DNA from: Companilactobacillus zhachilii
GTDB taxonomy: Bacteria > Bacillota > Bacilli > Lactobacillales > Lactobacillaceae
Reading direction: 5' to 3'
DNA: 64,000 bases
Assembly: GCF_003606365.2 (NCBI RefSeq)
Contig: NZ_CP031933.2
Location: forward strand, 62,001-126,000
The notes below the pieces were generated by a model. That model ran no database searches and was not told the origin of the DNA. It worked only from the letters and a program-made list of their open reading frames with translations. A program made the position numbers and the translations under genes. Shown piece after piece: positions 1 through 64,000 of this stretch; the first letter of the stretch is position 1; each line of letters opens with the position of its first letter.

Positions 1-872
1 ACGATCAAGTAAACTATGATTAATAAGAATGAATAGAAGATTGTAAGTCCCATGATTGTTGGGTAATCGTTAGTTGTGATTGACTTAACGAATTGTTCAC
101 CAATACCAGGGATTGAGAAGATATTTTCAACAACCATTGAACCAGTCATAACAGAAACGGCCATTGGACCGATGATTGTAACAACTGGAATCAATGAGTT
201 ACGTAAAGCATGTTTAGTAACGACTTTCCAATTTGAATTACCTTTTGATTTGGCTAATTCAATGTAATCACTACTCATAACATCGACCATCTCGGTTCTC
301 ATAAACCGGGCGACAGTACCTAATGGTAAGGCCGTTAAAGCTAATGTTGGTAGGATACTGGATTGGAAGTTGTCCCAAAGAGCAACTGGGTAAATCTTCC
401 ATTTGTAGGCTAGGTAGAACTGTAGTAAAACAGCTAAAACGAAAGATGGAATTGATAGACCAAGAATTGAGATGAATGTTGCAAGTGTATCAACCCATGT
501 GTTTTTACGAATAGCAGCCACGGCACCAAGAAGGATACCAAGGATAGTACCTAAAACCATTGCTTGAGCACCAATTTGCATTGATGGAGCAAGTCTTTGA
601 CCGATTAAAGCTGTAACAGGTTCATTGTTGAATTGGAAAGATGTTCCAAGGTTACCGTGTAATAAACCGACCATATAACGAACGTATTGAACACCTACTG
701 ATTGATCCAGTCCATACTGTGCTTTAACAATCTTCAACTGATCTGCTGACATACGGTTCTGGTTAGAGAACGGAGTACCAGGCAGCATCTTCATTAAGAA
801 GAATGTAATCGAAGCGATGATGAACAGGGTCAAGAATAAATAAAGTATTCTTTTGAGAATATATTTAGCCAT
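1..872 (-). CDS. oppB: Oligopeptide ABC transporter permease OppB (3' end beyond window)
   Basis: Reading the minus strand from the ATG at 872 gives a protein starting MAKYILKRILYLFLTL, an N-terminal membrane helix followed by the periplasmic-facing segment and the helices typical of DppB/OppB permeases. The proline-rich PGTPF stretch after helix 1 and the GxGEQFVKSI-like region near the window edge fit the family. A GGTGAGGGAG ribosome binding site precedes the ATG. It lies 23 bp downstream of oppA, so the two are co-transcribed. The C-terminus runs off the window start. It would form the membrane channel with OppC for peptides delivered by OppA. Family assignment is firm; substrate range is inferred. 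Confidence 0.9.
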   Translation of the reverse strand, partial: MAKYILKRILYLFLTLFIIASITFFLMKMLPGTPFSNQNRMSADQLKIVKAQYGLDQSVGVQYVRYMVGLLHGNLGTSFQFNNEPVTALIGQRLAPSMQIGAQAMVLGTILGILLGAVAAIRKNTWVDTLATFISILGLSIPSFVLAVLLQFYLAYKWKIYPVALWDNFQSSILPTLALTALPLGTVARFMRTEMVDVMSSDYIELAKSKGNSNWKVVTKHALRNSLIPVVTIIGPMAVSVMTGSMVVENIFSIPGIGEQFVKSITTNDYPTIMGLTIFYSFLLIIVYLI

Positions 873-895
873 TATTTAATCTCCCTCACCTATGA

Positions 896-2533
896 TTATT
901 TTTTGTAAACAGTAACTAAGTTATAACTACCGTTTGGAGTCATTCTGTAATTCTTGATGTTAGATCTAGTTAAGTTAGCTTGATATGACTGGTACAAAGG
1001 AATAGCTCCTTGATCGTCAGTCAAAATCTTAGTTGCTTGTAAGAGATCTTGCCATCTGGCGTCTTCATCAGTCGCATCAGTAGTCTTAGATTTCTCAATT
1101 AAAGCATCGTAAGCTGGATTTGAGTACTTACCATTATTTTGTGAGTTACCAGTTGTAAAGATATCCAAGAATGTAACAGGGTCTGGATAATCGGCATTCC
1201 AACCAGTAACAACAATATCAAATTGACCAGATGATGATTTATCAAGACGAGACTTGAATGGTACGTTTGATAAAGTAATCTTCAAACCAGGTAAGTTCTT
1301 TTCAAGTTGACCTTGAATGTACTCATTTTGTTTCTTGGCATTATCAGTATCATCACCAAGAAGTGTGAAACTTAAATTCTTTTGACCAGTTTCTTTAATA
1401 CCTTCTTCCCAAAGCTTTTTAGCTTCAGTTGGATTGTATTCCGTGTACTTGTTTGAAGATTGAAGAATTTTTTCTTTGGTGAAATCAGTCTTAGTTGTTG
1501 GGTTATAAGACATTCCCACTGGGACTAGGGTATGTTCGATACCACCAGTTTTACCAAGAACGTTATTTGTTAATTGATCACGATTGATAGCCATTGAAAT
1601 AGCTTGTCTGATCTTTTCGTTTTGGAAGAATTTATATTTCTTTTGGTTAAGTTCTAGATAGAAGTTAGCCGTTTGCTTGTCTAGTGAGAAAGTCTTGTAG
1701 TTTGATACTTGACGAGCTGTATCACCACCAAGTTTTTCTAGACGATTGATACGGTTTGTGTCGTAAAGGTTAAGACCAGTGTTGGCATCCTTAACAACGT
1801 AGTATTGAACTTTCTTTAACTTAACAGCTTTAGCATTCCAGTAAGAATTATTTTTAACTTCAGTCCAGCTGTTGTTTGAAACAGACCAGTTAACAAGTTT
1901 GAAAGGTCCGTTGAAGACCATACCTTTACTGTTTAGACCATATTGTTTACCAGCTTTTTCAACTGAAGGTTTGTATTGAGGATAGAAAGTTGAACTAGCC
2001 ATCAATGTATTGAAGTATGGAATCGCATCTTCTAGTGTAACTTGAAGTGTGTAATCATCCAAAGCCTTGATACCTAAAGTATTAACCGGCTTTTTACCAG
2101 CGTTGATCTTGTCAGCGTTCTTGATACCTGTATAGATGTAGGCATATTGAGAAGCTGTCTTAGGATCAACGGTTCTGCGCCATGCATAAACGAAATCGTT
2201 AGCAGTTACAGGTTTACCATTTGACCATTTGGTTTTTCTTAAATGGAAAGTATAAGTTTTACCATTATTAGTTGGTTTAACGACTTCTTTAGCAATGGCA
2301 GGTTGGAGTTCTTTACCATCGTAGCGATAAAGACCTTCCATTGTGTTGGTAATATTTTGAGCACCAATAACATCAGTGTTCATTGATGAGTCCATTGTTG
2401 CGATAACATCACTTGAACTGATTGAAATAGTATCGTTACTGTCTTTTTCAGTTGAAGAACCACATCCGCTCAGAACTAAAGCAAATAGAAATATCGGTAA
2501 CAATGCAAGGAAATACTTCTTCTTGAAATTCAT
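896..2533 (-). CDS. oppA: Oligopeptide-binding lipoprotein OppA
   Basis: A 545-residue extracellular solute-binding protein of family 5. The N-terminal signal sequence ends in a lipobox (LVLSGC, Cys at about residue 24), so it should be lipid-anchored on the outer membrane face. The body has the usual features: TYTFHLRKTKWSNGKPVTANDF near residue 95, the AWRRTVDP segment and the WNADYPDP segment towards the C-terminus. Length is normal. It captures peptides and hands them to OppBC, supplying amino acids to an auxotrophic lactic acid bacterium. GGGAGG ribosome binding site 8 nt before the ATG. It is transcribed ahead of oppB. Confidence 0.93.
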   Translation of the reverse strand: MNFKKKYFLALLPIFLFALVLSGCGSSTEKDSNDTISISSSDVIATMDSSMNTDVIGAQNITNTMEGLYRYDGKELQPAIAKEVVKPTNNGKTYTFHLRKTKWSNGKPVTANDFVYAWRRTVDPKTASQYAYIYTGIKNADKINAGKKPVNTLGIKALDDYTLQVTLEDAIPYFNTLMASSTFYPQYKPSVEKAGKQYGLNSKGMVFNGPFKLVNWSVSNNSWTEVKNNSYWNAKAVKLKKVQYYVVKDANTGLNLYDTNRINRLEKLGGDTARQVSNYKTFSLDKQTANFYLELNQKKYKFFQNEKIRQAISMAINRDQLTNNVLGKTGGIEHTLVPVGMSYNPTTKTDFTKEKILQSSNKYTEYNPTEAKKLWEEGIKETGQKNLSFTLLGDDTDNAKKQNEYIQGQLEKNLPGLKITLSNVPFKSRLDKSSSGQFDIVVTGWNADYPDPVTFLDIFTTGNSQNNGKYSNPAYDALIEKSKTTDATDEDARWQDLLQATKILTDDQGAIPLYQSYQANLTRSNIKNYRMTPNGSYNLVTVYKK

Positions 2534-2681
2534 TGTTCATCCTCCCTAAAATAATTATTCTTAGAATACACTAATAAATATTAAAAGTTAATACCCTTAA
2601 TTAAAAAAATTCTAATGTTTATAAAATAATAATACATTATGTTATAAAATGCAAAGGAAAACGGAGAATGTCTTAAAAATT

Positions 2682-2857
2682 CCGCCTCTGGGTGCAAAAA
2701 ATTAGGTCACTGTGGGGACCGACCTGAGCCAAGGTCTCAGGTCTCGATTTTGAACTTTGAGAAAACCACTCAAATTTCAAAACTCGTCCCGTGGTGTAAG
2801 AGCTAAAGCTCTAACACCACCTTCACAGTGACCTAATTTTTTGCACCCAGAGGCTAG
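2682..2857 (+). repeat. Palindromic element copy 1 (A-B-C orientation)
   Basis: Outer arms of 31 bp (2684-2714 and 2824-2854) are perfect inverted repeats. Inside lie GGGAC/GTCCC closing pairs, hairpin A (GACCTGAG/CTCAGGTC), hairpin B (TTTTGAAcTTTGAG/CTCAAAtTTCAAAA) and hairpin C (GTGGTGT..AGAGCT/AGCTCT..ACACCAC). It fills most of the gap between hflX and oppA. The end reads GAGGCTAGGGTATTAG, shared with copies 5 and 8. No protein is supported here. Confidence 0.93.
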
Positions 2858-3060
2858 GGTATTAGATATATTTCAATTTTATTGTGTGTGAGGATAGAGT
2901 TTAAATTTTTGAGGGAAAATAAGCGATTGGTTGGACTGAAAGTAATAAATATTAAAAATTAAAAGATATTTTTTTATATGGTTCAAAGATTGGTTTTAAT
3001 AATAACCATTCTAAAACTAATCTTTGTTGGAAGAGACGAGGAGATATTTTTTGATAGACA

Positions 3061-3083
3061 CAAAAAAAGCAGAAATATCTGCT
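3061..3083 (-). terminator. Intrinsic terminator of hflX
   Basis: On the minus strand a 6-bp stem AGCAGA/TCTGCT with a 4-nt loop is followed by seven T. It begins at the hflX stop codon itself. Confidence 0.8.
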
Positions 3084-4375
3084 TAATCAGATACTTCTGC
3101 TTGGATATATTTATTAAATCTTTCTAATTCTTCAGGACTTAAATTAGCATTGATCAATGAACCATCATTGGTGAATTCTTTTTTTAGTACTTGAGAATTC
3201 TTCAAAATTTCTTCAGCAACTTTTTGGTCACTGTATGGAATCAATAGTTCAGCTTTCTTATAGTGGTTGAAAGTCTTGATTTTAATTAGGTCGACTAATT
3301 TGGCAATTGAAGCTTTATCGATGGCTGAATAGTAAATATTGTCACCTTCGATGGTAGGAAATTGTTGGCCAGGTTTGAGGTCAGCTTTGTTGAAAGCATA
3401 AATCATTGGCTTGTCAACGACACCAACTTCTTTCAAAGTCTTCTCGGTAACTTCGATCATGTTGCGCCAATGTTCATCGGACACATCGATTACTTGAATT
3501 AATAAGTCAGCGTTTTGAGCTTCTTGTAAAGTGGTCTTAAATGATTCCACTAGGTTGTGAGGCAACTTGCTGACGAAACCAACTGTATCGGAAAGCAAGA
3601 AGCTAGTGTTATCTTCTAAGTCAATTCGACGAACACTGGTATCGAGCGTTGCAAAGAGCATATTCTTTTCAAAAACTTTGCGGTCTTGAGAATTTTCCTT
3701 GTTGAAATTCAAGATACCGTTCATGGTTGTAGATTTGCCGGCGTTAGTATAACCGACTAGTGAAACAAGTGGTAGGGATGTATTGGTGCGACGTCTGCTT
3801 TGGACATCAATCGTTTTATCGACCGTTTTAAGTTCGTTACGTAAAGCGGTGATACGTTTGCGAATAACACGTCTATCCAATTCTAGTTTTGATTCACCGG
3901 CACCACGGTTAGCAAGACCACCTGAAGCTGATTGTTGATCAAGTGGGTTACCAGATGGATGGATTCTTGGTAGTTGATATTGTAATTTAGCAATTTCAAC
4001 TTGAAGTTTAGCCTGTTTAGTTTGGGCACGGTTAGAGAAAACTTGAAGGATCAATTCTGTTCGATCCATGAAACTCAATTTAGTTTCTTTTTCCAAGTTT
4101 CTAATTTGTGAAGGTGTCAATTCATCATTCAAAACGATAACTTGCACATCATCAGCGTTGGCGATTTCTTTAACCTCGTTTACTTTACCAGAACCAAAGT
4201 AAGTGGCACCGCTGACGCTATTGGCGTTTTGGATAATTGTATCAGCCACTTCCATATTGTTGGCTTCTACTAAAGCTGCTAGTTCTTGCATCGTATATTC
4301 GAAGTCAGGCTGTAGATGGCTAACTCCGGCGACGATGACACGTGTTTTTTCAAATGTTGATTTAGATTCAGTCAT
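3083..4375 (-). CDS. hflX: GTPase HflX
   Basis: A ribosome-associated GTPase of the Obg-HflX family that splits or rescues stalled ribosomes. Visible motifs are the N-terminal HflX domain (VIVAGVSHLQ), a glycine-rich linker with GAGESKLELDRR, G1 GYTNAGKST, G3 DTVGFV, and NKAD of G4. Full length is 430 residues. I set the start at MTESKS because AGGAGG lies 6 nt upstream of this ATG, while an in-frame ATG six codons earlier has no such site. Monocistronic, with its own terminator. Confidence 0.95.
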   Translation of the reverse strand: MTESKSTFEKTRVIVAGVSHLQPDFEYTMQELAALVEANNMEVADTIIQNANSVSGATYFGSGKVNEVKEIANADDVQVIVLNDELTPSQIRNLEKETKLSFMDRTELILQVFSNRAQTKQAKLQVEIAKLQYQLPRIHPSGNPLDQQSASGGLANRGAGESKLELDRRVIRKRITALRNELKTVDKTIDVQSRRRTNTSLPLVSLVGYTNAGKSTTMNGILNFNKENSQDRKVFEKNMLFATLDTSVRRIDLEDNTSFLLSDTVGFVSKLPHNLVESFKTTLQEAQNADLLIQVIDVSDEHWRNMIEVTEKTLKEVGVVDKPMIYAFNKADLKPGQQFPTIEGDNIYYSAIDKASIAKLVDLIKIKTFNHYKKAELLIPYSDQKVAEEILKNSQVLKKEFTNDGSLINANLSPEELERFNKYIQAEVSD

Positions 4376-4558
4376 AAATCCTCCTGGTGGCACTAATTAC
4401 CCCAGGGTAATAATGCCAATTTATTATTTATTGTTTGAAATGATATCAATTCTTAAGCGCATGATGAAAATACCATCCTTTCGATAAGCTGTATAAATAA
4501 TACCATGGAAGTTGGTTTTGCGCTATATAATAGGTAGAAAACGATTTTTACTGGGTGC

Positions 4559-4737
4559 GCCGCCTCCAAGAAAAAGAAATTTAGGCCGCTATGGGGACCG
4601 ACTGGAGCCATGGTCTCCAGTCTCGATTTTGAACTTCGAGAAAATCACTCGAATTTCAAAATTCGTCCCGTGGTGTAATGGCTAAAGCCATAACGCCACC
4701 TTCACAGCGGCCTAAATTTCTTGTTCTTTCCGGCTAG
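4559..4737 (+). repeat. Palindromic element copy 2 (A-B-C orientation)
   Basis: Ends GCCGCCTCC and CCGGCTAG. The outer arms pair AGAAATTTAGGCCGCT with AGCGGCCTAAATTTCT. Hairpin A is GACTGGAG/CTCCAGTC, B is TTTTGAAcTTCGAG/CTCGAAtTTCAAAA, C has ATGGCT/AGCCAT. It lies between the divergent genes hflX and the 93-residue protein, in a gap of about 500 bp that shows nothing else. Confidence 0.93.
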
Positions 4738-4873
4738 TTTTCTGGGATAGGATACAACTAGTTATTAGTAGCTATTCAGGATTAAAAATTAGAGTGTTCA
4801 AGATAAAGCTAATCTATCAGGATTAGTTTTTGGTATGTTTAGGACATTAAAAGAACTTGAGGTGCTGATTATA

Positions 4874-5155
4874 ATGGATAAGAAAAGTTTAATGGATTTG
4901 ATTGATACAACCGCAAATGAGGATGAAGTTAAGAGTGATACGGGTCTCTCAAGTGCTTTGTTAGTAGCGTATCGTGATTTGAATGATGATAAGGAAATTA
5001 GAAATGTAGTTCGAAAATTAGGTAGCGCTCTTTCAGCTTATTTAATGACCCATCAATATAAGGCATCGCCATCGGTTATGAATTTGGCAAAAGTTGTTCA
5101 AAAAGATGATCAAAACTTTTGGAAGGGTACTGGCTTAAGTAAATTGTTTTGGTAA
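4874..5155 (+). CDS. Small helical protein, bacteriocin-immunity-like
   Basis: A 93-residue cytoplasmic, helix-forming protein (MDKKSLMDLIDTT...). The segment VRKLGSALSAYLMTHQYKASPSVMNLAKVV resembles the C-terminal half of enterocin-A-type immunity proteins (PF08951). These usually have 90-105 residues and form four-helix bundles that protect the producer's mannose PTS. No bacteriocin precursor is beside it. Start chosen at the ATG with TTGAGGTG nine bases upstream; an earlier in-frame ATG at 4835 lacks a site. The family call is from my reading of the pattern and is tentative. Confidence 0.5.
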   Translation: MDKKSLMDLIDTTANEDEVKSDTGLSSALLVAYRDLNDDKEIRNVVRKLGSALSAYLMTHQYKASPSVMNLAKVVQKDDQNFWKGTGLSKLFW

Positions 5156-5162
5156 AAAGGAG

Positions 5163-5264
5163 CGTGGAAGACAAAATATAGCTTTTCCCGCTGAAATTAA
5201 AAAACTAGCAATCCAAATCGGATTACTAGTTTTTTTACCTTGGTACTCGAAAGCTGACCGTGTT
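5163..5264 (+). repeat. Second palindromic repeat family, copy 1, with internal terminator hairpin
   Basis: GTGGAAGACAAAATATAGCTTTT at one side faces AAAGCTGACCGTGTTT at the other. The centre is CTAGCAATCC/GGATTACTAG flanked by A and T runs, which works as a bidirectional intrinsic terminator (5194-5237). The same layout recurs at 23041-23154. It separates the convergent genes ending at 5155 and 5271. Confidence 0.7.
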
Positions 5265-5270
5265 TAGTAA

Positions 5271-5477
5271 TTATAAAGTTGGCGTTTCATCTTTATCCTT
5301 TTTAGGCTTAGGCTTGTGAAAGAGACTTAGTAAGAAGAAAACAATTGCCGAAATGATAAAGATAGCATCAACTAATAGCCATGTTGATTTTGTTGAATGG
5401 TCAATAAAAATAATTCCTACAACTAGCATAGCCACGCCATACCAGAAGTTAATTGTCTTATAAAATAGTTTATTCAT
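5271..5477 (-). CDS. Small membrane protein, two helices, unknown function
   Basis: A 68-residue protein (MNKLFYKTINFWYGVAMLVVG...). Two hydrophobic segments, roughly residues 10-27 and 35-52, are followed by a lysine-rich tail (KPKPKKDKDE) that should lie in the cytoplasm. I recognise no family. Start placed at the ATG with GGAG nine bases upstream; the longer reading frame extends 17 codons upstream without a site. Convergent with the immunity-like gene and separated from it by the terminator repeat. Confidence 0.6.
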   Translation of the reverse strand: MNKLFYKTINFWYGVAMLVVGIIFIDHSTKSTWLLVDAIFIISAIVFFLLSLFHKPKPKKDKDETPTL

Positions 5478-5596
5478 TCTAATATCTCCAAAATTGTGAA
5501 ATGTATACGTTTTATTATACACCATCAAAATAAGAGAGAGTTTAAAGTAAATAGTACTGAATATGTTATACGGATAATTTTATTTTAACGATAACT

Positions 5597-5769
5597 CAGT
5601 CGGAAGAGAGGGACAATAGTAGCAGGCAGTGAAAGTGGCGTTATGGCTTTAGCCATTACACCACCGGGCGTGTTTGGAGACTTGCTTGCAAGGCTTCAAA
5701 CCGAGACCTGAGACCTTGGCTCAGGTCGGTCCGTACTGCCAGTTACTATTGTTCCGCTCTGGAGACGGC
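5597..5769 (-). repeat. Palindromic element copy 3 (C-B-A orientation)
   Basis: Outer arms pair ACAATAGTA/TACTATTGT and GGCAGT/ACTGCC. Hairpin C is GTGGCGTTATGGCT/AGCCATTACACCAC, hairpin B GTTTGGAGaCTTGC/GCAAGgCTTCAAAC, hairpin A GACCTGAG/CTCAGGTC. The closing pair is CGGGC/GTCCG, which needs a G-U pair as RNA on this strand. The right end is GGAGACGGC. Confidence 0.92.
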
Positions 5770-5806
5770 ACGTATATATATATCATTAATACAAAAAATC
5801 TTCATC

Positions 5807-5848
5807 AAAATCGTATCTATTAATCCCAAAATCGGTTATATTAATATA
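5807..5848 (+). repeat. 21-bp tandem repeat in front of the 116-residue ORF
   Basis: Two adjacent 21-bp units share AAAATCG-N5-ATTAAT (5807-5827 and 5828-5848). They end 15 bp before the ATG at 5864. A period of two helical turns fits a regulator site, but no regulator is known. Confidence 0.55.
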
Positions 5849-5863
5849 CGGGTGAAAAGACAA

Positions 5864-6214
5864 ATGGAATATTCTAAACAAAAACTATTGCTTTCGATAT
5901 TGATCAAGTTCGATGAATCATTTAACAGTCAAATTAATGAATCAGCGGTTAATCAAGAGATAGGGCAATTTATCAAGCTATCTGTCCAAGAACTCTCAGA
6001 GAAGCAGTATCGTGGTTCACTGTTTGATGAAAAGATTGATTATATCATTAGCAAAGTTAATCATGAGCGTAATGCTAATAAATTGGTCTTCAATGATTAT
6101 ACAGGTCGTTTATGGGACCAAATTTTACAAATAAAACAACGGACAACTAGCTTTGAAACAGCTTATTCTTTGATAGATATCCTAAATAGCAAAAATGCTT
6201 CTCTTAAATTATAA
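5864..6214 (+). CDS. Small helical cytoplasmic protein, possibly immunity-like
   Basis: A 116-residue protein (MEYSKQKLLLSILIKFDES...) with no signal peptide or membrane segment and mostly helical character. It resembles small bacteriocin-immunity proteins in size and composition only; I cannot place it in a family. Start taken at the ATG preceded by GGGTGAAAAG; a GTG four codons earlier is the alternative. A 21-bp tandem repeat lies just upstream. It is convergent with the membrane protein gene ending at 6227 and shares its terminator. Confidence 0.5.
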   Translation: MEYSKQKLLLSILIKFDESFNSQINESAVNQEIGQFIKLSVQELSEKQYRGSLFDEKIDYIISKVNHERNANKLVFNDYTGRLWDQILQIKQRTTSFETAYSLIDILNSKNASLKL

Positions 6215-6228
6215 GAGAGGCATTTTTT
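6191..6228. terminator. Bidirectional terminator
   Basis: AAAAATGC-TCTCTT and AAGAGAGGCATTTTTT form a hairpin with A and T runs on both sides. It serves the convergent genes ending at 6214 and 6227. Confidence 0.8.
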
Positions 6229-6817
6229 AGTTAAAACTGACGTTGTTGTGGTTTGGATAATTAATAATTTTAATTTGCGAGTCATCAAGGCTATCGAAGA
6301 ATTGATTTAATTTTTCGATGGTCTTTTTGTTATCATAGGCAAAATCACGAGAAACGCTTAGCTCGATGGTTTGACCATCTGTCATAACTAGATTTAACGT
6401 GATAGGATTCTTGAGCATTGAAAGTAGTGGCGTCAAAACGGCAAAGTAGCCGGTAACTTCGAGAGGAGTAGTGATTTCATCAGGATTATTAATCTTACCT
6501 GTAACGGTGATTGATTGAATATCCTTCTTATTAATCGTGACTAGTTGATTTTTGTGTGGCACTAGAATCATTGAAATGCGGCGCTTGTAAGTGGTCATAT
6601 CATTGTAACTGATTGTATCTTGGTCTGCTTCCCAGTAATTAAAAATAAGAGGTAAATTTGGCAAATAGTAAGCCAATAAAACAGTTAAGAAGACTGCCAA
6701 ACTTACTAAGTACATAATTGGAAAGTGACCAGCAATGGCCGCGATAAGTGGAATCAATGTGAAATAAAAACTAACTAAGATAGGTCTATAAGAAACTTTT
6801 TTACCGAATTTTAACAT
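6227..6817 (-). CDS. FGKK-family membrane protein, paralogue 1
   Basis: Member of a family with seven copies in this window, unknown to me. It opens with MLKFGKKVSYRPI, has two membrane helices (about 12-55), then a soluble part with the shared blocks YWEADxxTIxYND, INKKDIxSITVTG, LTPLLSMLKNPI and SRDFAY...KTIxKLNQFF. The soluble part looks like a small beta-rich domain, perhaps PH-like; that is a guess. Start set at MLKFG because paralogues begin there and AAGGAAGG precedes it. Its promoter has the GTGCGTGCAT-N18-TATAAT layout. Confidence 0.7.
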   Translation of the reverse strand: MLKFGKKVSYRPILVSFYFTLIPLIAAIAGHFPIMYLVSLAVFLTVLLAYYLPNLPLIFNYWEADQDTISYNDMTTYKRRISMILVPHKNQLVTINKKDIQSITVTGKINNPDEITTPLEVTGYFAVLTPLLSMLKNPITLNLVMTDGQTIELSVSRDFAYDNKKTIEKLNQFFDSLDDSQIKIINYPNHNNVSFN

Positions 6818-6875
6818 GATAATTACCTTCCTTTTAAGATATTCATTCATGAATGATTCCTTTGACTACACCTAA

Positions 6876-6922
6876 ATTATAGGAATCTATTAGGTAAAAA
6901 TGCACGCACTTATCGGTTGCAA
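6876..6922 (-). promoter_or_regulatory. Promoter of FGKK paralogue 1 with GTGCGTGCAT motif
   Basis: On the minus strand: TTGCAAC, 6 bp, GTGCGTGCAT (6900-6909), 18 bp, TATAAT (6876-6881). The same spacing occurs at 7584-7630 and, for the decamer and -10, at 19659-19692. The decamer sits where a -35 box should be. Confidence 0.75.
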
Positions 6923-6931
6923 TGAGTCTTT

Positions 6932-7537
6932 TTAGCTGAAACTGATATTATGATTTGGATAATTGATGATTTTAATTTGACTATTATTTAAACTATCGAA
7001 AAATTGGTTTAATTTAGCAATGGTTTTCTGATTGCTGTATGCAAAGTCGCGTGAAACGTTTAACTCAATAGTTTGACCATCCTTAAGCGTTAATTTTAAT
7101 GTGATAGGATTCTTTAAAACAGAAAGTAGTGGTGTCAAAATCGCATAGATCAAGGAGAAGTCCATTGGATAGGCGATATTTTGGGGATTGTTAAAGTCGC
7201 CAGTGACAGTGATTGATGTGATGTCTTTCTTATTAATAGTAGTTAATTGATTTTGATATGGGAAAAACATCATTGAGATGCGATGTTTATAGTTCATAGC
7301 GTTGTAACGAATCGTAGTTTGATCGGCTTCCCAATAAGTAAAGCTGTTGGGTAGATTGGGAAGATAGTAACCAAATAAAATGGCACAGAATATAGCCACA
7401 GATGCCAAGTAAAATCCGATTGCTGGCCAGTACATTGTTGCTACTTGCAAGTAAACGGCAACAATTAATGTGAATAGTGAATAAAATAAACTAACTAAAA
7501 TGGGGCGATAAGAAACTTTTTTACCAAATTTTAACAT
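6932..7537 (-). CDS. FGKK-family membrane protein, paralogue 2
   Basis: The closest relative of paralogue 1: both begin MLKFGKKVSYRPILVS and end KIINYPNHN followed by a serine/phenylalanine tail. 201 residues from the ATG at 7537, with two to three hydrophobic segments in the first 65 residues and the same soluble blocks (YWEADQTTIRYN, INKKDITSITVTG, LTPLLSVLKNPI, SRDFAYSNQKTI). Separate promoter with the same architecture as paralogue 1, so this is a recent tandem duplication that includes its control region. Function unknown. Confidence 0.7.
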   Translation of the reverse strand: MLKFGKKVSYRPILVSLFYSLFTLIVAVYLQVATMYWPAIGFYLASVAIFCAILFGYYLPNLPNSFTYWEADQTTIRYNAMNYKHRISMMFFPYQNQLTTINKKDITSITVTGDFNNPQNIAYPMDFSLIYAILTPLLSVLKNPITLKLTLKDGQTIELNVSRDFAYSNQKTIAKLNQFFDSLNNSQIKIINYPNHNISFS

Positions 7538-7583
7538 GATAATTACCATCCTTTTTTTCTGATATCCCTTTGAATACAACTAA

Positions 7584-7630
7584 ATTATATGGATTAACCT
7601 CGGGCTTATGCACGCACATAAAAGTTGCAA
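7584..7630 (-). promoter_or_regulatory. Promoter of FGKK paralogue 2 with GTGCGTGCAT motif
   Basis: Minus strand: TTGCAAC (7624-7630 region), 6 bp, GTGCGTGCAT (7608-7617), 18 bp, TATAAT (7584-7589). The spacers differ in sequence from those of paralogue 1, but their lengths are identical. Confidence 0.75.
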
Positions 7631-7660
7631 GTTATTTAGCTACCGTTATAACGGTAAGAT

Positions 7661-8263
7661 TTATACCGTTGAAGTAGATGAATCTGCTTTATTATTGTTG
7701 AGATCAGCATGGATGGGAATATTGTCCAAATCTTGAAAGAACTTATCTAGCTTTTCTAAAGTGTTATCGCGACTGTAAGTATAGTCACGAGCAACACTTA
7801 AATCGGCCTTTGAACCATCTTTAAGTGTCAAACGAATAATCTCTGGCTGATGAATCATCGATAGAACGGGAGATAAAACGGCGACATAACCAGAATATGG
7901 AATAGCCATGGGCATTTCGTATTTTTTGTGAAGATCACCCATGACAGTTACTGATTTGATAGAAGCTTTTTTAATCGTAACCATTTTAGCTGCAGGTGGG
8001 AATATCATACCGAGTAAGCGATGTTTCCAAGTATAAATATCGCAGTACCGGATTTCAGTTTTATCACTTTCCCAGTAGACAAAGAGTGTTGGCATATTAG
8101 GGAAATAATAAGCTAAGAATACAAAAAGGAAAAAGACAGCCCCAATTAATATTCCGTATAGAACTGATTCCAAGATATTAGTAGCCATAATGCCAGGCAA
8201 AATGGCAATTAATAAGCTAAGTAGTAAAGGTCTGTAGGTTATTTTTTTACCAAATTTCAACAT
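7661..8263 (-). CDS. FGKK-family membrane protein, paralogue 3
   Basis: 200 residues, MLKFGKKITYRPLLLS start with AGAAGG upstream, two hydrophobic segments (about 14-52) and the family blocks YWESDKTEIRYCDI, IKKASIKSVTVMG, LSPVLSMIHQPEIIRL, ARDYTYSRDNTLEKLDKFF. More divergent than paralogues 1 and 2, with a Ser/Thr-rich tail. Unlike them it is preceded by TTCAGGA direct repeats, so it probably belongs to the regulon of the LytTR regulator encoded next to it. Function unknown. Confidence 0.7.
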   Translation of the reverse strand: MLKFGKKITYRPLLLSLLIAILPGIMATNILESVLYGILIGAVFFLFVFLAYYFPNMPTLFVYWESDKTEIRYCDIYTWKHRLLGMIFPPAAKMVTIKKASIKSVTVMGDLHKKYEMPMAIPYSGYVAVLSPVLSMIHQPEIIRLTLKDGSKADLSVARDYTYSRDNTLEKLDKFFQDLDNIPIHADLNNNKADSSTSTV

Positions 8264-8300
8264 AGGATTACCTTCTTTAATTCGTTTTCTTGATAATCAT

Positions 8301-8364
8301 AATTTACCATCATTGAATGAAAGCGAATTCAAAACATCCTGAACCAAGCAAATCTGTTCCTGAA
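8301..8364 (-). promoter_or_regulatory. LytTR-type direct-repeat promoter of paralogue 3
   Basis: On the minus strand TTCAGGA occurs twice 21 bp apart (8358-8364 and 8337-8343). A -10-like TAAATT (8301-8306) follows exactly 30 bp later. The same spacing is found at three other promoters of the island. Such repeats are the known binding pattern of AgrA/PlnC-type regulators. Confidence 0.7.
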
Positions 8365-8367
8365 ACA

Positions 8368-8421
8368 TAAAAAAATTAGCTATGAGAAGTGGGTAAAAAT
8401 TTCTCATAGCTAATTTTTTTG
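8368..8421. terminator. Bidirectional terminator
   Basis: A 13-bp stem TTAGCTATGAGAA/TTCTCATAGCTAA is flanked by seven A on the left and seven T on the right. On the minus strand it would end the kinase-regulator operon after palindromic copy 4. Confidence 0.85.
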
Positions 8422-8560
8422 TTTTGTCTAGATTAGTAAGATATTTGATATTACGGTATACGTTGATTTTTTGACTACGGATTTAAAATATACATTACAT
8501 CCTATAACACTATTCATCAATGACATAATATTCACTCTTAATTCAAAAACAAAGAATGAA

Positions 8561-8745
8561 CTAGCCGGAAAGAGCAAGAAATTTTGGTCGCTGTGAAGGT
8601 GGCGTTGGCGCTTTAGCGTCTACACCACGGGACGACTTTTGAAATTCGAGCGGTTTTCTCGAAGTTCAAAAGCGAGATTCGAGACCGTTCTTTGGCTCGA
8701 ATCGGTCCCCATAGCGACCAAAATTTCTTGCTCTTGGAGGCGGCA
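8561..8745 (-). repeat. Palindromic element copy 4 (C-B-A orientation)
   Basis: Starts CTAGCCGG and ends GGAGGCGGCA. Outer arms pair GAGCAAGAAATTTTGGTCGCT with AGCGACC...CTTGCTC. Hairpin C is GTGGCG..GGCGCT/AGCGTC..ACACCAC, B CTTTTGAAaTTCGAG/CTCGAAgTTCAAAAG, A GATTCGAG/CTCGAATC. It sits in the 3' untranslated region of the response regulator gene, 18 bp after the stop. Confidence 0.92.
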
Positions 8746-8763
8746 TATTTACAGTACGAAAAC

Positions 8764-9513
8764 TTAAAGTGTTTCTTGAATGATTTTCTTCAATTTTTTC
8801 GATTTACCAATTGAAAACTTTTTAGTCGAACCGTCACTAAAGCCAACCTCTCGAATGGAAAAATCAACGTGATGAATATTTTCAGGATTAATCAAACAGG
8901 AACGACTGATTCGGAATAGGAAGGGGTATTTTTTTTCTAATTCAGTCAGTTTTCCATAAAACTCGAATTGCCCGTTAGTAGAAATAAGATTGAGTCGATG
9001 GGGAATATCGGATGACTCCAAAAAAATGACTTCTGATTTGTCCAAATTATAAACTTGGCTGCCAACTTCAAAGGAAAATCCCTTTTTTTGAACGGTACGT
9101 GTTTCATCAATTATCTGTTTAGCATAATCTAGTGTTTCATACAATTCTTGGCGATAATCGTCTAAAGGTTGATCTTTCTCGATAAAATCTAGTGCTGCCA
9201 CTTTGCGTTTTAATGTTAGTGGAGCCAATTCGTCATGGGTAGTTACGAAAATAATTTCTGCTTGAACGTCTTTTTGACGAATGATCTCTGCCAATTGAAT
9301 GCCATCGATGTCAGCCTGTAAATCAATATCAAGAAAGTAAATTCCTCTTTGGGGTTCAGCTTCATTAAGATAGTTAACGACTTGTTGAGGTTTAGATGCC
9401 TGGAGTTCCACTTTAAAAAGATTACTGTGAAATAAAATATAATTTTCAATCAATTTATTTAGTTGTTGTAGTTGAATTTGGTTATCTTCGCAAATGATGA
9501 TAGGGTAGCTCAT
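8764..9513 (-). CDS. LytTR-family response regulator (AgrA/PlnC type)
   Basis: 249 residues. The receiver domain (1-125) has acidic ED at 9-10 and the phospho-acceptor Asp62 in FLDIDL. The LytTR DNA-binding domain (about 140-249) has the typical LESSDIPHRL and FRISRSCLINPENI stretches. It would bind the TTCAGGA direct repeats found at four promoters here, including that of its own operon. Start chosen at MSYPII with AAGGAGGTAATCAAATG; the stop of the upstream kinase overlaps this ATG as ATGA, so translation is coupled. Last gene of a three-gene operon. Confidence 0.9.
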   Translation of the reverse strand: MSYPIIICEDNQIQLQQLNKLIENYILFHSNLFKVELQASKPQQVVNYLNEAEPQRGIYFLDIDLQADIDGIQLAEIIRQKDVQAEIIFVTTHDELAPLTLKRKVAALDFIEKDQPLDDYRQELYETLDYAKQIIDETRTVQKKGFSFEVGSQVYNLDKSEVIFLESSDIPHRLNLISTNGQFEFYGKLTELEKKYPFLFRISRSCLINPENIHHVDFSIREVGFSDGSTKKFSIGKSKKLKKIIQETL

Positions 9514-10790
9514 TTGATTACCTCCTTGGTAATTAGTGTGATGTGTAGACGAAACCATTTAGCATTTTTACTGTGTTGGATAAAAATATTCGAGTATTTT
9601 TTCTTTAAATCTTTAATCTGAAGCAGTTCTAAATAATCCTTTGAACGTTCAGTAGTCGGTAAGTTGGCTAAAGAATTGTTGATTAAAAATGCTAACTGCC
9701 GGTCTTCCTTGGTGATAGCCAGTTGAATCTGACCGTGTTCTTGTCGCTTGGTGAAATGAATGGCGTTATCAATTGCCTGGTCCAAAAGTTTAATCAAGTC
9801 CAAATCGTTCATCGGTAAATTATTCAATTCATCGGTACAACTGAAAGAACATTTAATGTTTTTTTGATTGATAGTATTGAGTTTATTGATAAAAAGACTT
9901 TTTAAGTAAGGATTCTTAACATTATTGAGATCCTGATATAAATCCATTGATAAATTATTTAAATAATCGTCTGAATAATTCTCTAAATTGTCCAAGGCCT
10001 GATTCATGGCGGTGTAATCTTGTTCAGCAGCAACCGTTTTCAGACTGAAAAGTAAATTTTTATAATCATGTTTAAAATGACGTAATTTTAATTGATCGTG
10101 CTCGAGTTGGTCGGTGTACATTTTGAGATTTTTAACTTGTTCTTCAGAAAATCGGTCACGATAAATTTTTAATTGGCGTCGTCGGGTAATTGTGAAAACA
10201 ACGATAATAAAAAGACACTGTAAAATAATAAATCCGAAGATTCCCATAATTAGTGGAGCATAAGTCCGAAAATTTTGAGTTAATTTCAAAAATAAGAAAC
10301 AAATGATGTAGATATATCCTAGTACAATGCTGGTCATAGGATTTTGCCGTGATTGGAAGAAGTCATTGAGTTTAAAATAATTGTAAAAATAGACGAATGT
10401 GATGGATAAGATGAATTCGACAAGACTAATAATTAGGTTAAATCCGTACGAAACGATGTTGGAATTGGGGAAATAATGCATGAGAAGGGGGCTTGGTAAA
10501 ATAAAAGCCCAGAATTTTACGAGGAAACTCACTAAGATGATATTAATTAAATAATAATCAAACTTTTGGTCTGGCCAAAGGACTAAATAAATTAAGATGG
10601 CGATTAGTAAATTGGCGTATCCGCTTAGCAAAATATTTAAAATAACTGAGAGCAACCACAATAAGGCAAAACTAAACGTTTGCCGCTGAATTGATAACTT
10701 TGAATGATAAATTAACATGAATACGTAGTAAAAGATTCCCCAAGCCAAGCAAATACGTAATAAATGCGGCCCTGTTATAAATAAATTCAT
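9510..10790 (-). CDS. AgrC-type sensor kinase 1: His present, ATP-binding G-box lost
   Basis: 426 residues. About 200 N-terminal residues form six or so membrane helices of the peptide-sensing HPK10 subfamily. A coiled linker leads to the phospho-acceptor motif FKHDYKN with His241. The N-box keeps DNAI (341-344). The G-box, GLGL in its neighbour, reads YLEL (386-389), and the ATP lid is about ten residues shorter. It should accept phosphate but probably cannot bind ATP normally. It lies downstream of kinase 2 and overlaps the regulator gene by 4 bp. Confidence 0.85.
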   Translation of the reverse strand: MNLFITGPHLLRICLAWGIFYYVFMLIYHSKLSIQRQTFSFALLWLLSVILNILLSGYANLLIAILIYLVLWPDQKFDYYLINIILVSFLVKFWAFILPSPLLMHYFPNSNIVSYGFNLIISLVEFILSITFVYFYNYFKLNDFFQSRQNPMTSIVLGYIYIICFLFLKLTQNFRTYAPLIMGIFGFIILQCLFIIVVFTITRRRQLKIYRDRFSEEQVKNLKMYTDQLEHDQLKLRHFKHDYKNLLFSLKTVAAEQDYTAMNQALDNLENYSDDYLNNLSMDLYQDLNNVKNPYLKSLFINKLNTINQKNIKCSFSCTDELNNLPMNDLDLIKLLDQAIDNAIHFTKRQEHGQIQLAITKEDRQLAFLINNSLANLPTTERSKDYLELLQIKDLKKKYSNIFIQHSKNAKWFRLHITLITKEVIK

Positions 10791-10804
10791 AAAGACTCCC
10801 CAAA

Positions 10805-12100
10805 TTATTTAGTAATAACGATACTAAGGTTAAACCATTGGTTATTTTTTCGGTATTGAACGAAAAGGTTAGGATATTTTCGCTTGATGTCCTGCACATT
10901 AACTAAACCTAATCCGGAATGATGTTTTTTAGTAGTGAAACCTTCTTGCATCATTTCCGTTACATCAGCTTGATTAGAAGTAGTGTTATTGATGACAAAA
11001 GATAGTTGCGCAGTTTCCTCAATAATTGCGATTTGGATTTCTCCATTAGTTTGTTTCTTCGTCGCTTCGATGGCGTTATCGATCGAAATTCCCAGCAATC
11101 TGACTAAATCGAAAATATTAATGAAGCCATCACTAACTACATCTCGGCATTCAAAATGACATTCAATTTGATTTTGGTGAATTAAAGTTAGTTTACTGAT
11201 CAATAAACTTTTCAAATACGGATTTTGAACATTGTTGAGATCTTTAAATAGTTGCATCGAAATATTATCAAAATAACTATTAGAATAATCTTCCAGTGTG
11301 CCTAGGGATGTCTGCATTTGTTGAAAATCGCCAGTTTTAGCAATCTCCTTTAACCCAGCAATCGTACCCTTATAGTTGCGTTCAAAGCCTCGGAGTTTAA
11401 TTTGGTCATGTTCTAGTTGGTCGGTATACATTTTGAGGTTTTTTAATTGTTCCTTAGTTAATTCACGAGTATAAGTTTGTCGTTGTGTTTGGTTACCCTT
11501 TAGGAAAATAATGACGATAAAAATGCACTGAATCAAAATGAACAGCATGATGCTTGAAATTAAATCAGAATAGGCTTGATAATGCTGAATAATACGCATA
11601 AAGAGAAAAATAACAATAAAGAGATAACCGATTAATAAGCCGAATAAAGCGGACTTAGCAATGTTCCAATTCTCTTCGATGTTGAATTTCTCATACAAGT
11701 AAATAAGAGTGATTGAAATAGCAAGTTGTACTAGCAGATTAACGATAATGAACAAGATACTGCCCCAGACGGTTTTGGTGGAAATGTTTTGATTATCAAA
11801 GAGGATAATTATCGGATTGGCCAGAGTTTCTGAAATTAGTTTAATTAGTGAACTCAAAAGGATGGAATTTATTAAAAGTAACTTATCCTTGTTGTGCCAT
11901 TGAAATAATAAGAAAAGAACAGCGATATTAATAAAGTAGCCGTAATTTGGCAAAAGAAAATCTAGAACGACCAATAAAATTAAGGTGATTCCTAAAAAGT
12001 AGTTTTTAGAAATATGAGCGAGATGACTGAAGACGAATAGGAAAATTAAGCAGGAAAAAAATAAGCCAATTTCGTAAACAATTGGATCTACATATATCAT
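10805..12100 (-). CDS. AgrC-type sensor kinase 2: G-box present, phospho-acceptor His missing
   Basis: 431 residues, alignable with kinase 1 without gaps over the first 340 positions. It has the same polytopic N-terminus and linker NLKMYTDQLEHDQ. The acceptor motif reads FERNYKG, with Arg241 in place of His. The catalytic half looks intact: DNAIEATKK (341-349) and the G-box SGLGL (395-399). Alone it cannot autophosphorylate in the standard way. First gene of the operon, preceded by direct repeats that point to autoregulation. Confidence 0.85.
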   Translation of the reverse strand: MIYVDPIVYEIGLFFSCLIFLFVFSHLAHISKNYFLGITLILLVVLDFLLPNYGYFINIAVLFLLFQWHNKDKLLLINSILLSSLIKLISETLANPIIILFDNQNISTKTVWGSILFIIVNLLVQLAISITLIYLYEKFNIEENWNIAKSALFGLLIGYLFIVIFLFMRIIQHYQAYSDLISSIMLFILIQCIFIVIIFLKGNQTQRQTYTRELTKEQLKNLKMYTDQLEHDQIKLRGFERNYKGTIAGLKEIAKTGDFQQMQTSLGTLEDYSNSYFDNISMQLFKDLNNVQNPYLKSLLISKLTLIHQNQIECHFECRDVVSDGFINIFDLVRLLGISIDNAIEATKKQTNGEIQIAIIEETAQLSFVINNTTSNQADVTEMMQEGFTTKKHHSGLGLVNVQDIKRKYPNLFVQYRKNNQWFNLSIVITK

Positions 12101-12135
12101 TTTTTCGCCCCCTAATAACCTATCTTGATATATTA

Positions 12136-12232
12136 ATTATCACATACAAGTTGAGAATAAAAATAAAGATATCGTGAAACAAGAAAATTTGTTCCTGAAA
12201 TCGTTCAGGAAGAAAAACAGAGTGTTTCAAGA
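12136..12232. promoter_or_regulatory. Shared divergent control region: two direct-repeat promoters and an inverted repeat
   Basis: Towards the kinases (minus strand): TTTCAGGA and TTTCACGA 21 bp apart, then 30 bp to GATAAT (within TGTGATAAT). Towards the 70-residue ORF (plus strand): TTCAGGA (12204-12210) and TTCAAGA (12226-12232), 22 bp apart, then 30 bp to TATCTT (12263-12268). A perfect inverted repeat TTCCTGAA-atcg-TTCAGGAA (12192-12211) lies between. I infer binding of the LytTR regulator. Confidence 0.75.
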
Positions 12233-12300
12233 TATTTTGCTTCAAGTCAATTTTGCGGATGCTATCTTAAAGTCAAGAAGTAAGAAAGGAAGCGTTTCAA

Positions 12301-12513
12301 ATGATTTGGAATTATATCTTAGGTCTTGTCGCCATCGTTTTTGGAATTTATCAGGCAATAAACTCAGTTAAATATGTAAAAATATTGCAACAACATGGTA
12401 ATAAAACGACATCCAACTTTTCCGCCATAGCGGTTTGGTACAGCTTGATTTTTGGTATTGGATTTCTAATTGTTGGCGTTTTTTTATTCGTGCTTAAAAA
12501 TCCATTATTTTAA
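12301..12513 (+). CDS. Small two-helix membrane protein
   Basis: 70 residues (MIWNYILGLVAIVFGIYQAINS...) with two membrane helices at about 4-20 and 48-66 and a short basic loop between. It resembles the protein at 19443-19631 in size and layout (IxLGIYQ, a Tyr/Lys-rich loop, second helix GVFxF), so the two may be related. AGGAAG ribosome binding site. It is read from the direct-repeat promoter and followed 14 bp later by the immunity-like gene. A small immunity or signalling role is a guess. Confidence 0.6.
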   Translation: MIWNYILGLVAIVFGIYQAINSVKYVKILQQHGNKTTSNFSAIAVWYSLIFGIGFLIVGVFLFVLKNPLF

Positions 12514-12527
12514 AAGGGAGATAAAAA

Positions 12528-12881
12528 ATGGCTAAAAATAGCAATATTACAGAAGAAGCCAAAAAATACATTCATAATTTGTATGACTCATTAATGGAAC
12601 GTCCTGAAAAATCGAGTCATTTATTGAATATTACGGATGTGCTTAAGCAAGTTTATCTAAAAATTGATAAAGCAAAAGATCCAGCCGTTTTGATAAGTCG
12701 GTTAGTGAAGTATATTTATGTTGAAGGATTCAGTCGTATTAACTTGTCAAAAGACGAGGAGAAAGACTTAATTGAATTGGGCAATCTATCAAAGAGTGCC
12801 AGTTGGAATGGTATGAATCAGGGCGATTTTAACGATAAATCACAATTTTACAGTTTTAAGGAACAAATGCCTCAAAGATAA
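12528..12881 (+). CDS. Bacteriocin-immunity-like protein
   Basis: 117 residues, soluble and helical. The stretch VLISRLVKYIYVEGFSRINLSKDE and the C-terminal end FNDKSQFYSF match what I know of lactobacillar bacteriocin-immunity proteins, which protect from class II bacteriocins. GGGAG ribosome binding site. It is probably co-transcribed with the 70-residue membrane protein from the LytTR-type promoter. No bacteriocin gene is visible, so it may act as orphan immunity. Moderate confidence. Confidence 0.6.
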   Translation: MAKNSNITEEAKKYIHNLYDSLMERPEKSSHLLNITDVLKQVYLKIDKAKDPAVLISRLVKYIYVEGFSRINLSKDEEKDLIELGNLSKSASWNGMNQGDFNDKSQFYSFKEQMPQR

Positions 12882-12893
12882 GTGTGTTTTGAT

Positions 12894-13074
12894 GCCGCCT
12901 CTGGGTGCAAGAAATGTTGGCGCTGTGGGGACTGATTGGAGCCGGAGCGCGGTCTCCAATCTCGATTTTGAACTTCGCAAAGTACACGAATTTCAAAATT
13001 CGTCCCGTGGTGTAATGGCTGAAGCCATTACACCACCTGCACTGCTGCCAACATTTCTTGCACCCAGAGGCTGG
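12894..13074 (+). repeat. Palindromic element copy 5 (A-B-C orientation)
   Basis: Ends GCCGCCTCTGGG and CCCAGAGGCTGG. Hairpin A is GATTGGAG/CTCCAATC with a 12-nt loop, B TTTTGAAcTTCG/CGAAtTTCAAAA, C GTGGTGTAATGGCT/AGCCATTACACCAC (perfect). It lies between the convergent genes ending at 12881 and 13210. The open reading frame crossing it is an artefact of the repeat. Confidence 0.92.
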
Positions 13075-13143
13075 GGTATTAGTAATCTTTAATGTGACGT
13101 ATTTAAACTATAAAAAATATGATTGGAATATAATTCCAAGGAA

Positions 13144-13187
13144 ATAGGGTAGATAAATTTAATTTCAATTTATCTACCCTATTTTTG
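13144..13187 (+). terminator. Intrinsic terminator
   Basis: TAGGGTAGATAAATT and AATTTATCTACCCTA form a long stem, followed by TTTTT. It lies downstream of palindromic copy 5 and ends the plus-strand operon. Confidence 0.8.
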
Positions 13188-13209
13188 GTACTGCAGGTTT
13201 AAAAAATAG

Positions 13210-13821
13210 TTACATCACAGCATCATCTTTTATTTGTTCATCAATAAGCGTTTTAACTTCACTGGAGATATTGAGTTCATTGAAACTGAAGTCTTTCAGA
13301 AAAATATGTAGTTTGGCCAGTGTTTTTTGGGGATGTTTAACGTAATCGCGGGAAATGTCTAGGTCAATAATTTGCTTATCTTTCATTGTTAGTCTGACTT
13401 TAATGGGTTCATTGATCATCAAGAACAAGTTGTACATAAAGCCACCTTCTTCGGACAGAATCAATTCTGAAGATAAGGAGGGATTATGTTGTGGCAATCC
13501 AATAATAGCCACACGCTGAATATCCTTTTTCCTAATGACTTTGATGGGAGCTTTGAAGGGAAGTAATAGTGCTAAAAGTCGATTGTGTAACGCTTTGATA
13601 TCGTTATAACGGATAAAATAATTGCTTGATTCCCAATAGTTAAAGATAATTGGTAAAACTAAAAAATAATGACCAAGTAACAAAATAAAAAAAATGATTC
13701 CACCAATTTGTATCCCTAATGTTCGAGAGATATTCAGTCCGAAGATAGAGCCGATAATTACGCCAATAAGCATACTAATACAGATAGGACGATAGGAAAC
13801 TTTTTTACCAAATTTAATCAT
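13210..13821 (-). CDS. FGKK-family membrane protein, paralogue 4
   Basis: 203 residues starting MIKFGKKVSYRPICIS, with two hydrophobic segments (about 13-55) and the family blocks YWESSNYFIRYNDI, IRKKDIQRVAIIG, MINEPIKVRL, SRDYVKHPQKTLAKL. It is the most divergent of the FGKK-started copies, with a longer acidic tail. It is divergent from the GntR-type regulator gene. I saw neither the TTCAGGA repeats nor the GTGCGTGCAT motif upstream. Function unknown. Confidence 0.65.
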   Translation of the reverse strand: MIKFGKKVSYRPICISMLIGVIIGSIFGLNISRTLGIQIGGIIFFILLLGHYFLVLPIIFNYWESSNYFIRYNDIKALHNRLLALLLPFKAPIKVIRKKDIQRVAIIGLPQHNPSLSSELILSEEGGFMYNLFLMINEPIKVRLTMKDKQIIDLDISRDYVKHPQKTLAKLHIFLKDFSFNELNISSEVKTLIDEQIKDDAVM

Positions 13822-13984
13822 GATACGTCAGTTCTTTCATATCAGATCCATTCCCAATTTGTTTTAATATAGCATGGTTGTAGTCCCAGCTAGATATAAA
13901 AGGGCTGTTACATTTCGTATGCTTATAAAAATTTAAATAAAATAATCGTCGTTAATTAGTTGCTTTTTTTTGATGTCCGTTATA

Positions 13985-14006
13985 CTGTATTAGTGTACTA
14001 GAACAG
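13985..14006 (+). promoter_or_regulatory. Putative operator of the GntR/YtrA-type regulator
   Basis: A 22-bp dyad CTGTatTAGTg/tACTAgaACAG lies just upstream of the regulator gene and overlaps a -10-like TATACT (13981-13986). YtrA-type regulators bind similar dyads at their own promoters. Confidence 0.55.
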
Positions 14007-14018
14007 TCAGAGGGTGAA

Positions 14019-14396
14019 ATGATGGAATATATAGATAACATACCTATTTACCTCCAAATCAAGGATATCTTGTACCGTAAAATTATTAGTAATGAATATG
14101 AATTAGGTTCACAACTGCCTTCTGTTAGACAGTTAGCCGTTCAATTTTCAGCTAATTCTAATACCGTTCAAAAATCGCTTAAGGAAATGACGGAAGAAAA
14201 TGTCATTCTTCCCCAAAGAGGTAAGGGTAATTTCGTAACTGAAGATCCAGCAATTATCGAAATGCTAAAAGAGCATATTGTTAAAGAAATGTTTGATGCG
14301 ACTTATGACAAGTTACATTCATTGAACATGGACGATGTAGAGATAGTGAATAGTTTCAATAGATATATTAAGCAGCGGGAGGCCAGCAATGGGTAA
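14019..14396 (+). CDS. GntR-family regulator, YtrA subfamily
   Basis: 125 residues. An N-terminal winged helix (about 8-75: IPIYLQIKDILYRKII, LPSVRQLAVQFSANSNTVQKSLKEM, RGKGNFV) is followed by only a short helical tail, as in YtrA-type repressors of ABC transporters induced by cell-envelope stress. It would repress the operon it starts. A dyad operator is visible upstream. It overlaps the next ATPase gene by 8 bp. The start at 14022 (second ATG) is also possible. Confidence 0.85.
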   Translation: MMEYIDNIPIYLQIKDILYRKIISNEYELGSQLPSVRQLAVQFSANSNTVQKSLKEMTEENVILPQRGKGNFVTEDPAIIEMLKEHIVKEMFDATYDKLHSLNMDDVEIVNSFNRYIKQREASNG

Positions 14397-15117
14397 AGTT
14401 TTAGCAATTAATGATTTGAATTATAAAAAGAATAATAAGTTAATTTTAAAAAATATTAATTTGCAATTAGATAACGGCAAAATTGTTGGTTTACTCGGTG
14501 CCAATGGGACTGGGAAGACAACTTTGATGCGTTTGATTTCTGGAGTTAAAGCTAAGAATTATGGGCAAATCATGGTTGCCGGAATTGACGGAAAAGCAGC
14601 TCGAAAGTCCTGTGTCAGCATGACTTATCCGTTAGATGGATTTCGAAAAGGAATCGGTGAAAAAAACACTAAAGTTAAAGATGTGGTGAAATTTTATATT
14701 GATATTTATCCAGATTTTTCACTTGAAAAATACCAAGCAATGGCAAAATACTTAGAAATTTCCTGTGATGAAAAGTTAGCTAATCTTTCGACCGGAACAA
14801 GTGAAAAGTTAGTTATTGCGTTAGCCTTGGCAAGACAAGTTCCGCTTTATTTATTAGATGAACCCTTAAATGGGGTTGATATTATGGCACGGAAGAAAAT
14901 CATTAAAAGCATTATTCAATGGAAGGGTGATGATTCAACAATTATCATCAGTTCCCACTACGTTAAGGAAATATCGAGTCTGTTGGATGATGTGGTCATT
15001 TTAAAGGACCAAACAATTTACCAAATGTGTTCAGTTGAGGATATTCAAACGAAATATCATCTGGGAATTGAAGAGTATTATGAGAAAGTTTACGAAGGGG
15101 GTCTTGAGAATGAGTAG
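14389..15117 (+). CDS. ABC transporter ATPase (YtrB-like) 1
   Basis: 242 residues. Walker A GANGTGKTT, signature LSTGTSEKL in place of LSGGQ as usual for this subfamily, Walker B LYLLDEPLNGVD and the His switch SSHYVKE are all present. It powers the membrane protein encoded next, whose ATG overlaps the end of this gene. The pair resembles envelope-stress or antimicrobial-peptide exporters controlled by YtrA-like repressors. Substrate unknown. Confidence 0.85.
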   Translation: MGKVLAINDLNYKKNNKLILKNINLQLDNGKIVGLLGANGTGKTTLMRLISGVKAKNYGQIMVAGIDGKAARKSCVSMTYPLDGFRKGIGEKNTKVKDVVKFYIDIYPDFSLEKYQAMAKYLEISCDEKLANLSTGTSEKLVIALALARQVPLYLLDEPLNGVDIMARKKIIKSIIQWKGDDSTIIISSHYVKEISSLLDDVVILKDQTIYQMCSVEDIQTKYHLGIEEYYEKVYEGGLENE

Positions 15118-15862
15118 TTTAGGACGTTTAAATAAAGAACTTTCCAAAAATAAATTCAAAATAATCAGTTGGATTTTAGGAATACAAATTCTCTTCTCTG
15201 TAGTTTATCAAGGTTGGAAATCTTTCACCTCACCGACTGATGTTACTAGTTTTACAGGTGAAATTTTCGGTGCGGTCATTATTGGTATCGTTATGTTGTC
15301 CATAATAAATGAACGCGTTTATATCAGTGATAAATTTCGTTTGATTCCAATTAGTGATGGAGCGCTTTACTTAAGTAATATGTTGACGTCGGTTCTCGGA
15401 TTAATTTACCTGATTGTTAGTGAAATAGTTATTTACACCGTATCTATAACGGTCTTTCCTAATAAATATGATGATCTTATGGTTAGAAGTTTCAATTCGA
15501 CACAACAATATTTATTCAAGTTCGAAATTTTAGTGGCATTTGTTTTGGGGATTATGGTCGTTTGGGCCGGAGTTACAGCACTTCATTTATTGGTCAATTG
15601 GGTGAATGATTTTCTACCATTCAGAAGTCAAAGTTTTGTCAAAGTAATTGTGGCAGTGGTTGTAGTTTGGTTATTCATGATACCGTTCAACTTTGTGACA
15701 GGTAATGTTTTGAGAATTATAGGATTTAATGACTTGAACAATAGCTTTGCTTCAGTCAATCGAGTGATGTACTCAAGTATGGCGATGATGATCATTTGGA
15801 TTGCTATATTTACAATTATTAATCTCTACTTATTGAATAAAAAAGCTGAAACAGTTAATTAG
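15110..15862 (+). CDS. ABC transporter permease 1 of the YtrA-type operon
   Basis: 250 residues with six predicted membrane segments (IISWILGIQILFSVV, GAVIIGIVMLSII, and so on). All three permeases here share the motif (N)ER/Q(V)x(I/T)S(D/S)xxxRLIPISxxxLYxSNxLTS. The true start is the ATG overlapping the ATPase gene by 8 bp and preceded by AAGGGGGT; the longer frame upstream is in the wrong context. It works with ATPase 1. Confidence 0.8.
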   Translation: MSSLGRLNKELSKNKFKIISWILGIQILFSVVYQGWKSFTSPTDVTSFTGEIFGAVIIGIVMLSIINERVYISDKFRLIPISDGALYLSNMLTSVLGLIYLIVSEIVIYTVSITVFPNKYDDLMVRSFNSTQQYLFKFEILVAFVLGIMVVWAGVTALHLLVNWVNDFLPFRSQSFVKVIVAVVVVWLFMIPFNFVTGNVLRIIGFNDLNNSFASVNRVMYSSMAMMIIWIAIFTIINLYLLNKKAETVN

Positions 15863-15877
15863 GGAGGGGGCATTCAG

Positions 15878-16588
15878 ATGTCAAATTTACTAAAAATTGA
15901 GAATTTAAATTATAAAAAGAATAATAAAGCAATTTTAAAAGATGTTAACTTACAGTTAGACGGTGGCAAAATTGTTGGCTTACTTGGTGAAAATGGTGCC
16001 GGTAAAACGACGTTAATGCGTTTAATAGCCGGGGTTAATTCGTTGCCTGAAGGCGTTATAACGGTTAACGGAGCCACAAAAAAATGTGATATAAAGCTAA
16101 ATGTTAGCTTGAGTGATCAGTTAGGTGGTTTCGGTCGCAATATTAAAATTGGTGACGTTGTTAGATTTTATCAAAATGTTTATCCCGATTTTTCCGAACC
16201 CAAGTATCTAGATATTGCTCAATTTTTGGAACTGGATGAAAGCAAACGACTGTCTGCTCTTTCAACTGGTACAAAAGGAAAATTGATTATTGCTTTAGCT
16301 TTAGCACGGAAAACAAAATTGTATTTATTGGATGAGCCGTTGAGTGGAATCGATAGTATGTCGCGAAAGAAAATCATTAGCAGCATTATTCGTTGGAAGG
16401 ATGATGACTCGACAATTATTATTAGTGATCATTATGTGACGGAAATTGCTAGTTTGTTGGATGATGTGATTATTATTAAGGACCAAACAATTTATCAAGT
16501 CAGTTCAGTTGAAGCAATTCAAGAAAAGTATCATTTGGGTGTCGAAGAATATTATGAACAGGTTTACGAAGGAAGTGTTTCAAAATGA
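15878..16588 (+). CDS. ABC transporter ATPase (YtrB-like) 2
   Basis: 236 residues, a close paralogue of ATPase 1: both start with LNYKKNNKxILK and keep GENGAGKTT, LSTGTKGKL, LYLLDEPLSGID and a conserved His in SDHYVTE. GGGAGGGGG ribosome binding site. It overlaps permease 2 by 4 bp (ATGA). Gene order ATPase-permease-ATPase-permease shows a tandem duplication of a two-gene unit. Confidence 0.85.
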   Translation: MSNLLKIENLNYKKNNKAILKDVNLQLDGGKIVGLLGENGAGKTTLMRLIAGVNSLPEGVITVNGATKKCDIKLNVSLSDQLGGFGRNIKIGDVVRFYQNVYPDFSEPKYLDIAQFLELDESKRLSALSTGTKGKLIIALALARKTKLYLLDEPLSGIDSMSRKKIISSIIRWKDDDSTIIISDHYVTEIASLLDDVIIIKDQTIYQVSSVEAIQEKYHLGVEEYYEQVYEGSVSK

Positions 16589-17346
16589 CTGAATTTAGAG
16601 GTTTAGTTAGAAATTTAATGAGTGAAAAATGGCGAATGATGAATTGGATTATTATCGTTGATCTAATTTTTCTGGTAGTTATTGATTTATTACGATTCTT
16701 CACTAATGGTTGGAATGTGAGTTTGATATCTGAATATTCCGTTAATGTATTTTACTTCAGTGTGGTAATTGCTAATTTTGTTGGTTTTATTTTGATTTCA
16801 CGTAGTAATGAACAAGTGTTTACCAGCAATAATTATCGCCTGATTCCTGTATCGGATACTAAATTATATTTCAGTAATATTCTCACAACTTTTTTTGCAT
16901 TTACGTATCTTCAAATTATTGAGGCTGTCATTGGAAATATCATTTACTTTGCTAGTGGGACAACTAAATTTGATAATTCATCAATGAATATTTTGACCTT
17001 TTTCCAAATTACGCTTTTAATAATTTTCAGCACAATTTTACTTTGGACAGCTATTACAGTAATTCATTTCCTAATGAACTGGATTAGTGCCTTTCTACCT
17101 TTTGCTCGCCAGAAGTTTGTTAGTTTTATTCTCTATATTGTTACTGCAATGGTAGGGGTGGGAATTTTCAATGTGACAACTGCTAAATTCTTTGAAATGG
17201 TTTATAGCAATTCACAAGGTAATGTTAGTTTGCATCAATTAAGCAATGTTATTTGGTTGATTTTAGGCATTATATTTGCTTGGATTGCAATTTTCACAGT
17301 ATTAAACATCTATCTCTTAAAGAGATGGACCGAAACAATTCGCTAA
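16585..17346 (+). CDS. ABC transporter permease 2 of the YtrA-type operon
   Basis: 253 residues with six hydrophobic segments and the shared block SNEQVFTSNNYRLIPVSDTKLYFSN. It pairs with ATPase 2 through an ATGA overlap. The end KRWTETIR resembles KKAETVN and KNQAETDR of the two other permeases, so all three descend from one gene. Confidence 0.8.
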   Translation: MTEFRGLVRNLMSEKWRMMNWIIIVDLIFLVVIDLLRFFTNGWNVSLISEYSVNVFYFSVVIANFVGFILISRSNEQVFTSNNYRLIPVSDTKLYFSNILTTFFAFTYLQIIEAVIGNIIYFASGTTKFDNSSMNILTFFQITLLIIFSTILLWTAITVIHFLMNWISAFLPFARQKFVSFILYIVTAMVGVGIFNVTTAKFFEMVYSNSQGNVSLHQLSNVIWLILGIIFAWIAIFTVLNIYLLKRWTETIR

Positions 17347-17384
17347 AGACATTACAAAATAATGACTAGGGATGGTCCGTTAAT

Positions 17385-18134
17385 ATGAGTAGCCTTCTGG
17401 GTGTAAACAAAGAACTATTTTGGGGTAAATTCAAACTCATCAATTTGATTTTGCTCATTAATATGATTGTAATTGGTATTATTATCGGCATTACAAGTTT
17501 TGATGCTATTAATTTCCGATCTTTTCCGCAGGGAATCATGATAATTAGTGCGACAGTATTTTTCATTTTAGGTATCGTTTTTTTAGTGAACTGCAATGAG
17601 AGGGTATTTTCTAGTAATAGATATAGGCTAATTCCAATATCGGAAAGTCAGTTGTACTTTAGTAATTTACTAACATCAGGTCTGACTTATTTTTACTTCT
17701 GTCTGATAGAATCGATTATTTTCTTAGGTTCGCTATATTACTACATGCGTAATGATGTTTTTTACCACACGGTAATAGATGACAACATTCAATTTGAATT
17801 ATTATTGAAAGATCTAGTTTTGATAGGTTTAGCTGTTATCTTGATTTGGACCGGTAGCACGTTGGTACATTTGTTGATGAATTATATCAGTGATTTTTTG
17901 CACGTAGAAAATCAAAAGGTGCTCGCTGTAGTTTTTAACTTATTAATTCTAGCGGCGGCACTTGCTATCATTTTTTGGACGTTAACAGAAATGTCTAAAG
18001 TAGGGATGTATCGGTATACTGATGTGCCGAATTATATTTTTCCAATCGTTTGTTTGATTGATATCGCGGGCATAGTAATATCGATTGTTGGCGGGTTATA
18101 TCTGTTGAAAAACCAAGCCGAAACTGATCGATAA
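17385..18134 (+). CDS. ABC transporter permease 3, without its own ATPase
   Basis: 249 residues, a third homologue (CNERVFSSNRYRLIPISESQLYFSN block, six membrane segments). No ATPase gene accompanies it. A 38-bp gap separates it from permease 2 and its ribosome binding site (GGGATGG) is weak. It may share ATPase 1 or 2 to make a heteromeric exporter, or be a leftover of a third unit. Confidence 0.8.
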   Translation: MSSLLGVNKELFWGKFKLINLILLINMIVIGIIIGITSFDAINFRSFPQGIMIISATVFFILGIVFLVNCNERVFSSNRYRLIPISESQLYFSNLLTSGLTYFYFCLIESIIFLGSLYYYMRNDVFYHTVIDDNIQFELLLKDLVLIGLAVILIWTGSTLVHLLMNYISDFLHVENQKVLAVVFNLLILAAALAIIFWTLTEMSKVGMYRYTDVPNYIFPIVCLIDIAGIVISIVGGLYLLKNQAETDR

Positions 18135-18140
18135 TTGACG

Positions 18141-18204
18141 TTCATGACCAAAAATCGGACGTTGATGATTAATCTGGCACAAAAATACTTTTTGGTAGTA
18201 TTAT
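18141..18204 (+). promoter_or_regulatory. LytTR-type direct-repeat promoter of the 63-residue ORF
   Basis: GTTCATGA and GTTGATGA, each preceded by GAC, lie 21 bp apart (TTCATGA 18141-18147, TTGATGA 18162-18168). TATTAT (18199-18204) follows exactly 30 bp later. The spacing matches the three TTCAGGA promoters, and the ACGTTSATG form also resembles the PlnC box ACGTTAAT. Confidence 0.7.
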
Positions 18205-18236
18205 CGTTTTTATAAAACTATGGAAGGGGAACCAAT

Positions 18237-18428
18237 ATGAGATTCAATAGTAATTTTTATAAAGGAAAATACTTTTGGATAGGAATTTTGGGGCTAACAT
18301 TTTTGGCCGATTTCCCGTGGAATAATGTCTGTACGATTCAAGGGATTACTTCTTTGATAATGGTAGTTGCTGGTGCAGTGTGCTTGGTTGGATCTATGTT
18401 TAATTTTTCCAAGTATTTCAATTCGTGA
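18237..18428 (+). CDS. Small membrane protein under the direct-repeat promoter
   Basis: 63 residues (MRFNSNFYKGKYFWIGILG...). Hydrophobic segments lie at about 13-25 and 37-55. There is no double-glycine leader, so it is not a typical class II bacteriocin precursor. AAGGGG ribosome binding site. The clear regulated promoter in front argues that it is a real gene. Possible roles are immunity, an atypical peptide or a membrane regulator; sequence alone does not decide. Confidence 0.6.
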   Translation: MRFNSNFYKGKYFWIGILGLTFLADFPWNNVCTIQGITSLIMVVAGAVCLVGSMFNFSKYFNS

Positions 18429-18430
18429 GG

Positions 18431-18606
18431 TCCTCCGGGAGAGCGGGATTTAACTTACTGAGGGACCGGCTCGAGCCAAGGTCTCGAACCTCGATTTTGA
18501 GCCTTGCATAGACCGCAAGTCTCAAAATACGTCCGTGGAGTAAGAACGGAAAAGCGCCGTTCTTACTCCACTTTCACAGCAAGTTAAATCCCGCTCTCCC
18601 TCCGGT
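18431..18606 (+). repeat. Palindromic element copy 6 (A-B-C orientation)
   Basis: Outer arms pair GAGAGCGGGATTTAACTT with AAGTTAAATCCCGCTCTC. Hairpin A is GGCTCGAG/CTCGAaCC, B TTTTGAGcCTTGC/GCAAGtCTCAAAA, C GTGGAGTAAGAACG/CGTTCTTACTCCAC. It begins 2 bp after the stop of the 63-residue gene and forms an inverted pair with copy 7. Confidence 0.92.
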
Positions 18607-18849
18607 TTGTTGTAGGCTACGTATTAGGTTGATTACAAATAATAAATAAAGTTTTAAAATAGATTTTCAGTTATGATGCCATATTTTTTAGAGTATAAAA
18701 ATAGCAACTACCGTATGTTTCAAGTTCAATATCATTATGTAAAAAAACAACGAATGAACAAGGGTCTGTCTTCCAACTAGTTTGATAAGAATTTACTCTG
18801 ATACGGATAAATATTTGAAGTATCAACCTATTCTTGAGTTAATAAAGAA

Positions 18850-19036
18850 CTAGTCGGAAGATTTGGACAGTGGTTACTGGCAGTGAAAGTGGTGTTAGGA
18901 CGACCGTTTTTGTCGTTCTTACAGCACCGGGCGCGTTTAAGACTTGCCGAACTTGCAAGGCTTAAACCGAGGTCCGAGACCGTGGCTCTGGCCGTTCCGC
19001 ACCGCCAGTAACCACTGTCCAAATCTGGAGACGGCA
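18850..19036 (-). repeat. Palindromic element copy 7 (C-B-A orientation)
   Basis: Starts CTAGTCGGAAG and ends GGAGACGGCA. Outer arms pair GATTTGGACAGTGGTTACTGGC with GCCAGTAACCACTGTCCAAATC. Hairpin B is GTTTAAGaCTTGC/GCAAGgCTTAAAC; hairpins A and C have a few mismatches, so this is the most decayed full copy. Its CTAG end faces that of copy 6 across about 240 bp that contain no supported gene. Confidence 0.9.
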
Positions 19037-19075
19037 TATCACCGATACCACAGCATACCTTTAATAATGTGTTCA

Positions 19076-19119
19076 AAGATTCGATTATAGACAGCTTGTC
19101 TATGTTCGAATCTTTTTTT
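19076..19119 (+). terminator. Intrinsic terminator
   Basis: GATTCGA..ATAGACA and TGTCTAT..CGAATC form a stem with a GCT loop followed by seven T. It lies 40 bp after palindromic copy 7. Confidence 0.75.
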
Positions 19120-19198
19120 ATTGGCGGGTGGAAACTATTATGTGGGTTAACTTAGGATTAAATATTTATATTTTAGTTCTGTGAAAGAAGTGACCAAT

Positions 19199-19396
19199 AT
19201 GTCTGATTTCCTTGCTTTTCTTGCATTAATTTTTGGTTGTACTGAACTTTTTTTGACGGTGAAGTCGTTTTTCCAAATTAGAAGAGAACCTAAAAATAAG
19301 TTTCCTAAAGTGGCTAGATTGTTACTTCTATTTGGTTCGACTTTTGGGATGATCTTAATCTTTTTTAGCTTTGATCTTATTTTCAAATGGATTTAA
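19199..19396 (+). CDS. Small membrane protein, two helices
   Basis: 65 residues (MSDFLAFLALIFGCTELFLTV...). Helices at about 3-22 and 42-62 with a basic loop (RREPKNKFPK) between, the same layout as the next gene. AAGAAGTG precedes the ATG. First of a small run of genes leading to the XRE regulator. Function unknown. Confidence 0.5.
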   Translation: MSDFLAFLALIFGCTELFLTVKSFFQIRREPKNKFPKVARLLLLFGSTFGMILIFFSFDLIFKWI

Positions 19397-19442
19397 TATC
19401 GGCTCAAAGTAGCTTATGATTAAAGCAAAAGGGGGAATAGTT

Positions 19443-19631
19443 ATGGGGATTGAACTGATTGGAATTGTTGTCATCTTAATGGGTATCTATCAAATTTACG
19501 TTGGTCGAAAAATGTACTTTAATATCAAGAAAAATGTCAAAAATCCACAACCTTATGTCTTCATGGGGGTCTATTCATCTTTAATTATCGGTGTCATTTG
19601 TCTAGTAGTAGGAGCATTTATGATTAAATAA
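19443..19631 (+). CDS. Small membrane protein, two helices
   Basis: 62 residues (MGIELIGIVVILMGIYQIYV...). Two membrane helices at about 3-20 and 40-59 with a loop rich in Lys and Asn. It resembles the 70-residue protein at 12301. AAGGGGGA ribosome binding site supports this ATG over the frame start 27 bp upstream. Function unknown. Confidence 0.55.
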   Translation: MGIELIGIVVILMGIYQIYVGRKMYFNIKKNVKNPQPYVFMGVYSSLIIGVICLVVGAFMIK

Positions 19632-19658
19632 GCGTTATATAACGGTAGAAAGCAATAA

Positions 19659-19702
19659 GTGCGTGCATTTTCCTCAACTTAGCACCTATACTTTAAGTAT
19701 AG
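19659..19702 (+). promoter_or_regulatory. Promoter of XRE regulator with GTGCGTGCAT motif and palindromic operator
   Basis: GTGCGTGCAT (19659-19668), 18 bp, TATACT (19687-19692), as in the FGKK promoters. A perfect 17-bp dyad CTATACTT-t-AAGTATAG (19686-19702) covers the -10 box. This is the expected place for autorepression by the XRE protein encoded 13 bp downstream. Confidence 0.75.
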
Positions 19703-19715
19703 AGGAAGTGACAAA

Positions 19716-20048
19716 ATGACCTTAGCAAGTAATATTGTTAAATATCGTAAAAAAAACCAACTGTCACAAGAACAATTGGCTGAAGCTTTGAATATTTCAC
19801 GGCAATCTATTTCCAAATGGGAGACGGGGGAAAATTTACCCAGTATTGATAATTTGATTTCCTTGAGTGGATTGTTGGATATTTCACTAGATGAATTGAT
19901 TACCGGTGAGCCATATCTACATTTTCCTTATAATTATGGAAAGCCAAGAAATCGTTGGCCGGTTTTCTTTCTAGTATTGATGACATTAATTGCGGCCTTG
20001 ATTTTTCAGGCTTTCACAATTTTTATGCACCATTATTTGGAGCTTTAG
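19716..20048 (+). CDS. XRE-family HTH regulator with membrane helix, N-terminal part of a broken fusion (copy 1)
   Basis: 110 residues. HTH domain at 4-60 (YRKKNQLSQEQLAEALNISRQSISKWETGENLPS), then a conserved linker ITGEPYLHFPYNYGKPRNRW and one membrane helix. The frame ends at 20048. The rest of the parental protein continues in the -1 frame at once (FGKK-like part to 20590), so an indel between about 19960 and 20048 split the gene. The HTH half keeps a good ribosome binding site (AGGAAGTG) and may still be made. Confidence 0.75.
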   Translation: MTLASNIVKYRKKNQLSQEQLAEALNISRQSISKWETGENLPSIDNLISLSGLLDISLDELITGEPYLHFPYNYGKPRNRWPVFFLVLMTLIAALIFQAFTIFMHHYLEL

Positions 20049-20590
20049 CCGGGTATACGATGGTTGTTTTGCTCCTTCCATTTGATTTCAAGCGATACTA
20101 CACTTATTGGACGTTAAAAAAGATGGGGATAGCATACGTAGTAAACAATAAGGATGTTTACAACAGTTTGGAAGAATTAACTATACCGATTAAGACACTT
20201 TTTCACGCTCGAAAAACGGCTTTTATACCATATCAACAAATTAAAAAAATTACGGTTAAACTGGATTTGTTTGCGACTAATCCTAATTCGGTCAATGCGC
20301 CAAGGGGTGGTTATGCACCTGGAAGAGCCCAGTATATGCATGAAGGATTTCATTTAATAATCACTACTAAGCAGGACCAAGAGATTTATTTAGACTTGCG
20401 ACAATATTATTGGCCACGTTCCTCAGAGCGTCAGATGTTATCGACTATTCTTATGTTTTTACAACGGAAAAATATTGAGTTTGTTGACGAACAAAATATC
20501 TCTGAGTTAGTTAAAGATAGAAGCATCAGTCTAACAAGGACGTTGTATGAATTGCGCGATAACCAAGGAGTTATTGGATCTAAAATTTAA
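19955..20590 (+). pseudogene. FGKK-type C-terminal part of the broken XRE fusion (copy 1), paralogue 5
   Basis: The frame from a TTG inside the HTH gene encodes the second membrane helix, LPFDFKRYYTYWTLKK, then DLRQYYWPRSSERQML and FLQRKNIEFVD, which match copy 2 almost block for block. From the HTH linker to PFDFK there are 119 bp here against 117 bp in copy 2, so the frame is off. No ribosome binding site is visible for separate translation. Probably the silent tail of a frameshifted gene. Confidence 0.65.
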
Positions 20591-20603
20591 AGGGAATGGG
20601 ATG

Positions 20604-20855
20604 ATGTCTGAAATGGCTTTGGCAGATAACATTGTTAAATATCGAAAAAAGAATCAGCTATCACAGGAACAACTGGCTGAATCGTTAAACATTTCAAGAC
20701 AGTCCATTTCTAGATGGGAAACAGGCGAGACTTTACCGGGAATCGATAATCTTATTTCTTTGAGTGGTTTGTTGGATATATCTTTAGACGAATTAATTAC
20801 TGGTGAACCGTATCTGCATTTTCCGTTTGATTATGGGAAACCAAAGAATCGTTGA
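20604..20855 (+). CDS. XRE-family HTH regulator, N-terminal part of a broken fusion (copy 2)
   Basis: 84 residues from the ATG at 20604 (AGGGA 8 nt upstream; other starts at 20601 and 20613 are possible). HTH domain YRKKNQLSQEQLAESLNISRQSISRWETGE and the linker EPYLHFPFDYGKPKNR. The next codon is TGA where copy 1 has TGG (Trp), and the same frame stays open beyond it for the whole membrane and soluble part. Either a nonsense mutation or a separately made HTH protein. It follows copy 1 by about 10 bp. Confidence 0.7.
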   Translation: MSEMALADNIVKYRKKNQLSQEQLAESLNISRQSISRWETGETLPGIDNLISLSGLLDISLDELITGEPYLHFPFDYGKPKNR

Positions 20856-20870
20856 CCAGTATTTTTTCTG

Positions 20871-21458
20871 GTGTTTTGGATAATAATTTTGGGTGGACCA
20901 GTAATAATGGCAAATATTTTCATTTCGTTGTTAATGGTCACAATATCCTATTTCATGGGAATTTTTTTATTTCCATTTGATTTCAAGCGTTACTACACTT
21001 ACTGGACTTTGAATCGAACAGGAATCATTTATATTAATGGAACAAAGGGAAAATATACAAGTTTAGATGAAATGATAATTCCTTTTAAGGCATTATTCCG
21101 TCTTAGAAAGCCAAAGTATATTTCATATAGAAAAATTAAGAGTATTGAAATTAAGGTGGATTTATTTGCCTATAACCCCAGTGCCATGATTACCTTCGAT
21201 AACTATGTTCCTAATTTTGGTCAAACTATGCATGAAATGTTTTATCTAGAAGTTACAACCATTGATAATCAAAAAATTTATTTAGACTTACGACAATATT
21301 ATTGGCCAGATTCAAAAGAACGTAAGATGCTAGCGACAATCTTGACATTTCTAAGGCGGAAAAATATTGAGTTTATCGATAAGCAAAATATTACGGAAAT
21401 TGTAAAAGATAAAAATATTAAGTTAACCAAAGAACTGTATCGATTACGTGATGAATAA
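20871..21458 (+). pseudogene. FGKK-type C-terminal part of the broken XRE fusion (copy 2), paralogue 6
   Basis: Same frame as the HTH part, starting five codons after the TGA at 20853. It encodes two membrane helices, FPFDFKRYYTYWTLNR, then a soluble part with DLRQYYWPDSKERKMLATIL and FLRRKNIEFID. 195 residues from a GTG without a ribosome binding site. The sequence has not decayed apart from the stop, which suggests the mutation is recent or the segment is still translated. Confidence 0.65.
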
Positions 21459-21470
21459 TAGGGGGTAGTT

Positions 21471-22022
21471 ATGGAAGAATTGACGTTTGGTCGCAAAATT
21501 AATTATGTACCTTTGGTTATTAGTTTAGGTATCGGCATAATTATTAGTGTATTTTTCTATACTTTCGTTCACAAAATGGGCATTAGCATTTCCTTTGGGC
21601 TACTTTGTTTCGTCGTAGCTGTGGCCTTATATGCGGTTAAATTGTCTGATACCTATGGTTACTGGTGCATTAACCGTCAACAAATAAATTATTACGATTA
21701 CAAAACGATTGGTAATAGGATAAAGGCTATTTTGTTACCATTTAACAGTAAACAATCGACTGTGGATGTTGAACAAATTGTTGCGGCCAGTTTAGTTATT
21801 GGAAAGAAAATGCAAGTTCCGGCTAATATTAAAGCGGCTCCAGCTAGTGCCTATCTTGTGTATTTTTACCCAAGCGCATATTATTTGGGCTTGAAGTTGA
21901 AAGATAACCAAGAAGTAGATTTAGATTTGTCATTTGATGAAATGGATAATAAAAAGATCGGACAAATGGTTCAGCTATTGAACACGCAATTAAATAGTCC
22001 AGTAACTTTGATTGAGAAATAA
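21471..22022 (+). CDS. FGKK-family membrane protein, paralogue 7
   Basis: 183 residues starting MEELTFGRKINYVPLVIS, a variant of the FGKK start. Two hydrophobic segments (about 15-60), YWCINRQQINYYDYKTIGNR and a soluble end LDLSFDEMDNKKI in place of SRDF. GGGGG ribosome binding site, 12 bp after the broken XRE fusion, so it should lie in the same transcript. Family function unknown. Confidence 0.65.
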   Translation: MEELTFGRKINYVPLVISLGIGIIISVFFYTFVHKMGISISFGLLCFVVAVALYAVKLSDTYGYWCINRQQINYYDYKTIGNRIKAILLPFNSKQSTVDVEQIVAASLVIGKKMQVPANIKAAPASAYLVYFYPSAYYLGLKLKDNQEVDLDLSFDEMDNKKIGQMVQLLNTQLNSPVTLIEK

Positions 22023-22046
22023 GGTTTTTTCTCAAGTTTGGTTATT

Positions 22047-22072
22047 TGCCATTTCTTGCACCCAGGGACTAA
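22047..22072 (+). repeat. Solo end of a palindromic element (relic)
   Basis: CATTTCTTGCACCCAGGGACTA matches the right end of copies 1 and 5 (ATTTCTTGCACCCAGAGGCT), but no other part of the element is present. It looks like a deletion remnant. Confidence 0.6.
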
Positions 22073-22150
22073 TATATTCGTTATTTTTTATATAATGTAA
22101 CTAACTAATTCGATAAACAAGTGCGATATTATTTAAGATTTAACATAATC

Positions 22151-22200
22151 AAAAGGCTATATATTTTTCTGGATACCAAGAAAAAATATATAGCCTTTTT
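22151..22200. terminator. Bidirectional terminator
   Basis: AAAAGGCTATATATTTTT pairs with AAAAATATATAGCCTTTTT around a GGATACC-containing loop. It closes the plus-strand genes that end at 22022. Confidence 0.8.
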
Positions 22201-22325
22201 ATATTCGCTTTTATAACCAAAGCTGAGAAAGAACCGAAATAAACCGATTTCAAAAATTGTCTTTTGTTTCGGACAAGCCTACAATTTTCTTTGTAATCAC
22301 TATTCAATAGGAGTTGATTAAGAAG

Positions 22326-22982
22326 ATGGATATCTACTTCGTTCGTCATGGAGAAACTTATTTTAATCATTTCGGCAAAATGCAAGGTTGGTCTGACACG
22401 CCATTGACTAAATCGGGTCATGAAGAGGCTTATCAAATGGGGCGAACTCTAGGAAATTTGGGTGATATCTCAGATACGATTTATTGTAGTGATACGAATC
22501 GCTCTGTCCAAACAGTAACTGAAATGAATAATGGTTTTAAAGTTGCTACTGGAAAAACTTTTAAGATGGTCACGATGCCTGAATTGAGAGAACAATTTTA
22601 TGGCAGTTTTGAAGGCCAATCTAAAAAGGAAACTTATGCCAAAATTTCTGGTAAGTCAGTTGAAGAAACTTTAAAAGAAATGAATGCTAATGAAATGCAA
22701 GATAAAATTGCCAAACTTGATCCAACTCATTTAGCAGAGACAAGTACAGAATTTTGGCATCGTTTTGCCAGTGGGATTGAAAAAATTCTCAAAATGGAAA
22801 CTAAGCCAGTTATCGTTGTAACGCACAGTGCCATTTTGACTGCACTAGTTGATACTTATGCGCATGAAATGTTAGATGAAATTGAACCTAGCAATTTATC
22901 ATTAACCAAAGTTCATTTTGAAGGAAAGAAATTTGAACCAGAGATTGTTTATTATAATGTAAAAGTTGAACAAAATATTTAA
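22326..22982 (+). CDS. Histidine phosphatase family protein (phosphoglycerate mutase-like) 1
   Basis: 218 residues. Catalytic motif FVRHGETYFN at 4-13, the conserved KMQGWSDTPLT, the acid/base region ELREQFYGSFEG and a second catalytic His in VVTHSAILTAL. A cofactor-dependent phosphatase of the GpmB/PhoE type; substrate unknown. Two paralogues are at 48326 and 49139. Start at MDIYF, which lines up with the family; AGGAG lies 12 nt upstream. Confidence 0.85.
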   Translation: MDIYFVRHGETYFNHFGKMQGWSDTPLTKSGHEEAYQMGRTLGNLGDISDTIYCSDTNRSVQTVTEMNNGFKVATGKTFKMVTMPELREQFYGSFEGQSKKETYAKISGKSVEETLKEMNANEMQDKIAKLDPTHLAETSTEFWHRFASGIEKILKMETKPVIVVTHSAILTALVDTYAHEMLDEIEPSNLSLTKVHFEGKKFEPEIVYYNVKVEQNI

Positions 22983-23040
22983 ATTAATAAGAAAGAAGCG
23001 TTTGGGACAAAATTAGTATTGTCTTTAAATGCAGCATAAA

Positions 23041-23154
23041 CGTGGAACAAAACATAGCTTTTTCCGCTTAAAACAAAAGGCACCAGCAATCCAAAATCGG
23101 ATTACTGGCGCCCTTCGCCTTAATGCTCAAAAGCTGAACATGTCTTGTTCCACT
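23041..23154 (+). repeat. Second palindromic repeat family, copy 2
   Basis: GTGGAACAAAACATAGCTTTT faces AAAGCTGAACATGTCTTGTTCCAC, and the centre is CCAGCAATCC/GGATTACTGG. It is a longer, better preserved copy of the element at 5163-5264 and lies between convergent genes ending at 22982 and 23157. The reading frame through it is not a gene. Confidence 0.75.
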
Positions 23155-23156
23155 CT

Positions 23157-24089
23157 TTATTTGTTCAAAGCATCCATATCTTTAATCAAAGCGTTAACTT
23201 CATCCATGCTACCGACATAAACGCCACTAGCTAAGGGATGACCACCGCCACCGAACTTTTCAGCAACGCCGTTAATGGCAACATTCTTAGAACGTAAGTT
23301 AACTCGGAAATGATTGGGCACCTTTTCACTGACAATGATCCAATTGTTAATGGTATTGATTCTACCGATTAATGGAACTGCGTGGTCGAGTTCACCATCA
23401 TTCAAATGGAATTTATCAAGTTCGGGTTTACGAATAATAATATAACCAAACCCAGAGTCAGTTATTTTAAAATTATCCAGAATATAAGCTTCCAAACGAG
23501 CAACTTGCAAGGACATCTCATCTTCATGTAAAGCAATCTTAGAAATATCGATACCTGTCTTAGCTAACTCTGCAGCGATTCGTAAGGTACGATAATCTGT
23601 TTCCCCATATAGGAAACGATTGGTATCACCAACAACTCCAGAATAAAGGCTGAAAGCTGTTTCCCGTGAAACTTTTAATGGTTCTAATTCGTCGGCCAAA
23701 GTATAAATCATTTCAGCACAACTTGAATATGATTCATCGACCCAATTAATGTCGCCAAAAGCATCAACGTTTGGATGATGATCAATTTTGATGATTTTAT
23801 CAGCTTTTTGATAGTCACCGTTATTGTCGATACGTGGTGAATTGGCGGTATCAACAGCAATGACGAGTGCATTTTGGTATGTAGTTGTCGAAATTTGGTC
23901 CATTTTACCAATCCAATCGAGGACGGCTAAATCAATTCCAGCTGCATAAATTTTTTTATTTGGAAAGGATTCTTGAAGTATTGTCTTCAACCCAATTTGT
24001 GAACCAATAGCATCAGGGTCAGGATTTTGATGTCTGATAATAATGATTTTTTGATAGTGCTCAATTGTTTTTAAAATTTCTTCTATCAT
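23157..24089 (-). CDS. DHH-family phosphoesterase (NrnA-like oligoribonuclease/pAp phosphatase)
   Basis: 310 residues. The DHH domain has HQNPDPDAIGS, VDTAN and the DHHPN signature (motif III). The DHHA1 domain near the C-terminus has the GGGGHPLASG nucleotide-binding motif. NrnA-type enzymes degrade short RNAs and 3'-phosphoadenosine 5'-phosphate in the cytoplasm. Start at MIEEIL with GGGG upstream. No obvious operon partner. Confidence 0.88.
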   Translation of the reverse strand: MIEEILKTIEHYQKIIIIRHQNPDPDAIGSQIGLKTILQESFPNKKIYAAGIDLAVLDWIGKMDQISTTTYQNALVIAVDTANSPRIDNNGDYQKADKIIKIDHHPNVDAFGDINWVDESYSSCAEMIYTLADELEPLKVSRETAFSLYSGVVGDTNRFLYGETDYRTLRIAAELAKTGIDISKIALHEDEMSLQVARLEAYILDNFKITDSGFGYIIIRKPELDKFHLNDGELDHAVPLIGRINTINNWIIVSEKVPNHFRVNLRSKNVAINGVAEKFGGGGHPLASGVYVGSMDEVNALIKDMDALNK

Positions 24090-24161
24090 AAGAAGACCCC
24101 TCAGCATTTATAGATTTATTTATATCTTAACATCAATTCAGTTAGGCGAGAATCAATATGG

Positions 24162-25619
24162 TTAAGCCTTTTCGTGTGAACGTTGAATACGAGCAATCAC
24201 TGGCAAGATGATACCAATTAAAATCATCAAAAGTGGTTCCAAAATATTCAAAGTTAAAACGTGTGTCCAAGCAGCCGTACCAGGTGTCTCATCAGTTGGG
24301 AAGATACCTAATGTGGCAGCTCCGAAAGTAATAGCAAAGCACCAAATACCAACTAGAATAGCGAAGTATTTATTTTTAATATAGACGAAATCAGATTGGA
24401 ATCTATCTTCATGCAAACGCACAAGAATAAAGGAACTGAACAAGAAACAAGTTGTATATGGCGAAACGATTCCGTTCAAGTTCAACAATTGATTAAAGAT
24501 AGAGTTCATATTTGGCAAAGTAGCACTCATAATCATGATAACTGTACAAATACCAGTCGTTAGCCAGTAACCATTGATTGGCAAGCCACGTTTATCAGTT
24601 TTGGTGAGGCCTTTTGGTAAGTACTCTTTAGCAGTATCAGAAAGGAACATTCTCGTCCCAGCGTCCAAAAGGACAGCCAATTGCGCCATCATGTAGAGAG
24701 CTTGCGTTAGAGCAAATAAGTATAGGAAGAAACGACCCATGCCGAATTCTTGTCCCATGTATTGGAAAGCATAGTAAGAACCATTCATCTTCAAGTCATT
24801 TGGCAAATGGTGAGCATTGAAGAAGACACCTAAGGCAAATGATCCCAAGACAGTTAAGAAACCAGTCATAATAGCTAGCATCCACATGGCTTTAGGAAAA
24901 TCACGTTTTCCATTTTTCATCTCAGTAACATATGGTGCCGCAAATTCTGAACCGTTCATCGCAAAGATGACAAGTCCGAAAGTAGAAAGATAATGCATAT
25001 CAAACTTAGGAATAAAAGATTTAACTGTAAATGGTTGAGTATGTGGCATGTTACCTTTGCCTAAGTAAACAAAAGTCATAACAACATACAAAATTGTGAT
25101 GATGAACATCGCACCACCACCGAGAATACTTAAAATCTGTAATGAATTACGTAAATAATGTTGAATAAAAATAAAGATAGTAAAAATGACAGCTGTAAGT
25201 AGTGCAAACATAGAATTACTCATTTTGTCTGACATTGAACTGTTACCGTTAATCAACCAACCAAATGAAATCAAAGTTGAGTTCGCAACATCGACAATAT
25301 AAGGCAAACTAGAAACCCAAACAGTCCAGGCACAAATATAGCCCCAGACATTACCACCAGTGGCACGTACCCAAGAAGTAACGCCACCACCTTCTTCATT
25401 GAAAGTTGAACCTAGATGACCAACCATCATTTCATAAGGTACAACGAATACAAATAGCATAACGATCCAAGTAAAAACAATTCCCAAACCTTGGTTATGG
25501 AAATTATAAACAATATCATCGAAGCCAATAACGGTTACGAAGTCCATTAAAGCAACGACAGGCCAACTAATAAACGACTTTTTAGAGTTAGCGTCCATAT
25601 CTGGCAAATTTTTCCCCAT
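24162..25619 (-). CDS. APC-family amino acid permease
   Basis: 485 residues with about twelve membrane helices. The EEGGGVTSWV stretch after helix 2 and GSEFAAPYVTEMKNGKRDFPKA in the middle place it in the APC superfamily, near the YjeM/GadC-like glutamate-GABA antiporter branch. Substrate not determined from sequence. Start at MGKNLPDM with AAGGGTG upstream; the open frame extends 20 codons further without support. Single gene, bordered upstream by palindromic copy 8. Confidence 0.85.
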   Translation of the reverse strand: MGKNLPDMDANSKKSFISWPVVALMDFVTVIGFDDIVYNFHNQGLGIVFTWIVMLFVFVVPYEMMVGHLGSTFNEEGGGVTSWVRATGGNVWGYICAWTVWVSSLPYIVDVANSTLISFGWLINGNSSMSDKMSNSMFALLTAVIFTIFIFIQHYLRNSLQILSILGGGAMFIITILYVVMTFVYLGKGNMPHTQPFTVKSFIPKFDMHYLSTFGLVIFAMNGSEFAAPYVTEMKNGKRDFPKAMWMLAIMTGFLTVLGSFALGVFFNAHHLPNDLKMNGSYYAFQYMGQEFGMGRFFLYLFALTQALYMMAQLAVLLDAGTRMFLSDTAKEYLPKGLTKTDKRGLPINGYWLTTGICTVIMIMSATLPNMNSIFNQLLNLNGIVSPYTTCFLFSSFILVRLHEDRFQSDFVYIKNKYFAILVGIWCFAITFGAATLGIFPTDETPGTAAWTHVLTLNILEPLLMILIGIILPVIARIQRSHEKA

Positions 25620-25712
25620 CGGAAATACACCCTTAGTATTTTTTATTTTCGGACATCTTTGCGAATAGTCCTCAAACATTATATCTCAATATTAAAAAGT
25701 AGTTGGGTGGGT

Positions 25713-25892
25713 GCCGCCTGTGGGTGCGAGAAATTGAGTTCTGCTGTGGGGACCGACGAAAGCCAAGGTCTTTCGTCTCGATTTTGAACTTCGAGAAGAC
25801 CGCTCGAATTTCAAAACTCGTCCCGTGGTGTAATGGCTAAAGCCATAACGCCACCTTCACAGCAGACTCAATTTCTCGCACCCACAGGCTAG
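25713..25892 (+). repeat. Palindromic element copy 8 (A-B-C orientation)
   Basis: Ends GCCGCCTGTGGGTGC and GCACCCACAGGCTAG. Hairpin A is GACGAAAG/CTTTCGTC, B TTTTGAAcTTCGAG/CTCGAAtTTCAAAA, C ATGGCT/AGCCAT inside GTGG..CCAC. Between the divergent permease and BceAB-type genes. Confidence 0.93.
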
Positions 25893-26023
25893 GGTATTGG
25901 TTTGTTTTGGAAGTTATTTTAACTAGGAAAATTAATGATTGATAAGTATAGGAATATTAATTTTATTTAAAAGCAGTTTTAGGAGCTATTGTTGCGAGTA
26001 ATAGAAAAAAACATAGCCAGTGA

Positions 26024-26047
26024 ATGTTTCTCCACTCTGGAGACGGC
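26024..26047 (-). repeat. Solo end of a palindromic element (relic)
   Basis: TTTCTCCACTCTGGAGACGGC resembles the GACGGC end of copies 3 and 7 (CTCTGGAGACGGC). The rest of the element is missing. Confidence 0.5.
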
Positions 26048-26059
26048 CCGTAAGGCCGG

Positions 26060-26075
26060 CTTACAAAAGTGTAAG
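26060..26075 (+). promoter_or_regulatory. BceR-type operator
   Basis: CTTACA-aaag-TGTAAG, a perfect dyad that fits the TNACA-N4-TGTAA site known for BceR/PsdR response regulators. It lies 75 bp upstream of the BceA-like gene. Confidence 0.65.
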
Positions 26076-26150
26076 GAAATGTAAGGAGAATCGAACGACC
26101 CAAAATGGGTTAGCAGTTATGATAGATATATCAAATGGAGGGAAGTACAA

Positions 26151-26903
26151 ATGCAAAAAATCGTCGATGTACAAAATATTGAAAAAATTTATGGTAAGGC
26201 TGGCGAAAAGCAATTCAAAGCTTTGTCTGATGTAAATTTTGAAGTTAAACCCGGCGAATTCGTAGGAATTATGGGTGCTTCAGGTTCAGGTAAAACAACG
26301 CTTTTGAATATCTTATCTACATTGGATACACCAACTAGTGGTCGTGTTGAAATTGCTGGCCAAGATATTACTAAATTAAAAAACAATCAAATGGCCGATT
26401 TCCGTGCCAATAAAATTGGTTTCATTTTTCAAGACTTCAACTTATTGGAAAATCTAACTGCTTATGAAAATATTGCTTTGCCATTAGCTTTGCAAAATAA
26501 ACCAACTAAATCAATCAAGCCAGCGGTTATGAGTATTGCTGAAAAACTTGGCTTAACAGAAATTTTGAACCATTATCCAACTGAATTGTCAGGTGGTCAA
26601 AAGCAACGTGTTGCTGCTGCCCGAGCGTTAGTACATGAACCATCAATTGTCTTCGGTGATGAGCCAACTGGTGCCTTGGATTCCAAGAGTGCTCGTGCTT
26701 TGATGGATACTTTGACAAAAATTAATCGTGAAGATAATGTTTCAATTTTACTTGTAACGCACGATCCATTCTCAGCTAGTTTCTGTGACCGAATTCTTTT
26801 CATCAAAGATGGTGAGATTGGTCAAGAGTTGAAGAAAGAAGACGCTAGTCGTGCAGAATACTATCAAGAGATTCTAGATTCATTAGGAACATTTGCTGAA
26901 TAG
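26151..26903 (+). CDS. BceA-type ABC transporter ATPase
   Basis: 250 residues. Walker A GASGSGKTT, Q-loop FQDFNLLENLTAYEN, signature LSGGQKQR, Walker B IVFGDEPTGALD and the His switch VTHDP. The pairing with a FtsX-like permease of about 600 residues defines the peptide-antibiotic resistance (BceAB) class, which frees lipid-II-cycle intermediates from bacitracin-like peptides. GGAGGGAAG ribosome binding site. An upstream dyad predicts BceR-type control, but no such kinase/regulator pair is in this window. Confidence 0.88.
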   Translation: MQKIVDVQNIEKIYGKAGEKQFKALSDVNFEVKPGEFVGIMGASGSGKTTLLNILSTLDTPTSGRVEIAGQDITKLKNNQMADFRANKIGFIFQDFNLLENLTAYENIALPLALQNKPTKSIKPAVMSIAEKLGLTEILNHYPTELSGGQKQRVAAARALVHEPSIVFGDEPTGALDSKSARALMDTLTKINREDNVSILLVTHDPFSASFCDRILFIKDGEIGQELKKEDASRAEYYQEILDSLGTFAE

Positions 26904-26918
26904 GAGGGAGAGAACGGT

Positions 26919-28709
26919 ATGTTAAACAAATTAGCCTTAAGTGGCATTAAACATCGTATGCGTGATTATAGCGTGTTATTTTCAGGTTTGATGATTGCTT
27001 CAGCAATATTTTATATGTTCATGTCACTGGCAACTAACCAAACATTTTTAAGTTCTAATTCTCCAGCCGCAGCCACGAGTTTTATTTTCGGTTTTGGGAT
27101 TGTTTTATTAGCAATTATCACGATTGTTTACGTGAATTATGCCAACTCCTTCCTGTTGAGTATGCGTCAAAAGGAATACGGGATGTTCATGATGCTGGGA
27201 GCCAAAAGTAGTAAAATATCGCGCATGATTTTTGTCGAAACATTTGCTATCGGTGCTATTTCTACCCTAATTGGTTCAGCAATTGGTATCGTCGCTACAG
27301 GTTTTGTAAGTAAGTGGATCATTAGCGCTTTGGATATGCAAGTTAAGCATTTCAACAGTTTTTATTTACCAGCTTTACTTTGGACCTTTGTTTTCTTCAT
27401 CGTTATCTTCATGTTTTCAGCAATTAGAAATTCAATTTCATTGCGTCGTAGCAAGGTTTTAACGTTATTGAACCGTGACAGCCAACCAGTAAAAATTAAA
27501 CGTAACGGCGCTTTGAAAACAGTTCAAGCTGTTTTAGGAATTGTCCTACTAGTCATTGGCTATTTTGCAATGTGGTACATGGGTACAAATCCAGCATTTA
27601 TCATGCTAGGTGTTCCGTTGGCTTTGGTTACGATCGTAGGTGGAACGTATTTCACAATTAATTCGTTTGTAACGACAATTATTTCAATGCTAAAACGTAA
27701 TACTAAGTATTCTCAAAAAGGATTGAACAATTTTACCCTTTCGCAATTGAGTTTTAGAATTAATGATTACACAAAGATTTTATCAATGGTTTCCATGATG
27801 TTTGCGTTAGCACTTGGTGCTATTACAGTTGGACTTGGTTTCAATAACCAAATTGACAATGTAGTCAATGGTCAAAATTATTACGATGTGCAACTAACTA
27901 ATCCTGACGCCGCACAACAAAAACGTTTGAAGAGTTTAAATATTAAAACCAAGAACGTTTATAAGTTCAAGTCAGATGGTAAGGCAGTTTATTATCGTGC
28001 CAGTGAATTCAAAGAACAACCAGTAGGTTATTCACAAATCAATACAAAAACAATGGTTTCAAAAACTGGCAAAACAACTGATCCTAGTAAGAATAGCAAC
28101 GCCCAATATGAGTTGATGAATACTCGCTTACCAAATGAGCGAGCCAAAGAGGCTAAGTTTGTTAGTGATGCAGATTATAACGCTATGAACGCTAAAGAAA
28201 CAACGACCGTTTTAGTGAAAACTAATTCCTTTAAAGACAATTTAGCCGGTATTAAAGCTATCTCCAAGGCTGAAGTTAAGCGTTATCCAGTGTTGAAAAC
28301 AGCTGGTGGTGATAAATTTAGTGCCTATAACTTAATCAACGGTTTCTTCTCGGGACTAGAATTTATGGGCTTCTTCCTAGGGATTGCTTTCTTAGCAATG
28401 TTAGCAAGTTGTCTCATGTTCAAGATTCTCTCAGGTGCTAACGGTGATGTTAAGCGTTATAACATGCTTTATAAGATTGGTACACGTCAAAAAGTGCTCC
28501 GTTCAACTATCAATAAAGAAATTGCTGTTCTCTTCTCAGTGCCTGCAATTTTAGGTGTGATCCATGTTTTACTTGGTTTACAGATGTTCAGTAGTATTCT
28601 TTATAAACCATATGCACATATTGAAATCCCATTTGCTATCTTCATCGTGCTCTATCTTGGCTACTATTTCTTGACTAGATATCTCTATAAGAAGATTGTT
28701 CTTAAATAG
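26919..28709 (+). CDS. BceB-type ABC transporter permease
   Basis: 596 residues with about ten membrane helices and a large extracellular domain (roughly residues 310-470) between helices 7 and 8, as in BceB. The family's FtsX signature is seen in the N-terminal four helices (SMRQKEYGMFMMLGAKSSKI). In this family the extracellular domain senses the peptide and signals to a partner kinase. GGAGGG ribosome binding site, 15 bp after the ATPase. Confidence 0.87.
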   Translation: MLNKLALSGIKHRMRDYSVLFSGLMIASAIFYMFMSLATNQTFLSSNSPAAATSFIFGFGIVLLAIITIVYVNYANSFLLSMRQKEYGMFMMLGAKSSKISRMIFVETFAIGAISTLIGSAIGIVATGFVSKWIISALDMQVKHFNSFYLPALLWTFVFFIVIFMFSAIRNSISLRRSKVLTLLNRDSQPVKIKRNGALKTVQAVLGIVLLVIGYFAMWYMGTNPAFIMLGVPLALVTIVGGTYFTINSFVTTIISMLKRNTKYSQKGLNNFTLSQLSFRINDYTKILSMVSMMFALALGAITVGLGFNNQIDNVVNGQNYYDVQLTNPDAAQQKRLKSLNIKTKNVYKFKSDGKAVYYRASEFKEQPVGYSQINTKTMVSKTGKTTDPSKNSNAQYELMNTRLPNERAKEAKFVSDADYNAMNAKETTTVLVKTNSFKDNLAGIKAISKAEVKRYPVLKTAGGDKFSAYNLINGFFSGLEFMGFFLGIAFLAMLASCLMFKILSGANGDVKRYNMLYKIGTRQKVLRSTINKEIAVLFSVPAILGVIHVLLGLQMFSSILYKPYAHIEIPFAIFIVLYLGYYFLTRYLYKKIVLK

Positions 28710-28711
28710 TT

Positions 28712-28785
28712 TCAGCAGTTCCTTTCCGAGGAACTGCGCACAGCGGGTATTGACCTTTTGTGCGCAGCTTCTCGGAGACGAGAAG
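28712..28785 (+). other. Cluster of three hairpins after bceB-like gene
   Basis: GCAGTTCC/GGAACTGC, then GCGCACA/TGTGCGC, then GCTTCTCG/CGAGAAGC lie end to end, the second sharing bases with the first. No T run follows, so this is not a plain terminator. It may be a structured 3' end or a decayed palindromic repeat. Confidence 0.55.
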
Positions 28786-28857
28786 CACTTCCCCTTAATA
28801 ATTAAGCTAATATATTTCGAAATCCTCAACAATTTTTCGAAAGAATTAAAAAGGTTC

Positions 28858-28885
28858 ACATATATTCTAATATGTGGATTTTTTG
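28858..28885 (+). terminator. Intrinsic terminator
   Basis: CACATAT/ATATGTG stem followed by ATTTTTT. Confidence 0.6.
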
Positions 28886-28934
28886 TTTGTTCGTAAAAAT
28901 TTTTTTGAACGCAAAAGTGTTTCAATTATAATCC

Positions 28935-28959
28935 CTATAACATTGGTGTTATAGTTTTT
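28935..28959 (+). terminator. Intrinsic terminator
   Basis: CTATAACA/TGTTATAG stem, TTGG loop, TTTTT tail. Second terminator in the gap before the amino acid ABC operon. Confidence 0.65.
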
Positions 28960-29114
28960 CTGGGAGTATGGCCAACCGGCAAAAAGACGAACAATAATTT
29001 CACAAAATGTTTTTTGTTGCCAAACTTCATTTTAAACATTAAAATTTTCTTAATATAAAAATGATATATATGCCGTAGGTGTATTGAATAAGAGTATGAA
29101 GGGAGTATTTAACT

Positions 29115-29855
29115 ATGTCATCAATGATTGAATTCCGCGATGTTCAAAAGTATTACGGAGATTTCCATGCTTTGAAAGATATTAATTTGGAAATTGATAA
29201 AGGTGAGACGGTTGTCTTGATTGGACCTTCTGGATCAGGTAAGAGTACTTTGGCCAGAACAGTTAATGGTCTAGAAACAATTCAAAGTGGACAATTAATT
29301 GTTAATGGTCATGATATTGTTGGTAAATCAACTGATATCAACCGTATCAGACGTGACGTTGGAATGGTTTTCCAACACTTTAACTTATATGCGAATAAAG
29401 ATGTTTTAGAAAATATTATGCTGGCACCTCGTATCGTCTTAAAAATGGATGAAGAGGAAAATAAAAAACGATCTATGGCGTTGCTTGATCAAGTTGGCTT
29501 AGCTGATAAAGCTCATAATATGCCTTCACAAATTTCCGGTGGTCAAAAACAACGTGTGGCAATTGCTAGATCTTTAGCTATGAAGCCTCGTTGCATGTTA
29601 TTTGACGAACCCACAAGTGCTTTGGATCCTGAAATGATCGACGATGTTTTGCGTGTTATCAAATACGTTACAAGTCAAAGTGATATGACTTCTTTGATTG
29701 TTACGCACGAAATGGGCTTTGCTCAAGAAGTAGCCAACCGAGTTATTTTTATGGCTGACGGAGAAATCTTAGAGGATGATGACAAAGACAAGTTCTTCAA
29801 TCATCCAACTAATGAACGTGCTAGACAGTTCCTAAGCAAGATTATTAAACACTAG
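29115..29855 (+). CDS. Polar amino acid ABC transporter ATPase (GlnQ-like)
   Basis: 246 residues. Walker A GPSGSGKST, Q-loop FQHFNLYANKDVLEN, signature ISGGQKQR, Walker B MLFDEPTSALDPE and VTHEMGFA, the signature of the PAAT family for glutamine/glutamate or other polar amino acids. GAAGGGAG ribosome binding site. First gene of a four-gene operon in which binding protein and two permeases follow within 12 bp of each other. Confidence 0.92.
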   Translation: MSSMIEFRDVQKYYGDFHALKDINLEIDKGETVVLIGPSGSGKSTLARTVNGLETIQSGQLIVNGHDIVGKSTDINRIRRDVGMVFQHFNLYANKDVLENIMLAPRIVLKMDEEENKKRSMALLDQVGLADKAHNMPSQISGGQKQRVAIARSLAMKPRCMLFDEPTSALDPEMIDDVLRVIKYVTSQSDMTSLIVTHEMGFAQEVANRVIFMADGEILEDDDKDKFFNHPTNERARQFLSKIIKH

Positions 29856-29866
29856 GGGATAAGAGT

Positions 29867-30694
29867 ATGAAACGCTTGAAATATTTAGCAGTAATTATCA
29901 CTTCTTTTCTTCTAGTCTTAACATTGACTGCTTGTGGATCCCAATCACTGTCGTCACAAAATGTTTATGAAAATGACAAGAAGTCGAAAACAGTTACTTG
30001 GGGTGTCAAAGCTGATACTAAGCTGCTTGGTTTGGTAGATGTTAAAGACGGACAAGAAAAGGGATTTGAAATTGATTTGGCTAAAGCCATTACTAAAAAA
30101 ATGTACGGTAAAGATGCCAAAGCAAAATTCGTGACCGTTACCTCACAGTCACGTATCCCTTTATTGAAGAATGGTAATATTGATGCCATCATCGCTACAA
30201 TGACCATAACGCCGGAGCGTAAAAAAACAATTGATTTCTCAAACTCATATTTTGACGCCGGACAATCAATTTTGGTCAAGAATAATTCGCCGATTAAAAA
30301 AGTTGAAGATTTAAACAATCGCACAATTATTGGTGTTGTTGGTTCCAACTCAGTACAAAATGTTAAAAAATTTGCACCAAAAGCTCAAGTTCTACAATTA
30401 CCAGATTATGCTCAAGCTTTAACAGCTTTGAAGTCAGGCCAAGGAGATGCGTTGACAACTGATAACGTCATTTTAGCTGGTATGGCCGTTAATAATCCAG
30501 GCTACAAGTTACAAGGGAAAGCCTTTACGACAGAACCTTATGGTATTGGTATTAACAAGGGTCAAAAAGACTTCAGAGTGGCTGTTAATAAGGCTTTAGA
30601 CGACGTTGTGGCTGACGGGACATATAATAAATTGATTGTTAAATGGTTTGGTAATGTGCCCGGATTTAATTACAAGGAGGTGCTACGCAAATGA
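29867..30694 (+). CDS. Amino acid ABC transporter substrate-binding lipoprotein
   Basis: 275 residues. Signal peptide with lipobox LTAC (Cys at about 24), then a family 3 solute-binding fold (GFEIDLAKAI, IDAIIATMTITPERKKTIDFS, YGIGINKGQKDF). The arginine in TPERKK usually contacts the alpha-carboxylate of the amino acid. Glutamate, glutamine or aspartate are the likely ligands. Its stop overlaps the next ATG. Confidence 0.9.
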   Translation: MKRLKYLAVIITSFLLVLTLTACGSQSLSSQNVYENDKKSKTVTWGVKADTKLLGLVDVKDGQEKGFEIDLAKAITKKMYGKDAKAKFVTVTSQSRIPLLKNGNIDAIIATMTITPERKKTIDFSNSYFDAGQSILVKNNSPIKKVEDLNNRTIIGVVGSNSVQNVKKFAPKAQVLQLPDYAQALTALKSGQGDALTTDNVILAGMAVNNPGYKLQGKAFTTEPYGIGINKGQKDFRVAVNKALDDVVADGTYNKLIVKWFGNVPGFNYKEVLRK

Positions 30695-31329
30695 TTAATC
30701 TATTAACAAATAACTGGAGTGCCTTTATCAGTGGTTTTGGTTGGACATTGTTATCAAGTGTTCTAGCACTATTCTTTAGTTTGATCATCGGCTCGCTATT
30801 TGCCATTTTGGAAGTAGTACCTAATAAATTTTTACGAATAGTTGGTAATGTTTACGTTGAAGTTTTCCGTAATATTCCATTGCTAGTTATTACAATGTTC
30901 TTTTACTTAGTAATTCCACTTTATGTCGTTAAAATCAATGGTTTCACTGCGGGGACGATTGGTTTAACGATTTATACATCAGCCTTTATTGCTGAAACCG
31001 TCCGTGCTGGTATCAACTCTGTTGATATTGGTCAAATGGAGGCTTCCCGTGGACAAGGTATGACTTTTTGGCAAGCAATGCGTTATATCGTTTTACCACA
31101 GGCCTTTAAATACGTTATTCCACCACTAGGAAACCAATTCGTTAACTTGGTTAAAAATTCATCAGTTCTAGCCTTTGTAGCTGGATTTGATTTGATGTAC
31201 CAAGGAAATGCGATTGCATCACAAACCTTTGAAACAGTTAATACTTACATCATTGTCGGTATTTTCTATTTGATTATTACCTTACCAATTAGTTATTACA
31301 TGCAACATCTAGAAAGAAAACTAGCTTAG
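30691..31329 (+). CDS. Amino acid ABC transporter permease 1
   Basis: 212 residues with five membrane helices of the HisM/GlnP fold. EAA loop: EASRGQGMTFWQAMRYIVLPQAFK. The ATG overlaps the binding-protein stop (ATGA). It forms a heterodimeric channel with the next gene product. Confidence 0.9.
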   Translation: MINLLTNNWSAFISGFGWTLLSSVLALFFSLIIGSLFAILEVVPNKFLRIVGNVYVEVFRNIPLLVITMFFYLVIPLYVVKINGFTAGTIGLTIYTSAFIAETVRAGINSVDIGQMEASRGQGMTFWQAMRYIVLPQAFKYVIPPLGNQFVNLVKNSSVLAFVAGFDLMYQGNAIASQTFETVNTYIIVGIFYLIITLPISYYMQHLERKLA

Positions 31330-31341
31330 GAGGAGTAAATT

Positions 31342-31995
31342 ATGCAAAATTGGATTGACGCTTATTCGTGGATCAATATCAGATTCCTTCTCCAAGGCTT
31401 GTGGATCACAATATTGATCTCCGTTATATCGGTGATTTTAAGTTTCATTATTGGATCAGTCTTAGGAATTATTCGTTATGCGAAAGTTCCTTATTTATCA
31501 AAAATTGTCGGCTTTATTATTGATGTTATCCGTAACTTACCATTGTTGCTGATTATTTTCTTCGTATATTTTGGCTTACCAGCCTTTGGATTCAAGCCAG
31601 ATACAATACCAGCGGCAATTCTAGCAATGACCGTCTTCGAGTCAATGATGATTGCGGAAATAATCCGTTCAGGAATCATGGCAGTTGATATCGGACAAAT
31701 GGAAGCCTCAAGAGCGATGGGGATGAAGATGTCTCAAGCAATGTGGCATATCGTTTTACCACAAGCATATAAAAAGATGATCCCAGCCCTAGTTAGTCAA
31801 TTTATCTCATTGATCAAGGATACATCATTGGCAACAATTATCGTGGTACCAGAATTAATGCAACACGGCCAAGTAGTTTACGGACAAGATCCCAACTACA
31901 TAATTCCAGTATTCGTCGCAATGGCAATTATGTATTTCGTCGTTTGTTATGCATTGTCATTACTTTCAAAATTCATCGATCGTCGAATGGCATAG
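31342..31995 (+). CDS. Amino acid ABC transporter permease 2
   Basis: 217 residues, same fold as permease 1 with the EAA loop EASRAMGMKMSQAMWHIVLPQAY. AGGAGGAG ribosome binding site. Last gene of the operon, followed by a terminator. Confidence 0.9.
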   Translation: MQNWIDAYSWINIRFLLQGLWITILISVISVILSFIIGSVLGIIRYAKVPYLSKIVGFIIDVIRNLPLLLIIFFVYFGLPAFGFKPDTIPAAILAMTVFESMMIAEIIRSGIMAVDIGQMEASRAMGMKMSQAMWHIVLPQAYKKMIPALVSQFISLIKDTSLATIIVVPELMQHGQVVYGQDPNYIIPVFVAMAIMYFVVCYALSLLSKFIDRRMA

Positions 31996-32053
31996 GACCA
32001 TTAATGGATGAGAATAAATTTTGTTAGTTATAAAAAGTTGAAATTGAAACGTT

Positions 32054-32092
32054 ATAACGGTGTGAATTAATAACTCATACCGTTATTTTTTG
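32054..32092 (+). terminator. Intrinsic terminator of the amino acid ABC operon
   Basis: ATAACGGT..TGA and TCA..ACCGTTAT form a stem with an AT-rich loop and a run of six T. Confidence 0.8.
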
Positions 32093-32136
32093 AAAGAATT
32101 ATTTGAATTAAGTTTAGTATGAAATCAACAGATGTA

Positions 32137-32314
32137 CTAGCCTTCGGGAGCGGGAAAATCTGGCAGCAGTGAAGGTGGCGTTAGGGCTTTAGCCCTTACA
32201 CCACGGAACGAGTTTTGAAATTCGCGTACTGTGCGAAGTTCAAAACCGAGGTTGGAGACCTTGGCTCCGACCGGTTCCCACAGCAGCCTGATTTTTCCGC
32301 TCCCGAAGGCGGCA
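32137..32314 (-). repeat. Palindromic element copy 9 (C-B-A orientation)
   Basis: Ends CTAGCCTTCGGGAGCGG and CCGCTCCCGAAGGCGGCA. Hairpin C is GTGGCGTTAGGGCT/AGCCCTTACACCAC (perfect), B TTTTGAAaTTCGC/GCGAAgTTCAAAA, A GGTTGGAG/CTCCgACC. Directly upstream of the T-box promoter. Confidence 0.93.
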
Positions 32315-32331
32315 AGATATAAATTAAAATG

Positions 32332-32360
32332 TTGACAGATTAAAATTAGCCTGTTATTGT
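32332..32360 (+). promoter_or_regulatory. Promoter of the T-box transcript
   Basis: TTGACA (32332-32337), 17 bp, TATTGT (32355-32360), starting 18 bp after palindromic copy 9. Confidence 0.75.
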
Positions 32361-32384
32361 TGATGTCAATCAAATAAACAAATA

Positions 32385-32612
32385 TAAGTGTCTGAAACAA
32401 TTAGTAATGTATCTGGGTGTAAGAAAGCCGGTGGTTGATGCGAACCGGTCAGGGTGCAGTTATGAAATACCAGGCATGACTTGGTTTTGCCAAGCGGAAA
32501 AAGAGAGCCGTTATTCTCAAGAGTGGAGTAATAGTTTATTTAACTATTCTCAAGCTGGGTGGTACCACGGTAAATCGTCCCTGTTGCATATTTGCAGCAG
32601 GGACTTTTTTTA
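32385..32612 (+). ncRNA. T-box riboswitch, probably tyrosine-specific
   Basis: AGTA motif, stem I apex with AAGCCGG..GATGCGAACCGG, specifier region GAAATAC closed by CTGG/CCAG, T-box GGGTGGTACCACGG at 32557-32570, and terminator GTCCCTGTTGC/GCAGCAGGGAC plus seven T (32577-32612). The codon in the specifier position reads TAC (32468-32470), Tyr. The discriminator T in TGGT fits A73 of tRNA-Tyr. Uncharged tRNA-Tyr would allow readthrough into the transporter gene. Confidence 0.9.
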
Positions 32613-32707
32613 TACAAGGGGTACGGAAAATGATTATTAGTACATGTGGTGGGAATCCTCGATATTAGTTTTTCTTGCAATCGATATAACAAATTGGAGG
32701 AAACGAA

Positions 32708-34108
32708 ATGAATAAGAGTAAAAAAGATGTAAGTTTTAGAGAAGCAGTCACAATTTTGGTAATTATGTTGATTGTTTTAGGATTTGGAGTTATTAAGTTT
32801 GGTTTATCGCCTCAAACGCCAGTTTTAGTAGTTATCGGCCTATTGATTTTATGGGCTAAGGTTCGAGGTAGTAGTTGGGATGAAATTTTTGATGGTATTA
32901 ATGACGGTGTTAAAAACGGAATTATCCCAATTTTCATTTTTATTTTAATTGGTGCTTTGATCGGTACGTGGATTGCGGCCGGAATTATTCCATCAATGAT
33001 GGTTGCCGGTTTCCACATGATTTCAGCTCAATGGTTCGTACCATCAGTTTTCTTGGTTTGTGCTCTGATTGGTACTTCAATCGGTAGTGCCTTTACCATT
33101 GTTTCAACTATCGGTATCGCTTTATTCGGAATGGGGCAAACGTTAGGCATGAATCCAGCTTTAGTTGCCGGTGCGATTATCTCAGGTGCCATTTTTGGTG
33201 ATAAAACTTCACCACTTTCAGATTCAACTAACTTGGCTGCCGCAATTGCCGAAGATGATTTGTTTGATCACATTAAAAACTTGATGTGGACAACGATTCC
33301 AGCCTTTTTAATTTCATTAGTTCTTTACGCTATTTTAGGCAACGCCGGTTCCGGTGCTAGCTTGAGTAAAATTGATACAACGTTGAATGTTTTAAATACA
33401 CATTTTGTTATTACATGGTGGTCCATTTTACCAATTGCATTATTGTTTGCTTGTTCAATTATGAAAGTTCCTGCTATTGCAACGTTGATTTTAAATATTA
33501 CAGTCACCGTAGGAATGATTTTTATTGAAAAACCAAATACCCCAGTTAAAGATATTGCTGGTTTTATCGAAAATGGCTTTGTTTCAAAAACAGGCAATGC
33601 CAATGTTGATGCCTTATTGACGCGTGGAGGAATTACATCGATGATGGGTACTGTCTCATTAATCTTCTTAACACTGTCATTAGGTGGCTTATTAATGAAG
33701 TTTGACGTCATTCAAACAGCTATGACACCATTAGCTAAGAAATTAAAGACACCAGGTTCAGTCGTTACAGCAACAATTCTTTCTGGAATTGGCGTTAACA
33801 TCTTCGTCGGTGAGCAATACTTATCAGTAATTTTGCCAGGAAAAGCATTTAAAGAAACATTTAATGAACGAGGCTTGGACAACTTAGCCTTGAGCCGTGT
33901 CCTAGAAGACGGTGGGACCGTTATTAACTACTTGATTCCATGGGGAGTAGCTGGAGCTTTTGCAGCTAATACCTTAGGAGTACCAACCTTAACCTTCTTA
34001 CCATTCTGCTTCTTCAGTCTCTTGTCACCAGTTCTTTCTATTATTAGTGGATTTACGGGGATTGGATTGAAACGTCAGACGAAGAATGAAAAAGTAGCTA
34101 CAGCTTAA
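32708..34108 (+). CDS. NhaC-family transporter under T-box control
   Basis: 466 residues, ten or more membrane helices, with the NhaC signatures GTSIGSAFTIVSTIG and GAIFGDKTSPLSDSTNLA. The family is named for Na+/H+ antiport, but members behind a tyrosine T-box are thought to be tyrosine transporters, so tyrosine uptake is the more likely role. GGAGG ribosome binding site 7 nt before the ATG. Monocistronic. Confidence 0.85.
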   Translation: MNKSKKDVSFREAVTILVIMLIVLGFGVIKFGLSPQTPVLVVIGLLILWAKVRGSSWDEIFDGINDGVKNGIIPIFIFILIGALIGTWIAAGIIPSMMVAGFHMISAQWFVPSVFLVCALIGTSIGSAFTIVSTIGIALFGMGQTLGMNPALVAGAIISGAIFGDKTSPLSDSTNLAAAIAEDDLFDHIKNLMWTTIPAFLISLVLYAILGNAGSGASLSKIDTTLNVLNTHFVITWWSILPIALLFACSIMKVPAIATLILNITVTVGMIFIEKPNTPVKDIAGFIENGFVSKTGNANVDALLTRGGITSMMGTVSLIFLTLSLGGLLMKFDVIQTAMTPLAKKLKTPGSVVTATILSGIGVNIFVGEQYLSVILPGKAFKETFNERGLDNLALSRVLEDGGTVINYLIPWGVAGAFAANTLGVPTLTFLPFCFFSLLSPVLSIISGFTGIGLKRQTKNEKVATA

Positions 34109-34143
34109 AGAGATATTAAAACTTTTATGATAGATAAAAATTG

Positions 34144-34194
34144 ATGACCTTGAGTTGTTGGAAAATTCATCCAATTACTCAAGGTCATTTTTAT
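34144..34194 (+). terminator. Intrinsic terminator of the NhaC-family gene
   Basis: TGACCTTGAGT pairs with ACTCAAGGTCA, followed by TTTTTAT. Confidence 0.8.
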
Positions 34195-34257
34195 ATGTAT
34201 TTGGATGTTTGAAGAAAAGATTTGTTTTAAAAAAATAGATAATAATAGATAAATTAA

Positions 34258-34441
34258 CTAGCTGGAGGAGATGGGGACCGAAGGTACCAGCAGTGAGAGT
34301 GGCGTTAGGGATTTATCCCTTACACCACCGGGCGTGTTTGGAGACTTGCCGAACTTGCAAGGCTTCAAACCGAGACTCGAGACCTTGGCTCGAGTCGGTC
34401 CGCACAGCAGGTACCTTCGGTCCCCATCTCCGGAGGCGGCA
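34258..34441 (-). repeat. Palindromic element copy 10 (C-B-A orientation)
   Basis: Starts CTAGCTGGAGGAGATGGGGACCG and ends CGGTCCCCATCTCCGGAGGCGGC. Outer arms are nearly perfect over about 34 bp. Hairpin C is GTGGCGTTAGGGAT/ATCCCTTACACCAC, B GTTTGGAGaCTTGC/GCAAGgCTTCAAAC, A GACTCGAG/CTCGAGTC. Confidence 0.93.
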
Positions 34442-34561
34442 TCTAAGTAATAATTTTTTTTATAATCACTGTAACCGCTAACTACATTGGTATCATTTAT
34501 TTTTCATCAAAATATTCGTAAATTATAGGATAAAACTGTTCTAAATTTTTATTAGCAAGCA

Positions 34562-34590
34562 TTGACAGTAAGCCAAATTTTGTCTAATTT
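34562..34590 (+). promoter_or_regulatory. Promoter of the MacAB-like operon
   Basis: TTGACA (34562-34567), 17 bp, TAATTT (34585-34590), 46 bp before the start codon. Confidence 0.65.
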
Positions 34591-34636
34591 AAGACTGTTA
34601 TGCTATTTAAGATAAGCGAATTTAGGGAGATTATTT

Positions 34637-35548
34637 ATGAAGAAAATTAAGATTGCTATTTGGGGTATTAATGTTGTCCTAATTGCCGTTATTCTTTTTT
34701 TAGTTTTAGGAAACGGTTTTAAGAATGATAATAATAAAACAGATTATAAAACTTATACTGTTCAACGTGATAATACTAATTATTTCAACGGTATTGTCCA
34801 AGAGACAGATAAGCAGGCGGTCAGTGACCAACCAAAATCTGAGGATGAAACTTTGACTTCAACTCATGTTATTAATGGTCAAAAAGTAACTAAAGGTGAG
34901 GTTCTATTCAGCTTTTATCGTGATATGAGTAGTGATCTAGCTAGTGCTAACGCTGAGATTCAACAAGCCCAACTTGCTATCCAAGCATATAATTCAACTG
35001 ACCAAACAACAGCTGACAAGATTGAGTTAAGTAAAAATCAAGAAGTTTTAGCTGAAGCACAAGCTAAGATCAATAAAATTAATAAGGCTCAAAGTAGAAC
35101 AGTTTTGGCTCCAATTAGTGGTACTTATTACAAAGACGATGCAGGCAGAAGTTTCATTTATGGTGCCCCTGTAATTCAAGGAAACGTTAATGAATACAGT
35201 CTTGATAAAATCAAACTTGGTGCCAACGTTACAGTTATTAAAAACGATGGTACTAAGGTTTCTGGTAACTATGAACAAAAGGATGTTATTCCATACAGTA
35301 CACGAAATGTTTCTTACTATCATTTCCGTGTTGCTACTGATGACAAGCTCCCATACGGTATGCATGTTCAAATCAAAACTGAATCAGATGGTTATAAGAT
35401 TCCATCTAAAGCAGTCTGGAGTAAGAATACTGTCTATCTCTTGAAGAATGACAAGAAGCATAAGAAACACGTAACAATGACGAAAAAAGATCAAGATTAT
35501 TACGTGATCGATGGGCTTAAGGCTGGCGACAAGCTAGTCTTAAAATAA
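34637..35548 (+). CDS. Efflux periplasmic-adaptor-like protein (HlyD/MacA type)
   Basis: 303 residues. N-terminal membrane anchor (about 7-26), then a lipoyl-like/beta-barrel body interrupted by a short coiled coil (ANAEIQQAQLAIQAYNS, residues 97-150) and RTVLAPISGTYYKDD. In Gram-positive bacteria such adaptors work with MacB-like ABC exporters for peptides or drugs. GGGAG ribosome binding site. First gene of a four-gene operon. Confidence 0.82.
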   Translation: MKKIKIAIWGINVVLIAVILFLVLGNGFKNDNNKTDYKTYTVQRDNTNYFNGIVQETDKQAVSDQPKSEDETLTSTHVINGQKVTKGEVLFSFYRDMSSDLASANAEIQQAQLAIQAYNSTDQTTADKIELSKNQEVLAEAQAKINKINKAQSRTVLAPISGTYYKDDAGRSFIYGAPVIQGNVNEYSLDKIKLGANVTVIKNDGTKVSGNYEQKDVIPYSTRNVSYYHFRVATDDKLPYGMHVQIKTESDGYKIPSKAVWSKNTVYLLKNDKKHKKHVTMTKKDQDYYVIDGLKAGDKLVLK

Positions 35549-35560
35549 GGCGGTGAAATG

Positions 35561-36238
35561 ATGCTTAAAGTTACTAATGTAGGTAAAACTTATGGCAAAT
35601 TCACTGCTTTAGAGAATATCAATTTAGAAGTAGCTGATGGTGAGTTTTTGGCTGTCATGGGACCTTCTGGATCAGGTAAATCAACTTTGATCAATGTTTT
35701 AGGGTTACTGGATCAAAGCTATACTGGTGAATATTTGCTTGAAGATAAAAATTATAAAGATGTTAATGACAATGAATTGTCACAAATTCGTGGCGATCAA
35801 CTAGGATTCGTTTTTCAAAATTTCAAATTACTAACAACTTATAATGTTTATGAAAATATTGAAATCCCGCTCGTTTATAGTAAGAAAAAACAAAATAAGA
35901 AACATGAAATGGTTGAAGATGTCATAAAAAAGGTTGGCTTGACTGGGAAAGAAAAGAACCGTCCCTCCGAGTTATCTGGTGGTCAACAACAACGTGTTGC
36001 GATTGCTCGAGCAATTGTGAACCGTCCTAAGTTGATTATCGCTGATGAACCAACCGGGGCGTTGGATTCTAAAACTGGTAAAGAGATTATGGAAATTTTC
36101 ACGAAATTAAACCAAGTCGGCACTACGATTATTATGGTTACGCATGATAGCGAAGTGGCTGAATATGCTATGAGAACCGTTTATATTCGTGATGGTCGAC
36201 TATATAATGACGAAAAGAGTGTGAAAAATCATGACTGA
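35561..36238 (+). CDS. MacB/LolD-type ABC transporter ATPase
   Basis: 225 residues. Walker A GPSGSGKST, Q-loop FQNFKLLTTYNVYEN, signature LSGGQQQR, Walker B LIIADEPTGALDSKTG and VTHD. AAGGCGGTG lies upstream; two ATGs in a row make the start uncertain by one codon. It overlaps the permease gene by 8 bp. Confidence 0.88.
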   Translation: MLKVTNVGKTYGKFTALENINLEVADGEFLAVMGPSGSGKSTLINVLGLLDQSYTGEYLLEDKNYKDVNDNELSQIRGDQLGFVFQNFKLLTTYNVYENIEIPLVYSKKKQNKKHEMVEDVIKKVGLTGKEKNRPSELSGGQQQRVAIARAIVNRPKLIIADEPTGALDSKTGKEIMEIFTKLNQVGTTIIMVTHDSEVAEYAMRTVYIRDGRLYNDEKSVKNHD

Positions 36239-37382
36239 TAAAATTATGATTGCTCTTAAATCAATTGGTAAAAATAAGAATCGTAATTTCTTAACTATGC
36301 TCGGTATTATTATTGGTATCGCTAGTGTTATTTGTATTTTAGCCATTGGGGATGGCTTTACGCATACTGTTACGAAAGGTATGGGAAATCACAATACTCG
36401 TAACAAAGTGATTTTACAGTGGCAACCAACCTCAGATTATAATACTGACGGTGGTTTTACACCGATGGATGCCTCTGTTTTGAGCAAGGTGCCAGGTGTT
36501 GATCATGTTAAATTAACTAGTAGTATTGTTGAAGCCGGTGCTAAGGCTCAATATAAGACGAAAAATGTTTCAATTGGGTTGAACAAACAGCCTAAGCATT
36601 TGAAATTGGTCAAAGGTACCTACTTTACCATGACCGGTGCTTCAAATGGTGTTTATATTTCTGAAGATTTAGCACATAAACTCTTCAAAGAAAACGCCAT
36701 TAATCGTTTGATCTCCATTGATGGGACCGTGTTTGAAGTCCAAGGAATTTATCATATTGGTGGGATGGATTATCGTCCAGACGCCTATGTATCTAAGCAA
36801 ACTTTCAAAAATTTATTTGCTAGTCAAATTTCTAAAGATCAAGCTAAACTCTATGTTCAAGCTGATGCTAATAAGAAACAAATTGGTAAGACAGCCGTTA
36901 AGCAAATGAAGAAGATGGGCGAACAAAAGAATACTGGACGTTATTCAGTTTCTAACCCTGATGCTGTAAGCAAACAATTTACAAGAATTTTGAATGATAT
37001 TACATACTTTATTGCCTTTATTGCTGGAATCTCATTATTGATTGCAGGTATCGGCGTTATGAACGTTATGTACATCACCGTTTCCGAACGTCGTAAAGAA
37101 ATTGGTATCCGTCGAGCATTCGGTGCTACAGCTAGTGATATAAGAAATCAATTTTTGATTGAAAGTGTTGTTCTCTGCGTTATTGGGGGACTAATTGGTA
37201 TTATCTTTGGATATATCTTCGTTTCAATTATCAATGCATTCTTACCATTTAAGGCCGTTATAACGGCGTACGCAATAATCCTTTCGCTATCAGTTTCGAC
37301 CGCAGTTGGTTTGATATTTGGATTTATTCCATCAAATAAAGCTGCAAACTCCGAATTAGTTGGATTATTGAAAGAAGAGTAG
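36231..37382 (+). CDS. MacB-type ABC transporter permease
   Basis: 383 residues. N-terminal helix with the NFLTMLGIIIGIASVI signature, an extracytoplasmic domain (about 45-245), then three C-terminal helices with MNVMYITVSERRKEIGIRRAFGA. This is the classic MacB layout. Together with the adaptor and ATPase it forms an exporter, probably of a peptide or antibiotic; substrate unknown. Confidence 0.88.
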   Translation: MTDKIMIALKSIGKNKNRNFLTMLGIIIGIASVICILAIGDGFTHTVTKGMGNHNTRNKVILQWQPTSDYNTDGGFTPMDASVLSKVPGVDHVKLTSSIVEAGAKAQYKTKNVSIGLNKQPKHLKLVKGTYFTMTGASNGVYISEDLAHKLFKENAINRLISIDGTVFEVQGIYHIGGMDYRPDAYVSKQTFKNLFASQISKDQAKLYVQADANKKQIGKTAVKQMKKMGEQKNTGRYSVSNPDAVSKQFTRILNDITYFIAFIAGISLLIAGIGVMNVMYITVSERRKEIGIRRAFGATASDIRNQFLIESVVLCVIGGLIGIIFGYIFVSIINAFLPFKAVITAYAIILSLSVSTAVGLIFGFIPSNKAANSELVGLLKEE

Positions 37383-37390
37383 GGGAAAAT

Positions 37391-37843
37391 ATGAAAAATT
37401 TATATAAATTAGATAGACTGTCTGTTTTGGGAACTGCCTTGATCAGTATTTTAATGATAATTATTAAAACAATTGTTTCTGATCCTAATATTGCAGGCAT
37501 GCCACAAATGGGTAAATGGCTAAAATTACTTAGCTATGTATTAGGTGCCGTCGTGGGTGTTGCAATTATTTATGGATTATTTAATTTGTTGTTACGTAAT
37601 AACGACAATTATAAAACTAAATTACTAATTAATTTAGCCATTGGTTTGACTATTCAAGCTGGGTTAGTTGTAATCACGTATTTGATTGCTGGTAAAACAA
37701 ACATTTGGGCTAATGCTATTGCGGGAATTATTGGTTTTGGTACTTTAGCTGGTTTAAATTGGAAGTTTTTAGAAGTTTCACAATCAGACAAGATTAAAGT
37801 GAGCGTCTTAACAGCCATTTGGTTCATTTTGACATTATTCTAA
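37391..37843 (+). CDS. Polytopic membrane protein of unknown function
   Basis: 150 residues with four or five hydrophobic segments (KLDRLSVLGTALISILMIIIK and later). It starts 8 bp after the permease with GGGG upstream, so it belongs to the exporter operon. I do not recognise the family. Confidence 0.65.
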   Translation: MKNLYKLDRLSVLGTALISILMIIIKTIVSDPNIAGMPQMGKWLKLLSYVLGAVVGVAIIYGLFNLLLRNNDNYKTKLLINLAIGLTIQAGLVVITYLIAGKTNIWANAIAGIIGFGTLAGLNWKFLEVSQSDKIKVSVLTAIWFILTLF

Positions 37844-37857
37844 ATTGTAAATGAAAA

Positions 37858-37893
37858 GCTACTCCCATCGAATTAGATGAGGGTAGCTTTTTT
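37858..37893 (+). terminator. Intrinsic terminator of the MacAB-like operon
   Basis: GCTACTCCCATC/GATGAGGGTAGC stem, GAATTA loop, six T. Confidence 0.85.
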
Positions 37894-37936
37894 AATGCTA
37901 AAATGTAACTAAATCTAGATTCAATGGGGGAAAACA

Positions 37937-38425
37937 ATGAGTCCATATGAACAAGTTATAGCTGAATTAGAAAAGTTGAATATTTCCTATGATATGGTTG
38001 AACACCCGGCAGTGTATACGACTGATAAAGCTGATGAATACATTAAAGGAAAAGCTGGTATTAGAACGAAGTCATTGTTTTTAACTAACAGGAAGAAAAA
38101 TGCTTTTTATTTAGTGTTCATGGATGATGATAAACGACTAGATATGAAACATTTTGCGGAAATAGTGGGTGAGAAACACGTTAAGTTTGCCGCAGAAGAG
38201 TTATTGATGGAAAAGTTAGGTTTGAAACCAGGATTCGTCTCGATCTTTGGTTTGCTGAATAATAAGGAAAAAGATGTTCAAGTTTATTTTGAAAAAGAGA
38301 TTGTGGGAGATGTGCCTTTGACTTTTCATCCTAATGATAATACGAAGACACTTTTTGTTAAGATGGATGATTTGGTTAAGTTTATGAATGATCTGGGGGT
38401 TGATTATCAGGTGATTGCATTATAA
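37937..38425 (+). CDS. YbaK/ProX-type aminoacyl-tRNA deacylase
   Basis: 162 residues. The fold markers are YDMVEHPAVYTTDKADEY near the start, KSLFLTNRKKNAFYLVFMDDDKRLDMK (with the conserved Lys) and LGLKPGFVSIFGLLNN. These free-standing editing domains hydrolyse mischarged tRNA, usually Ala-tRNA-Pro or Cys-tRNA-Pro. TGGGGGAAAA precedes the ATG. Single gene. Confidence 0.85.
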   Translation: MSPYEQVIAELEKLNISYDMVEHPAVYTTDKADEYIKGKAGIRTKSLFLTNRKKNAFYLVFMDDDKRLDMKHFAEIVGEKHVKFAAEELLMEKLGLKPGFVSIFGLLNNKEKDVQVYFEKEIVGDVPLTFHPNDNTKTLFVKMDDLVKFMNDLGVDYQVIAL

Positions 38426-38543
38426 AAAAGTGAAAGCTTAAATAACGTTGTATGAATAATGATATGGTATTTCTAAGGCTGACTTAAACTCTAGTTTCTT
38501 TCACCTTTTTATTTGGAATAGTTTGATTCTTTATATAAAAGGA

Positions 38544-38598
38544 AAAATAGCCGTCATAAAAAGTAGGATTGGACTACTTTTTATGACGGCTATTTTAT
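38544..38598. terminator. Bidirectional terminator
   Basis: A 20-bp stem (ATAGCCGTCATAAAAAGTAG and its complement) with a GATTGGA loop, A run on the left and TTTTATT on the right, between the convergent YbaK and LysR genes. Confidence 0.85.
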
Positions 38599-38616
38599 TA
38601 TGCTGTAAGTGTTTTT

Positions 38617-39450
38617 TCAAAATCGTAATTGCGGTAATAACGTGGTTATCCAAGCAATTAGTTTTTGTGTTTCTGTTGAGCCAGCAACTTTAGGATGTAT
38701 TAAATAAAATTGATTACAAAAATCATCTGATAATTGCTCGTAAGGTAATAAAGTGCCCTTTATAGAACGTTTTGAGACTACCGCTTTTCCAATTCTTCGA
38801 GAGACTAGTTTGATAATTAGGTTGTTATCATAAACCTTAATGATTCTTGTTGGACGAATATGGTGCTTGTTAAAATATTTTTCGGTATATTCACGCTGTG
38901 TTGAACCTGGTTTACCAATGATCCATTCGGGGCTATCAATATCACCGGCCAACACCATTTCATCAGAAGCAAACGATACTTGTTCAACATCATTAGTTAC
39001 AATAGGCTTTTCAACAATACCGAAGTCTATTTCGTGTTTGATTATTTCCTCCAAAATTCTTTCAGAATCACCAGTAACCAATTCGAAATCAAACCGATTG
39101 AAGTATTTTCCAAGACTTTGCATTAGTGGAGGTACAACATGGTTGGCAGTTGTAGGAGAAGCTCCAATAACGCATTTTATCCGATTACTGCGGTGCTTTT
39201 TAACTAAATGATTTAAAGAATTTTCCCAGTTATTTAGGATGATTTGGGAATCACGATAAAAGCGGTTAGCATTTTCTGTGGGAACCAATGATTTGTTTCC
39301 ATTACGTTTAAATAATTGAACTCCCAGTTCATCTTCGAGTTTTTTTATTTGGATAGATACACTGGGTTGCGTTACATACAGTTCTTTGGCAGCCTTTGTA
39401 ATACTACGACTTTCATAGACCTTTTGAAAAATAGTTATGTCTTTAAACAT
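38617..39450 (-). CDS. LysR-family regulator, likely of the sulfur island
   Basis: 277 residues. N-terminal winged HTH (MFKDITIFQKVYESRSITKAAKELYVTQPSVSIQIKKLE), then a substrate-binding-like effector domain (about 88-277). It is divergent from the YeeE-CoADR-Ssu operon, the usual position of a LysR activator. AGGAGG upstream of the ATG. The effector would be a sulfur metabolite by analogy with CysB/YtlI-like regulators; that is inferred from context. Confidence 0.85.
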   Translation of the reverse strand: MFKDITIFQKVYESRSITKAAKELYVTQPSVSIQIKKLEDELGVQLFKRNGNKSLVPTENANRFYRDSQIILNNWENSLNHLVKKHRSNRIKCVIGASPTTANHVVPPLMQSLGKYFNRFDFELVTGDSERILEEIIKHEIDFGIVEKPIVTNDVEQVSFASDEMVLAGDIDSPEWIIGKPGSTQREYTEKYFNKHHIRPTRIIKVYDNNLIIKLVSRRIGKAVVSKRSIKGTLLPYEQLSDDFCNQFYLIHPKVAGSTETQKLIAWITTLLPQLRF

Positions 39451-39466
39451 AGCTAAGGCCTCCTTT

Positions 39467-39498
39467 ATAAATAATATTTATGAACTCATTTATAAATA
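39467..39498. promoter_or_regulatory. Putative LysR operator region
   Basis: A perfect AT-rich dyad ATAAATA-a-TATTTAT (39467-39481) and a second TTTATAAATA (39489-39498) lie just upstream of the LysR start. TATAAT (39649-39654) with a poor -35 marks the divergent operon promoter, fitting activation. Confidence 0.5.
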
Positions 39499-39698
39499 TA
39501 ATAACGAGAAAACTTTGTGATAAAGTTATTTTGATAATATATTATGCTAGAGCCATTTATTCATATGTAATGGAATTAAATTTACAATAAATAACTTTTT
39601 TCACAAATATATGACAAGAAAATAACTTCACTAATAATTACATATTAATATAATTTATGCTAAATTTACACTGTAAATATGTTAAGGAGGCGAATCAA

Positions 39699-40967
39699 AT
39701 GAAAAATTGGGACAGAATTATTGGATTTATTTTGCTTTTGATTTTAGTTGTTGGTGCTCCATTTGTATTACCATCAAGTATGCATTATTTGAGGCTGCTT
39801 ATGGGATTAGCCTTGGGTTATATATTATCTAGATCTTATACGGGATTTGCAGGCAGTGTAAACCGTGCCTATAAAACAGGTTCAACAAAATTAATGAGAA
39901 CAATGATGTTTATGTTCTTAATAACTGCTGTTGCTAATGTTACGTTCTTAATGTTCTCTAAGAATTTGACGTCATTTGATTTATCAATTAATCCAATCAA
40001 TATCGGTTTGATTCTAGGTGGATTATTGTTTGGATTCGGTATGGCTTTTTCATCGTGTTGTGCTACTGGTGTGATGACTGACTTGGCAACTGATTTGCCA
40101 AGGGCTGGTATGACACTTATCTTTTTCTGTTTAGGTGTTTTCTTGGGATTTCCTCTTCAGGCAACACAATCATGGATAAAAGGTTCAATCGCGACTTCTA
40201 AAACAGGTACTAAATTTGCTCAGGGTGTCTATATGCCTGATTTATTCAAATGGGATGGCTTAGACGGTTACCTTGGATCAGTTATTTTGACAGCTCTATT
40301 AGCTGGTATCGTAGTATATCTTTCATATCGTTATGAAAAAAAGCGCCGTCAGTCAGAAACATACGTCGGTGTTCCATCAGAAAAGGTACAGGATAATCCT
40401 AAACCTGCTGATGTTACACATTTTACTATGAATAGTAAATCTACTTATGATGCATTGTTCATTAAACCTTGGACTCTGAAGCAAGGCGCCGTTGGTATGA
40501 CACTTATTTTTGTACTAATGATGGGATTAACAAAGTCAGGTTGGGGAGCTTCCACACCATATGGTTTTTGGTTTGGTAAGACATTAAACATTTTTGGTGT
40601 ATCAGCTTCTTCACTTTCGAATTTTACTCATCAACCGGCCGAGGTGTTCTCAGGCCCACTTCTAGCAAATGGTGTGACGGTTCAAAATTTAGGTATCTTT
40701 TTAGGAGCAATTATTTTTATTTTAACTGCAGGCCTATTTAAAGAAACAATGCATTCTGTTTCAACCTTGAATATGAAGAGTGCATCATTGTTTGCCTTAG
40801 GTGGCTTTACAATGGGCTTTGGAACTAGATTATCAAATGGATGCAACGTTGGTGCTTTATATACTCCAATTGCCCAATTCTCAGTTTCTGGTTGGATTTT
40901 CTTGGCTGCCTTAGTTTTGGGTGGTATTTTCGGTAATAAATTATCTAAAATAGCTTATGGATATTAG
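39699..40967 (+). CDS. YeeE/YedE-family sulfur transporter
   Basis: 422 residues with about eleven membrane helices and two internal repeats, each with the family's Cys/Gly pattern: FGFGMAFSSCCATGV in the first half and MGFGTRLSNGCNVGALY in the second. Family members import thiosulfate or related sulfur (TsuA) or are tied to selenium. GGAGG eight bases before the ATG; the frame upstream is not used. First gene of the sulfur operon. Confidence 0.88.
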   Translation: MKNWDRIIGFILLLILVVGAPFVLPSSMHYLRLLMGLALGYILSRSYTGFAGSVNRAYKTGSTKLMRTMMFMFLITAVANVTFLMFSKNLTSFDLSINPINIGLILGGLLFGFGMAFSSCCATGVMTDLATDLPRAGMTLIFFCLGVFLGFPLQATQSWIKGSIATSKTGTKFAQGVYMPDLFKWDGLDGYLGSVILTALLAGIVVYLSYRYEKKRRQSETYVGVPSEKVQDNPKPADVTHFTMNSKSTYDALFIKPWTLKQGAVGMTLIFVLMMGLTKSGWGASTPYGFWFGKTLNIFGVSASSLSNFTHQPAEVFSGPLLANGVTVQNLGIFLGAIIFILTAGLFKETMHSVSTLNMKSASLFALGGFTMGFGTRLSNGCNVGALYTPIAQFSVSGWIFLAALVLGGIFGNKLSKIAYGY

Positions 40968-40981
40968 GGAGGAATTTTACA

Positions 40982-42688
40982 ATGGATAATAAAAAAATTG
41001 TTGTTGTTGGTGGAGTTGCTGGTGGAGCATCAGCAGCGGCACGTGCACGTCGATTAGATGAATTTGCAGATATTACAATGTTTGAAAAGGGACCTGATGT
41101 TTCTTTTTCTAACTGTTCATTGCCATATCATTTAAGTGGATTGATTCCCGATGCAGATAGTATCGTTTTAATGAACCCTACGCAATTTAAACATCAATAT
41201 GCGATTGATGCTGAAGTAAATTCTGAAGTTGTTGATGTAGATTCAGATAAAAAAGAAGTTGAAGTTAAAAATACACAAACGGGTGAGATAAAACAGGTCC
41301 CATATGACGAATTAATTTTGTCACCAGGAGCTAATCCGATTTTACCAAGTTGTATTAAAGGAATTGATAACGACAACGTTTTTACAGTCCGCAATGTTGT
41401 TGATATCAAGAAAATTCAAACATACTTGGAAGTTAATAATGTAACTGATGTAGCTATTATTGGTGGAGGATTCATCGGTTTAGAGGTCTGTGAAAATTTG
41501 GCACAAACTGATAAAAAAGTTTCCTTAATTGAAGCTTCTAGTCATGTTATGGGAACCATTGATGATGATTTTGCTGAATTAGTTCATAAAGAACTTTATG
41601 ATCATGGAGTTAATGTTGTCTTAGATGATGGTTTGGCTGAAATTACGGATAGTAATGTGAAATTAGGTTCAGGTCGAGAAATAAAGGCTCAAGCAGTAAT
41701 TGTAGCTATTGGTGTTAAACCAGATACGACGTTAGCAAGTAAAATCGGTTGTAAGTTAGGGTTAACCGGTGGAATTGCAGTTGATCAACATTATCAGACA
41801 TCAATTCCAGATATTTATGCTGTCGGAGATGCCATTGAAGTTACACATATGATTACTCGTAAAAAGACCCGTTTGGCCTTAGCTTTCCCAGCTCAAATGG
41901 AAGCAAGAGATGCTGTTGACCATATTTACGGTCGTACAGTTGAAAATAGAGGTGTTATTGGTTCTCAAGCTATCCATATTTTTGATATAAACGTTGCTTC
42001 AACAGGATTAACTGAAAGTGAATGTCAAAAGGATGGCATAGATTATCGTACAGCTACCGTTATTCCAAAGAATCAAGTAGGTTTGATGCCAGATGCAACG
42101 CCGTTATACTTAAAATTGATTTTTGGTTACCCAAGTGGTGAAGTTCTAGGTGCTCAAGCATTAGGTAAGTCAGATGTTGATAAACAAATTGATATCGTTG
42201 CAACGATGATTTCCATGCATGGTCATATTTCCGATTTGACACATTTGGAAGTTTGTTACTCACCTTGGTTCAGTACGGCTAAGAATGCTGTAAATATGGC
42301 GGCATTAGTTGCAGAGAATATTTTGAATGGTGAATATCAACAGGTCCAAGTTAGCGATGTACGTAAACTTGTTGAGGGTGGCGCATTTATTATTGATGCC
42401 AGAGAACCAAAAGAATATGAAGAAGGACATCTTACAACTTCAGTTAATATTCCACTTAGCCAATTCCGTCAACGTTTAGATGAAATTCCAATGGATCGAC
42501 CAGTATACGTACACTGTTTATCTGGCCAACGCAGTTATAATATGGTTCGTGCTTTAAATAACCGTGGTTATAAGAATGTCATTAATATTTCAGGTTCATA
42601 TTTGGAAATTTGCGAGTATGAGTATTTTAAAGATCAAACAACAGATCGTAAACCAATTGTGACAAACTATCGTTTTGATTTATTGTAG
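40982..42688 (+). CDS. CoA-disulfide reductase-rhodanese fusion (NADH-dependent persulfide/polysulfide reductase)
   Basis: 568 residues. FAD-binding GGVAGGASAAARARR at 10-24, redox Cys45 in SFSNCSLPYHL, NAD-binding IIGGGFIGLEV near residue 160, and a C-terminal rhodanese domain with Cys512 in HCLSGQRS. CoADR-Rhd enzymes reduce CoA persulfides or polysulfides with NAD(P)H. Here it should process the sulfane sulfur brought in or released by the neighbouring transporters. GGGAGG ribosome binding site 15 bp after the transporter gene. Confidence 0.9.
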   Translation: MDNKKIVVVGGVAGGASAAARARRLDEFADITMFEKGPDVSFSNCSLPYHLSGLIPDADSIVLMNPTQFKHQYAIDAEVNSEVVDVDSDKKEVEVKNTQTGEIKQVPYDELILSPGANPILPSCIKGIDNDNVFTVRNVVDIKKIQTYLEVNNVTDVAIIGGGFIGLEVCENLAQTDKKVSLIEASSHVMGTIDDDFAELVHKELYDHGVNVVLDDGLAEITDSNVKLGSGREIKAQAVIVAIGVKPDTTLASKIGCKLGLTGGIAVDQHYQTSIPDIYAVGDAIEVTHMITRKKTRLALAFPAQMEARDAVDHIYGRTVENRGVIGSQAIHIFDINVASTGLTESECQKDGIDYRTATVIPKNQVGLMPDATPLYLKLIFGYPSGEVLGAQALGKSDVDKQIDIVATMISMHGHISDLTHLEVCYSPWFSTAKNAVNMAALVAENILNGEYQQVQVSDVRKLVEGGAFIIDAREPKEYEEGHLTTSVNIPLSQFRQRLDEIPMDRPVYVHCLSGQRSYNMVRALNNRGYKNVINISGSYLEICEYEYFKDQTTDRKPIVTNYRFDLL

Positions 42689-42707
42689 TAGGTAAAGGGG
42701 TGATGAG

Positions 42708-43475
42708 ATGAAGAAAAAATCATTACTAATAACTACTAGTGTTTGGATTATCTTATTAGCAATTTGGTTTTTGGTAACTAATTTGAAATTAGTTTCACCT
42801 ATTTTGTTTCCATCACCACAAGACGTTTGGTTTACATTTACTAGTATTTTAGTTCATGGTTACAACAATATTTCTTTTTGGCAACATCTGGGGATTACCT
42901 TATTTCGCCTATTCTCAGCCTTGATTTTGGCAATTGTTACTGCTGTACCTTTAGGTTTGGCTTCGGGGATGTCTGAAGTAATCCATGCTGTTGTCGATTC
43001 CGTTATTCAATTTTATCGTCCTATCCCACCATTGGCCTACTACACCATTTTGATTTTGTGGCTAGGTATCGGTGAAGGTTCTAAAGTAATATTGCTTTAT
43101 TTAGCAGCATTTGCTCCTATATACATTGCCTGTGTTGAAGGGGTTAGGCATTTAAATAAAGACTATATTTTAAGTGCCAAATCGCTTGGAGCTGATAAAT
43201 GGTCGGTTTTTAGATGGGTCATTTTTCCAGGAGCTTTGCCTGATATTTTTACTGGAATTAGAACGGCTATGGGAGTCTCCTTTTCAACATTGGTTGCTGC
43301 GGAGATGGTGGCGTCGACATCCGGAATTGGCTGGATGGTTATTGATGCATCTAAATACCTGAAGAGTAGTGTTATGTTTATGGGCATTTTTATTCTGGGA
43401 GGATTAGGTTTATTAATTGACTGGCTTTTACAATTATTGGAGAAAAAGTGGATTTTTTGGAAGGGTAAAAACTGA
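42708..43475 (+). CDS. SsuC/TauC-type ABC transporter permease
   Basis: 255 residues with six membrane helices. The FYRPIPPLAYYTILILWLGIGE stretch and the EAA loop SLGADKWSVFRWVIFPGALPDI mark the nitrate/sulfonate/taurine family. AAAGGGGTGATG ribosome binding site. The stop shares bases with the next ATG (TGATG), so translation is coupled. Confidence 0.9.
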   Translation: MKKKSLLITTSVWIILLAIWFLVTNLKLVSPILFPSPQDVWFTFTSILVHGYNNISFWQHLGITLFRLFSALILAIVTAVPLGLASGMSEVIHAVVDSVIQFYRPIPPLAYYTILILWLGIGEGSKVILLYLAAFAPIYIACVEGVRHLNKDYILSAKSLGADKWSVFRWVIFPGALPDIFTGIRTAMGVSFSTLVAAEMVASTSGIGWMVIDASKYLKSSVMFMGIFILGGLGLLIDWLLQLLEKKWIFWKGKN

Positions 43476-44476
43476 TGAAAAGACTACTTAAAGTACTGTT
43501 AATTGTATGTGTGATGGTGGTCGTTGTTGGATTGAGTGGCTGTTCACCCAGAAATAAAATAAAGTCTAATGAAATACGAATTGGGATTCTAAATACACCA
43601 AATGATGTTGCCGTGGCTCGAAATAAAGGTTATTTTCGAAGTGCTTTTCCAGATAAAAAAGTTAGTTTTATAACATTTGATTCTGGTGTTGATGCTAATA
43701 AGGCACTGATGTCGGGTGGGGTTGATTTTGCCACGATGGGAGATACTAATGGAATCGTGGCATTGACAGCAGGCATTCCCGTGAAGTTGTTATGGATCAA
43801 TGAAATGTGTGGTTCCAATGAGTGTTTGATTGTGAAGAGAGATTCCGGAATTAAACGTATCTCTGATCTTAGAGGCAAAAAGATAGCAACACCGTTTGCA
43901 TCAACTTCTCATTATAGTTTGATGATTACTTTAAAACGGGCAGGGTTAGAAAACAAAGTTAAATTGCTCGATATGGATACACAAAATATCGTTGCAGCTT
44001 GGAAACGCGGTAATATTGATGCTGCTTATACTTGGCAACCGACATTATCACAATTACAAAGCGACGGGCGAGTTTTGACAGACAGTTCAGATTTGTCTAA
44101 AGCTGGATATTCAACGGCAAATATAACTTTAGTGAGTAAAGCCTTTTTGAAGAGTAATCCGGGGGATGTGAAGAAGTTTGTTGAGGTTTTGAATAAATCT
44201 CATAAATTACGCCAAACAAGCTATTCTACCGCCGTTAAAGCAGCCGCTAAGCAAACTGGAATTAGTATCAGTGATGCTGACAAACAGATGAAAGGAACGA
44301 CATGGCCGTCATTAAGTGCGGAATACTCTAGAAACTATTTGGGAAATCAAGACAAACTCGGACAATTCATGGTGGAAATGCAGCGTGCAGGTGAGTTTAT
44401 GCAAAGTCAACAAACAATTAGTTATGCACCGACATTGAAACAGTTTAAAGCGTTTGTTCATCATGGAGGAATTTAA
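43475..44476 (+). CDS. SsuA/TauA-type substrate-binding lipoprotein
   Basis: 333 residues. Signal peptide with lipobox LSGC (Cys23), then an NMT1/SsuA-like fold. NIVAAWKRGNIDAAYTWQPTLSQL is very close to the TauA-type pattern, so a sulfonate such as taurine is the best guess. It ends 1 bp before the ATPase gene. Confidence 0.87.
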   Translation: MKRLLKVLLIVCVMVVVVGLSGCSPRNKIKSNEIRIGILNTPNDVAVARNKGYFRSAFPDKKVSFITFDSGVDANKALMSGGVDFATMGDTNGIVALTAGIPVKLLWINEMCGSNECLIVKRDSGIKRISDLRGKKIATPFASTSHYSLMITLKRAGLENKVKLLDMDTQNIVAAWKRGNIDAAYTWQPTLSQLQSDGRVLTDSSDLSKAGYSTANITLVSKAFLKSNPGDVKKFVEVLNKSHKLRQTSYSTAVKAAAKQTGISISDADKQMKGTTWPSLSAEYSRNYLGNQDKLGQFMVEMQRAGEFMQSQQTISYAPTLKQFKAFVHHGGI

Positions 44477-44477
44477 A

Positions 44478-45230
44478 ATGGAATTAATTCAAGCTGATAA
44501 TTTGTCAATTAAATATCCCAATTCTGATGTGCCAGTGATTGTTAATACTAGTTTTAACGTTGCTAAAAATGAAATATTTGTTTTAGTGGGACCTTCAGGA
44601 TGTGGTAAGAGTACAATTTTGCAAGCGATAGCCGGCTTTATTTCTTCTGATGGTGTCTTAAAGATGAACGGAGAAACAATAACAGGGCCAGATTGGCAAC
44701 GGGGAGTAGTTTTTCAAAATTCTTCTTTATATCCATGGTTGACAGTAAAAGATAATGTTGGATTCGGACTAAAAGTACGTAAGTTTCCTCAAAAGAAGAT
44801 AGATTCAAGGGTTAGATATTTGTTGGATTTGATTGGATTGAGTGATCAAAGTCAGACCAAGACTTTTGAGTTGTCAGGTGGTATGAGACAGCGGGTTGCA
44901 ATAGCTAGAGTTTTGGCTAATAATTCACCGTTATTATTAATGGATGAACCTTTTGGTGCTTTAGATGCATTTACTAGAGCTAAGATGCAAGGATTAATTT
45001 TAGATATTTGGCGAAAAGAGAAAACAAGTATTTTCATGATAACTCATGATTTAAATGAAGCGATTCGTTGTGGTAATAGAATTGCTATTATGAACAGTCA
45101 TGACAAAAGAATAGTTAAAATAATGGACAATCCGTTTCAGGATACAGACTTAGAAGAAATAAGTGATTTTGAGTTAGAAAGAAAAATTGATGGTTTTCGA
45201 AAAGATATTCTCAAGATTATTAATCAGTGA
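44478..45230 (+). CDS. SsuB/TauB-type ABC transporter ATPase
   Basis: 250 residues. Walker A GPSGCGKST, signature LSGGMRQR, Walker B LLLMDEPFGALDA and THDLNEAIR. Start placed at MELIQ with GGAGGAATTT upstream. Last gene of the sulfur operon; the C-terminal ending (ELERKIDGFRKDILKIINQ) is helical. Confidence 0.9.
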   Translation: MELIQADNLSIKYPNSDVPVIVNTSFNVAKNEIFVLVGPSGCGKSTILQAIAGFISSDGVLKMNGETITGPDWQRGVVFQNSSLYPWLTVKDNVGFGLKVRKFPQKKIDSRVRYLLDLIGLSDQSQTKTFELSGGMRQRVAIARVLANNSPLLLMDEPFGALDAFTRAKMQGLILDIWRKEKTSIFMITHDLNEAIRCGNRIAIMNSHDKRIVKIMDNPFQDTDLEEISDFELERKIDGFRKDILKIINQ

Positions 45231-45465
45231 GTTAAAAAATCAAAGTCTAAATGACGCTCTGGCCCTATAAAAAGTTTTTAGATATATGGTCGAGTAGACT
45301 GATTGTTTTAGTACAAATTTTGTTACTTTTAAATCAACGATGACTAGAATATTAAGAGTTACAATTTAATTATTTTGAAACACAATAAAATATTTAAATT
45401 ATATAAAATAATCGCGGTACAATCCCAACTCCGAACGTGCGATAATGTCCTCGGGGAGAATTGCG

Positions 45466-46230
45466 ATGAAAAAGACACTCATGATTATCGTGGCACTATT
45501 GATCTTCGTTTTGCCACTGTCGGCGTATAGTGTTAATGCACTGAGCAGTAACGATGTCCGGCATATCAAACTAGAACAATCCTCTAAATTAATTCGTAAA
45601 AATCGAAAAATCTGGCAAAGAAGTACTGCTAAGGCTGAAGTGATTCATAGCGATGAATTTACTAACAAGTCTATGGTTGCTAGTACCTCATTGGAACAAT
45701 TACAAAATCACAGTCAGACGGTTATTCAAGGTACGGTCATTAATTTGCAGAAAATGCATAGTCCAGAAGGGATGTCCTATACTAAAGCAACCGTTTATGT
45801 TGACCGTGTCATTAGCGGGGATGATTCTCTGCGTGGTAAAAGTATTTATTTAGCATTAGATGGTGGACTCGTCTCCTATGATTGTTGGTATGCCAAAAAT
45901 ATTGGCAAAAGCAAAGATCCTAACCATGAAATGTTAATTAAAAATGATGAGTTTCCATTGCCAGTGATTGGATCAAAAATTATTACCGGATTGGTCCCTA
46001 ATCACCTAGATGAGCCGAGTGCTTATAACGCCGCTCTGAAAGAAAGTGGCTTTACAATCAATAATTCCTATGCTGTTGACAGTCCCCGTTATGACTTTTG
46101 GGTCAAAGATTCTAAGTCAGCAAAATATCAACTGAACAATCCTAAAATGAGAAAAATAACAAATAATCAACGTGCCAGGCAATTACAAAGATTAACTGTA
46201 TTAATAAATCAGAAATATAATAAAAAATAA
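45466..46230 (+). CDS. Secreted protein of unknown function
   Basis: 254 residues. A clear signal peptide (MKKTLMIIVALLIFVLPLSAYSVNA) is followed by a basic region and an extracellular beta-rich part (TVIQGTVINLQKMHSPEG, TKATVYVDRVISGDD). One Cys only. I know no family. GGGGAG ribosome binding site defines the start. Separate unit with its own terminator. Confidence 0.65.
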   Translation: MKKTLMIIVALLIFVLPLSAYSVNALSSNDVRHIKLEQSSKLIRKNRKIWQRSTAKAEVIHSDEFTNKSMVASTSLEQLQNHSQTVIQGTVINLQKMHSPEGMSYTKATVYVDRVISGDDSLRGKSIYLALDGGLVSYDCWYAKNIGKSKDPNHEMLIKNDEFPLPVIGSKIITGLVPNHLDEPSAYNAALKESGFTINNSYAVDSPRYDFWVKDSKSAKYQLNNPKMRKITNNQRARQLQRLTVLINQKYNKK

Positions 46231-46266
46231 GAGCAGCAATCCGAATTTTGGATTGCTGCTCTTTTG
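46231..46266. terminator. Intrinsic terminator
   Basis: GAGCAGCAATCC/GGATTGCTGCTC stem, loop GAATTTT, TTTT tail, A run on the other side. The AGCAATCC/GGATT core is like that of the second palindromic family. Confidence 0.8.
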
Positions 46267-46292
46267 AGGTTAAAAGAAAAAATATATTTTTT

Positions 46293-47987
46293 CTAGTTAT
46301 TCATTAATTCTGAAAGTAGCTCTTTAGCCGATTCATGCAAGCTGTCCTTAGATTTGTCATAGCCTAAATGAGTATAAATTTCACCGACATAAACGTTATC
46401 TTGATAGAGTTTGTTGAATACTTTATCAATAATTGGGCGAGTCTTGGCTTCTTCTTGTACTGGTCCAAATGGATTAGCAAAGAAAGTTGTACTCATACCG
46501 ACTTCATCAGTTGTACCTAAGGCTTTTCGTTTACCAGCAATGAAAGTTGCCTTAGCTTGGTCTTCATCTGGGAATTGATGCAAACCAATTTCAGCATCGT
46601 AATTATTAGCATATACCCACATGTCGATTGAATGATGTTCAACGACGTTTTTGTAAGTATTGGCAGGCAAGATAACTCGAGCATTCTTCAGCTCTGGATT
46701 CAAGTAAATACCACGGTCCATGTTGTTAAAGGCGACAGAACTACTCAAGTCGTCCAAACGAACAAACGCACCGGTTTCAGTACCTTGGGCATAGACATTA
46801 CCTTCATCATCGAAAGCAAAGCTACCCATGTCATCGAAGATAGTTTCAATATTGATAATTTTGTCATCCGCAATTTCTTGCAATGCTTCGATAGATTCAG
46901 ACTTGCCGGCACCTGAGTCTCCAAAGAAGACAACTGATTTAGTTTTACCGTTAGAAAAACTAATTTTAACCATTGAACCGTGAATTGGTAGATGGTTTTC
47001 ATAAATCATGTGTAAATTATGAACTGTTAGACACATTTTCTTCATATAACCGAAGTATGTTGTCTTATCGTTATAAGGGACTTCACCGACCCAAATATCG
47101 TTTTCTTCATCGTGATAATAATGGCTCACGCCACCCTCAGTTTCTTTGAGACCGAAGAGGATTATTTCGTCAGGCTTTTGACCAGCGATACTAGCTTCGT
47201 CAGCAACTTCAAATAAGTTGGCTAGAGCGATACCACTGACAAAGTAATCGCGATGGAAATAGATAAAAGCTAAACTTTCACCAATTTTAGCAGGGAAGCA
47301 GTACCAGTCTTTTTGGTCGCCATCAAATTTTTCGATAGGATTGTTTTCTACGGCACTGAAGACACCTTCGCGCTTGTTACTCTTAGTGTGCATCATCATC
47401 GGTGGGCGTAGCATGATCGTATCTAAGAAACGAATACTTTCCAAAGCTTGATATTTCTTGGGCATGTTCCATTTGATTGATTGCGTTAAAACACAGGCAT
47501 TAGTCCCAGCATTGATTTGACGGTAAGTTCGATTAGGAAAGCCTTGAAGCTTTTCTTCGATAGCCCGATAAAGGTTAATGACGACTTCGTTAAAACGATT
47601 ATCAATCGTCATAAAGTTACCTTTAACGATGGCACTATTATGTTTATTAATGAGAGAAACTCTAAAATATGAACGATAGTAAGAATAGAAATCTTCAATG
47701 CTCTTGAGAATCTGTTCGTTACCGTATTTTTCATATGTAGGTTTGTCATCAATTAAGATAGCTTTCAAAATATTGATGTAAGTATCGGCGGCTAAGCCCT
47801 CAACTTTATTAGTTACAGCAAGTTGACTTTCTTCAAGATAGAGGTCAACCAAATTGTGAAAACCTTTGCTGTTGATTAGTTGAAAAATATCTTGAATATA
47901 TTCCTCATTATAATTAATCACAGCAACTGATCGATTAGGATTAATGTAAAATGCTTTTGATTCGATAGCTTGTAATGAATCAGACAT
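46293..47987 (-). CDS. P-loop protein of the PEP carboxykinase/HPr kinase superfamily
   Basis: 564 residues. A P-loop GDSGAGKSES at about 356-365, with a DDMGSFAF acidic stretch after it, resembles both HPr kinase (GDSGxGKSE) and the kinase core of PEP carboxykinase. The N-terminal 300 residues are not familiar to me. Relatives in lactobacilli are often annotated as PEP carboxykinase, but I do not see its full active site. No operon partner. Confidence 0.6.
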   Translation of the reverse strand: MSDSLQAIESKAFYINPNRSVAVINYNEEYIQDIFQLINSKGFHNLVDLYLEESQLAVTNKVEGLAADTYINILKAILIDDKPTYEKYGNEQILKSIEDFYSYYRSYFRVSLINKHNSAIVKGNFMTIDNRFNEVVINLYRAIEEKLQGFPNRTYRQINAGTNACVLTQSIKWNMPKKYQALESIRFLDTIMLRPPMMMHTKSNKREGVFSAVENNPIEKFDGDQKDWYCFPAKIGESLAFIYFHRDYFVSGIALANLFEVADEASIAGQKPDEIILFGLKETEGGVSHYYHDEENDIWVGEVPYNDKTTYFGYMKKMCLTVHNLHMIYENHLPIHGSMVKISFSNGKTKSVVFFGDSGAGKSESIEALQEIADDKIINIETIFDDMGSFAFDDEGNVYAQGTETGAFVRLDDLSSSVAFNNMDRGIYLNPELKNARVILPANTYKNVVEHHSIDMWVYANNYDAEIGLHQFPDEDQAKATFIAGKRKALGTTDEVGMSTTFFANPFGPVQEEAKTRPIIDKVFNKLYQDNVYVGEIYTHLGYDKSKDSLHESAKELLSELMNN

Positions 47988-48275
47988 ATGTCAAAGTTCC
48001 CCTTTCAAATATGAGATTAATACACAGTTTATAGTATTTTTCAGTAAATGAATAGAGATAAATTAGAGAAAATTTAATCTTTGAAATATTTAAAGTGCTT
48101 TTAACATTGAATTTATCGATTTATGTAAATGTTATTTGAAATATTTTAAATAAAAAAATTATTTTATTAGACTGATTGTAATTTTCATTAAGGCTACTCT
48201 TCAATATGCGGAACATGCTAGATAAGTTGAAATTGGATTATTAAATTCAAAAATCTTTTTGTTGATACATTGAAT

Positions 48276-48307
48276 AATAAAAAAATCGACAGATATTACT
48301 CTGTCGA
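48276..48307 (-). terminator. Intrinsic terminator
   Basis: TCGACAG/CTGTCGA stem with a T run on the minus strand, just after the phosphatase gene. The rest of the gap 47988-48325 is AT-rich and shows nothing else. Confidence 0.75.
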
Positions 48308-48325
48308 ATTCTTGTTTTCATAGTT

Positions 48326-48985
48326 TTAATCTAACATTTGATTATAACTAGTAACTGTATTTTGGCCGTTATCACGGGTCATCATTGTTAGACTAGAGTT
48401 TCTGGGACTAACCGTTACATCGAAGTTTCCATCGTTATAACGGTCGGTGATAGAACGGATAGTTGTTCCATGTGAGACTAAAAGAATCTTATCGCCATCT
48501 TTGGCTACTTTATCTAATTTTTCGAAACCTTTGTTAACACGGGTCCAATATTCTTCAGCATTTTCAGCGTCATGGAATGGATCGGCTTCTTTCATGAAGT
48601 CTTTTGTAGCGTCCATTCCGTATTTAGCAATAATTTCGGCAAATGTAGCGGCACCGTGGGGTTGGCCTACCATGTACCAAGCTTCGGGGGAGTTCATTCC
48701 TTCATAATAGCCGTAGAACTCTTCACGAAATTCCATTAGTTTTTGTGGTGTGATTTTGTCGTGATTGATATTTTCATCAACTATTAGTTTACAAGTATCA
48801 ATTGCACGTCTGGCATCTGATGAAAAAGCGGCAGCAAAGTTGACGTCTTTTAATGCCTTAGCAGCTTTTTTAGCTACCTCAACGCCTTCGGGAGCAAGGG
48901 GAGTATCAGACCAACCTTGCATTTTATTATATTTGTTAAACCAAGTCCGACCGTGGCGAACTAAATAAATTTGGTATTTTGCCAT
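48326..48985 (-). CDS. Histidine phosphatase family protein 2
   Basis: 219 residues. LVRHGRTWFN catalytic motif at 8-17, KMQGWSDTPLAPEG, EFREEFYGYYEG and the second His in LVSHGTTIRS. Closely related to the gene at 49139, so a local duplication. Cytoplasmic phosphatase of unknown substrate. GAGGAGG ribosome binding site. Confidence 0.87.
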   Translation of the reverse strand: MAKYQIYLVRHGRTWFNKYNKMQGWSDTPLAPEGVEVAKKAAKALKDVNFAAAFSSDARRAIDTCKLIVDENINHDKITPQKLMEFREEFYGYYEGMNSPEAWYMVGQPHGAATFAEIIAKYGMDATKDFMKEADPFHDAENAEEYWTRVNKGFEKLDKVAKDGDKILLVSHGTTIRSITDRYNDGNFDVTVSPRNSSLTMMTRDNGQNTVTSYNQMLD

Positions 48986-49138
48986 TATGAAAAAATGTCC
49001 TCCTCAATATATGTAACACATTGTGCTAGTTGCCCCTCAGAGCAATTATTATACTTTGTAATTCGTAAACTACACTGCACGTTAATCATAGTTTACTACA
49101 TTAGATGCTACTTGTATTTTTTCAACTAGTGGTTTGTT

Positions 49139-49792
49139 TTAGTCAATCAATGATTGGTTATATTTAGTGACCTTGTTGACGCCATTGTCACGTTCCATAA
49201 TCGTTAAGCTGGCATTGGCAGGAATATCATCAACTTTTAATCCTGGCGTTGGATAACGGATAGCAAAGCCTAAGATAGTAATACTGTGAGTAACGACAAG
49301 GATTTTATCACCGTCATGGGCAATGCGGTCGAGTTTCTTAAAGCCACGTTCGATTCTACTCCAATACTCGTCGGCACTTTCAGCATCATGTAGAGGATCA
49401 GCTTCTTTAACGAAGTCCATGGTGGCATCGAAACCATACTTTTGGACAATATCACTGAAAGTTCTAGCATTATGTGGCTTACCAATGGCAAACCACGATT
49501 CATCAATACTACGACCTTCAAAGTAGCCATAGAATTGTTCTCTGAATTCTGATAATTCTTGTGGTACTAAATTGTTTTTATTTCTTCTTGTAATAATTCT
49601 AGTTGTATCAACTGCTCGTTTCATATCTGAGGTGACTGCGGCCGCAAAATTAACGTTCCGTAATGCTTCGGCTGCTTTTTGAGCGACTTCAACTCCGTCA
49701 TCAGTTAAAGGAGTGTCAGACCAACCCTGCATTTTCTCGTATTCGTTATACCAAGTTTTACCGTGTCTTACAAAATAAATTTGATATGCCAT
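49139..49792 (-). CDS. Histidine phosphatase family protein 3
   Basis: 217 residues from the ATG with GGAGGCGG upstream; the frame continues 35 codons further without support. FVRHGKTWYN, KMQGWSDTPLTDDG, EFREQFYGYFEG and VVTHSITILG are present. A paralogue of the genes at 22326 and 48326. It is divergent from the NAD(P)-binding protein gene. Confidence 0.87.
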   Translation of the reverse strand: MAYQIYFVRHGKTWYNEYEKMQGWSDTPLTDDGVEVAQKAAEALRNVNFAAAVTSDMKRAVDTTRIITRRNKNNLVPQELSEFREQFYGYFEGRSIDESWFAIGKPHNARTFSDIVQKYGFDATMDFVKEADPLHDAESADEYWSRIERGFKKLDRIAHDGDKILVVTHSITILGFAIRYPTPGLKVDDIPANASLTIMERDNGVNKVTKYNQSLID

Positions 49793-49902
49793 AAGTTCCG
49801 CCTCCCAGCACGATAAGTTTACTATATTGGAGCCAATTTCTTGGTGATTTTGCTTAGAAATATGTAAAGTAAGTTTGTTGAAAGAAATTGGAGGCATTAA
49901 TT

Positions 49903-50523
49903 ATGAAAATAGCCGTTATTGGTGCAAATGGTAAAGAAGGTTCCTTGATTGTTAAGGAAGCCTTGAGTCGAGGCTTAGATGTAACTTCGATCGTACGTGA
50001 TGCGAAGAAGTCACCGACAGACGAATATTTAGTTCGGGATGTTTATAGTTTACAAGCTGAGGATATTAAAAACTTTGATGTTTTAGTTGATGCGTTAGGA
50101 TTCTTTGGACCAGCTGTGAAAGAATATGTTCCAGCAACGAAACATTTGATTGAAATCATTGGTGGTTCAAAGACAAGATTATTAGTAGTTGGTGGAGCAG
50201 GATCATTGTATCTTGACGAAACCCATACAAAAAAGCTTTATCAACAGGCTGATTTTCCAGAGGTAGTTAAGCCCTTGAGTGAAGAAATGGATAAATCATT
50301 GGATGTTTTGCGCGAAAGCAAGATTGATTGGACGTTCATTAGTCCGGCTGCCGATTTCCAAGCAGATGGTGAACGTACTGGTAAATATGTCTTAGCTGGT
50401 GAGGAACTAACTTTCGATGCCGATGGTAAAAGTGAAATCAGTTACGCTGACTTTGCCATTGCGATGGTCGATGAAATTGTAGAGGCAAAACATTCTAAAA
50501 AACGTATTAGTGTAAGGTGGTAA
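49903..50523 (+). CDS. NAD(P)-binding Rossmann protein (YwnB/NmrA-like)
   Basis: 206 residues. The start MKIAVIGANGKEGSLIVKEAL carries the GxxGxxG nucleotide-binding motif. The atypical short-chain-dehydrogenase core continues with VDALGFFGPAVKEY and WTFISPAADFQADGERTGKY. Often annotated NAD(P)H-binding or flavin-reductase-like. GGAGG site 8 nt before the ATG. It is followed within 5 bp by a flavodoxin, a likely redox partner. Confidence 0.82.
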   Translation: MKIAVIGANGKEGSLIVKEALSRGLDVTSIVRDAKKSPTDEYLVRDVYSLQAEDIKNFDVLVDALGFFGPAVKEYVPATKHLIEIIGGSKTRLLVVGGAGSLYLDETHTKKLYQQADFPEVVKPLSEEMDKSLDVLRESKIDWTFISPAADFQADGERTGKYVLAGEELTFDADGKSEISYADFAIAMVDEIVEAKHSKKRISVRW

Positions 50524-50527
50524 TTGA

Positions 50528-50968
50528 ATGAAGATATTGTTAACTTATACCAGTTTGACTGGTCGTAATGAGGAAATAGCCAAACATTTGGCAGATTATT
50601 TAAAGGATAAAGGTGCTGATCTTGATTTGGAGCAAATCGTTGATACAGATGCCTTTGGTTTAAGTGACTATGACGCCGTTATAGTGGAAACATACACTTA
50701 TCATGATGGTGAAGTGCCTGACGAAGCACAGGATTTCTATGAAGATTTAGCTGATGTGGATTTAAAGAGAACTAAATTTGCGGTGTTAGGGTCTAGTTCG
50801 AAGACCCATTTACACTTTGGTAGAGCCGTTGATTACTTCACGATGCAACTGAACTCTAGCAATGGTGAACAGGTTGCTGACTCTGTGAAGATTGACCGTG
50901 ATCCTGATGAGGATGATTATAAGCGAGTTGAAGCCTTGGGTGATTATATACTGAAAAGTTTGAAATAA
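50528..50968 (+). CDS. Flavodoxin
   Basis: 146 residues, MKILLTYTSLTGRNEEIAKHLADYL with the FMN phosphate-binding T/S-x-T-G-N/R-x-E motif, then VIVETYTYHDGEVP and a conserved FAVLGSSSKTHLHFGRAVDYF. A small electron carrier in the cytoplasm. GGTGG ribosome binding site lies inside the end of the preceding gene. Confidence 0.88.
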   Translation: MKILLTYTSLTGRNEEIAKHLADYLKDKGADLDLEQIVDTDAFGLSDYDAVIVETYTYHDGEVPDEAQDFYEDLADVDLKRTKFAVLGSSSKTHLHFGRAVDYFTMQLNSSNGEQVADSVKIDRDPDEDDYKRVEALGDYILKSLK

Positions 50969-50976
50969 CAAATTAC

Positions 50977-51019
50977 GAAAAAATATCGAAAATTCTTATG
51001 GATTTTCGATATTTTTTTT
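50977..51019. terminator. Bidirectional terminator
   Basis: AAAAAATATCGAAAAT/ATTTTCGATATTTTTTTT stem, loop TCTTATGG. Confidence 0.8.
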
Positions 51020-51100
51020 ATGAGAACACTTTTTAACTTGTTTATAAAAAGTACCTCGGATAACATAAAATTATAAATACAGTTAGGGGGATTCAAGGGG

Positions 51101-51820
51101 ATGGCTAGTTTTATAAGTATGGTGGCATTTGGATTTATGATTTATTATGCCATTAGACTGTTCAAAGGTCATAAGGTAAGAGTAACAAGCCGAGCTAATA
51201 AGAAACTAAAGAAGCGCTATCAAGTGGGTTTGGTTATTAGTATGTTTATTATGCTGATTTTTGGGAGTATGAGTAGTCGTAACGAAACTACTTCCAAGCA
51301 GTCAAGCAGTGCCGATACGACTAAGGTTGTTAAGAAACCCAAATATGTTGGTAAAGACAAGTACGATATTGCTAAGAAAGAAAATGTTGCTTTGTTAGCT
51401 AAGCAAAAAAAATTGCGGGCTAAAGAAGATAAACTGCAAGAACAACAGGATAAAATCGCTAGTGATGAAGCCGAGGCTAAGCGTAAGGAACAAGAACAAC
51501 AAGCTACTGCCCAAAAGGAGCAGGAGGCACAAGCAAAGGCTGCTCAAAAGCAAGAACAAGAAGCTGCCGCTCAACAAAAACAACAAGAAGAAGAACAACA
51601 ACAATCACAACAATCACAACAATCACAACAATCTGCTTCACAGACGCAAACTAGGGGAGATATGAATACGTCTGACACAGGAACAATTGTTGGAAATTCC
51701 AAAACCGGTGTTTATCATATGCCTGGTCAAGCTGGTTATCGCATGAACTCTGCTAATGCAGTTTACTTTCACAGTGAACAAGAAGCAATTGCTGCCGGTT
51801 ATAGGAGGGCCAAGAGATAA
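51101..51820 (+). CDS. Membrane protein with Gln/Glu-rich coiled coil and nuclease-associated C-terminal motif
   Basis: 239 residues. Two membrane helices (about 3-20 and 42-57), a charged coiled coil (80-150), a low-complexity QQSQ stretch (165-180) and a C-terminal motif VGNSKTGVYHMPGQAGYRM...FHSEQEAIAAGYRRAKR. That motif often occurs at the ends of thermonuclease-like and DNA-entry nuclease proteins (I believe it is called the sunset domain). It is coupled to the next nuclease gene by a TAATG overlap. Confidence 0.7.
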   Translation: MASFISMVAFGFMIYYAIRLFKGHKVRVTSRANKKLKKRYQVGLVISMFIMLIFGSMSSRNETTSKQSSSADTTKVVKKPKYVGKDKYDIAKKENVALLAKQKKLRAKEDKLQEQQDKIASDEAEAKRKEQEQQATAQKEQEAQAKAAQKQEQEAAAQQKQQEEEQQQSQQSQQSQQSASQTQTRGDMNTSDTGTIVGNSKTGVYHMPGQAGYRMNSANAVYFHSEQEAIAAGYRRAKR

Positions 51821-52656
51821 TGAAAAAATTAGTTAAACTTTTAGTGCTATTATCTTTATTTCCAGCAACAACTGCCGTGACAACGCAAAGTCAGGCAGCT
51901 ACTAAGAGTAATGTTAGAACTGAATATGTAAAGAATTATTCTTATCAAAAGAAGACTAAGAAATTAGTTGCTAAAAATAAGAAATTAAAAAAATCAATTG
52001 CTAAATTACAACAAGAAATTGCTGATAAACAAAAAGCGGTTGATCAACATGAAAATAAACCTACACAAACTGCCGATAATACTGATTTAGCTAATATGGA
52101 TTATAATGGAACTCAAGAAATTGTGGTTAATAACAATAATCCTAAGTTTTCTAATGAGGATTTAAGTACAGCTAAAGGTGCTTGGCAACAATATGGCGAC
52201 CTAGATAATCTTAACCGAGTCACAGCTGCTAATGCATTATTGAACGTTTCATTGATGCCAACAGCTAAACGGGAGCCATTGCATTGGAATCCAACTGGCT
52301 GGCATAATAAGCGTATTAATGGTGGTTGGTTGTACAATCGTAGTCATTTGATTGGTTATCAACTGACTGGTCAAAATAATAATCCTAAGAATTTGATGAC
52401 AGGAACACGCTCATTGAATAGTCCTGAGATGTTAGCTCATGAAATGGATATTGCTTATTACTTGAAACAAAGCAGTTCAAATTATATTAGATATCGAGTT
52501 ACACCAATTTTCCGTGGGGATGAGTTGTTACCTCGTGGTGTTCAAATGGAAGCTCAATCAATTGGGAGTAATTCAGTTCACTTCAATGTTTATATTTTCA
52601 ATGTGCAAAATGGTGTAACGTTGAATTATAACGATGGTACAAGCCAAATAGGGTAA
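51820..52656 (+). CDS. DNA/RNA non-specific endonuclease (EndA-like), secreted
   Basis: 278 residues. Signal peptide (to about QSQA, residue 26), a Lys-rich coiled coil (40-70), then the beta-beta-alpha metal nuclease domain with YNRSHLIGYQLTGQNNNPKNLMTGTRSLN. The usual DRGH active-site motif reads NRSH here, a form I believe is common in lactobacilli. Likely a cell-surface nuclease for DNA uptake or nutrition. Co-translated with the membrane protein upstream. Confidence 0.85.
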   Translation: MKKLVKLLVLLSLFPATTAVTTQSQAATKSNVRTEYVKNYSYQKKTKKLVAKNKKLKKSIAKLQQEIADKQKAVDQHENKPTQTADNTDLANMDYNGTQEIVVNNNNPKFSNEDLSTAKGAWQQYGDLDNLNRVTAANALLNVSLMPTAKREPLHWNPTGWHNKRINGGWLYNRSHLIGYQLTGQNNNPKNLMTGTRSLNSPEMLAHEMDIAYYLKQSSSNYIRYRVTPIFRGDELLPRGVQMEAQSIGSNSVHFNVYIFNVQNGVTLNYNDGTSQIG

Positions 52657-52685
52657 AAAAAAGACGATCATTGATCGTCTTTTTC
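52655..52685. terminator. Bidirectional terminator
   Basis: AAAAAAAAGACGATCA/TGATCGTCTTTTT perfect stem between convergent nuclease and MerR genes. Confidence 0.85.
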
Positions 52686-53086
52686 TATGTGCTAAATCTA
52701 CGTGCAGCGCTTAAACTGTCCGTTTTTTGACCCTTAATAATCTTCTCTTCAAGTTCAATTTTGCTTTCCAAACGTTGCAGCCGTTCGGAAGACTCGTCAA
52801 CATCTTGTTGAGCCTTTTCATATTGATTCAAAAGCATCTCATGACGCTTTCTCAATGCTGCTGGACCAGTTTGTTGGCTTAACTGAATATAGGTTTGAAT
52901 TTCAGAAAGTGAGGAACCAAGTTCCCGCTGAAATTTGATTCCCTCGAGCCATAAAACAGCTTCACCATCAAAAATTCTTTCACCATCGACATCGCGCCGC
53001 AAAGAAGGCACCATACTTAAGTCACAGTAATAACGAATAGTAGGGACAGTCAAGCCAACTTTTTTACTTACCTCAGAAATTTTCAA
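52685..53086 (-). CDS. MerR-family transcriptional regulator
   Basis: 133 residues. N-terminal HTH (MKISEVSKKVGLTVPTIRYYCDLSMVPSLRRD) and a long coiled-coil dimerisation helix (about 75-120). No cysteines for metal binding are seen at the C-terminus, so it is of the AdhR-like organic or stress-sensing kind. Start TTG with GGATGTGATC upstream. Target unknown. Confidence 0.8.
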   Translation of the reverse strand: MKISEVSKKVGLTVPTIRYYCDLSMVPSLRRDVDGERIFDGEAVLWLEGIKFQRELGSSLSEIQTYIQLSQQTGPAALRKRHEMLLNQYEKAQQDVDESSERLQRLESKIELEEKIIKGQKTDSLSAARRFST

Positions 53087-53243
53087 GAGTGATCACATCC
53101 TTTACCATGAGTATTTTTTTATCAAAATAAAGGATAGCATGTTTTTTCACAAGTAAAGGTTACAAAACGCTGTAAGTACTTGAGGAAAAATGGATTAGCC
53201 GTGTGTAAGTAAGGAAGTGCTAGATAGTAAAATACGGAATGTA

Positions 53244-53280
53244 CAAAAAAGCGGACAATCACTGTGATTATCCGCTTTTG
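53244..53280 (-). terminator. Intrinsic terminator
   Basis: GCGGACAATCAC/GTGATTATCCGC stem with A run to the left, so T run on the minus strand. Confidence 0.75.
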
Positions 53281-53598
53281 TTATTTCTCTTTAGACTTGC
53301 TAGTTGCTTTTTTATAGATTGAATTAATGATAAAGGCTATTACAACTATCATAAATACAAAAGTAACAACGGTATTTATATAGCCCAGATTAGCCGGTAA
53401 TGTGACAAAATTCATTAAGGTAATGTAAACGCAGTAAATAGCGATAAATGTTAAAAGAATCGTATCAGCAGTCCAAACCTTATCTTTGTCACGATGTGAG
53501 TATTTTGAAATCATATAGATAATGTAAATAACAATTAAAAGCACCGCAACCATTGATGTAATGGCATTTCGGGCTAGTTCAAAGTTAGCAGGTACCAT
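53281..53598 (-). CDS. Membrane protein with three helices, unknown function
   Basis: 105 residues (MVPANFELARNAITSMVAVLLIVIYIIYMI...). Hydrophobic segments lie at about 15-32, 48-64 and 74-93, with a charged Lys-rich tail. GGGGGTAAAACTAC precedes the ATG. I do not recognise the family. Palindromic copy 11 lies directly upstream. Confidence 0.6.
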   Translation of the reverse strand: MVPANFELARNAITSMVAVLLIVIYIIYMISKYSHRDKDKVWTADTILLTFIAIYCVYITLMNFVTLPANLGYINTVVTFVFMIVVIAFIINSIYKKATSKSKEK

Positions 53599-53644
53599 GT
53601 AGTTTTACCCCCAGATAAAATGTCTAAATAAGTGTTTTTGTTTT

Positions 53645-53824
53645 TGCCGTCTCCAGAGCTGAGAAATGATTGCTTGCTGTGCGGACTGGCCTGAGCCAAG
53701 GTCTCAGACCTCGGTTTGAAGCCTTGCAAGTGCGGCAAGTCTCCAAACACGCCCGGTGGTGTAATTGCTAAAGCAATAACGCCACTTTCACAGCAAGTAA
53801 TCATTTCTCAGCTCTTCCGACTAT
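53645..53824 (+). repeat. Palindromic element copy 11 (A-B-C orientation)
   Basis: Starts TGCCGTCTCCAGAGC and ends GCTCTTCCGACTA. Outer arms pair GAGCTGAGAAATGATTGCTTGCTGTG with CACAGCAAGTAATCATTTCTCAGCTC. Hairpin A is GGCCTGAG/CTCAGaCC, B GTTTGAAGcCTTGC/GCAAGtCTCCAAAC, C ATTGCT/AGCAAT inside GTGG..CCAC. Inverted pair with copy 12. Confidence 0.93.
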
Positions 53825-53912
53825 TTTGTTGGTTAGATTGATGTTGATTGGTATAGGGTTTTTAAATAAGAATTTAATTCCCAATACTAAATATATTATC
53901 ATATCAAAATAC

Positions 53913-54085
53913 ACTAGCCGGAGGGAACAAGAAAATTGGGCAGCAGTGCAGGTGGCGTTAGGGCTTTAGCCCTTACACCACAGGACGAGTTTTGAGACTT
54001 GCTTGCAAGGCTCAAAATCGAGACTGGAGACCTTGGCTCCAGTCGGTCCCCACAGCAGCCTAATTTTCTTGTTCCCGGAGGCGGA
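53913..54085 (-). repeat. Palindromic element copy 12 (C-B-A orientation)
   Basis: Starts CTAGCCGGAGGGAACAAG and ends CTTGTTCCCGGAGGCGGA. Hairpin C is GTGGCGTTAGGGCT/AGCCCTTACACCAC, B TTTTGAGaCTTGC/GCAAGgCTCAAAA, A GACTGGAG/CTCCAGTC. Its CTAG end faces that of copy 11 across 88 bp. Confidence 0.93.
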
Positions 54086-54090
54086 ATACA

Positions 54091-54148
54091 AAAACTGGCT
54101 TCTCCTGAACAAAAAAGTTTGTCCAAGAAAACCCAGTTTATTCAAAGT
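54091..54148 (-). terminator. Probable terminator of lacD
   Basis: On the minus strand AAACTGGgTTtTC and GAgAAgCCAGTTT pair around an inner hairpin, followed by TTTTTG. Confidence 0.6.
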
Positions 54149-54170
54149 GCGTAATTTTTAAAGTTTTAAA

Positions 54171-55166
54171 TTAGTCTTTTGAAACTTTGTCTTTCCATGA
54201 AGTTGCAGTTTCAGCAAGAACTTCGTTTAATTCTTCGATGTTCTTCTTACCTTGATCGTTCATCCACTTCTTACCAGCTTCTTCACCATCTTTAGCGAAT
54301 GGTTCGATGGCACCTCTCCATGTGGCACGTCCACATAGAACACCATTGAACTTAGCACCAGCATCTTTAGCTAGGTGTAATTCATCTCTGAAGGCTTGTG
54401 CTGAAACACCGGCACTCAAGAAGATGTATGGCAAGTTTGTAGCATCACTTTGTTCCTTGAAGTACTTGATAGCTTCATCCTTTGTGTAAACAACAGGGTT
54501 GTCGCCGTTAAATCCTTCAACGTAATCAAGGTTAATAGGAACTTCAACCTTCAAAACATCAATGTGATATTGTGGCTTTGAGAATTCTTTCATAGCTTCG
54601 ATAACCTTGTGTGGCTTTACCTTAGCATATTCGGCACTCTTAACGTCACCGATTGAGTCATCGTATGTAACCAATTCAACGAAGAATGGGATATCTTCGG
54701 CAACACATTCGTCACCAACTCTTTCTACGAAGGCTTCCTTTTGGTCAATGATTGATTTATCTTCATCTGGATCGATGTAAAGCAAGAACTTGATTGAGTC
54801 GGCTCCGGCTTCCTTCAAACGACGTACTGACCATACTGAGATCAAATCAGGTAATCTACCTGGTTCTGTAGCATCGTAACCAGTCTTTTCGTATGAAACT
54901 AATAGACCTGAACCTTCAGCTCTAACTTTTGAAGCTGGAAGACCATATTCTGGGTCCAATAGGATTGCTGAAGCGTAAGGTGTCAATTCTTTAGAAATCG
55001 CTTTCTTGAATTCGACAATATCTTCCTCATTAGCTGGCTTGTTTGCGGCTGCGGCTAACATTTTCTTTAGTGAACCACGTTGGTCAATAGCAAGAGCTGC
55101 AATAACTCCGTTCTTGTCAGACATTTTTTCTAGTGCTGCGTACTTTTTTGGTGTTGTCATATACAT
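54171..55166 (-). CDS. lacD: Tagatose 1,6-bisphosphate aldolase LacD
   Basis: 331 residues, class I LacD family. LAIDQRGSLKKMLA near the start, LLDPEYGLPA, PFFVELVTYDD and IFLSAGVSAQAF late in the protein are conserved. It cleaves tagatose-1,6-bisphosphate to dihydroxyacetone phosphate and glyceraldehyde-3-phosphate, the last step of the tagatose pathway. GGAGG upstream; a second ATG two codons in is also possible. Last gene of the lacRABCD run. Confidence 0.94.
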   Translation of the reverse strand: MYMTTPKKYAALEKMSDKNGVIAALAIDQRGSLKKMLAAAANKPANEEDIVEFKKAISKELTPYASAILLDPEYGLPASKVRAEGSGLLVSYEKTGYDATEPGRLPDLISVWSVRRLKEAGADSIKFLLYIDPDEDKSIIDQKEAFVERVGDECVAEDIPFFVELVTYDDSIGDVKSAEYAKVKPHKVIEAMKEFSKPQYHIDVLKVEVPINLDYVEGFNGDNPVVYTKDEAIKYFKEQSDATNLPYIFLSAGVSAQAFRDELHLAKDAGAKFNGVLCGRATWRGAIEPFAKDGEEAGKKWMNDQGKKNIEELNEVLAETATSWKDKVSKD

Positions 55167-55193
55167 TCATTCCTCCGAATAATAAATTAAACA

Positions 55194-56138
55194 TTAGTAC
55201 TTAACTATGTCTACCTGTTCAAAATAATCTTTATATTGGCTAATGTCAATATTTCCAGTCTTTTCCTGTAAAGTATTTAGGATACCGACTGTCATAGCTC
55301 TTTTCATAATATCTTCTGGTTTTTCATCTTTAACCAAACCTGCAGCTAAACCAGCTACAGTGGAATCACCTGATCCAACAGGGTTAACGGCGTGAATTTT
55401 TGGAATATTTACTTTGAAGAAGTTATTTTGGTATTTAACGAATGCGCCCTGTGAACCTAGTGAAACTACAACCCAAGGAATACCTTTGAAGATTTCCTCA
55501 GTTGCTAATTTATCCTTCAAGTCGTTCAAATCGCTAACTTTTTTACCAATTAATTGAGCGATTTCGTCTTGATTAGGTTTGATCATAAATGGCTTAACGT
55601 CGCTTTCTAGAGCTAAACGCAATGCTTCATTTGAACTGTCTAAAATAACAGGGACATTGTGTTTGGCAGCTACGTTGACCATCTTAGAATAAAGTCCCGT
55701 TGAGAGACCTTGTGGCAAACTACCAGAGATAGTTACTAATTTGAAACTACTTACTTGATTATCGAAATGTTCTAGAAAAGCAATTTCGTCATCTTTTGAA
55801 AGGATAGGACCTGCTTCAAGGATCTCAGTTTGGTCACCATTGTCGTGTAAAATAGCGATACAGTTCCGAGATTCTTGACTAATTTTCATGAAAGCGTGAT
55901 CGATGTCATTTTCATCAAGTTGGTTTGTGATAAATTGGCCAATTGTTCCACCAATAATACCTGAAGCTGTGACGTCAACGCCGAGTTGCTTGAGAACCCT
56001 TGTAACGTTTAATCCCTTACCACCAGCTGTCTTGGAAACATCCTTTACACGATTGACTGTATCAATATTTAGATGTTCTAGTGGATATGAGATATCAACT
56101 GAAGGATTCATGGTGATTGTTAAAACTGAATTACTCAT
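55194..56138 (-). CDS. lacC: Tagatose-6-phosphate kinase LacC
   Basis: 314 residues, PfkB family. Signatures are TMNPSVDISYPLEHL, AGGKGLNVTRVLKQLG (PfkB motif 1) and VGSGDSTVAGLAAGL (motif 2, catalytic Asp). It phosphorylates tagatose-6-P at C1 with ATP. 1-phosphofructokinase has the same motifs; the neighbours lacAB and lacD decide for LacC. 27 bp upstream of lacD. Confidence 0.9.
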   Translation of the reverse strand: MSNSVLTITMNPSVDISYPLEHLNIDTVNRVKDVSKTAGGKGLNVTRVLKQLGVDVTASGIIGGTIGQFITNQLDENDIDHAFMKISQESRNCIAILHDNGDQTEILEAGPILSKDDEIAFLEHFDNQVSSFKLVTISGSLPQGLSTGLYSKMVNVAAKHNVPVILDSSNEALRLALESDVKPFMIKPNQDEIAQLIGKKVSDLNDLKDKLATEEIFKGIPWVVVSLGSQGAFVKYQNNFFKVNIPKIHAVNPVGSGDSTVAGLAAGLVKDEKPEDIMKRAMTVGILNTLQEKTGNIDISQYKDYFEQVDIVKY

Positions 56139-56192
56139 TGTGCGGACCCCTTTATTAAATTTAAAATAGTCTGTTTTAGGCCATTAAAAATG

Positions 56193-56286
56193 GGTTCTAC
56201 GAAATAAAACCTCTCAGAGTTAGTCCAGCTTCATGCACTGTACAAAATTGTTCAGTGCATGAAGCCGGGCTAACTTTTTCATTTCA
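56193..56286. repeat. Palindromic hairpin with terminator-like tail in the lac operon
   Basis: Outer arms GGGtTCTAcGAAAT/ATTTCaTATAGCCC; inner stem GTTAG..AGCTTCATGCACTG/CAGTGCATGAAGC..CTAAC around TACAAAATTGTT, then TTTTTC on the plus strand. Unrelated in sequence to the main element family. Between lacB and lacC. Confidence 0.7.
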
Positions 56287-56349
56287 TATAGCCCTTGATG
56301 AGTTACACAATGGCAGCTCATTTTTTACTTTTTAATATCTTTTTTGATT

Positions 56350-56535
56350 GGAAGGTTAGAGTTTGTGTAGGCTGTGGTTTTTAGACCATAGGACTGCAAC
56401 AGCTCTAAAACGAGCTCCGACAGGGCAACTCCTTCCGCTTTTCATAGGACTGTAAATCGCACACAAAAGCGGTGTGCAATTCACAGTCCTACGAAAATGC
56501 TCGGGAGCTGGGCGCCCTGTCTCCGCTCTCTAGTT
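56350..56535. repeat. Second large palindrome between lacB and lacC
   Basis: Nested pairs: GACAGGGC/GCCCTGTC outside; AGGACTGTAAAT..GCACAC with GTGTGC..ATTCACAGTCCT inside. A further AGGACTG copy precedes. It ends 5'-CGCTCTCTAG, with the CTAG seen at ends of the main family, but A/B/C hairpins are absent. Likely a different mobile palindrome or an RNA processing site in the polycistronic message. Confidence 0.65.
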
Positions 56536-56536
56536 T

Positions 56537-57052
56537 TTAGTCATGGTAGAATCCTTCGTCCCATAGCTTCATTTCATGGTCATAGAAGTGTGGATTGTCA
56601 TGTTGTTCTGGGTTGTCTTTAGATTCAACGGCATCAATCTTCTTAACTAGATCGTCGTCTTCACCTAGATAATCAGCAGCAAGGAATGTCTTAACGATTT
56701 CTTCAGCTAGATGTTCACCGACAACGGCACCACCGAAACTGATAACATTTGCATTCAAGTGTTCTTTAGCATATTTAGCTGTTGTTGTATCAGCAACTAG
56801 GGCAGCACGAACGCCTTGGTTCTTGTCTGCAGCTGTTGAAATACCAACACCTGTACCACAAAGTACAACACCATAGTCAGCTTTGCCGTCACGAACAAGG
56901 TTAGCTACACGTAAGCCGTAAATAGGGTAGTGAGTTCTTGTGTGGTCGTATGTACCAACATCAATAACCTTGTGGCCCATAGCCTTTAACATTTCTGAAA
57001 TCTTGATTTTAGTATCTGTAACAATATGGTCGTTTCCTAATGCAATAATCAT
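56537..57052 (-). CDS. lacB: Galactose-6-phosphate isomerase subunit LacB
   Basis: 171 residues, RpiB/LacAB fold. Start [22 protein letters not shown], then [23 protein letters not shown] with the active-site Cys and the NANVISFGG stretch. With LacA it converts galactose-6-P to tagatose-6-P. GGAGGG ribosome binding site, 20 bp after lacA. The two palindromes follow its stop. Confidence 0.94.
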
Positions 57053-57072
57053 AAATTAATTCCCTCCTACTA

Positions 57073-57507
57073 TTAATATAGTTTTTCCAACATGTCCAAA
57101 CGGATTTGGTGACGTCCACCAGCGTAGTTAACACCTAAGTATTCATCAACGATTGATTCAGCACGCTTCTTACCAACGATGCCTGCACCAATAGCGATTG
57201 ACTTAGCACCATTGTGTTGTGTTGTCATGTGAGCTGTGTTTTCTTCAGTAACGTTAGCTGTTACCATGCCATGGATCTTGTTACTTGCCATAGCTGAACC
57301 TGTACCATATTCATCAAACATAATTCCACGGTCTGTCTTACCATCAAGAACAGCGTGTGCAACGGCAGTTGATGAATCAACGAAGTCAGCAGCTGGTTCT
57401 TCTGAAAGGTCAACGATTTCGTAATCTTTGCCTTCATTTTCAAGATAACTCTTGATGTAATTCTTTAATTCAAATCCTGCTTTATCTGAAGCTAATGCGA
57501 TTTTCAT
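57073..57507 (-). CDS. lacA: Galactose-6-phosphate isomerase subunit LacA
   Basis: 144 residues, the smaller subunit: MKIALASDKAGFELKNYIKSYL, MFDEYGTGSAMASNKIHGMVTANV and GAKSIAIGAGIVG. The active-site Cys of RpiB is missing, as normal for LacA. GGAGGG ribosome binding site. It lies between lacR and lacB in one transcript. Confidence 0.94.
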   Translation of the reverse strand: MKIALASDKAGFELKNYIKSYLENEGKDYEIVDLSEEPAADFVDSSTAVAHAVLDGKTDRGIMFDEYGTGSAMASNKIHGMVTANVTEENTAHMTTQHNGAKSIAIGAGIVGKKRAESIVDEYLGVNYAGGRHQIRLDMLEKLY

Positions 57508-57523
57508 AAAATAATCCCTCCAA

Positions 57524-58288
57524 TTATTTGGTAATAAGTCTTACATATTGCTGGTAGTAATCCATTGTTTCTTTTGAAGTGCTCTTGTTAGTAACTAGAT
57601 AATCTACATCGTCTAAACTATAGAAAGTATAGAAATCATTACGATTCAACTTATATTTGTCAGTCACGATGTATTTTGTCTGAGAGTTATTTAAAGCAAC
57701 GCTTTGAATCCGACCTTCTTCAGTGTTGGCAGTCATAATTTGTGAATTTTGAATACCATTGACACCGACGAATGCTTTGTCAAATTTCAATCCACTCACA
57801 GCATTGCTTGCCAAAGCACCAATTAATGTTCCTGAACGGCTACGATAAATTCCACCTGCTAAAATCAATTCACAGTTAAGATCTGAATTTTTAAAGCTTT
57901 CAAAGACAGGAATACTAATTGTCACGACTCTCAAAGAATTAATGTCTTTATTAATATTCTGAGCAATCAATTCAAGCGTTGTTCCTGGACCGATAAAGAT
58001 AGTATCAAAATTATCAATTTGGTTAGCTGCCAGTTTAGCTATTTCTTGTTTTTCTTTGATATGAACCTGACGTTTTTCCACATGTGAAGCTTCCTCTAAT
58101 GGAGAAACGCTAACTTTTTGGGCTCCACCGTGAATCCTGATCAACTTGCCAGATTCTGACAATTCCTCAAGATCACGACGGATGGTCATATCAGAACAAT
58201 TCAATAATGTAGTTAAATCGTTAACAGTAACGATATCGTTCTTATCTAATTCCGATAGTATCTTTAGAAAGCGTTCTTTCTTTAACAA
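57524..58288 (-). CDS. lacR: DeoR-family repressor LacR
   Basis: 254 residues. HTH (LNCSDMTIRRDLEELSESGKLIRIHGGA) at 28-55, then a sugar-phosphate sensing domain (FIGPGTTLELIAQNI, VTISIPVFESF). LacR-type repressors respond to tagatose-6-P and control tagatose-pathway operons. Start TTG after AGGTGATC. Two GTTTACTATTGTTC boxes in the divergent region with gatABC are its likely operators, so it would repress both directions. Confidence 0.9.
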   Translation of the reverse strand: MLKKERFLKILSELDKNDIVTVNDLTTLLNCSDMTIRRDLEELSESGKLIRIHGGAQKVSVSPLEEASHVEKRQVHIKEKQEIAKLAANQIDNFDTIFIGPGTTLELIAQNINKDINSLRVVTISIPVFESFKNSDLNCELILAGGIYRSRSGTLIGALASNAVSGLKFDKAFVGVNGIQNSQIMTANTEEGRIQSVALNNSQTKYIVTDKYKLNRNDFYTFYSLDDVDYLVTNKSTSKETMDYYQQYVRLITK

Positions 58289-58304
58289 AAGATCACCTCT
58301 TTTT

Positions 58305-58358
58305 GTTTACTATTGTTCGTTACAAACATAATTTAGCATCTACATGTTCACTTGTCAA
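58305..58358 (-). promoter_or_regulatory. lacR promoter with operator box
   Basis: Minus strand TTGACA (58353-58358), 17 bp, TAATTT-like TAAATT (58330-58335). The box GTTTACTATTGTTC (58305-58318) with ACAAACA beside it lies just downstream of the -10, a repressor position. Confidence 0.7.
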
Positions 58359-58387
58359 TTGTTTTTGGGAGTTATTGTTCATTTATT

Positions 58388-58401
58388 TGAAAGTGCTTTC
58401 T
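58388..58401. promoter_or_regulatory. cre-like CcpA site
   Basis: TGAAAGTGCTTTCT, a dyad GAAAG/CTTTC close to the cre consensus, between lacR and gatA. Confidence 0.55.
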
Positions 58402-58482
58402 TTATTAATAAAGCAAATAATATATTGGTACATGCTCTAATATAGGAAAAACATATCTGGTCTTATATTTTTATATTTAGTA

Positions 58483-58516
58483 TTGACATATTTTGTGCAA
58501 GCGTTTACTATTGTTC
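58483..58516 (+). promoter_or_regulatory. gatABC promoter with cre and LacR operator
   Basis: TTGACA (58483-58488), 17 bp, TACTAT (58506-58511). A cre site TGCAAGCGTTTACT (58496-58509) and the second GTTTACTATTGTTC box (58503-58516) overlap the -10. Both glucose repression and LacR control can act here. Confidence 0.75.
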
Positions 58517-58556
58517 TTGTAAACAAAAACAAACAAACGGGTAGGTGATGGTGTTA

Positions 58557-59069
58557 ATGGGTGAATTAGCTACTGATCAACTATTTAGCGAAAACGAAGT
58601 TTATATCTCAAAAGCTTCGACACAAGAGGAAGTGTTTCGCGAAATAGCTGATTCTTTATTAAAGAAGGACCTTGTAACTAAGGACTTCATTAACAATTTA
58701 TTGGAACGTGAGCAAAACTATCCAACTGGAATTGACATGTCAGTCGTATCACCAAAGATACCAAACATTGCCATTCCACATACGGAGAGCGAATTCGTTA
58801 AGGCTCGAATGATTGTTCCGATTAAATTGGACAAAGAAATTTCTTTCCATAATATGATTGATCCATCGAAAGAATTTCCAGTGAAGTTTTTGTTCATGAT
58901 TTTAAACAATGATCCAGAAGGTCAATCAAACATTTTGGCTCAAATCATGGACTTCATGGCTCGTACTTCTGAAAACGAGCTTGTACCATTCTTCAAGAGT
59001 GAGGATCCTAAAGAAATCTATTCATTCTTGAACAGAAAATTTACTAAGTATGCAAAGAGTAATGAATAA
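58557..59069 (+). CDS. gatA: Galactitol/galactose-type PTS EIIA
   Basis: 170 residues of the PTS_EIIA_2 (fructose/mannitol/galactitol) type with the phosphorylated His in NIAIPHTE. Start placed at the ATG nine bases after AGGTGATG; earlier GTG/ATG codons at 58545-58551 overlap that site. First gene of gatABC. It passes phosphate from HPr to GatB. Confidence 0.88.
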   Translation: MGELATDQLFSENEVYISKASTQEEVFREIADSLLKKDLVTKDFINNLLEREQNYPTGIDMSVVSPKIPNIAIPHTESEFVKARMIVPIKLDKEISFHNMIDPSKEFPVKFLFMILNNDPEGQSNILAQIMDFMARTSENELVPFFKSEDPKEIYSFLNRKFTKYAKSNE

Positions 59070-59084
59070 AGGAGAGTGTAAATT

Positions 59085-59390
59085 ATGTTTAAAATTTTAG
59101 CTGCTTGTGGTGCCGGAGTTAACTCAAGTCACCAAATCAAAGACGCTTTGGAAACAGAAATGAAGAACCGTGGATATGACGTTCAAGCCGATGCCGTTAT
59201 GGTTAAGGATATTACAGAAGATATGTTAAAAGACTACGATCTATTCACACCAATCGCTGCCACAGATCTTGGATTTACACCAAGTTGCCCAGTTATTGAT
59301 GCTGGTCCTATCCTATATAGAATGCCTGCTATGGCCAAACCTGTTTATGACCAAGTAGAACAAGCTATTAAGGACAGTGGCAAGGCATAA
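59085..59390 (+). CDS. gatB: Galactitol/galactose-type PTS EIIB
   Basis: 101 residues, lactose/cellobiose/galactitol-type EIIB fold: KILAACGAGVNSSHQIK with the phosphorylated Cys9 at the P-loop-like turn. AGGAGAG ribosome binding site, 15 bp after gatA. It phosphorylates the sugar carried by GatC. Confidence 0.92.
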   Translation: MFKILAACGAGVNSSHQIKDALETEMKNRGYDVQADAVMVKDITEDMLKDYDLFTPIAATDLGFTPSCPVIDAGPILYRMPAMAKPVYDQVEQAIKDSGKA

Positions 59391-59419
59391 AAAAACGCTT
59401 CATCTAGGGGGAAACGGAA

Positions 59420-60838
59420 ATGTCAGGAATAATTGATTTTGCCAATGCGATATTCAAACCGTTAATTGATCTTGGTGCCGCACCAATGATGTTAATCGTT
59501 TTGACAATTATCGCTTTGATCTTTAGAGTTAAATTCTCTAAAGCTTTGGAGGGTGGTATTAAATTAGCCATCGCTCTTACCGCTATCAGTGCCGTTATTG
59601 GATTGTTGACAACAGCCTTCCAAGACGCATTGAATGCGTTTGTTAAGTCAACTGGTATTCAACTATCAGTTACCGACTTAGGTTGGGCTCCACTTGCTAC
59701 TATCACTTGGGGTTCACCTTACACATTGTTCTTCTTGCTAGTTATGGTTATCGTTAATATCGTTATGATCGTTCTAGACAAGACAAACACACTTGATGTT
59801 GATATTTTTGATATTTGGCATCTAGCTTTCGTTGGTTTGCTAGCTATGTTCTTTGGCGCAAACTTACTAATCACTACACTTCTTGTTATTTTCATTGGTG
59901 TTTTGAAGATTATCAATTCAGATTTGATGAAACCTACTTTTAATGATCTATTACATGCACCAGCTTCAAACCCAATGACAACAACACATATGAACTACAT
60001 GATGAACCCAATTATCATGGTTTTTGATAAACTATTTGATGTTGTCTTCCCATGGTTAGACAAATTTGACTTCGATGCTGCTGCATTGAACAAGAAGATT
60101 GGATTCTGGGGAAGCAAGTTCGCAATTGGTATTTACTTAGGTATCTTTATTGGTTTACTTTCACACCAAGGTATTAAAGAAATCTTTACACTATCATTTA
60201 CAGCTGCTTTCTGTTTGGAACTATTCTCACTTATCGGTTCATGGTTTATCGCCGCTGTTGAACCACTATCACAAGGTATTACAGACTTTGCTAACAAGAG
60301 ACTTAAGGGTCGTACAATGAACGTTGGACTTGACTGGCCATTTATCGCCGGACGTGCTGAAATCTGGGCTGCCGCTAACGTTCTAGCACCTATCATGCTT
60401 CTTGAAGCACTTGTATTACCTGGCAACAAGATCTTACCTTTAGGTGGTATCATCGCCATGGGTGTTACACCAGCTTTGCTAGTTGTTACACGTGGTAAGA
60501 TTATCCGTATGATCGTTATTGGTGCTATTGAATTGCCTCTATTCCTATGGGCAGGTACATTGTCAGCACCTATGGTTACTGAAACAGCCAAGAAGCTTGG
60601 CGCATTCCCTAAGGGATTAGCTTCAGGAACATTAATTTCTCACTCAACTATGGAAGGTCCTGTTGAGAAGTTCTTGGCTTACTTAGTTGGTAATGCTTCA
60701 ACTGGTCAAATTAAATTTGTTCTTTACGCTGCATTAGCACTTGTTGCATACCTATTGATCTTTATCTGGTACGCACAACAAATGAAGAAGAGAAACAAAG
60801 TTTATGCTGACGAAGCTGCTGCTAAAGCTGCTAAATAG
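59420..60838 (+). CDS. gatC: Galactitol/galactose-type PTS EIIC
   Basis: 472 residues with about eleven to twelve membrane helices. GatC/SgcC family by the conserved DWPFIAGRAEIW and STMEGPVEKFLAY regions. In lactobacilli such systems import galactose as galactose-6-phosphate, which LacAB then uses; the divergent lac genes support galactose rather than galactitol. GGGGG ribosome binding site. Followed by a terminator. Confidence 0.92.
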   Translation: MSGIIDFANAIFKPLIDLGAAPMMLIVLTIIALIFRVKFSKALEGGIKLAIALTAISAVIGLLTTAFQDALNAFVKSTGIQLSVTDLGWAPLATITWGSPYTLFFLLVMVIVNIVMIVLDKTNTLDVDIFDIWHLAFVGLLAMFFGANLLITTLLVIFIGVLKIINSDLMKPTFNDLLHAPASNPMTTTHMNYMMNPIIMVFDKLFDVVFPWLDKFDFDAAALNKKIGFWGSKFAIGIYLGIFIGLLSHQGIKEIFTLSFTAAFCLELFSLIGSWFIAAVEPLSQGITDFANKRLKGRTMNVGLDWPFIAGRAEIWAAANVLAPIMLLEALVLPGNKILPLGGIIAMGVTPALLVVTRGKIIRMIVIGAIELPLFLWAGTLSAPMVTETAKKLGAFPKGLASGTLISHSTMEGPVEKFLAYLVGNASTGQIKFVLYAALALVAYLLIFIWYAQQMKKRNKVYADEAAAKAAK

Positions 60839-60848
60839 TATATGAATT

Positions 60849-60884
60849 TAAAAAAATCCCGAATATTGTATTCGGGATTTTTTT
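60849..60884. terminator. Bidirectional terminator of gatABC
   Basis: AAAAAAATCCCGAATA/TATTCGGGATTTTTTT stem. Confidence 0.85.
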
Positions 60885-61070
60885 ATGCTTTATTTTGGAT
60901 AATAATAAGCATTATATGGTTGAGTAGTATTTAAAACTTAAGTGGTATGTATTTTACAATCTCTTATTAAAAAATACCACTGAGTGAAAATAACCATGGA
61001 ATACAGTCTGCACTTGGGTTTTCAAAATAAACCACCCTTTAAATATTAGTTCTTAGAACTTATTAAATTT

Positions 61071-61108
61071 TGAAAGCGTTGACATTAATCAAATACAGGC
61101 TTTATAAT
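61071..61108 (+). promoter_or_regulatory. Promoter with overlapping cre site for the GntR-EIIB gene
   Basis: cre TGAAAGCGTTGACA (61071-61084) covers the -35 TTGACA (61079-61084); 18 bp later TATAAT (61103-61108). CcpA binding here would block the promoter. The remaining gap from 60885 has no other feature. Confidence 0.75.
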
Positions 61109-61151
61109 AAAACCATGGTTGTTATATCGATATGACAAGTTGGTGAAAGTA

Positions 61152-62369
61152 TTGAAGAAACAGCCATTCTGGCAGTATGAGCAAATAAGTGAAGAATTAA
61201 TTCGTGATATTGAGACCGGTCAATTATCAATTGGTTCTAAATTGCCATCGGAAAAAAAATTATGTGAACAATATGGAGTTAGTCGGATTACTATCCGAAA
61301 AGCGTTAGCGGAGCTTGATGAAAGTGGATACATCGAAAAGCGCCAGGGTCAAGGTAGTTTTGTTAAATCACAAGATCCTGATGATTTGGGTATCAGTTAT
61401 GTTGATACACCTAGTGTGCAGTTAAAGCGTTATGGACATGATGTAAAAATACAATTAAAGACCTTTCAAATATTAGCTTTTGGTGAATGTCCTGAGATAC
61501 GCAGCGTTATGAATTTAACTGATACAGATTATATTTACAAAATAGAGCAAATATATGTATCCGATAAACAACCATTAATTAAAAGATTGACGTATTTATC
61601 TTTTAAGGATTTTCCATTAATAATGGCTAACGAAATTGAGGATCGCGAATTGATGCCTATGCTAATTCATAAATATAAAATGAATCCAGATTCTTTACAA
61701 CACGATATTGATACGAGTGTTGATGACAATCCGACCAAGTCATTCGTTATTCCTAATTATGCAAAGCGGAGAACCTATGTTGAAACAACCACTAAGGGTA
61801 TCAATGACGATGGTTTGATTGATTATGTTAGTACTGCTATTGCTCCATCTGCATCAAAGATATTCTTTTTAGAAAATGAGGGGGAAAATGATATGTCAGA
61901 TCCACATATTTTACTTACTAGAATTGATAATCGTTTAGTTCATGGGCAAGTTGGTGTTACATGGACTAAAACATTAGGTGCCAACCTAATTTTGGTTGCT
62001 AATGACGAGGCGGCAAATGATGTTTTACAACAAAAGCTGATGAAGAGTACTGCTGATTCTTCAGGGGCTCAGATTAGATTCTTTACTTTACAAAAGACAA
62101 TTGACATAATCAGCAAAGCTGCAGATCGTCAAAAAATCTTCATTGTTGTTAAAACTCCAGCTGATGCAGCTACCTTGGTAGAAGGTGGTGTGCCAATTAA
62201 AGAAGTTAATGTTGGAAATATGCACTTTGCCCCTGGAAAAGAAGAAGTAACTAAGAAAGTTTATGTCGATGAACAAGATAAAAGTGATCTTATGAAGTTA
62301 GTTAATGCTGGGTTAGACGTCTATATTGAAGATGTCCCTGGTGATCATAAGACTCAAGTTAATTTTTAA
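61152..62369 (+). CDS. GntR/UTRA regulator fused to mannose-family PTS EIIB (AgaV-like)
   Basis: About 405 residues. A GntR HTH (LIRDIETGQLSIGSKLPSEKKL, SRITIRKALAELDESGYI), a UTRA ligand domain, then in frame a full EIIB of the Man family with the phospho-His in RIDNRLVHGQVGV. The EIIB part matches AgaV-type proteins (DRQKIFIVVKTPADA, VNVGNMHFAPGK). GAGGGGG eight bases before the in-frame ATG at 61893 would start a free 158-residue EIIB. Start taken at TTG 61152 (GGTGA upstream); the frame opens at 61119. Fused product uncertain. Confidence 0.8.
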   Translation: MKKQPFWQYEQISEELIRDIETGQLSIGSKLPSEKKLCEQYGVSRITIRKALAELDESGYIEKRQGQGSFVKSQDPDDLGISYVDTPSVQLKRYGHDVKIQLKTFQILAFGECPEIRSVMNLTDTDYIYKIEQIYVSDKQPLIKRLTYLSFKDFPLIMANEIEDRELMPMLIHKYKMNPDSLQHDIDTSVDDNPTKSFVIPNYAKRRTYVETTTKGINDDGLIDYVSTAIAPSASKIFFLENEGENDMSDPHILLTRIDNRLVHGQVGVTWTKTLGANLILVANDEAANDVLQQKLMKSTADSSGAQIRFFTLQKTIDIISKAADRQKIFIVVKTPADAATLVEGGVPIKEVNVGNMHFAPGKEEVTKKVYVDEQDKSDLMKLVNAGLDVYIEDVPGDHKTQVNF

Positions 62370-62438
62370 TAACCAATATTGTATAGAAATATTTACCTAA
62401 TAAATCAAATATGTATTTAATTATGGGGGGGAAACAAT

Positions 62439-63248
62439 ATGTCTATTACGTTGGCTCAGGGTCTTGGCCTAGCAATATTTGCTATGATAGCCGGGCTAGA
62501 TTCATGGCTTGAAGTATTTTATATTTTTAGACCAATTATTAGTTGTACCATTGCAGGATTAATATTAGGTGACCTACGTTTAGGTATTATAGCTGGTGGT
62601 TTAACAGAATTGGCATTCGCAGGATTGACGCCTGCTGGTGGAACACAGCCGCCTAATCCAGCTGTTTGTGGAATTATGACAGTTGTCATTGCACATACAA
62701 CTAGTGTCGCTCCAGCAACTGCCATCGGTCTATCGTTACCTTTTGCTATGTTAATGCAATATTTACTACTCATGTTTTATTCGATTTTTTCAGTATTCAT
62801 GCCAGTTATGGATAAAGCTGCTAAGGAAGCTAATACAAAGAAATTCGCGTCAATTCCATATTTGATTATGATAATTGTAAGTATCGCATTCTTTATTGTT
62901 ATATTCTTGTCAGCATATGCAGCACAAGGTCCTATGGCCGCACTTGTTAAGGCAATGCCAGCATGGTTGATTCATGGATTTGAATTAGCCGGAGGAGCTC
63001 TTCCAGCCGTAGGTTTCGCTATGTTACTTAAAGTCTTACTACGTGTTGAATATGTTCCATATCTTCTCTTAGGATTCGTAGTCGCATGCTTTATTAATTT
63101 TTCAAATGTTTTGCCAGCCGCAATTATTGGTATTGTTTTTGCAATGATCGAATTCTTCCGTGATAAAAAGAACAAGAAATTACAAGATCAAATCGATGAA
63201 ATGAAAGAATCTGGAGTAAATGGCGGAGGTGAAGAAGATGGTATCTAA
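62439..63248 (+). CDS. Mannose-family PTS EIIC (AgaW/SorC-like)
   Basis: 269 residues, about seven membrane helices, with LRLGIIAGGLTELAFAGLTPAGGTQPPNPA, typical for the GalNAc/galactosamine and sorbose subfamilies. GGGGGG ribosome binding site. It overlaps the EIID gene by 11 bp. Charged tail rich in Lys and Glu. Confidence 0.9.
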   Translation: MSITLAQGLGLAIFAMIAGLDSWLEVFYIFRPIISCTIAGLILGDLRLGIIAGGLTELAFAGLTPAGGTQPPNPAVCGIMTVVIAHTTSVAPATAIGLSLPFAMLMQYLLLMFYSIFSVFMPVMDKAAKEANTKKFASIPYLIMIIVSIAFFIVIFLSAYAAQGPMAALVKAMPAWLIHGFELAGGALPAVGFAMLLKVLLRVEYVPYLLLGFVVACFINFSNVLPAAIIGIVFAMIEFFRDKKNKKLQDQIDEMKESGVNGGGEEDGI

Positions 63249-64000
63249 TACACAAGACCCTAAGAATAATGACAGTAAGTTGACCAAACATGATATAACA
63301 ATGCTTGGTTTACGTTCAGCCTTTCTCCAATCGGCATTTTCATACGAAAGAATGCAAGCTGGTGGTTGGGCTTGGTCACAAGTACCAACATGGAAAAAGA
63401 TTTTTGGTGACGATAAAAAGGCAATGTCAGAAGCAATGCAAGATAATATGGAATTCATTAACACGTCACCACCACTTGTATCTATCCTAATGGGATTGTT
63501 AACAAGTTTGGAAGAGAAAAGAGTTAATAGACAAACAATCAGAGGTTTGAAAAATGGATTGTTTGGTCCAATGGCTGGTATTGGTGATGCCATTTATTGG
63601 TTTACTTTAATGCCTATCGTTGGTGGTATTGCAGCATCATTTGCTTCCAAAGGAAATATTTTAGGACCTATTATCTTTTTCATTGTCTACCTAGGAATTT
63701 TTCTATGTAGAGTTCCATTCGCTCATTTAGGTTATAACTTGGGTGTTAAAGCCATTGATGTTATTCAAGATAACTCAGAAATTATTGCTAGAGTTGCTAC
63801 AATTATGGGATTAACTGTAATCGGAGCTTTGATTAGTTCATATGTATCTCTATCGTTAAAAGTAAAAATTGGCTCTGTTTCATTACAAAAGGACTTTTTG
63901 GATAAAGTATTTCCCAATATCCTACCACTAGCTTTTACATTCTTTTTATATTGGTTACTTAGAAAAAAGGTATCTCCAATTGTATTGATTGCTGTAGTAT
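63238..64000 (+). CDS. Mannose-family PTS EIID (partial, runs off window)
   Basis: At least 254 residues: MVSNTQDPKNNDSKLTKHDITM, then AFLQSAFSYERMQAGGWAWSQVP and KNGLFGPMAGIGDAIYWFTL, hallmarks of EIID of the Man family. GGAGGTGAAGAAG lies upstream. With the EIIC it forms the membrane part of the amino-sugar-type PTS. The 3' end lies beyond the window. Confidence 0.92.
   Translation, partial: MVSNTQDPKNNDSKLTKHDITMLGLRSAFLQSAFSYERMQAGGWAWSQVPTWKKIFGDDKKAMSEAMQDNMEFINTSPPLVSILMGLLTSLEEKRVNRQTIRGLKNGLFGPMAGIGDAIYWFTLMPIVGGIAASFASKGNILGPIIFFIVYLGIFLCRVPFAHLGYNLGVKAIDVIQDNSEIIARVATIMGLTVIGALISSYVSLSLKVKIGSVSLQKDFLDKVFPNILPLAFTFFLYWLLRKKVSPIVLIAVV

Follow-up and report, generated by a model that had tools for sequence, protein, structure and literature searches.

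EFAR elements of Enterococcus, for which Venditti 2007 is said to be the original paper, are presumably about 170 bp long, palindromic, intergenic, mobile and mosaic, like the module described here; the host genus differs, and the two were compared by description, not by sequence. EFAR elements are also cited in a part of PMC3733652. According to passages of PMC2267715, the Efa-1 family of Enterococcus faecalis consists of adjacent intergenic stem-loops, as does the module; unlike the module it is a double hairpin in the words of its authors, a comparison that is again one of descriptions only. REPINs and REP dimers, as far as sections of PMC3116915 and PMC3733652 describe them, share with the present family the inverted doublets, the high copy number, the intergenic hairpins and the singlets as remnants. 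In contrast to REPINs, the module is far larger and has three inner hairpins, no RAYT-type transposase was found, and a sister species shows target duplications.

For the ISPepr1 subgroup of the IS4 family, an extract of PMC2266710 gives a target duplication of 7-8 bp and a size of 1500-1600 bp. Judged by this extract, the units found in Companilactobacillus huachuanensis are like IS4/ISPepr1 MITEs, with CT ends, duplications of mostly 7 or 8 bp and AT-rich targets, and their ends are the same or nearly the same as those of YREK-transposase elements, which adds to the ISPepr1 likeness (PMC2266710, same extract). Unlike such MITEs, the module is absent from the transposase-bearing elements, and the window copies are without the ends of such elements. 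An ISL3-family insertion sequence in genome G040 resembles the module in that it folds into several hairpins and contains the apex of hairpin A, GAGCCAAGGTCTC; it belongs to a different transposon family, and the module lies behind its transposase gene.

We consider it probable (about 0.68) that the twelve copies reported below are members of a large, MITE-like family of non-autonomous mobile DNA, the units of which are mobilised by an IS4-type transposase, and that these twelve are eroded. In appearance these are mini-transposons in large number, and we found no name for them; among the first papers listed by the literature searches, with few subscription journals covered, none describes the family.

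The module and its copies

All twelve module copies that a sequence-only reading had listed are present in the window, i.e. the whole 64-kb stretch of Companilactobacillus zhachilii DNA that was analysed (Table 1). A covariance model built from the 12 copies returned exactly these twelve in the window, with 144 to 185 bits, and the family was thereby confirmed; the same search gave seven opposite-strand shadows of these copies and one weak 35-nt fragment. The module measures about 180 bp and consists of a long outer stem enclosing three inner hairpins (A, B, C). The common plan proposed earlier, namely an outer inverted repeat, GGGAC/GTCCC and the hairpins A, B and C, was recovered in the copies, but the end motifs assigned to them are not uniform: by eye, 9 of the 12 copies have GCCGCC or GCCGTC in exact form and 8 of the 12 have CTAG, and copy 18431 (copy 6) has neither. 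Likewise, the statement that the copies avoid genes holds for the open reading frames (ORFs) of at least 75 aa kept in the gene check, none of which shares more than 30 bases with any window copy, ORFs of less than 600 bases that overlap modules having been removed beforehand; it does not hold for two short ORFs of 82 and 87 aa, which overlap copies 18850 and 32137.

The host genome contains at least 232 distinct copies; 126 copies lie within 464 kb of it, and extrapolation gives a whole-genome total of about 430. Across five families of the order Lactobacillales the spread of the module is patchy. A search of plasmids and phages with one copy as query gave no match.

Table 1. Positions of the module copies and their parts in the window
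Feature	Position	Strand	Evidence or remark
Module copy 1	2681..2857	+	ends TCCGCC / CTAG; site empty in G029 and G009 (C. huachuanensis)
Module copy 2	4559..4737	+	covariance model; single-copy DNA fold
Hairpin A of copy 2, apex GAGCCATGGTCTC at 4605-4617	4600..4622	+	fold
Hairpin B of copy 2	4626..4662	+	fold
Hairpin C of copy 2 (GTGGTGT..ACGCCAC)	4670..4699	+	fold
Module copy 3	5596..5769	-	covariance model; ortholog in C. nantensis
Module copy 4	8561..8744	-	site without copy in three relatives; junction not clean
Module copy 5	12894..13074	+	site without copy in three relatives; junction not clean
Module copy 6	18428..18609	+	left member of convergent doublet; without both terminal motifs
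Doublet spacer, copies 6/7	18610..18849	+	part adjoining copy 7 homologous to spacers of other doublets
Module copy 7	18850..19035	-	right member, same doublet as copy 6
Module copy 8	25713..25892	+	by eye, a truncated inverted remnant follows on the CTAG side and ends at GGAGACGGC
Module copy 9	32137..32313	-	site empty in C. huachuanensis (G009); C. nantensis has an ortholog
Module copy 10	34258..34440	-	C. nantensis ortholog with paired-change block and matching indel in outer arms
Module copy 11	53646..53824	+	left member of convergent doublet; ortholog in C. nantensis
Doublet spacer, copies 11/12	53825..53913	+	doublet analysis
Module copy 12	53914..54085	-	right member, same doublet as copy 11; ortholog in C. 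nantensis

Fold and paired changes

Across the twelve copies, 94.0% of the structural cells pair, compared with 78.8% in shuffled and 34.4 to 45.7% in slid controls, and 141 cells are changed on both sides (46.7 ± 5.4 in shuffles); the arms thus change in pairs, as had been claimed from the letters. Covariation, which was to be checked, exceeds the controls on four of five measures, but further pair types among the twelve window copies do not exceed the shuffles (62 versus 61.1). For copies 34258 and 4559 chance is excluded, because their folds as single copies reach z-values of -10.0 (34258, as RNA) and -11.7 (4559, as DNA).

At orthologous sites the two-sided changes are genuine yet clustered, and in one ortholog pair a matching indel occurs in both arms. 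These observations strengthen a caveat of the sequence-only reading, according to which template-switch correction of palindromes could create paired changes. One-sided changes show no preference for G-T (24 G-T versus 32 A-C), nor do they in a larger set from which the wobble pair of hairpin C was excluded (132 G-T versus 250 A-C). That the paired changes cluster and that G-T does not outnumber A-C favours block changes at the DNA level rather than slow RNA compensation; gene conversion between copies could give the same clusters.

An RNA had also been proposed; in the form of a regulatory or small RNA whose structure is maintained through selection on RNA pairing, we regard this alternative as very unlikely. 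The strong fold and the covariation agree with it, as does a T-G pair of hairpin C that is present in 131 copies and would read A-C on the other strand; covariation by itself, however, does not prove an RNA, and the clustering of the paired changes, the lack of a G-T bias among the one-sided ones, the existence of empty sites and the occupation of all gene contexts argue against it. In addition, the Rfam search that had been advised matched no family to the copies, although a T-box at 32375-32585 of the window was recovered at the same e-value setting, with a score under its gathering threshold.

Neighbour gene directions roughly match the background, for which reason the module was rejected as a gene-end structure. 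With regard to an intrinsic terminator, which would have a T run immediately behind the hairpin, the T fraction at +1..+25 after CTAG is 0.50 among 56 solo copies of the own genome, but the T runs are interrupted in the sequences.

Empty sites, flanks and doublets

The search for empty sites in relatives was productive: 11 copies have an empty site in sister species, the gap at the junction ranging from -19 to +7 bases, among them window copies 2681 and 32137 (Table 1). These copies carry 75 to 295 extra bp on the CTAG side and 3 to 20 on the GCC side, where one copy with 76 to 80 extra bp is the exception. Together with the high copy number and the complete units of C. huachuanensis, which have repeats and target duplications, the empty and filled sites support the part of the earlier proposal that spoke of a structured mobile element. 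As to the tails inserted in the own genome, 57 of 116 match elsewhere in the 464 kb, many of the matches being other tails and spacers; on these grounds, and because the spacers of several doublets align end to end, the idea of captured foreign DNA was rejected in part.

Neighbours less than 450 bp apart are convergent in 62 of 65 cases (doublets), and in 3 of 8 cases among selected loci of C. huachuanensis. Some spacers are common to different doublets, as would be expected if whole doublets moved. Adjacent direct repeats at the GCC ends of doublets were not detected at 8 bp and are slightly in excess at 3 and 6 bp. Doublet mates are no more similar than random copies, which ruled out inverted duplicates; in genome G029 they tend, if at all, towards lower similarity, with 55 of 2000 shuffles attaining the distance observed. 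Two fixed mate types were discarded as well, the first motif classes being too crude and clusters giving no clear rule. The stem-loop targets that EFAR elements are said to use are not a rule here, as inverted repeats flanking doublets equal those of shuffles.

Further candidates were rejected. The idea that a spacer is what remains of a gene's 3' end was dropped after a search with the 43-residue reading of one spacer, which occurs at 31 places, among 36 genomes only in the own one, in short frames that often contain stops. The genes between a widely spaced pair (amino-acid permease, ribosomal protein, rimM, trmD-type) are host genes and not those of an autonomous element. A tnpB gene inside one module pair is no plausible mobiliser, since TnpB numbers do not track module numbers; TnpB was not found in G009, G010, G015, G020 and G023, all of which are module-rich.

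Within one genome, module copies that are 96 to 97% identical have little in common beyond the module, and in 38 of 46 site-matched comparisons with sister species, some of which do not involve true orthologs, a closer copy exists in the same genome. In G029, copy 60061 has the inverted repeat of the C. huachuanensis units with two mismatches, and its 96%-identical relative 41953 is without it. This pair and the near-identical modules with differing flanks suggest module exchange rather than transposition of whole units. One could go further and take the module for an exchangeable cassette that spreads through ectopic gene conversion, or in some other way that does without these inverted repeats, and that was merely captured, in C. 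huachuanensis by the IS4-type units and elsewhere by an ISL3-type element. The unrelated flanks, the different modules that sister species carry at the same site, window copy 18850, the flanks of which by eye resemble those of the other subfamily, and the five equal-scoring copies of G040, inside the ISL3 element in the loci examined, all speak for such a cassette; we nevertheless judge it rather unlikely, as neither clean empty sites nor target duplications arise without insertion, and copy number cannot rise by conversion alone.

Complete units and transposases

In C. huachuanensis (G009) the module is located 27 bp inside 14-bp terminal inverted repeats, forming units of about 320 bp with the repeat CTAAAGGTTGAAAG at both ends and an AT-rich stretch on the CTAG side of the module. 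With at most one mismatch, the inverted repeat occurs 465 times in this genome, its reversed control five times. The loci for unit analysis were chosen by inverted-repeat spacing and gave 20 units that have both ends and measure at most 340 bp; 19 of them contain the module. Direct repeats of at least 7 bp were seen in 13 of the 20 (six of 7 bp, five of 8, one of 9, and one of 10 with a mismatch), and seven show no duplication; for the module-bearing units the proportion with a target duplication of at least 7 bp is 12 of 19.

Longer elements share these ends. The inverted repeat is exact in L314 (1475 bp, G019) and in the broken L298 (1052 bp, G009), and has two mismatches in one or both ends of L318 (1442 bp) and L321 (1451 bp), both from G009. 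Two reading frames, in L318 and L321, score above the cut-off of the IS4 transposase model NF049925, and the YREK motif is present in both frames scanned. The covariance model of the module gave no match in any of the four, and the elements of 1442 to 1475 bp have no clear target duplication by eye. Of the 8 bases stated in the ISPepr1 end consensus YT-AA-YTT---A, as it stands in the extract, 7 agree by eye; the sizes of 1442 to 1475 bp fall slightly short of 1500-1600 bp.

The own genome offers a different picture. None of the 12 window copies is surrounded by this terminal inverted repeat, and for the 126 copies the match of the left flank to the reversed right flank is not above shuffles (10 of 126 score at least 10; null 7.8%). 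It is one of several module-rich genomes that are nearly without the repeat, exact matches numbering 4 in the own genome, 3 in G029 and 0 in both G008 and G004. Among the transposase families examined in the own genome (DDE_5, PF01797, PF07282), DDE_5 was not found. Because the window copies are without these terminal repeats and the signal in their genome is not above chance, we can only infer which enzyme mobilised them.

Nor does Y1_Tnp (PF01797) have a match in the own genome, and 5 of 14 control genomes are positive. This result bears on REPIN-like doublets mobilised by a single-strand (Y1) transposase, a mechanism that inverted doublets, single-strand hairpins and high copy number would suit; given also that C. 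huachuanensis has 7- to 9-bp target duplications and that mates are no more similar than random copies, we hold it to be extremely improbable.

Discussion

According to the reading that we prefer, a mobile family driven by an IS4-type enzyme, the transposase would move the units of about 320 bp in trans. The window copies would be older or decayed members, the ends of which have eroded, and the module would have been kept either through selection on structure or by arm-to-arm copying (template switching) combined with exchange between copies. New units may insert into older ones, on their AT-rich CTAG side; neighbours of the same direction might later be lost as direct repeats, which would leave the convergent doublets observed in the other genomes.

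An abundant repeat of lactobacilli thus gains a likely origin and a candidate enzyme, and its patchy spread across five families raises the question of what maintains the fold. As orthologous palindromes allow paired changes to be followed, compensatory selection and template switching become separable. Tentatively, and as a reading that is unlikely on balance, one may see the module as a portable DNA structure that unrelated transposons across Lactobacillales have in common, namely IS4-type units, an ISL3 element and the doublets without known ends; it would be useful to its carriers, and its fold would be kept because blocks are copied from arm to arm, not because single bases are compensated one by one. 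If this were true, mobile elements would have in the module a cassette that is defined by its structure, and its possible use to the carriers may be, for example, in stalling or insulating replication or transcription.

Module copies in the window and their fold

The sequence-only reading had proposed a twelve-copy family with a covarying multi-hairpin fold, and both claims were borne out. All twelve modules, which consist of an outer stem and hairpins A, B, and C, mostly between a GCC end and a CTAG end, were found as described; the search of the window with a 177-position covariance model containing 66 pairs returned these twelve and no further full copy. On an alignment not fitted to structure, 94.0% of the cells pair, whereas shuffled controls reach 78.8% and slid versions 34 to 46%; the structure had itself been derived from this alignment's consensus, which gives it an advantage over the slid versions. 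In the twelve-copy alignment, both sides changed in 141 cells (46.7 in shuffles), and the tabulated one-side changes yielding a standard pair sum to only 6 cells.

Origin of the paired changes

Ten orthologous pairs were counted in both directions, with 17 gap cells set aside. The 1304 structural pairs comprise 1062 unchanged ones, 130 two-sided changes to another Watson-Crick pair, 104 one-sided changes (24 gave G-T, 32 A-C, 33 another mismatch, and 15 a Watson-Crick pair), and 8 others; 11.5% of the unpaired positions differ. The two-sided changes are clustered, forming 19 adjacent doublets versus 5.6 ± 2.1 (0 of 5000 shuffles). When only consensus pairs are counted and the variability within the family is used to weight the shuffles, the values are 16 and 7.3 ± 2.3 (1 of 3000). 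Between copy 34258 and its ortholog, an arm block of about ten positions plus an indel changed jointly in both arms. Clustered two-sided changes are what template switching or conversion would produce, and together with the block in 34258 they match the earlier caveat that template switching could create paired changes. As A-C cells outnumber G-T cells across 223 copies (250 versus 132, the T-G pair of hairpin C set aside), nothing points to RNA wobble on the module strand; seen from the reverse strand, these cells would amount to a G-T excess.

Mobility and complete units

Syntenic stretches of four species were compared with respect to mobility. For eleven copies, among them 2681 and 32137 of the window, one or more relatives show a near-seamless empty site. 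In the clean cases, the inserted DNA exceeds the module by 75 to 295 bp on the CTAG side. Six window copies have orthologs in C. nantensis, at distances of 0.10 to 0.20.

Coordinates of module copies and of further features observed in the window, in the genome containing it (own genome), and in loci L071 and L200
Feature	Location	Strand	Observation
Module	window 2681		empty site; C. nantensis ortholog
Module	window 5596		C. nantensis ortholog
Module	window 8561		no counterpart in three relatives; junction not clean
Module	window 12894		no counterpart in three relatives; junction not clean
Module	window 32137		empty site; C. nantensis ortholog
Module	window 34258		C. nantensis ortholog
Module	window 53646		C. 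nantensis ortholog
Module	window 53914		C. nantensis ortholog
T-box leader	window 32375-32585	+	5' of Na+/H+ antiporter-family gene; 71 bits, below Rfam gathering score of 93
Inverted repeat	window 38544-38596		perfect, 23 bp, 7-nt loop; outside module copies
Module	L071 9579-9759		5' of it a 22-nt remnant, GCCACCATCAGTCGGAGGCTAG, in which the two module ends nearly adjoin
Convergent module pair	L200 2377-4414 (own genome 161377-163414)		tnpB gene (OrfB_IS605, 389 aa) between the two modules

In the sister species C. huachuanensis, two inverted copies of CTAAAGGTTGAAAG flank the module, one 27 bp ahead of GCC and the other some 100 bp beyond CTAG. This sequence occurs there 465 times at up to one mismatch (control: 5) and 220 times exactly, versus 4 exact occurrences in the own genome; exact matches are present in 11 of the 36 genomes of the genus. 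Twenty C. huachuanensis loci, chosen for suitable CTAAAGGTTGAAAG spacing, contained 20 units of at most 340 bp with both ends. Nineteen of these include a module, and a direct repeat of at least 7 bp is present in 13 units and absent in 7. Modules of this species are thus carried by MITE-like units.

Longer elements, of 1442 to 1475 bp, have these ends too and contain overlapping frames for an IS4-type transposase. The ends are exact in L314 (from genome G019) and have at most two mismatches each in L318 and L321 (C. huachuanensis); both transposase frames scanned contain the YREK motif. A 1052-bp C. huachuanensis element (L298) has exact ends and a broken transposase. For ISPepr1, PMC2266710 lists CT ends, repeats of 7 to 8 bp, and AT-rich targets, in agreement with the findings in C. 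huachuanensis; the 1442 to 1475 bp elements are slightly small by comparison. The DDE_5 domain was detected in 3 of 36 genomes, in 2 of them over the cut-off; the search of the own genome gave no match.

Judged by module homology, the window copies probably derive from such MITE-like units. CTAAAGGTTGAAAG ends were found at none of the window copies and, with few exceptions, are absent from the own-genome copies; other module-rich genomes contain hardly any. Near-identical modules have flanks with little in common, and at some sites sister species carry unrelated modules. Besides transposing in units, modules are likely to be exchanged between sites or to move by a second route.

Neighbouring modules

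Among neighbours less than 450 bp apart in six stretches, 62 of 65 are convergent, with CTAG inside; this bias corresponds neither to gene direction nor to the similarity of the mates. In the selected C. huachuanensis loci, close neighbours have the same direction in 5 of 8 cases and are convergent in 3. A loss of same-direction neighbours over time, as direct repeats, would account for this difference. A search of the own genome for Y1 transposases gave no match.

Copy number and distribution

The own genome is a single contig of 2.71 Mb. The model search gave at least 150 module copies among the matches listed, 126 were counted in 464 kb, and the distinct copies total at least 232. Because only 40 of the 114 copies in a 400-kb stretch were among the matches listed, extrapolation suggests a total of about 430. 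The orientation of 158 known copies leans to the plus strand before about 1.1 Mb and to the minus strand after it, perhaps following replication direction.

Relatives of the HflX protein encoded in the window are mostly from Companilactobacillus, the closest named one being from C. nantensis (97% identity). Of 60 genomes drawn as relatives, own genome included, 32 have a module match: 29 of the 36 from the genus (7 have none) and 3 of the 24 others. Across the order, with at most nine candidates scored per genome and strict filters, matches occurred in 22 of 295 genomes, 11 of 74 genera, and five families; many of these are single matches with weak scores. All five search loci checked in G040, G048, and G037 contain the exact hairpin-A apex GAGCCWWGGTCTC, compared with just 3 of 23 further representatives. 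In G314, four copies among the candidates scored have equal scores.

G040 contains five module copies with identical scores, and two of its loci (L179 and L191) are identical over 1810 bp. Since the module in L179 sits just behind an annotated ISL3-family transposase gene, modules thus occur in more than one transposon family. Among the papers listed, a literature search found no description of the module family. The family is real and large, and the most suitable class for it is that of structured mobile elements resembling MITEs; a candidate enzyme can be named for the sister species C. huachuanensis only.
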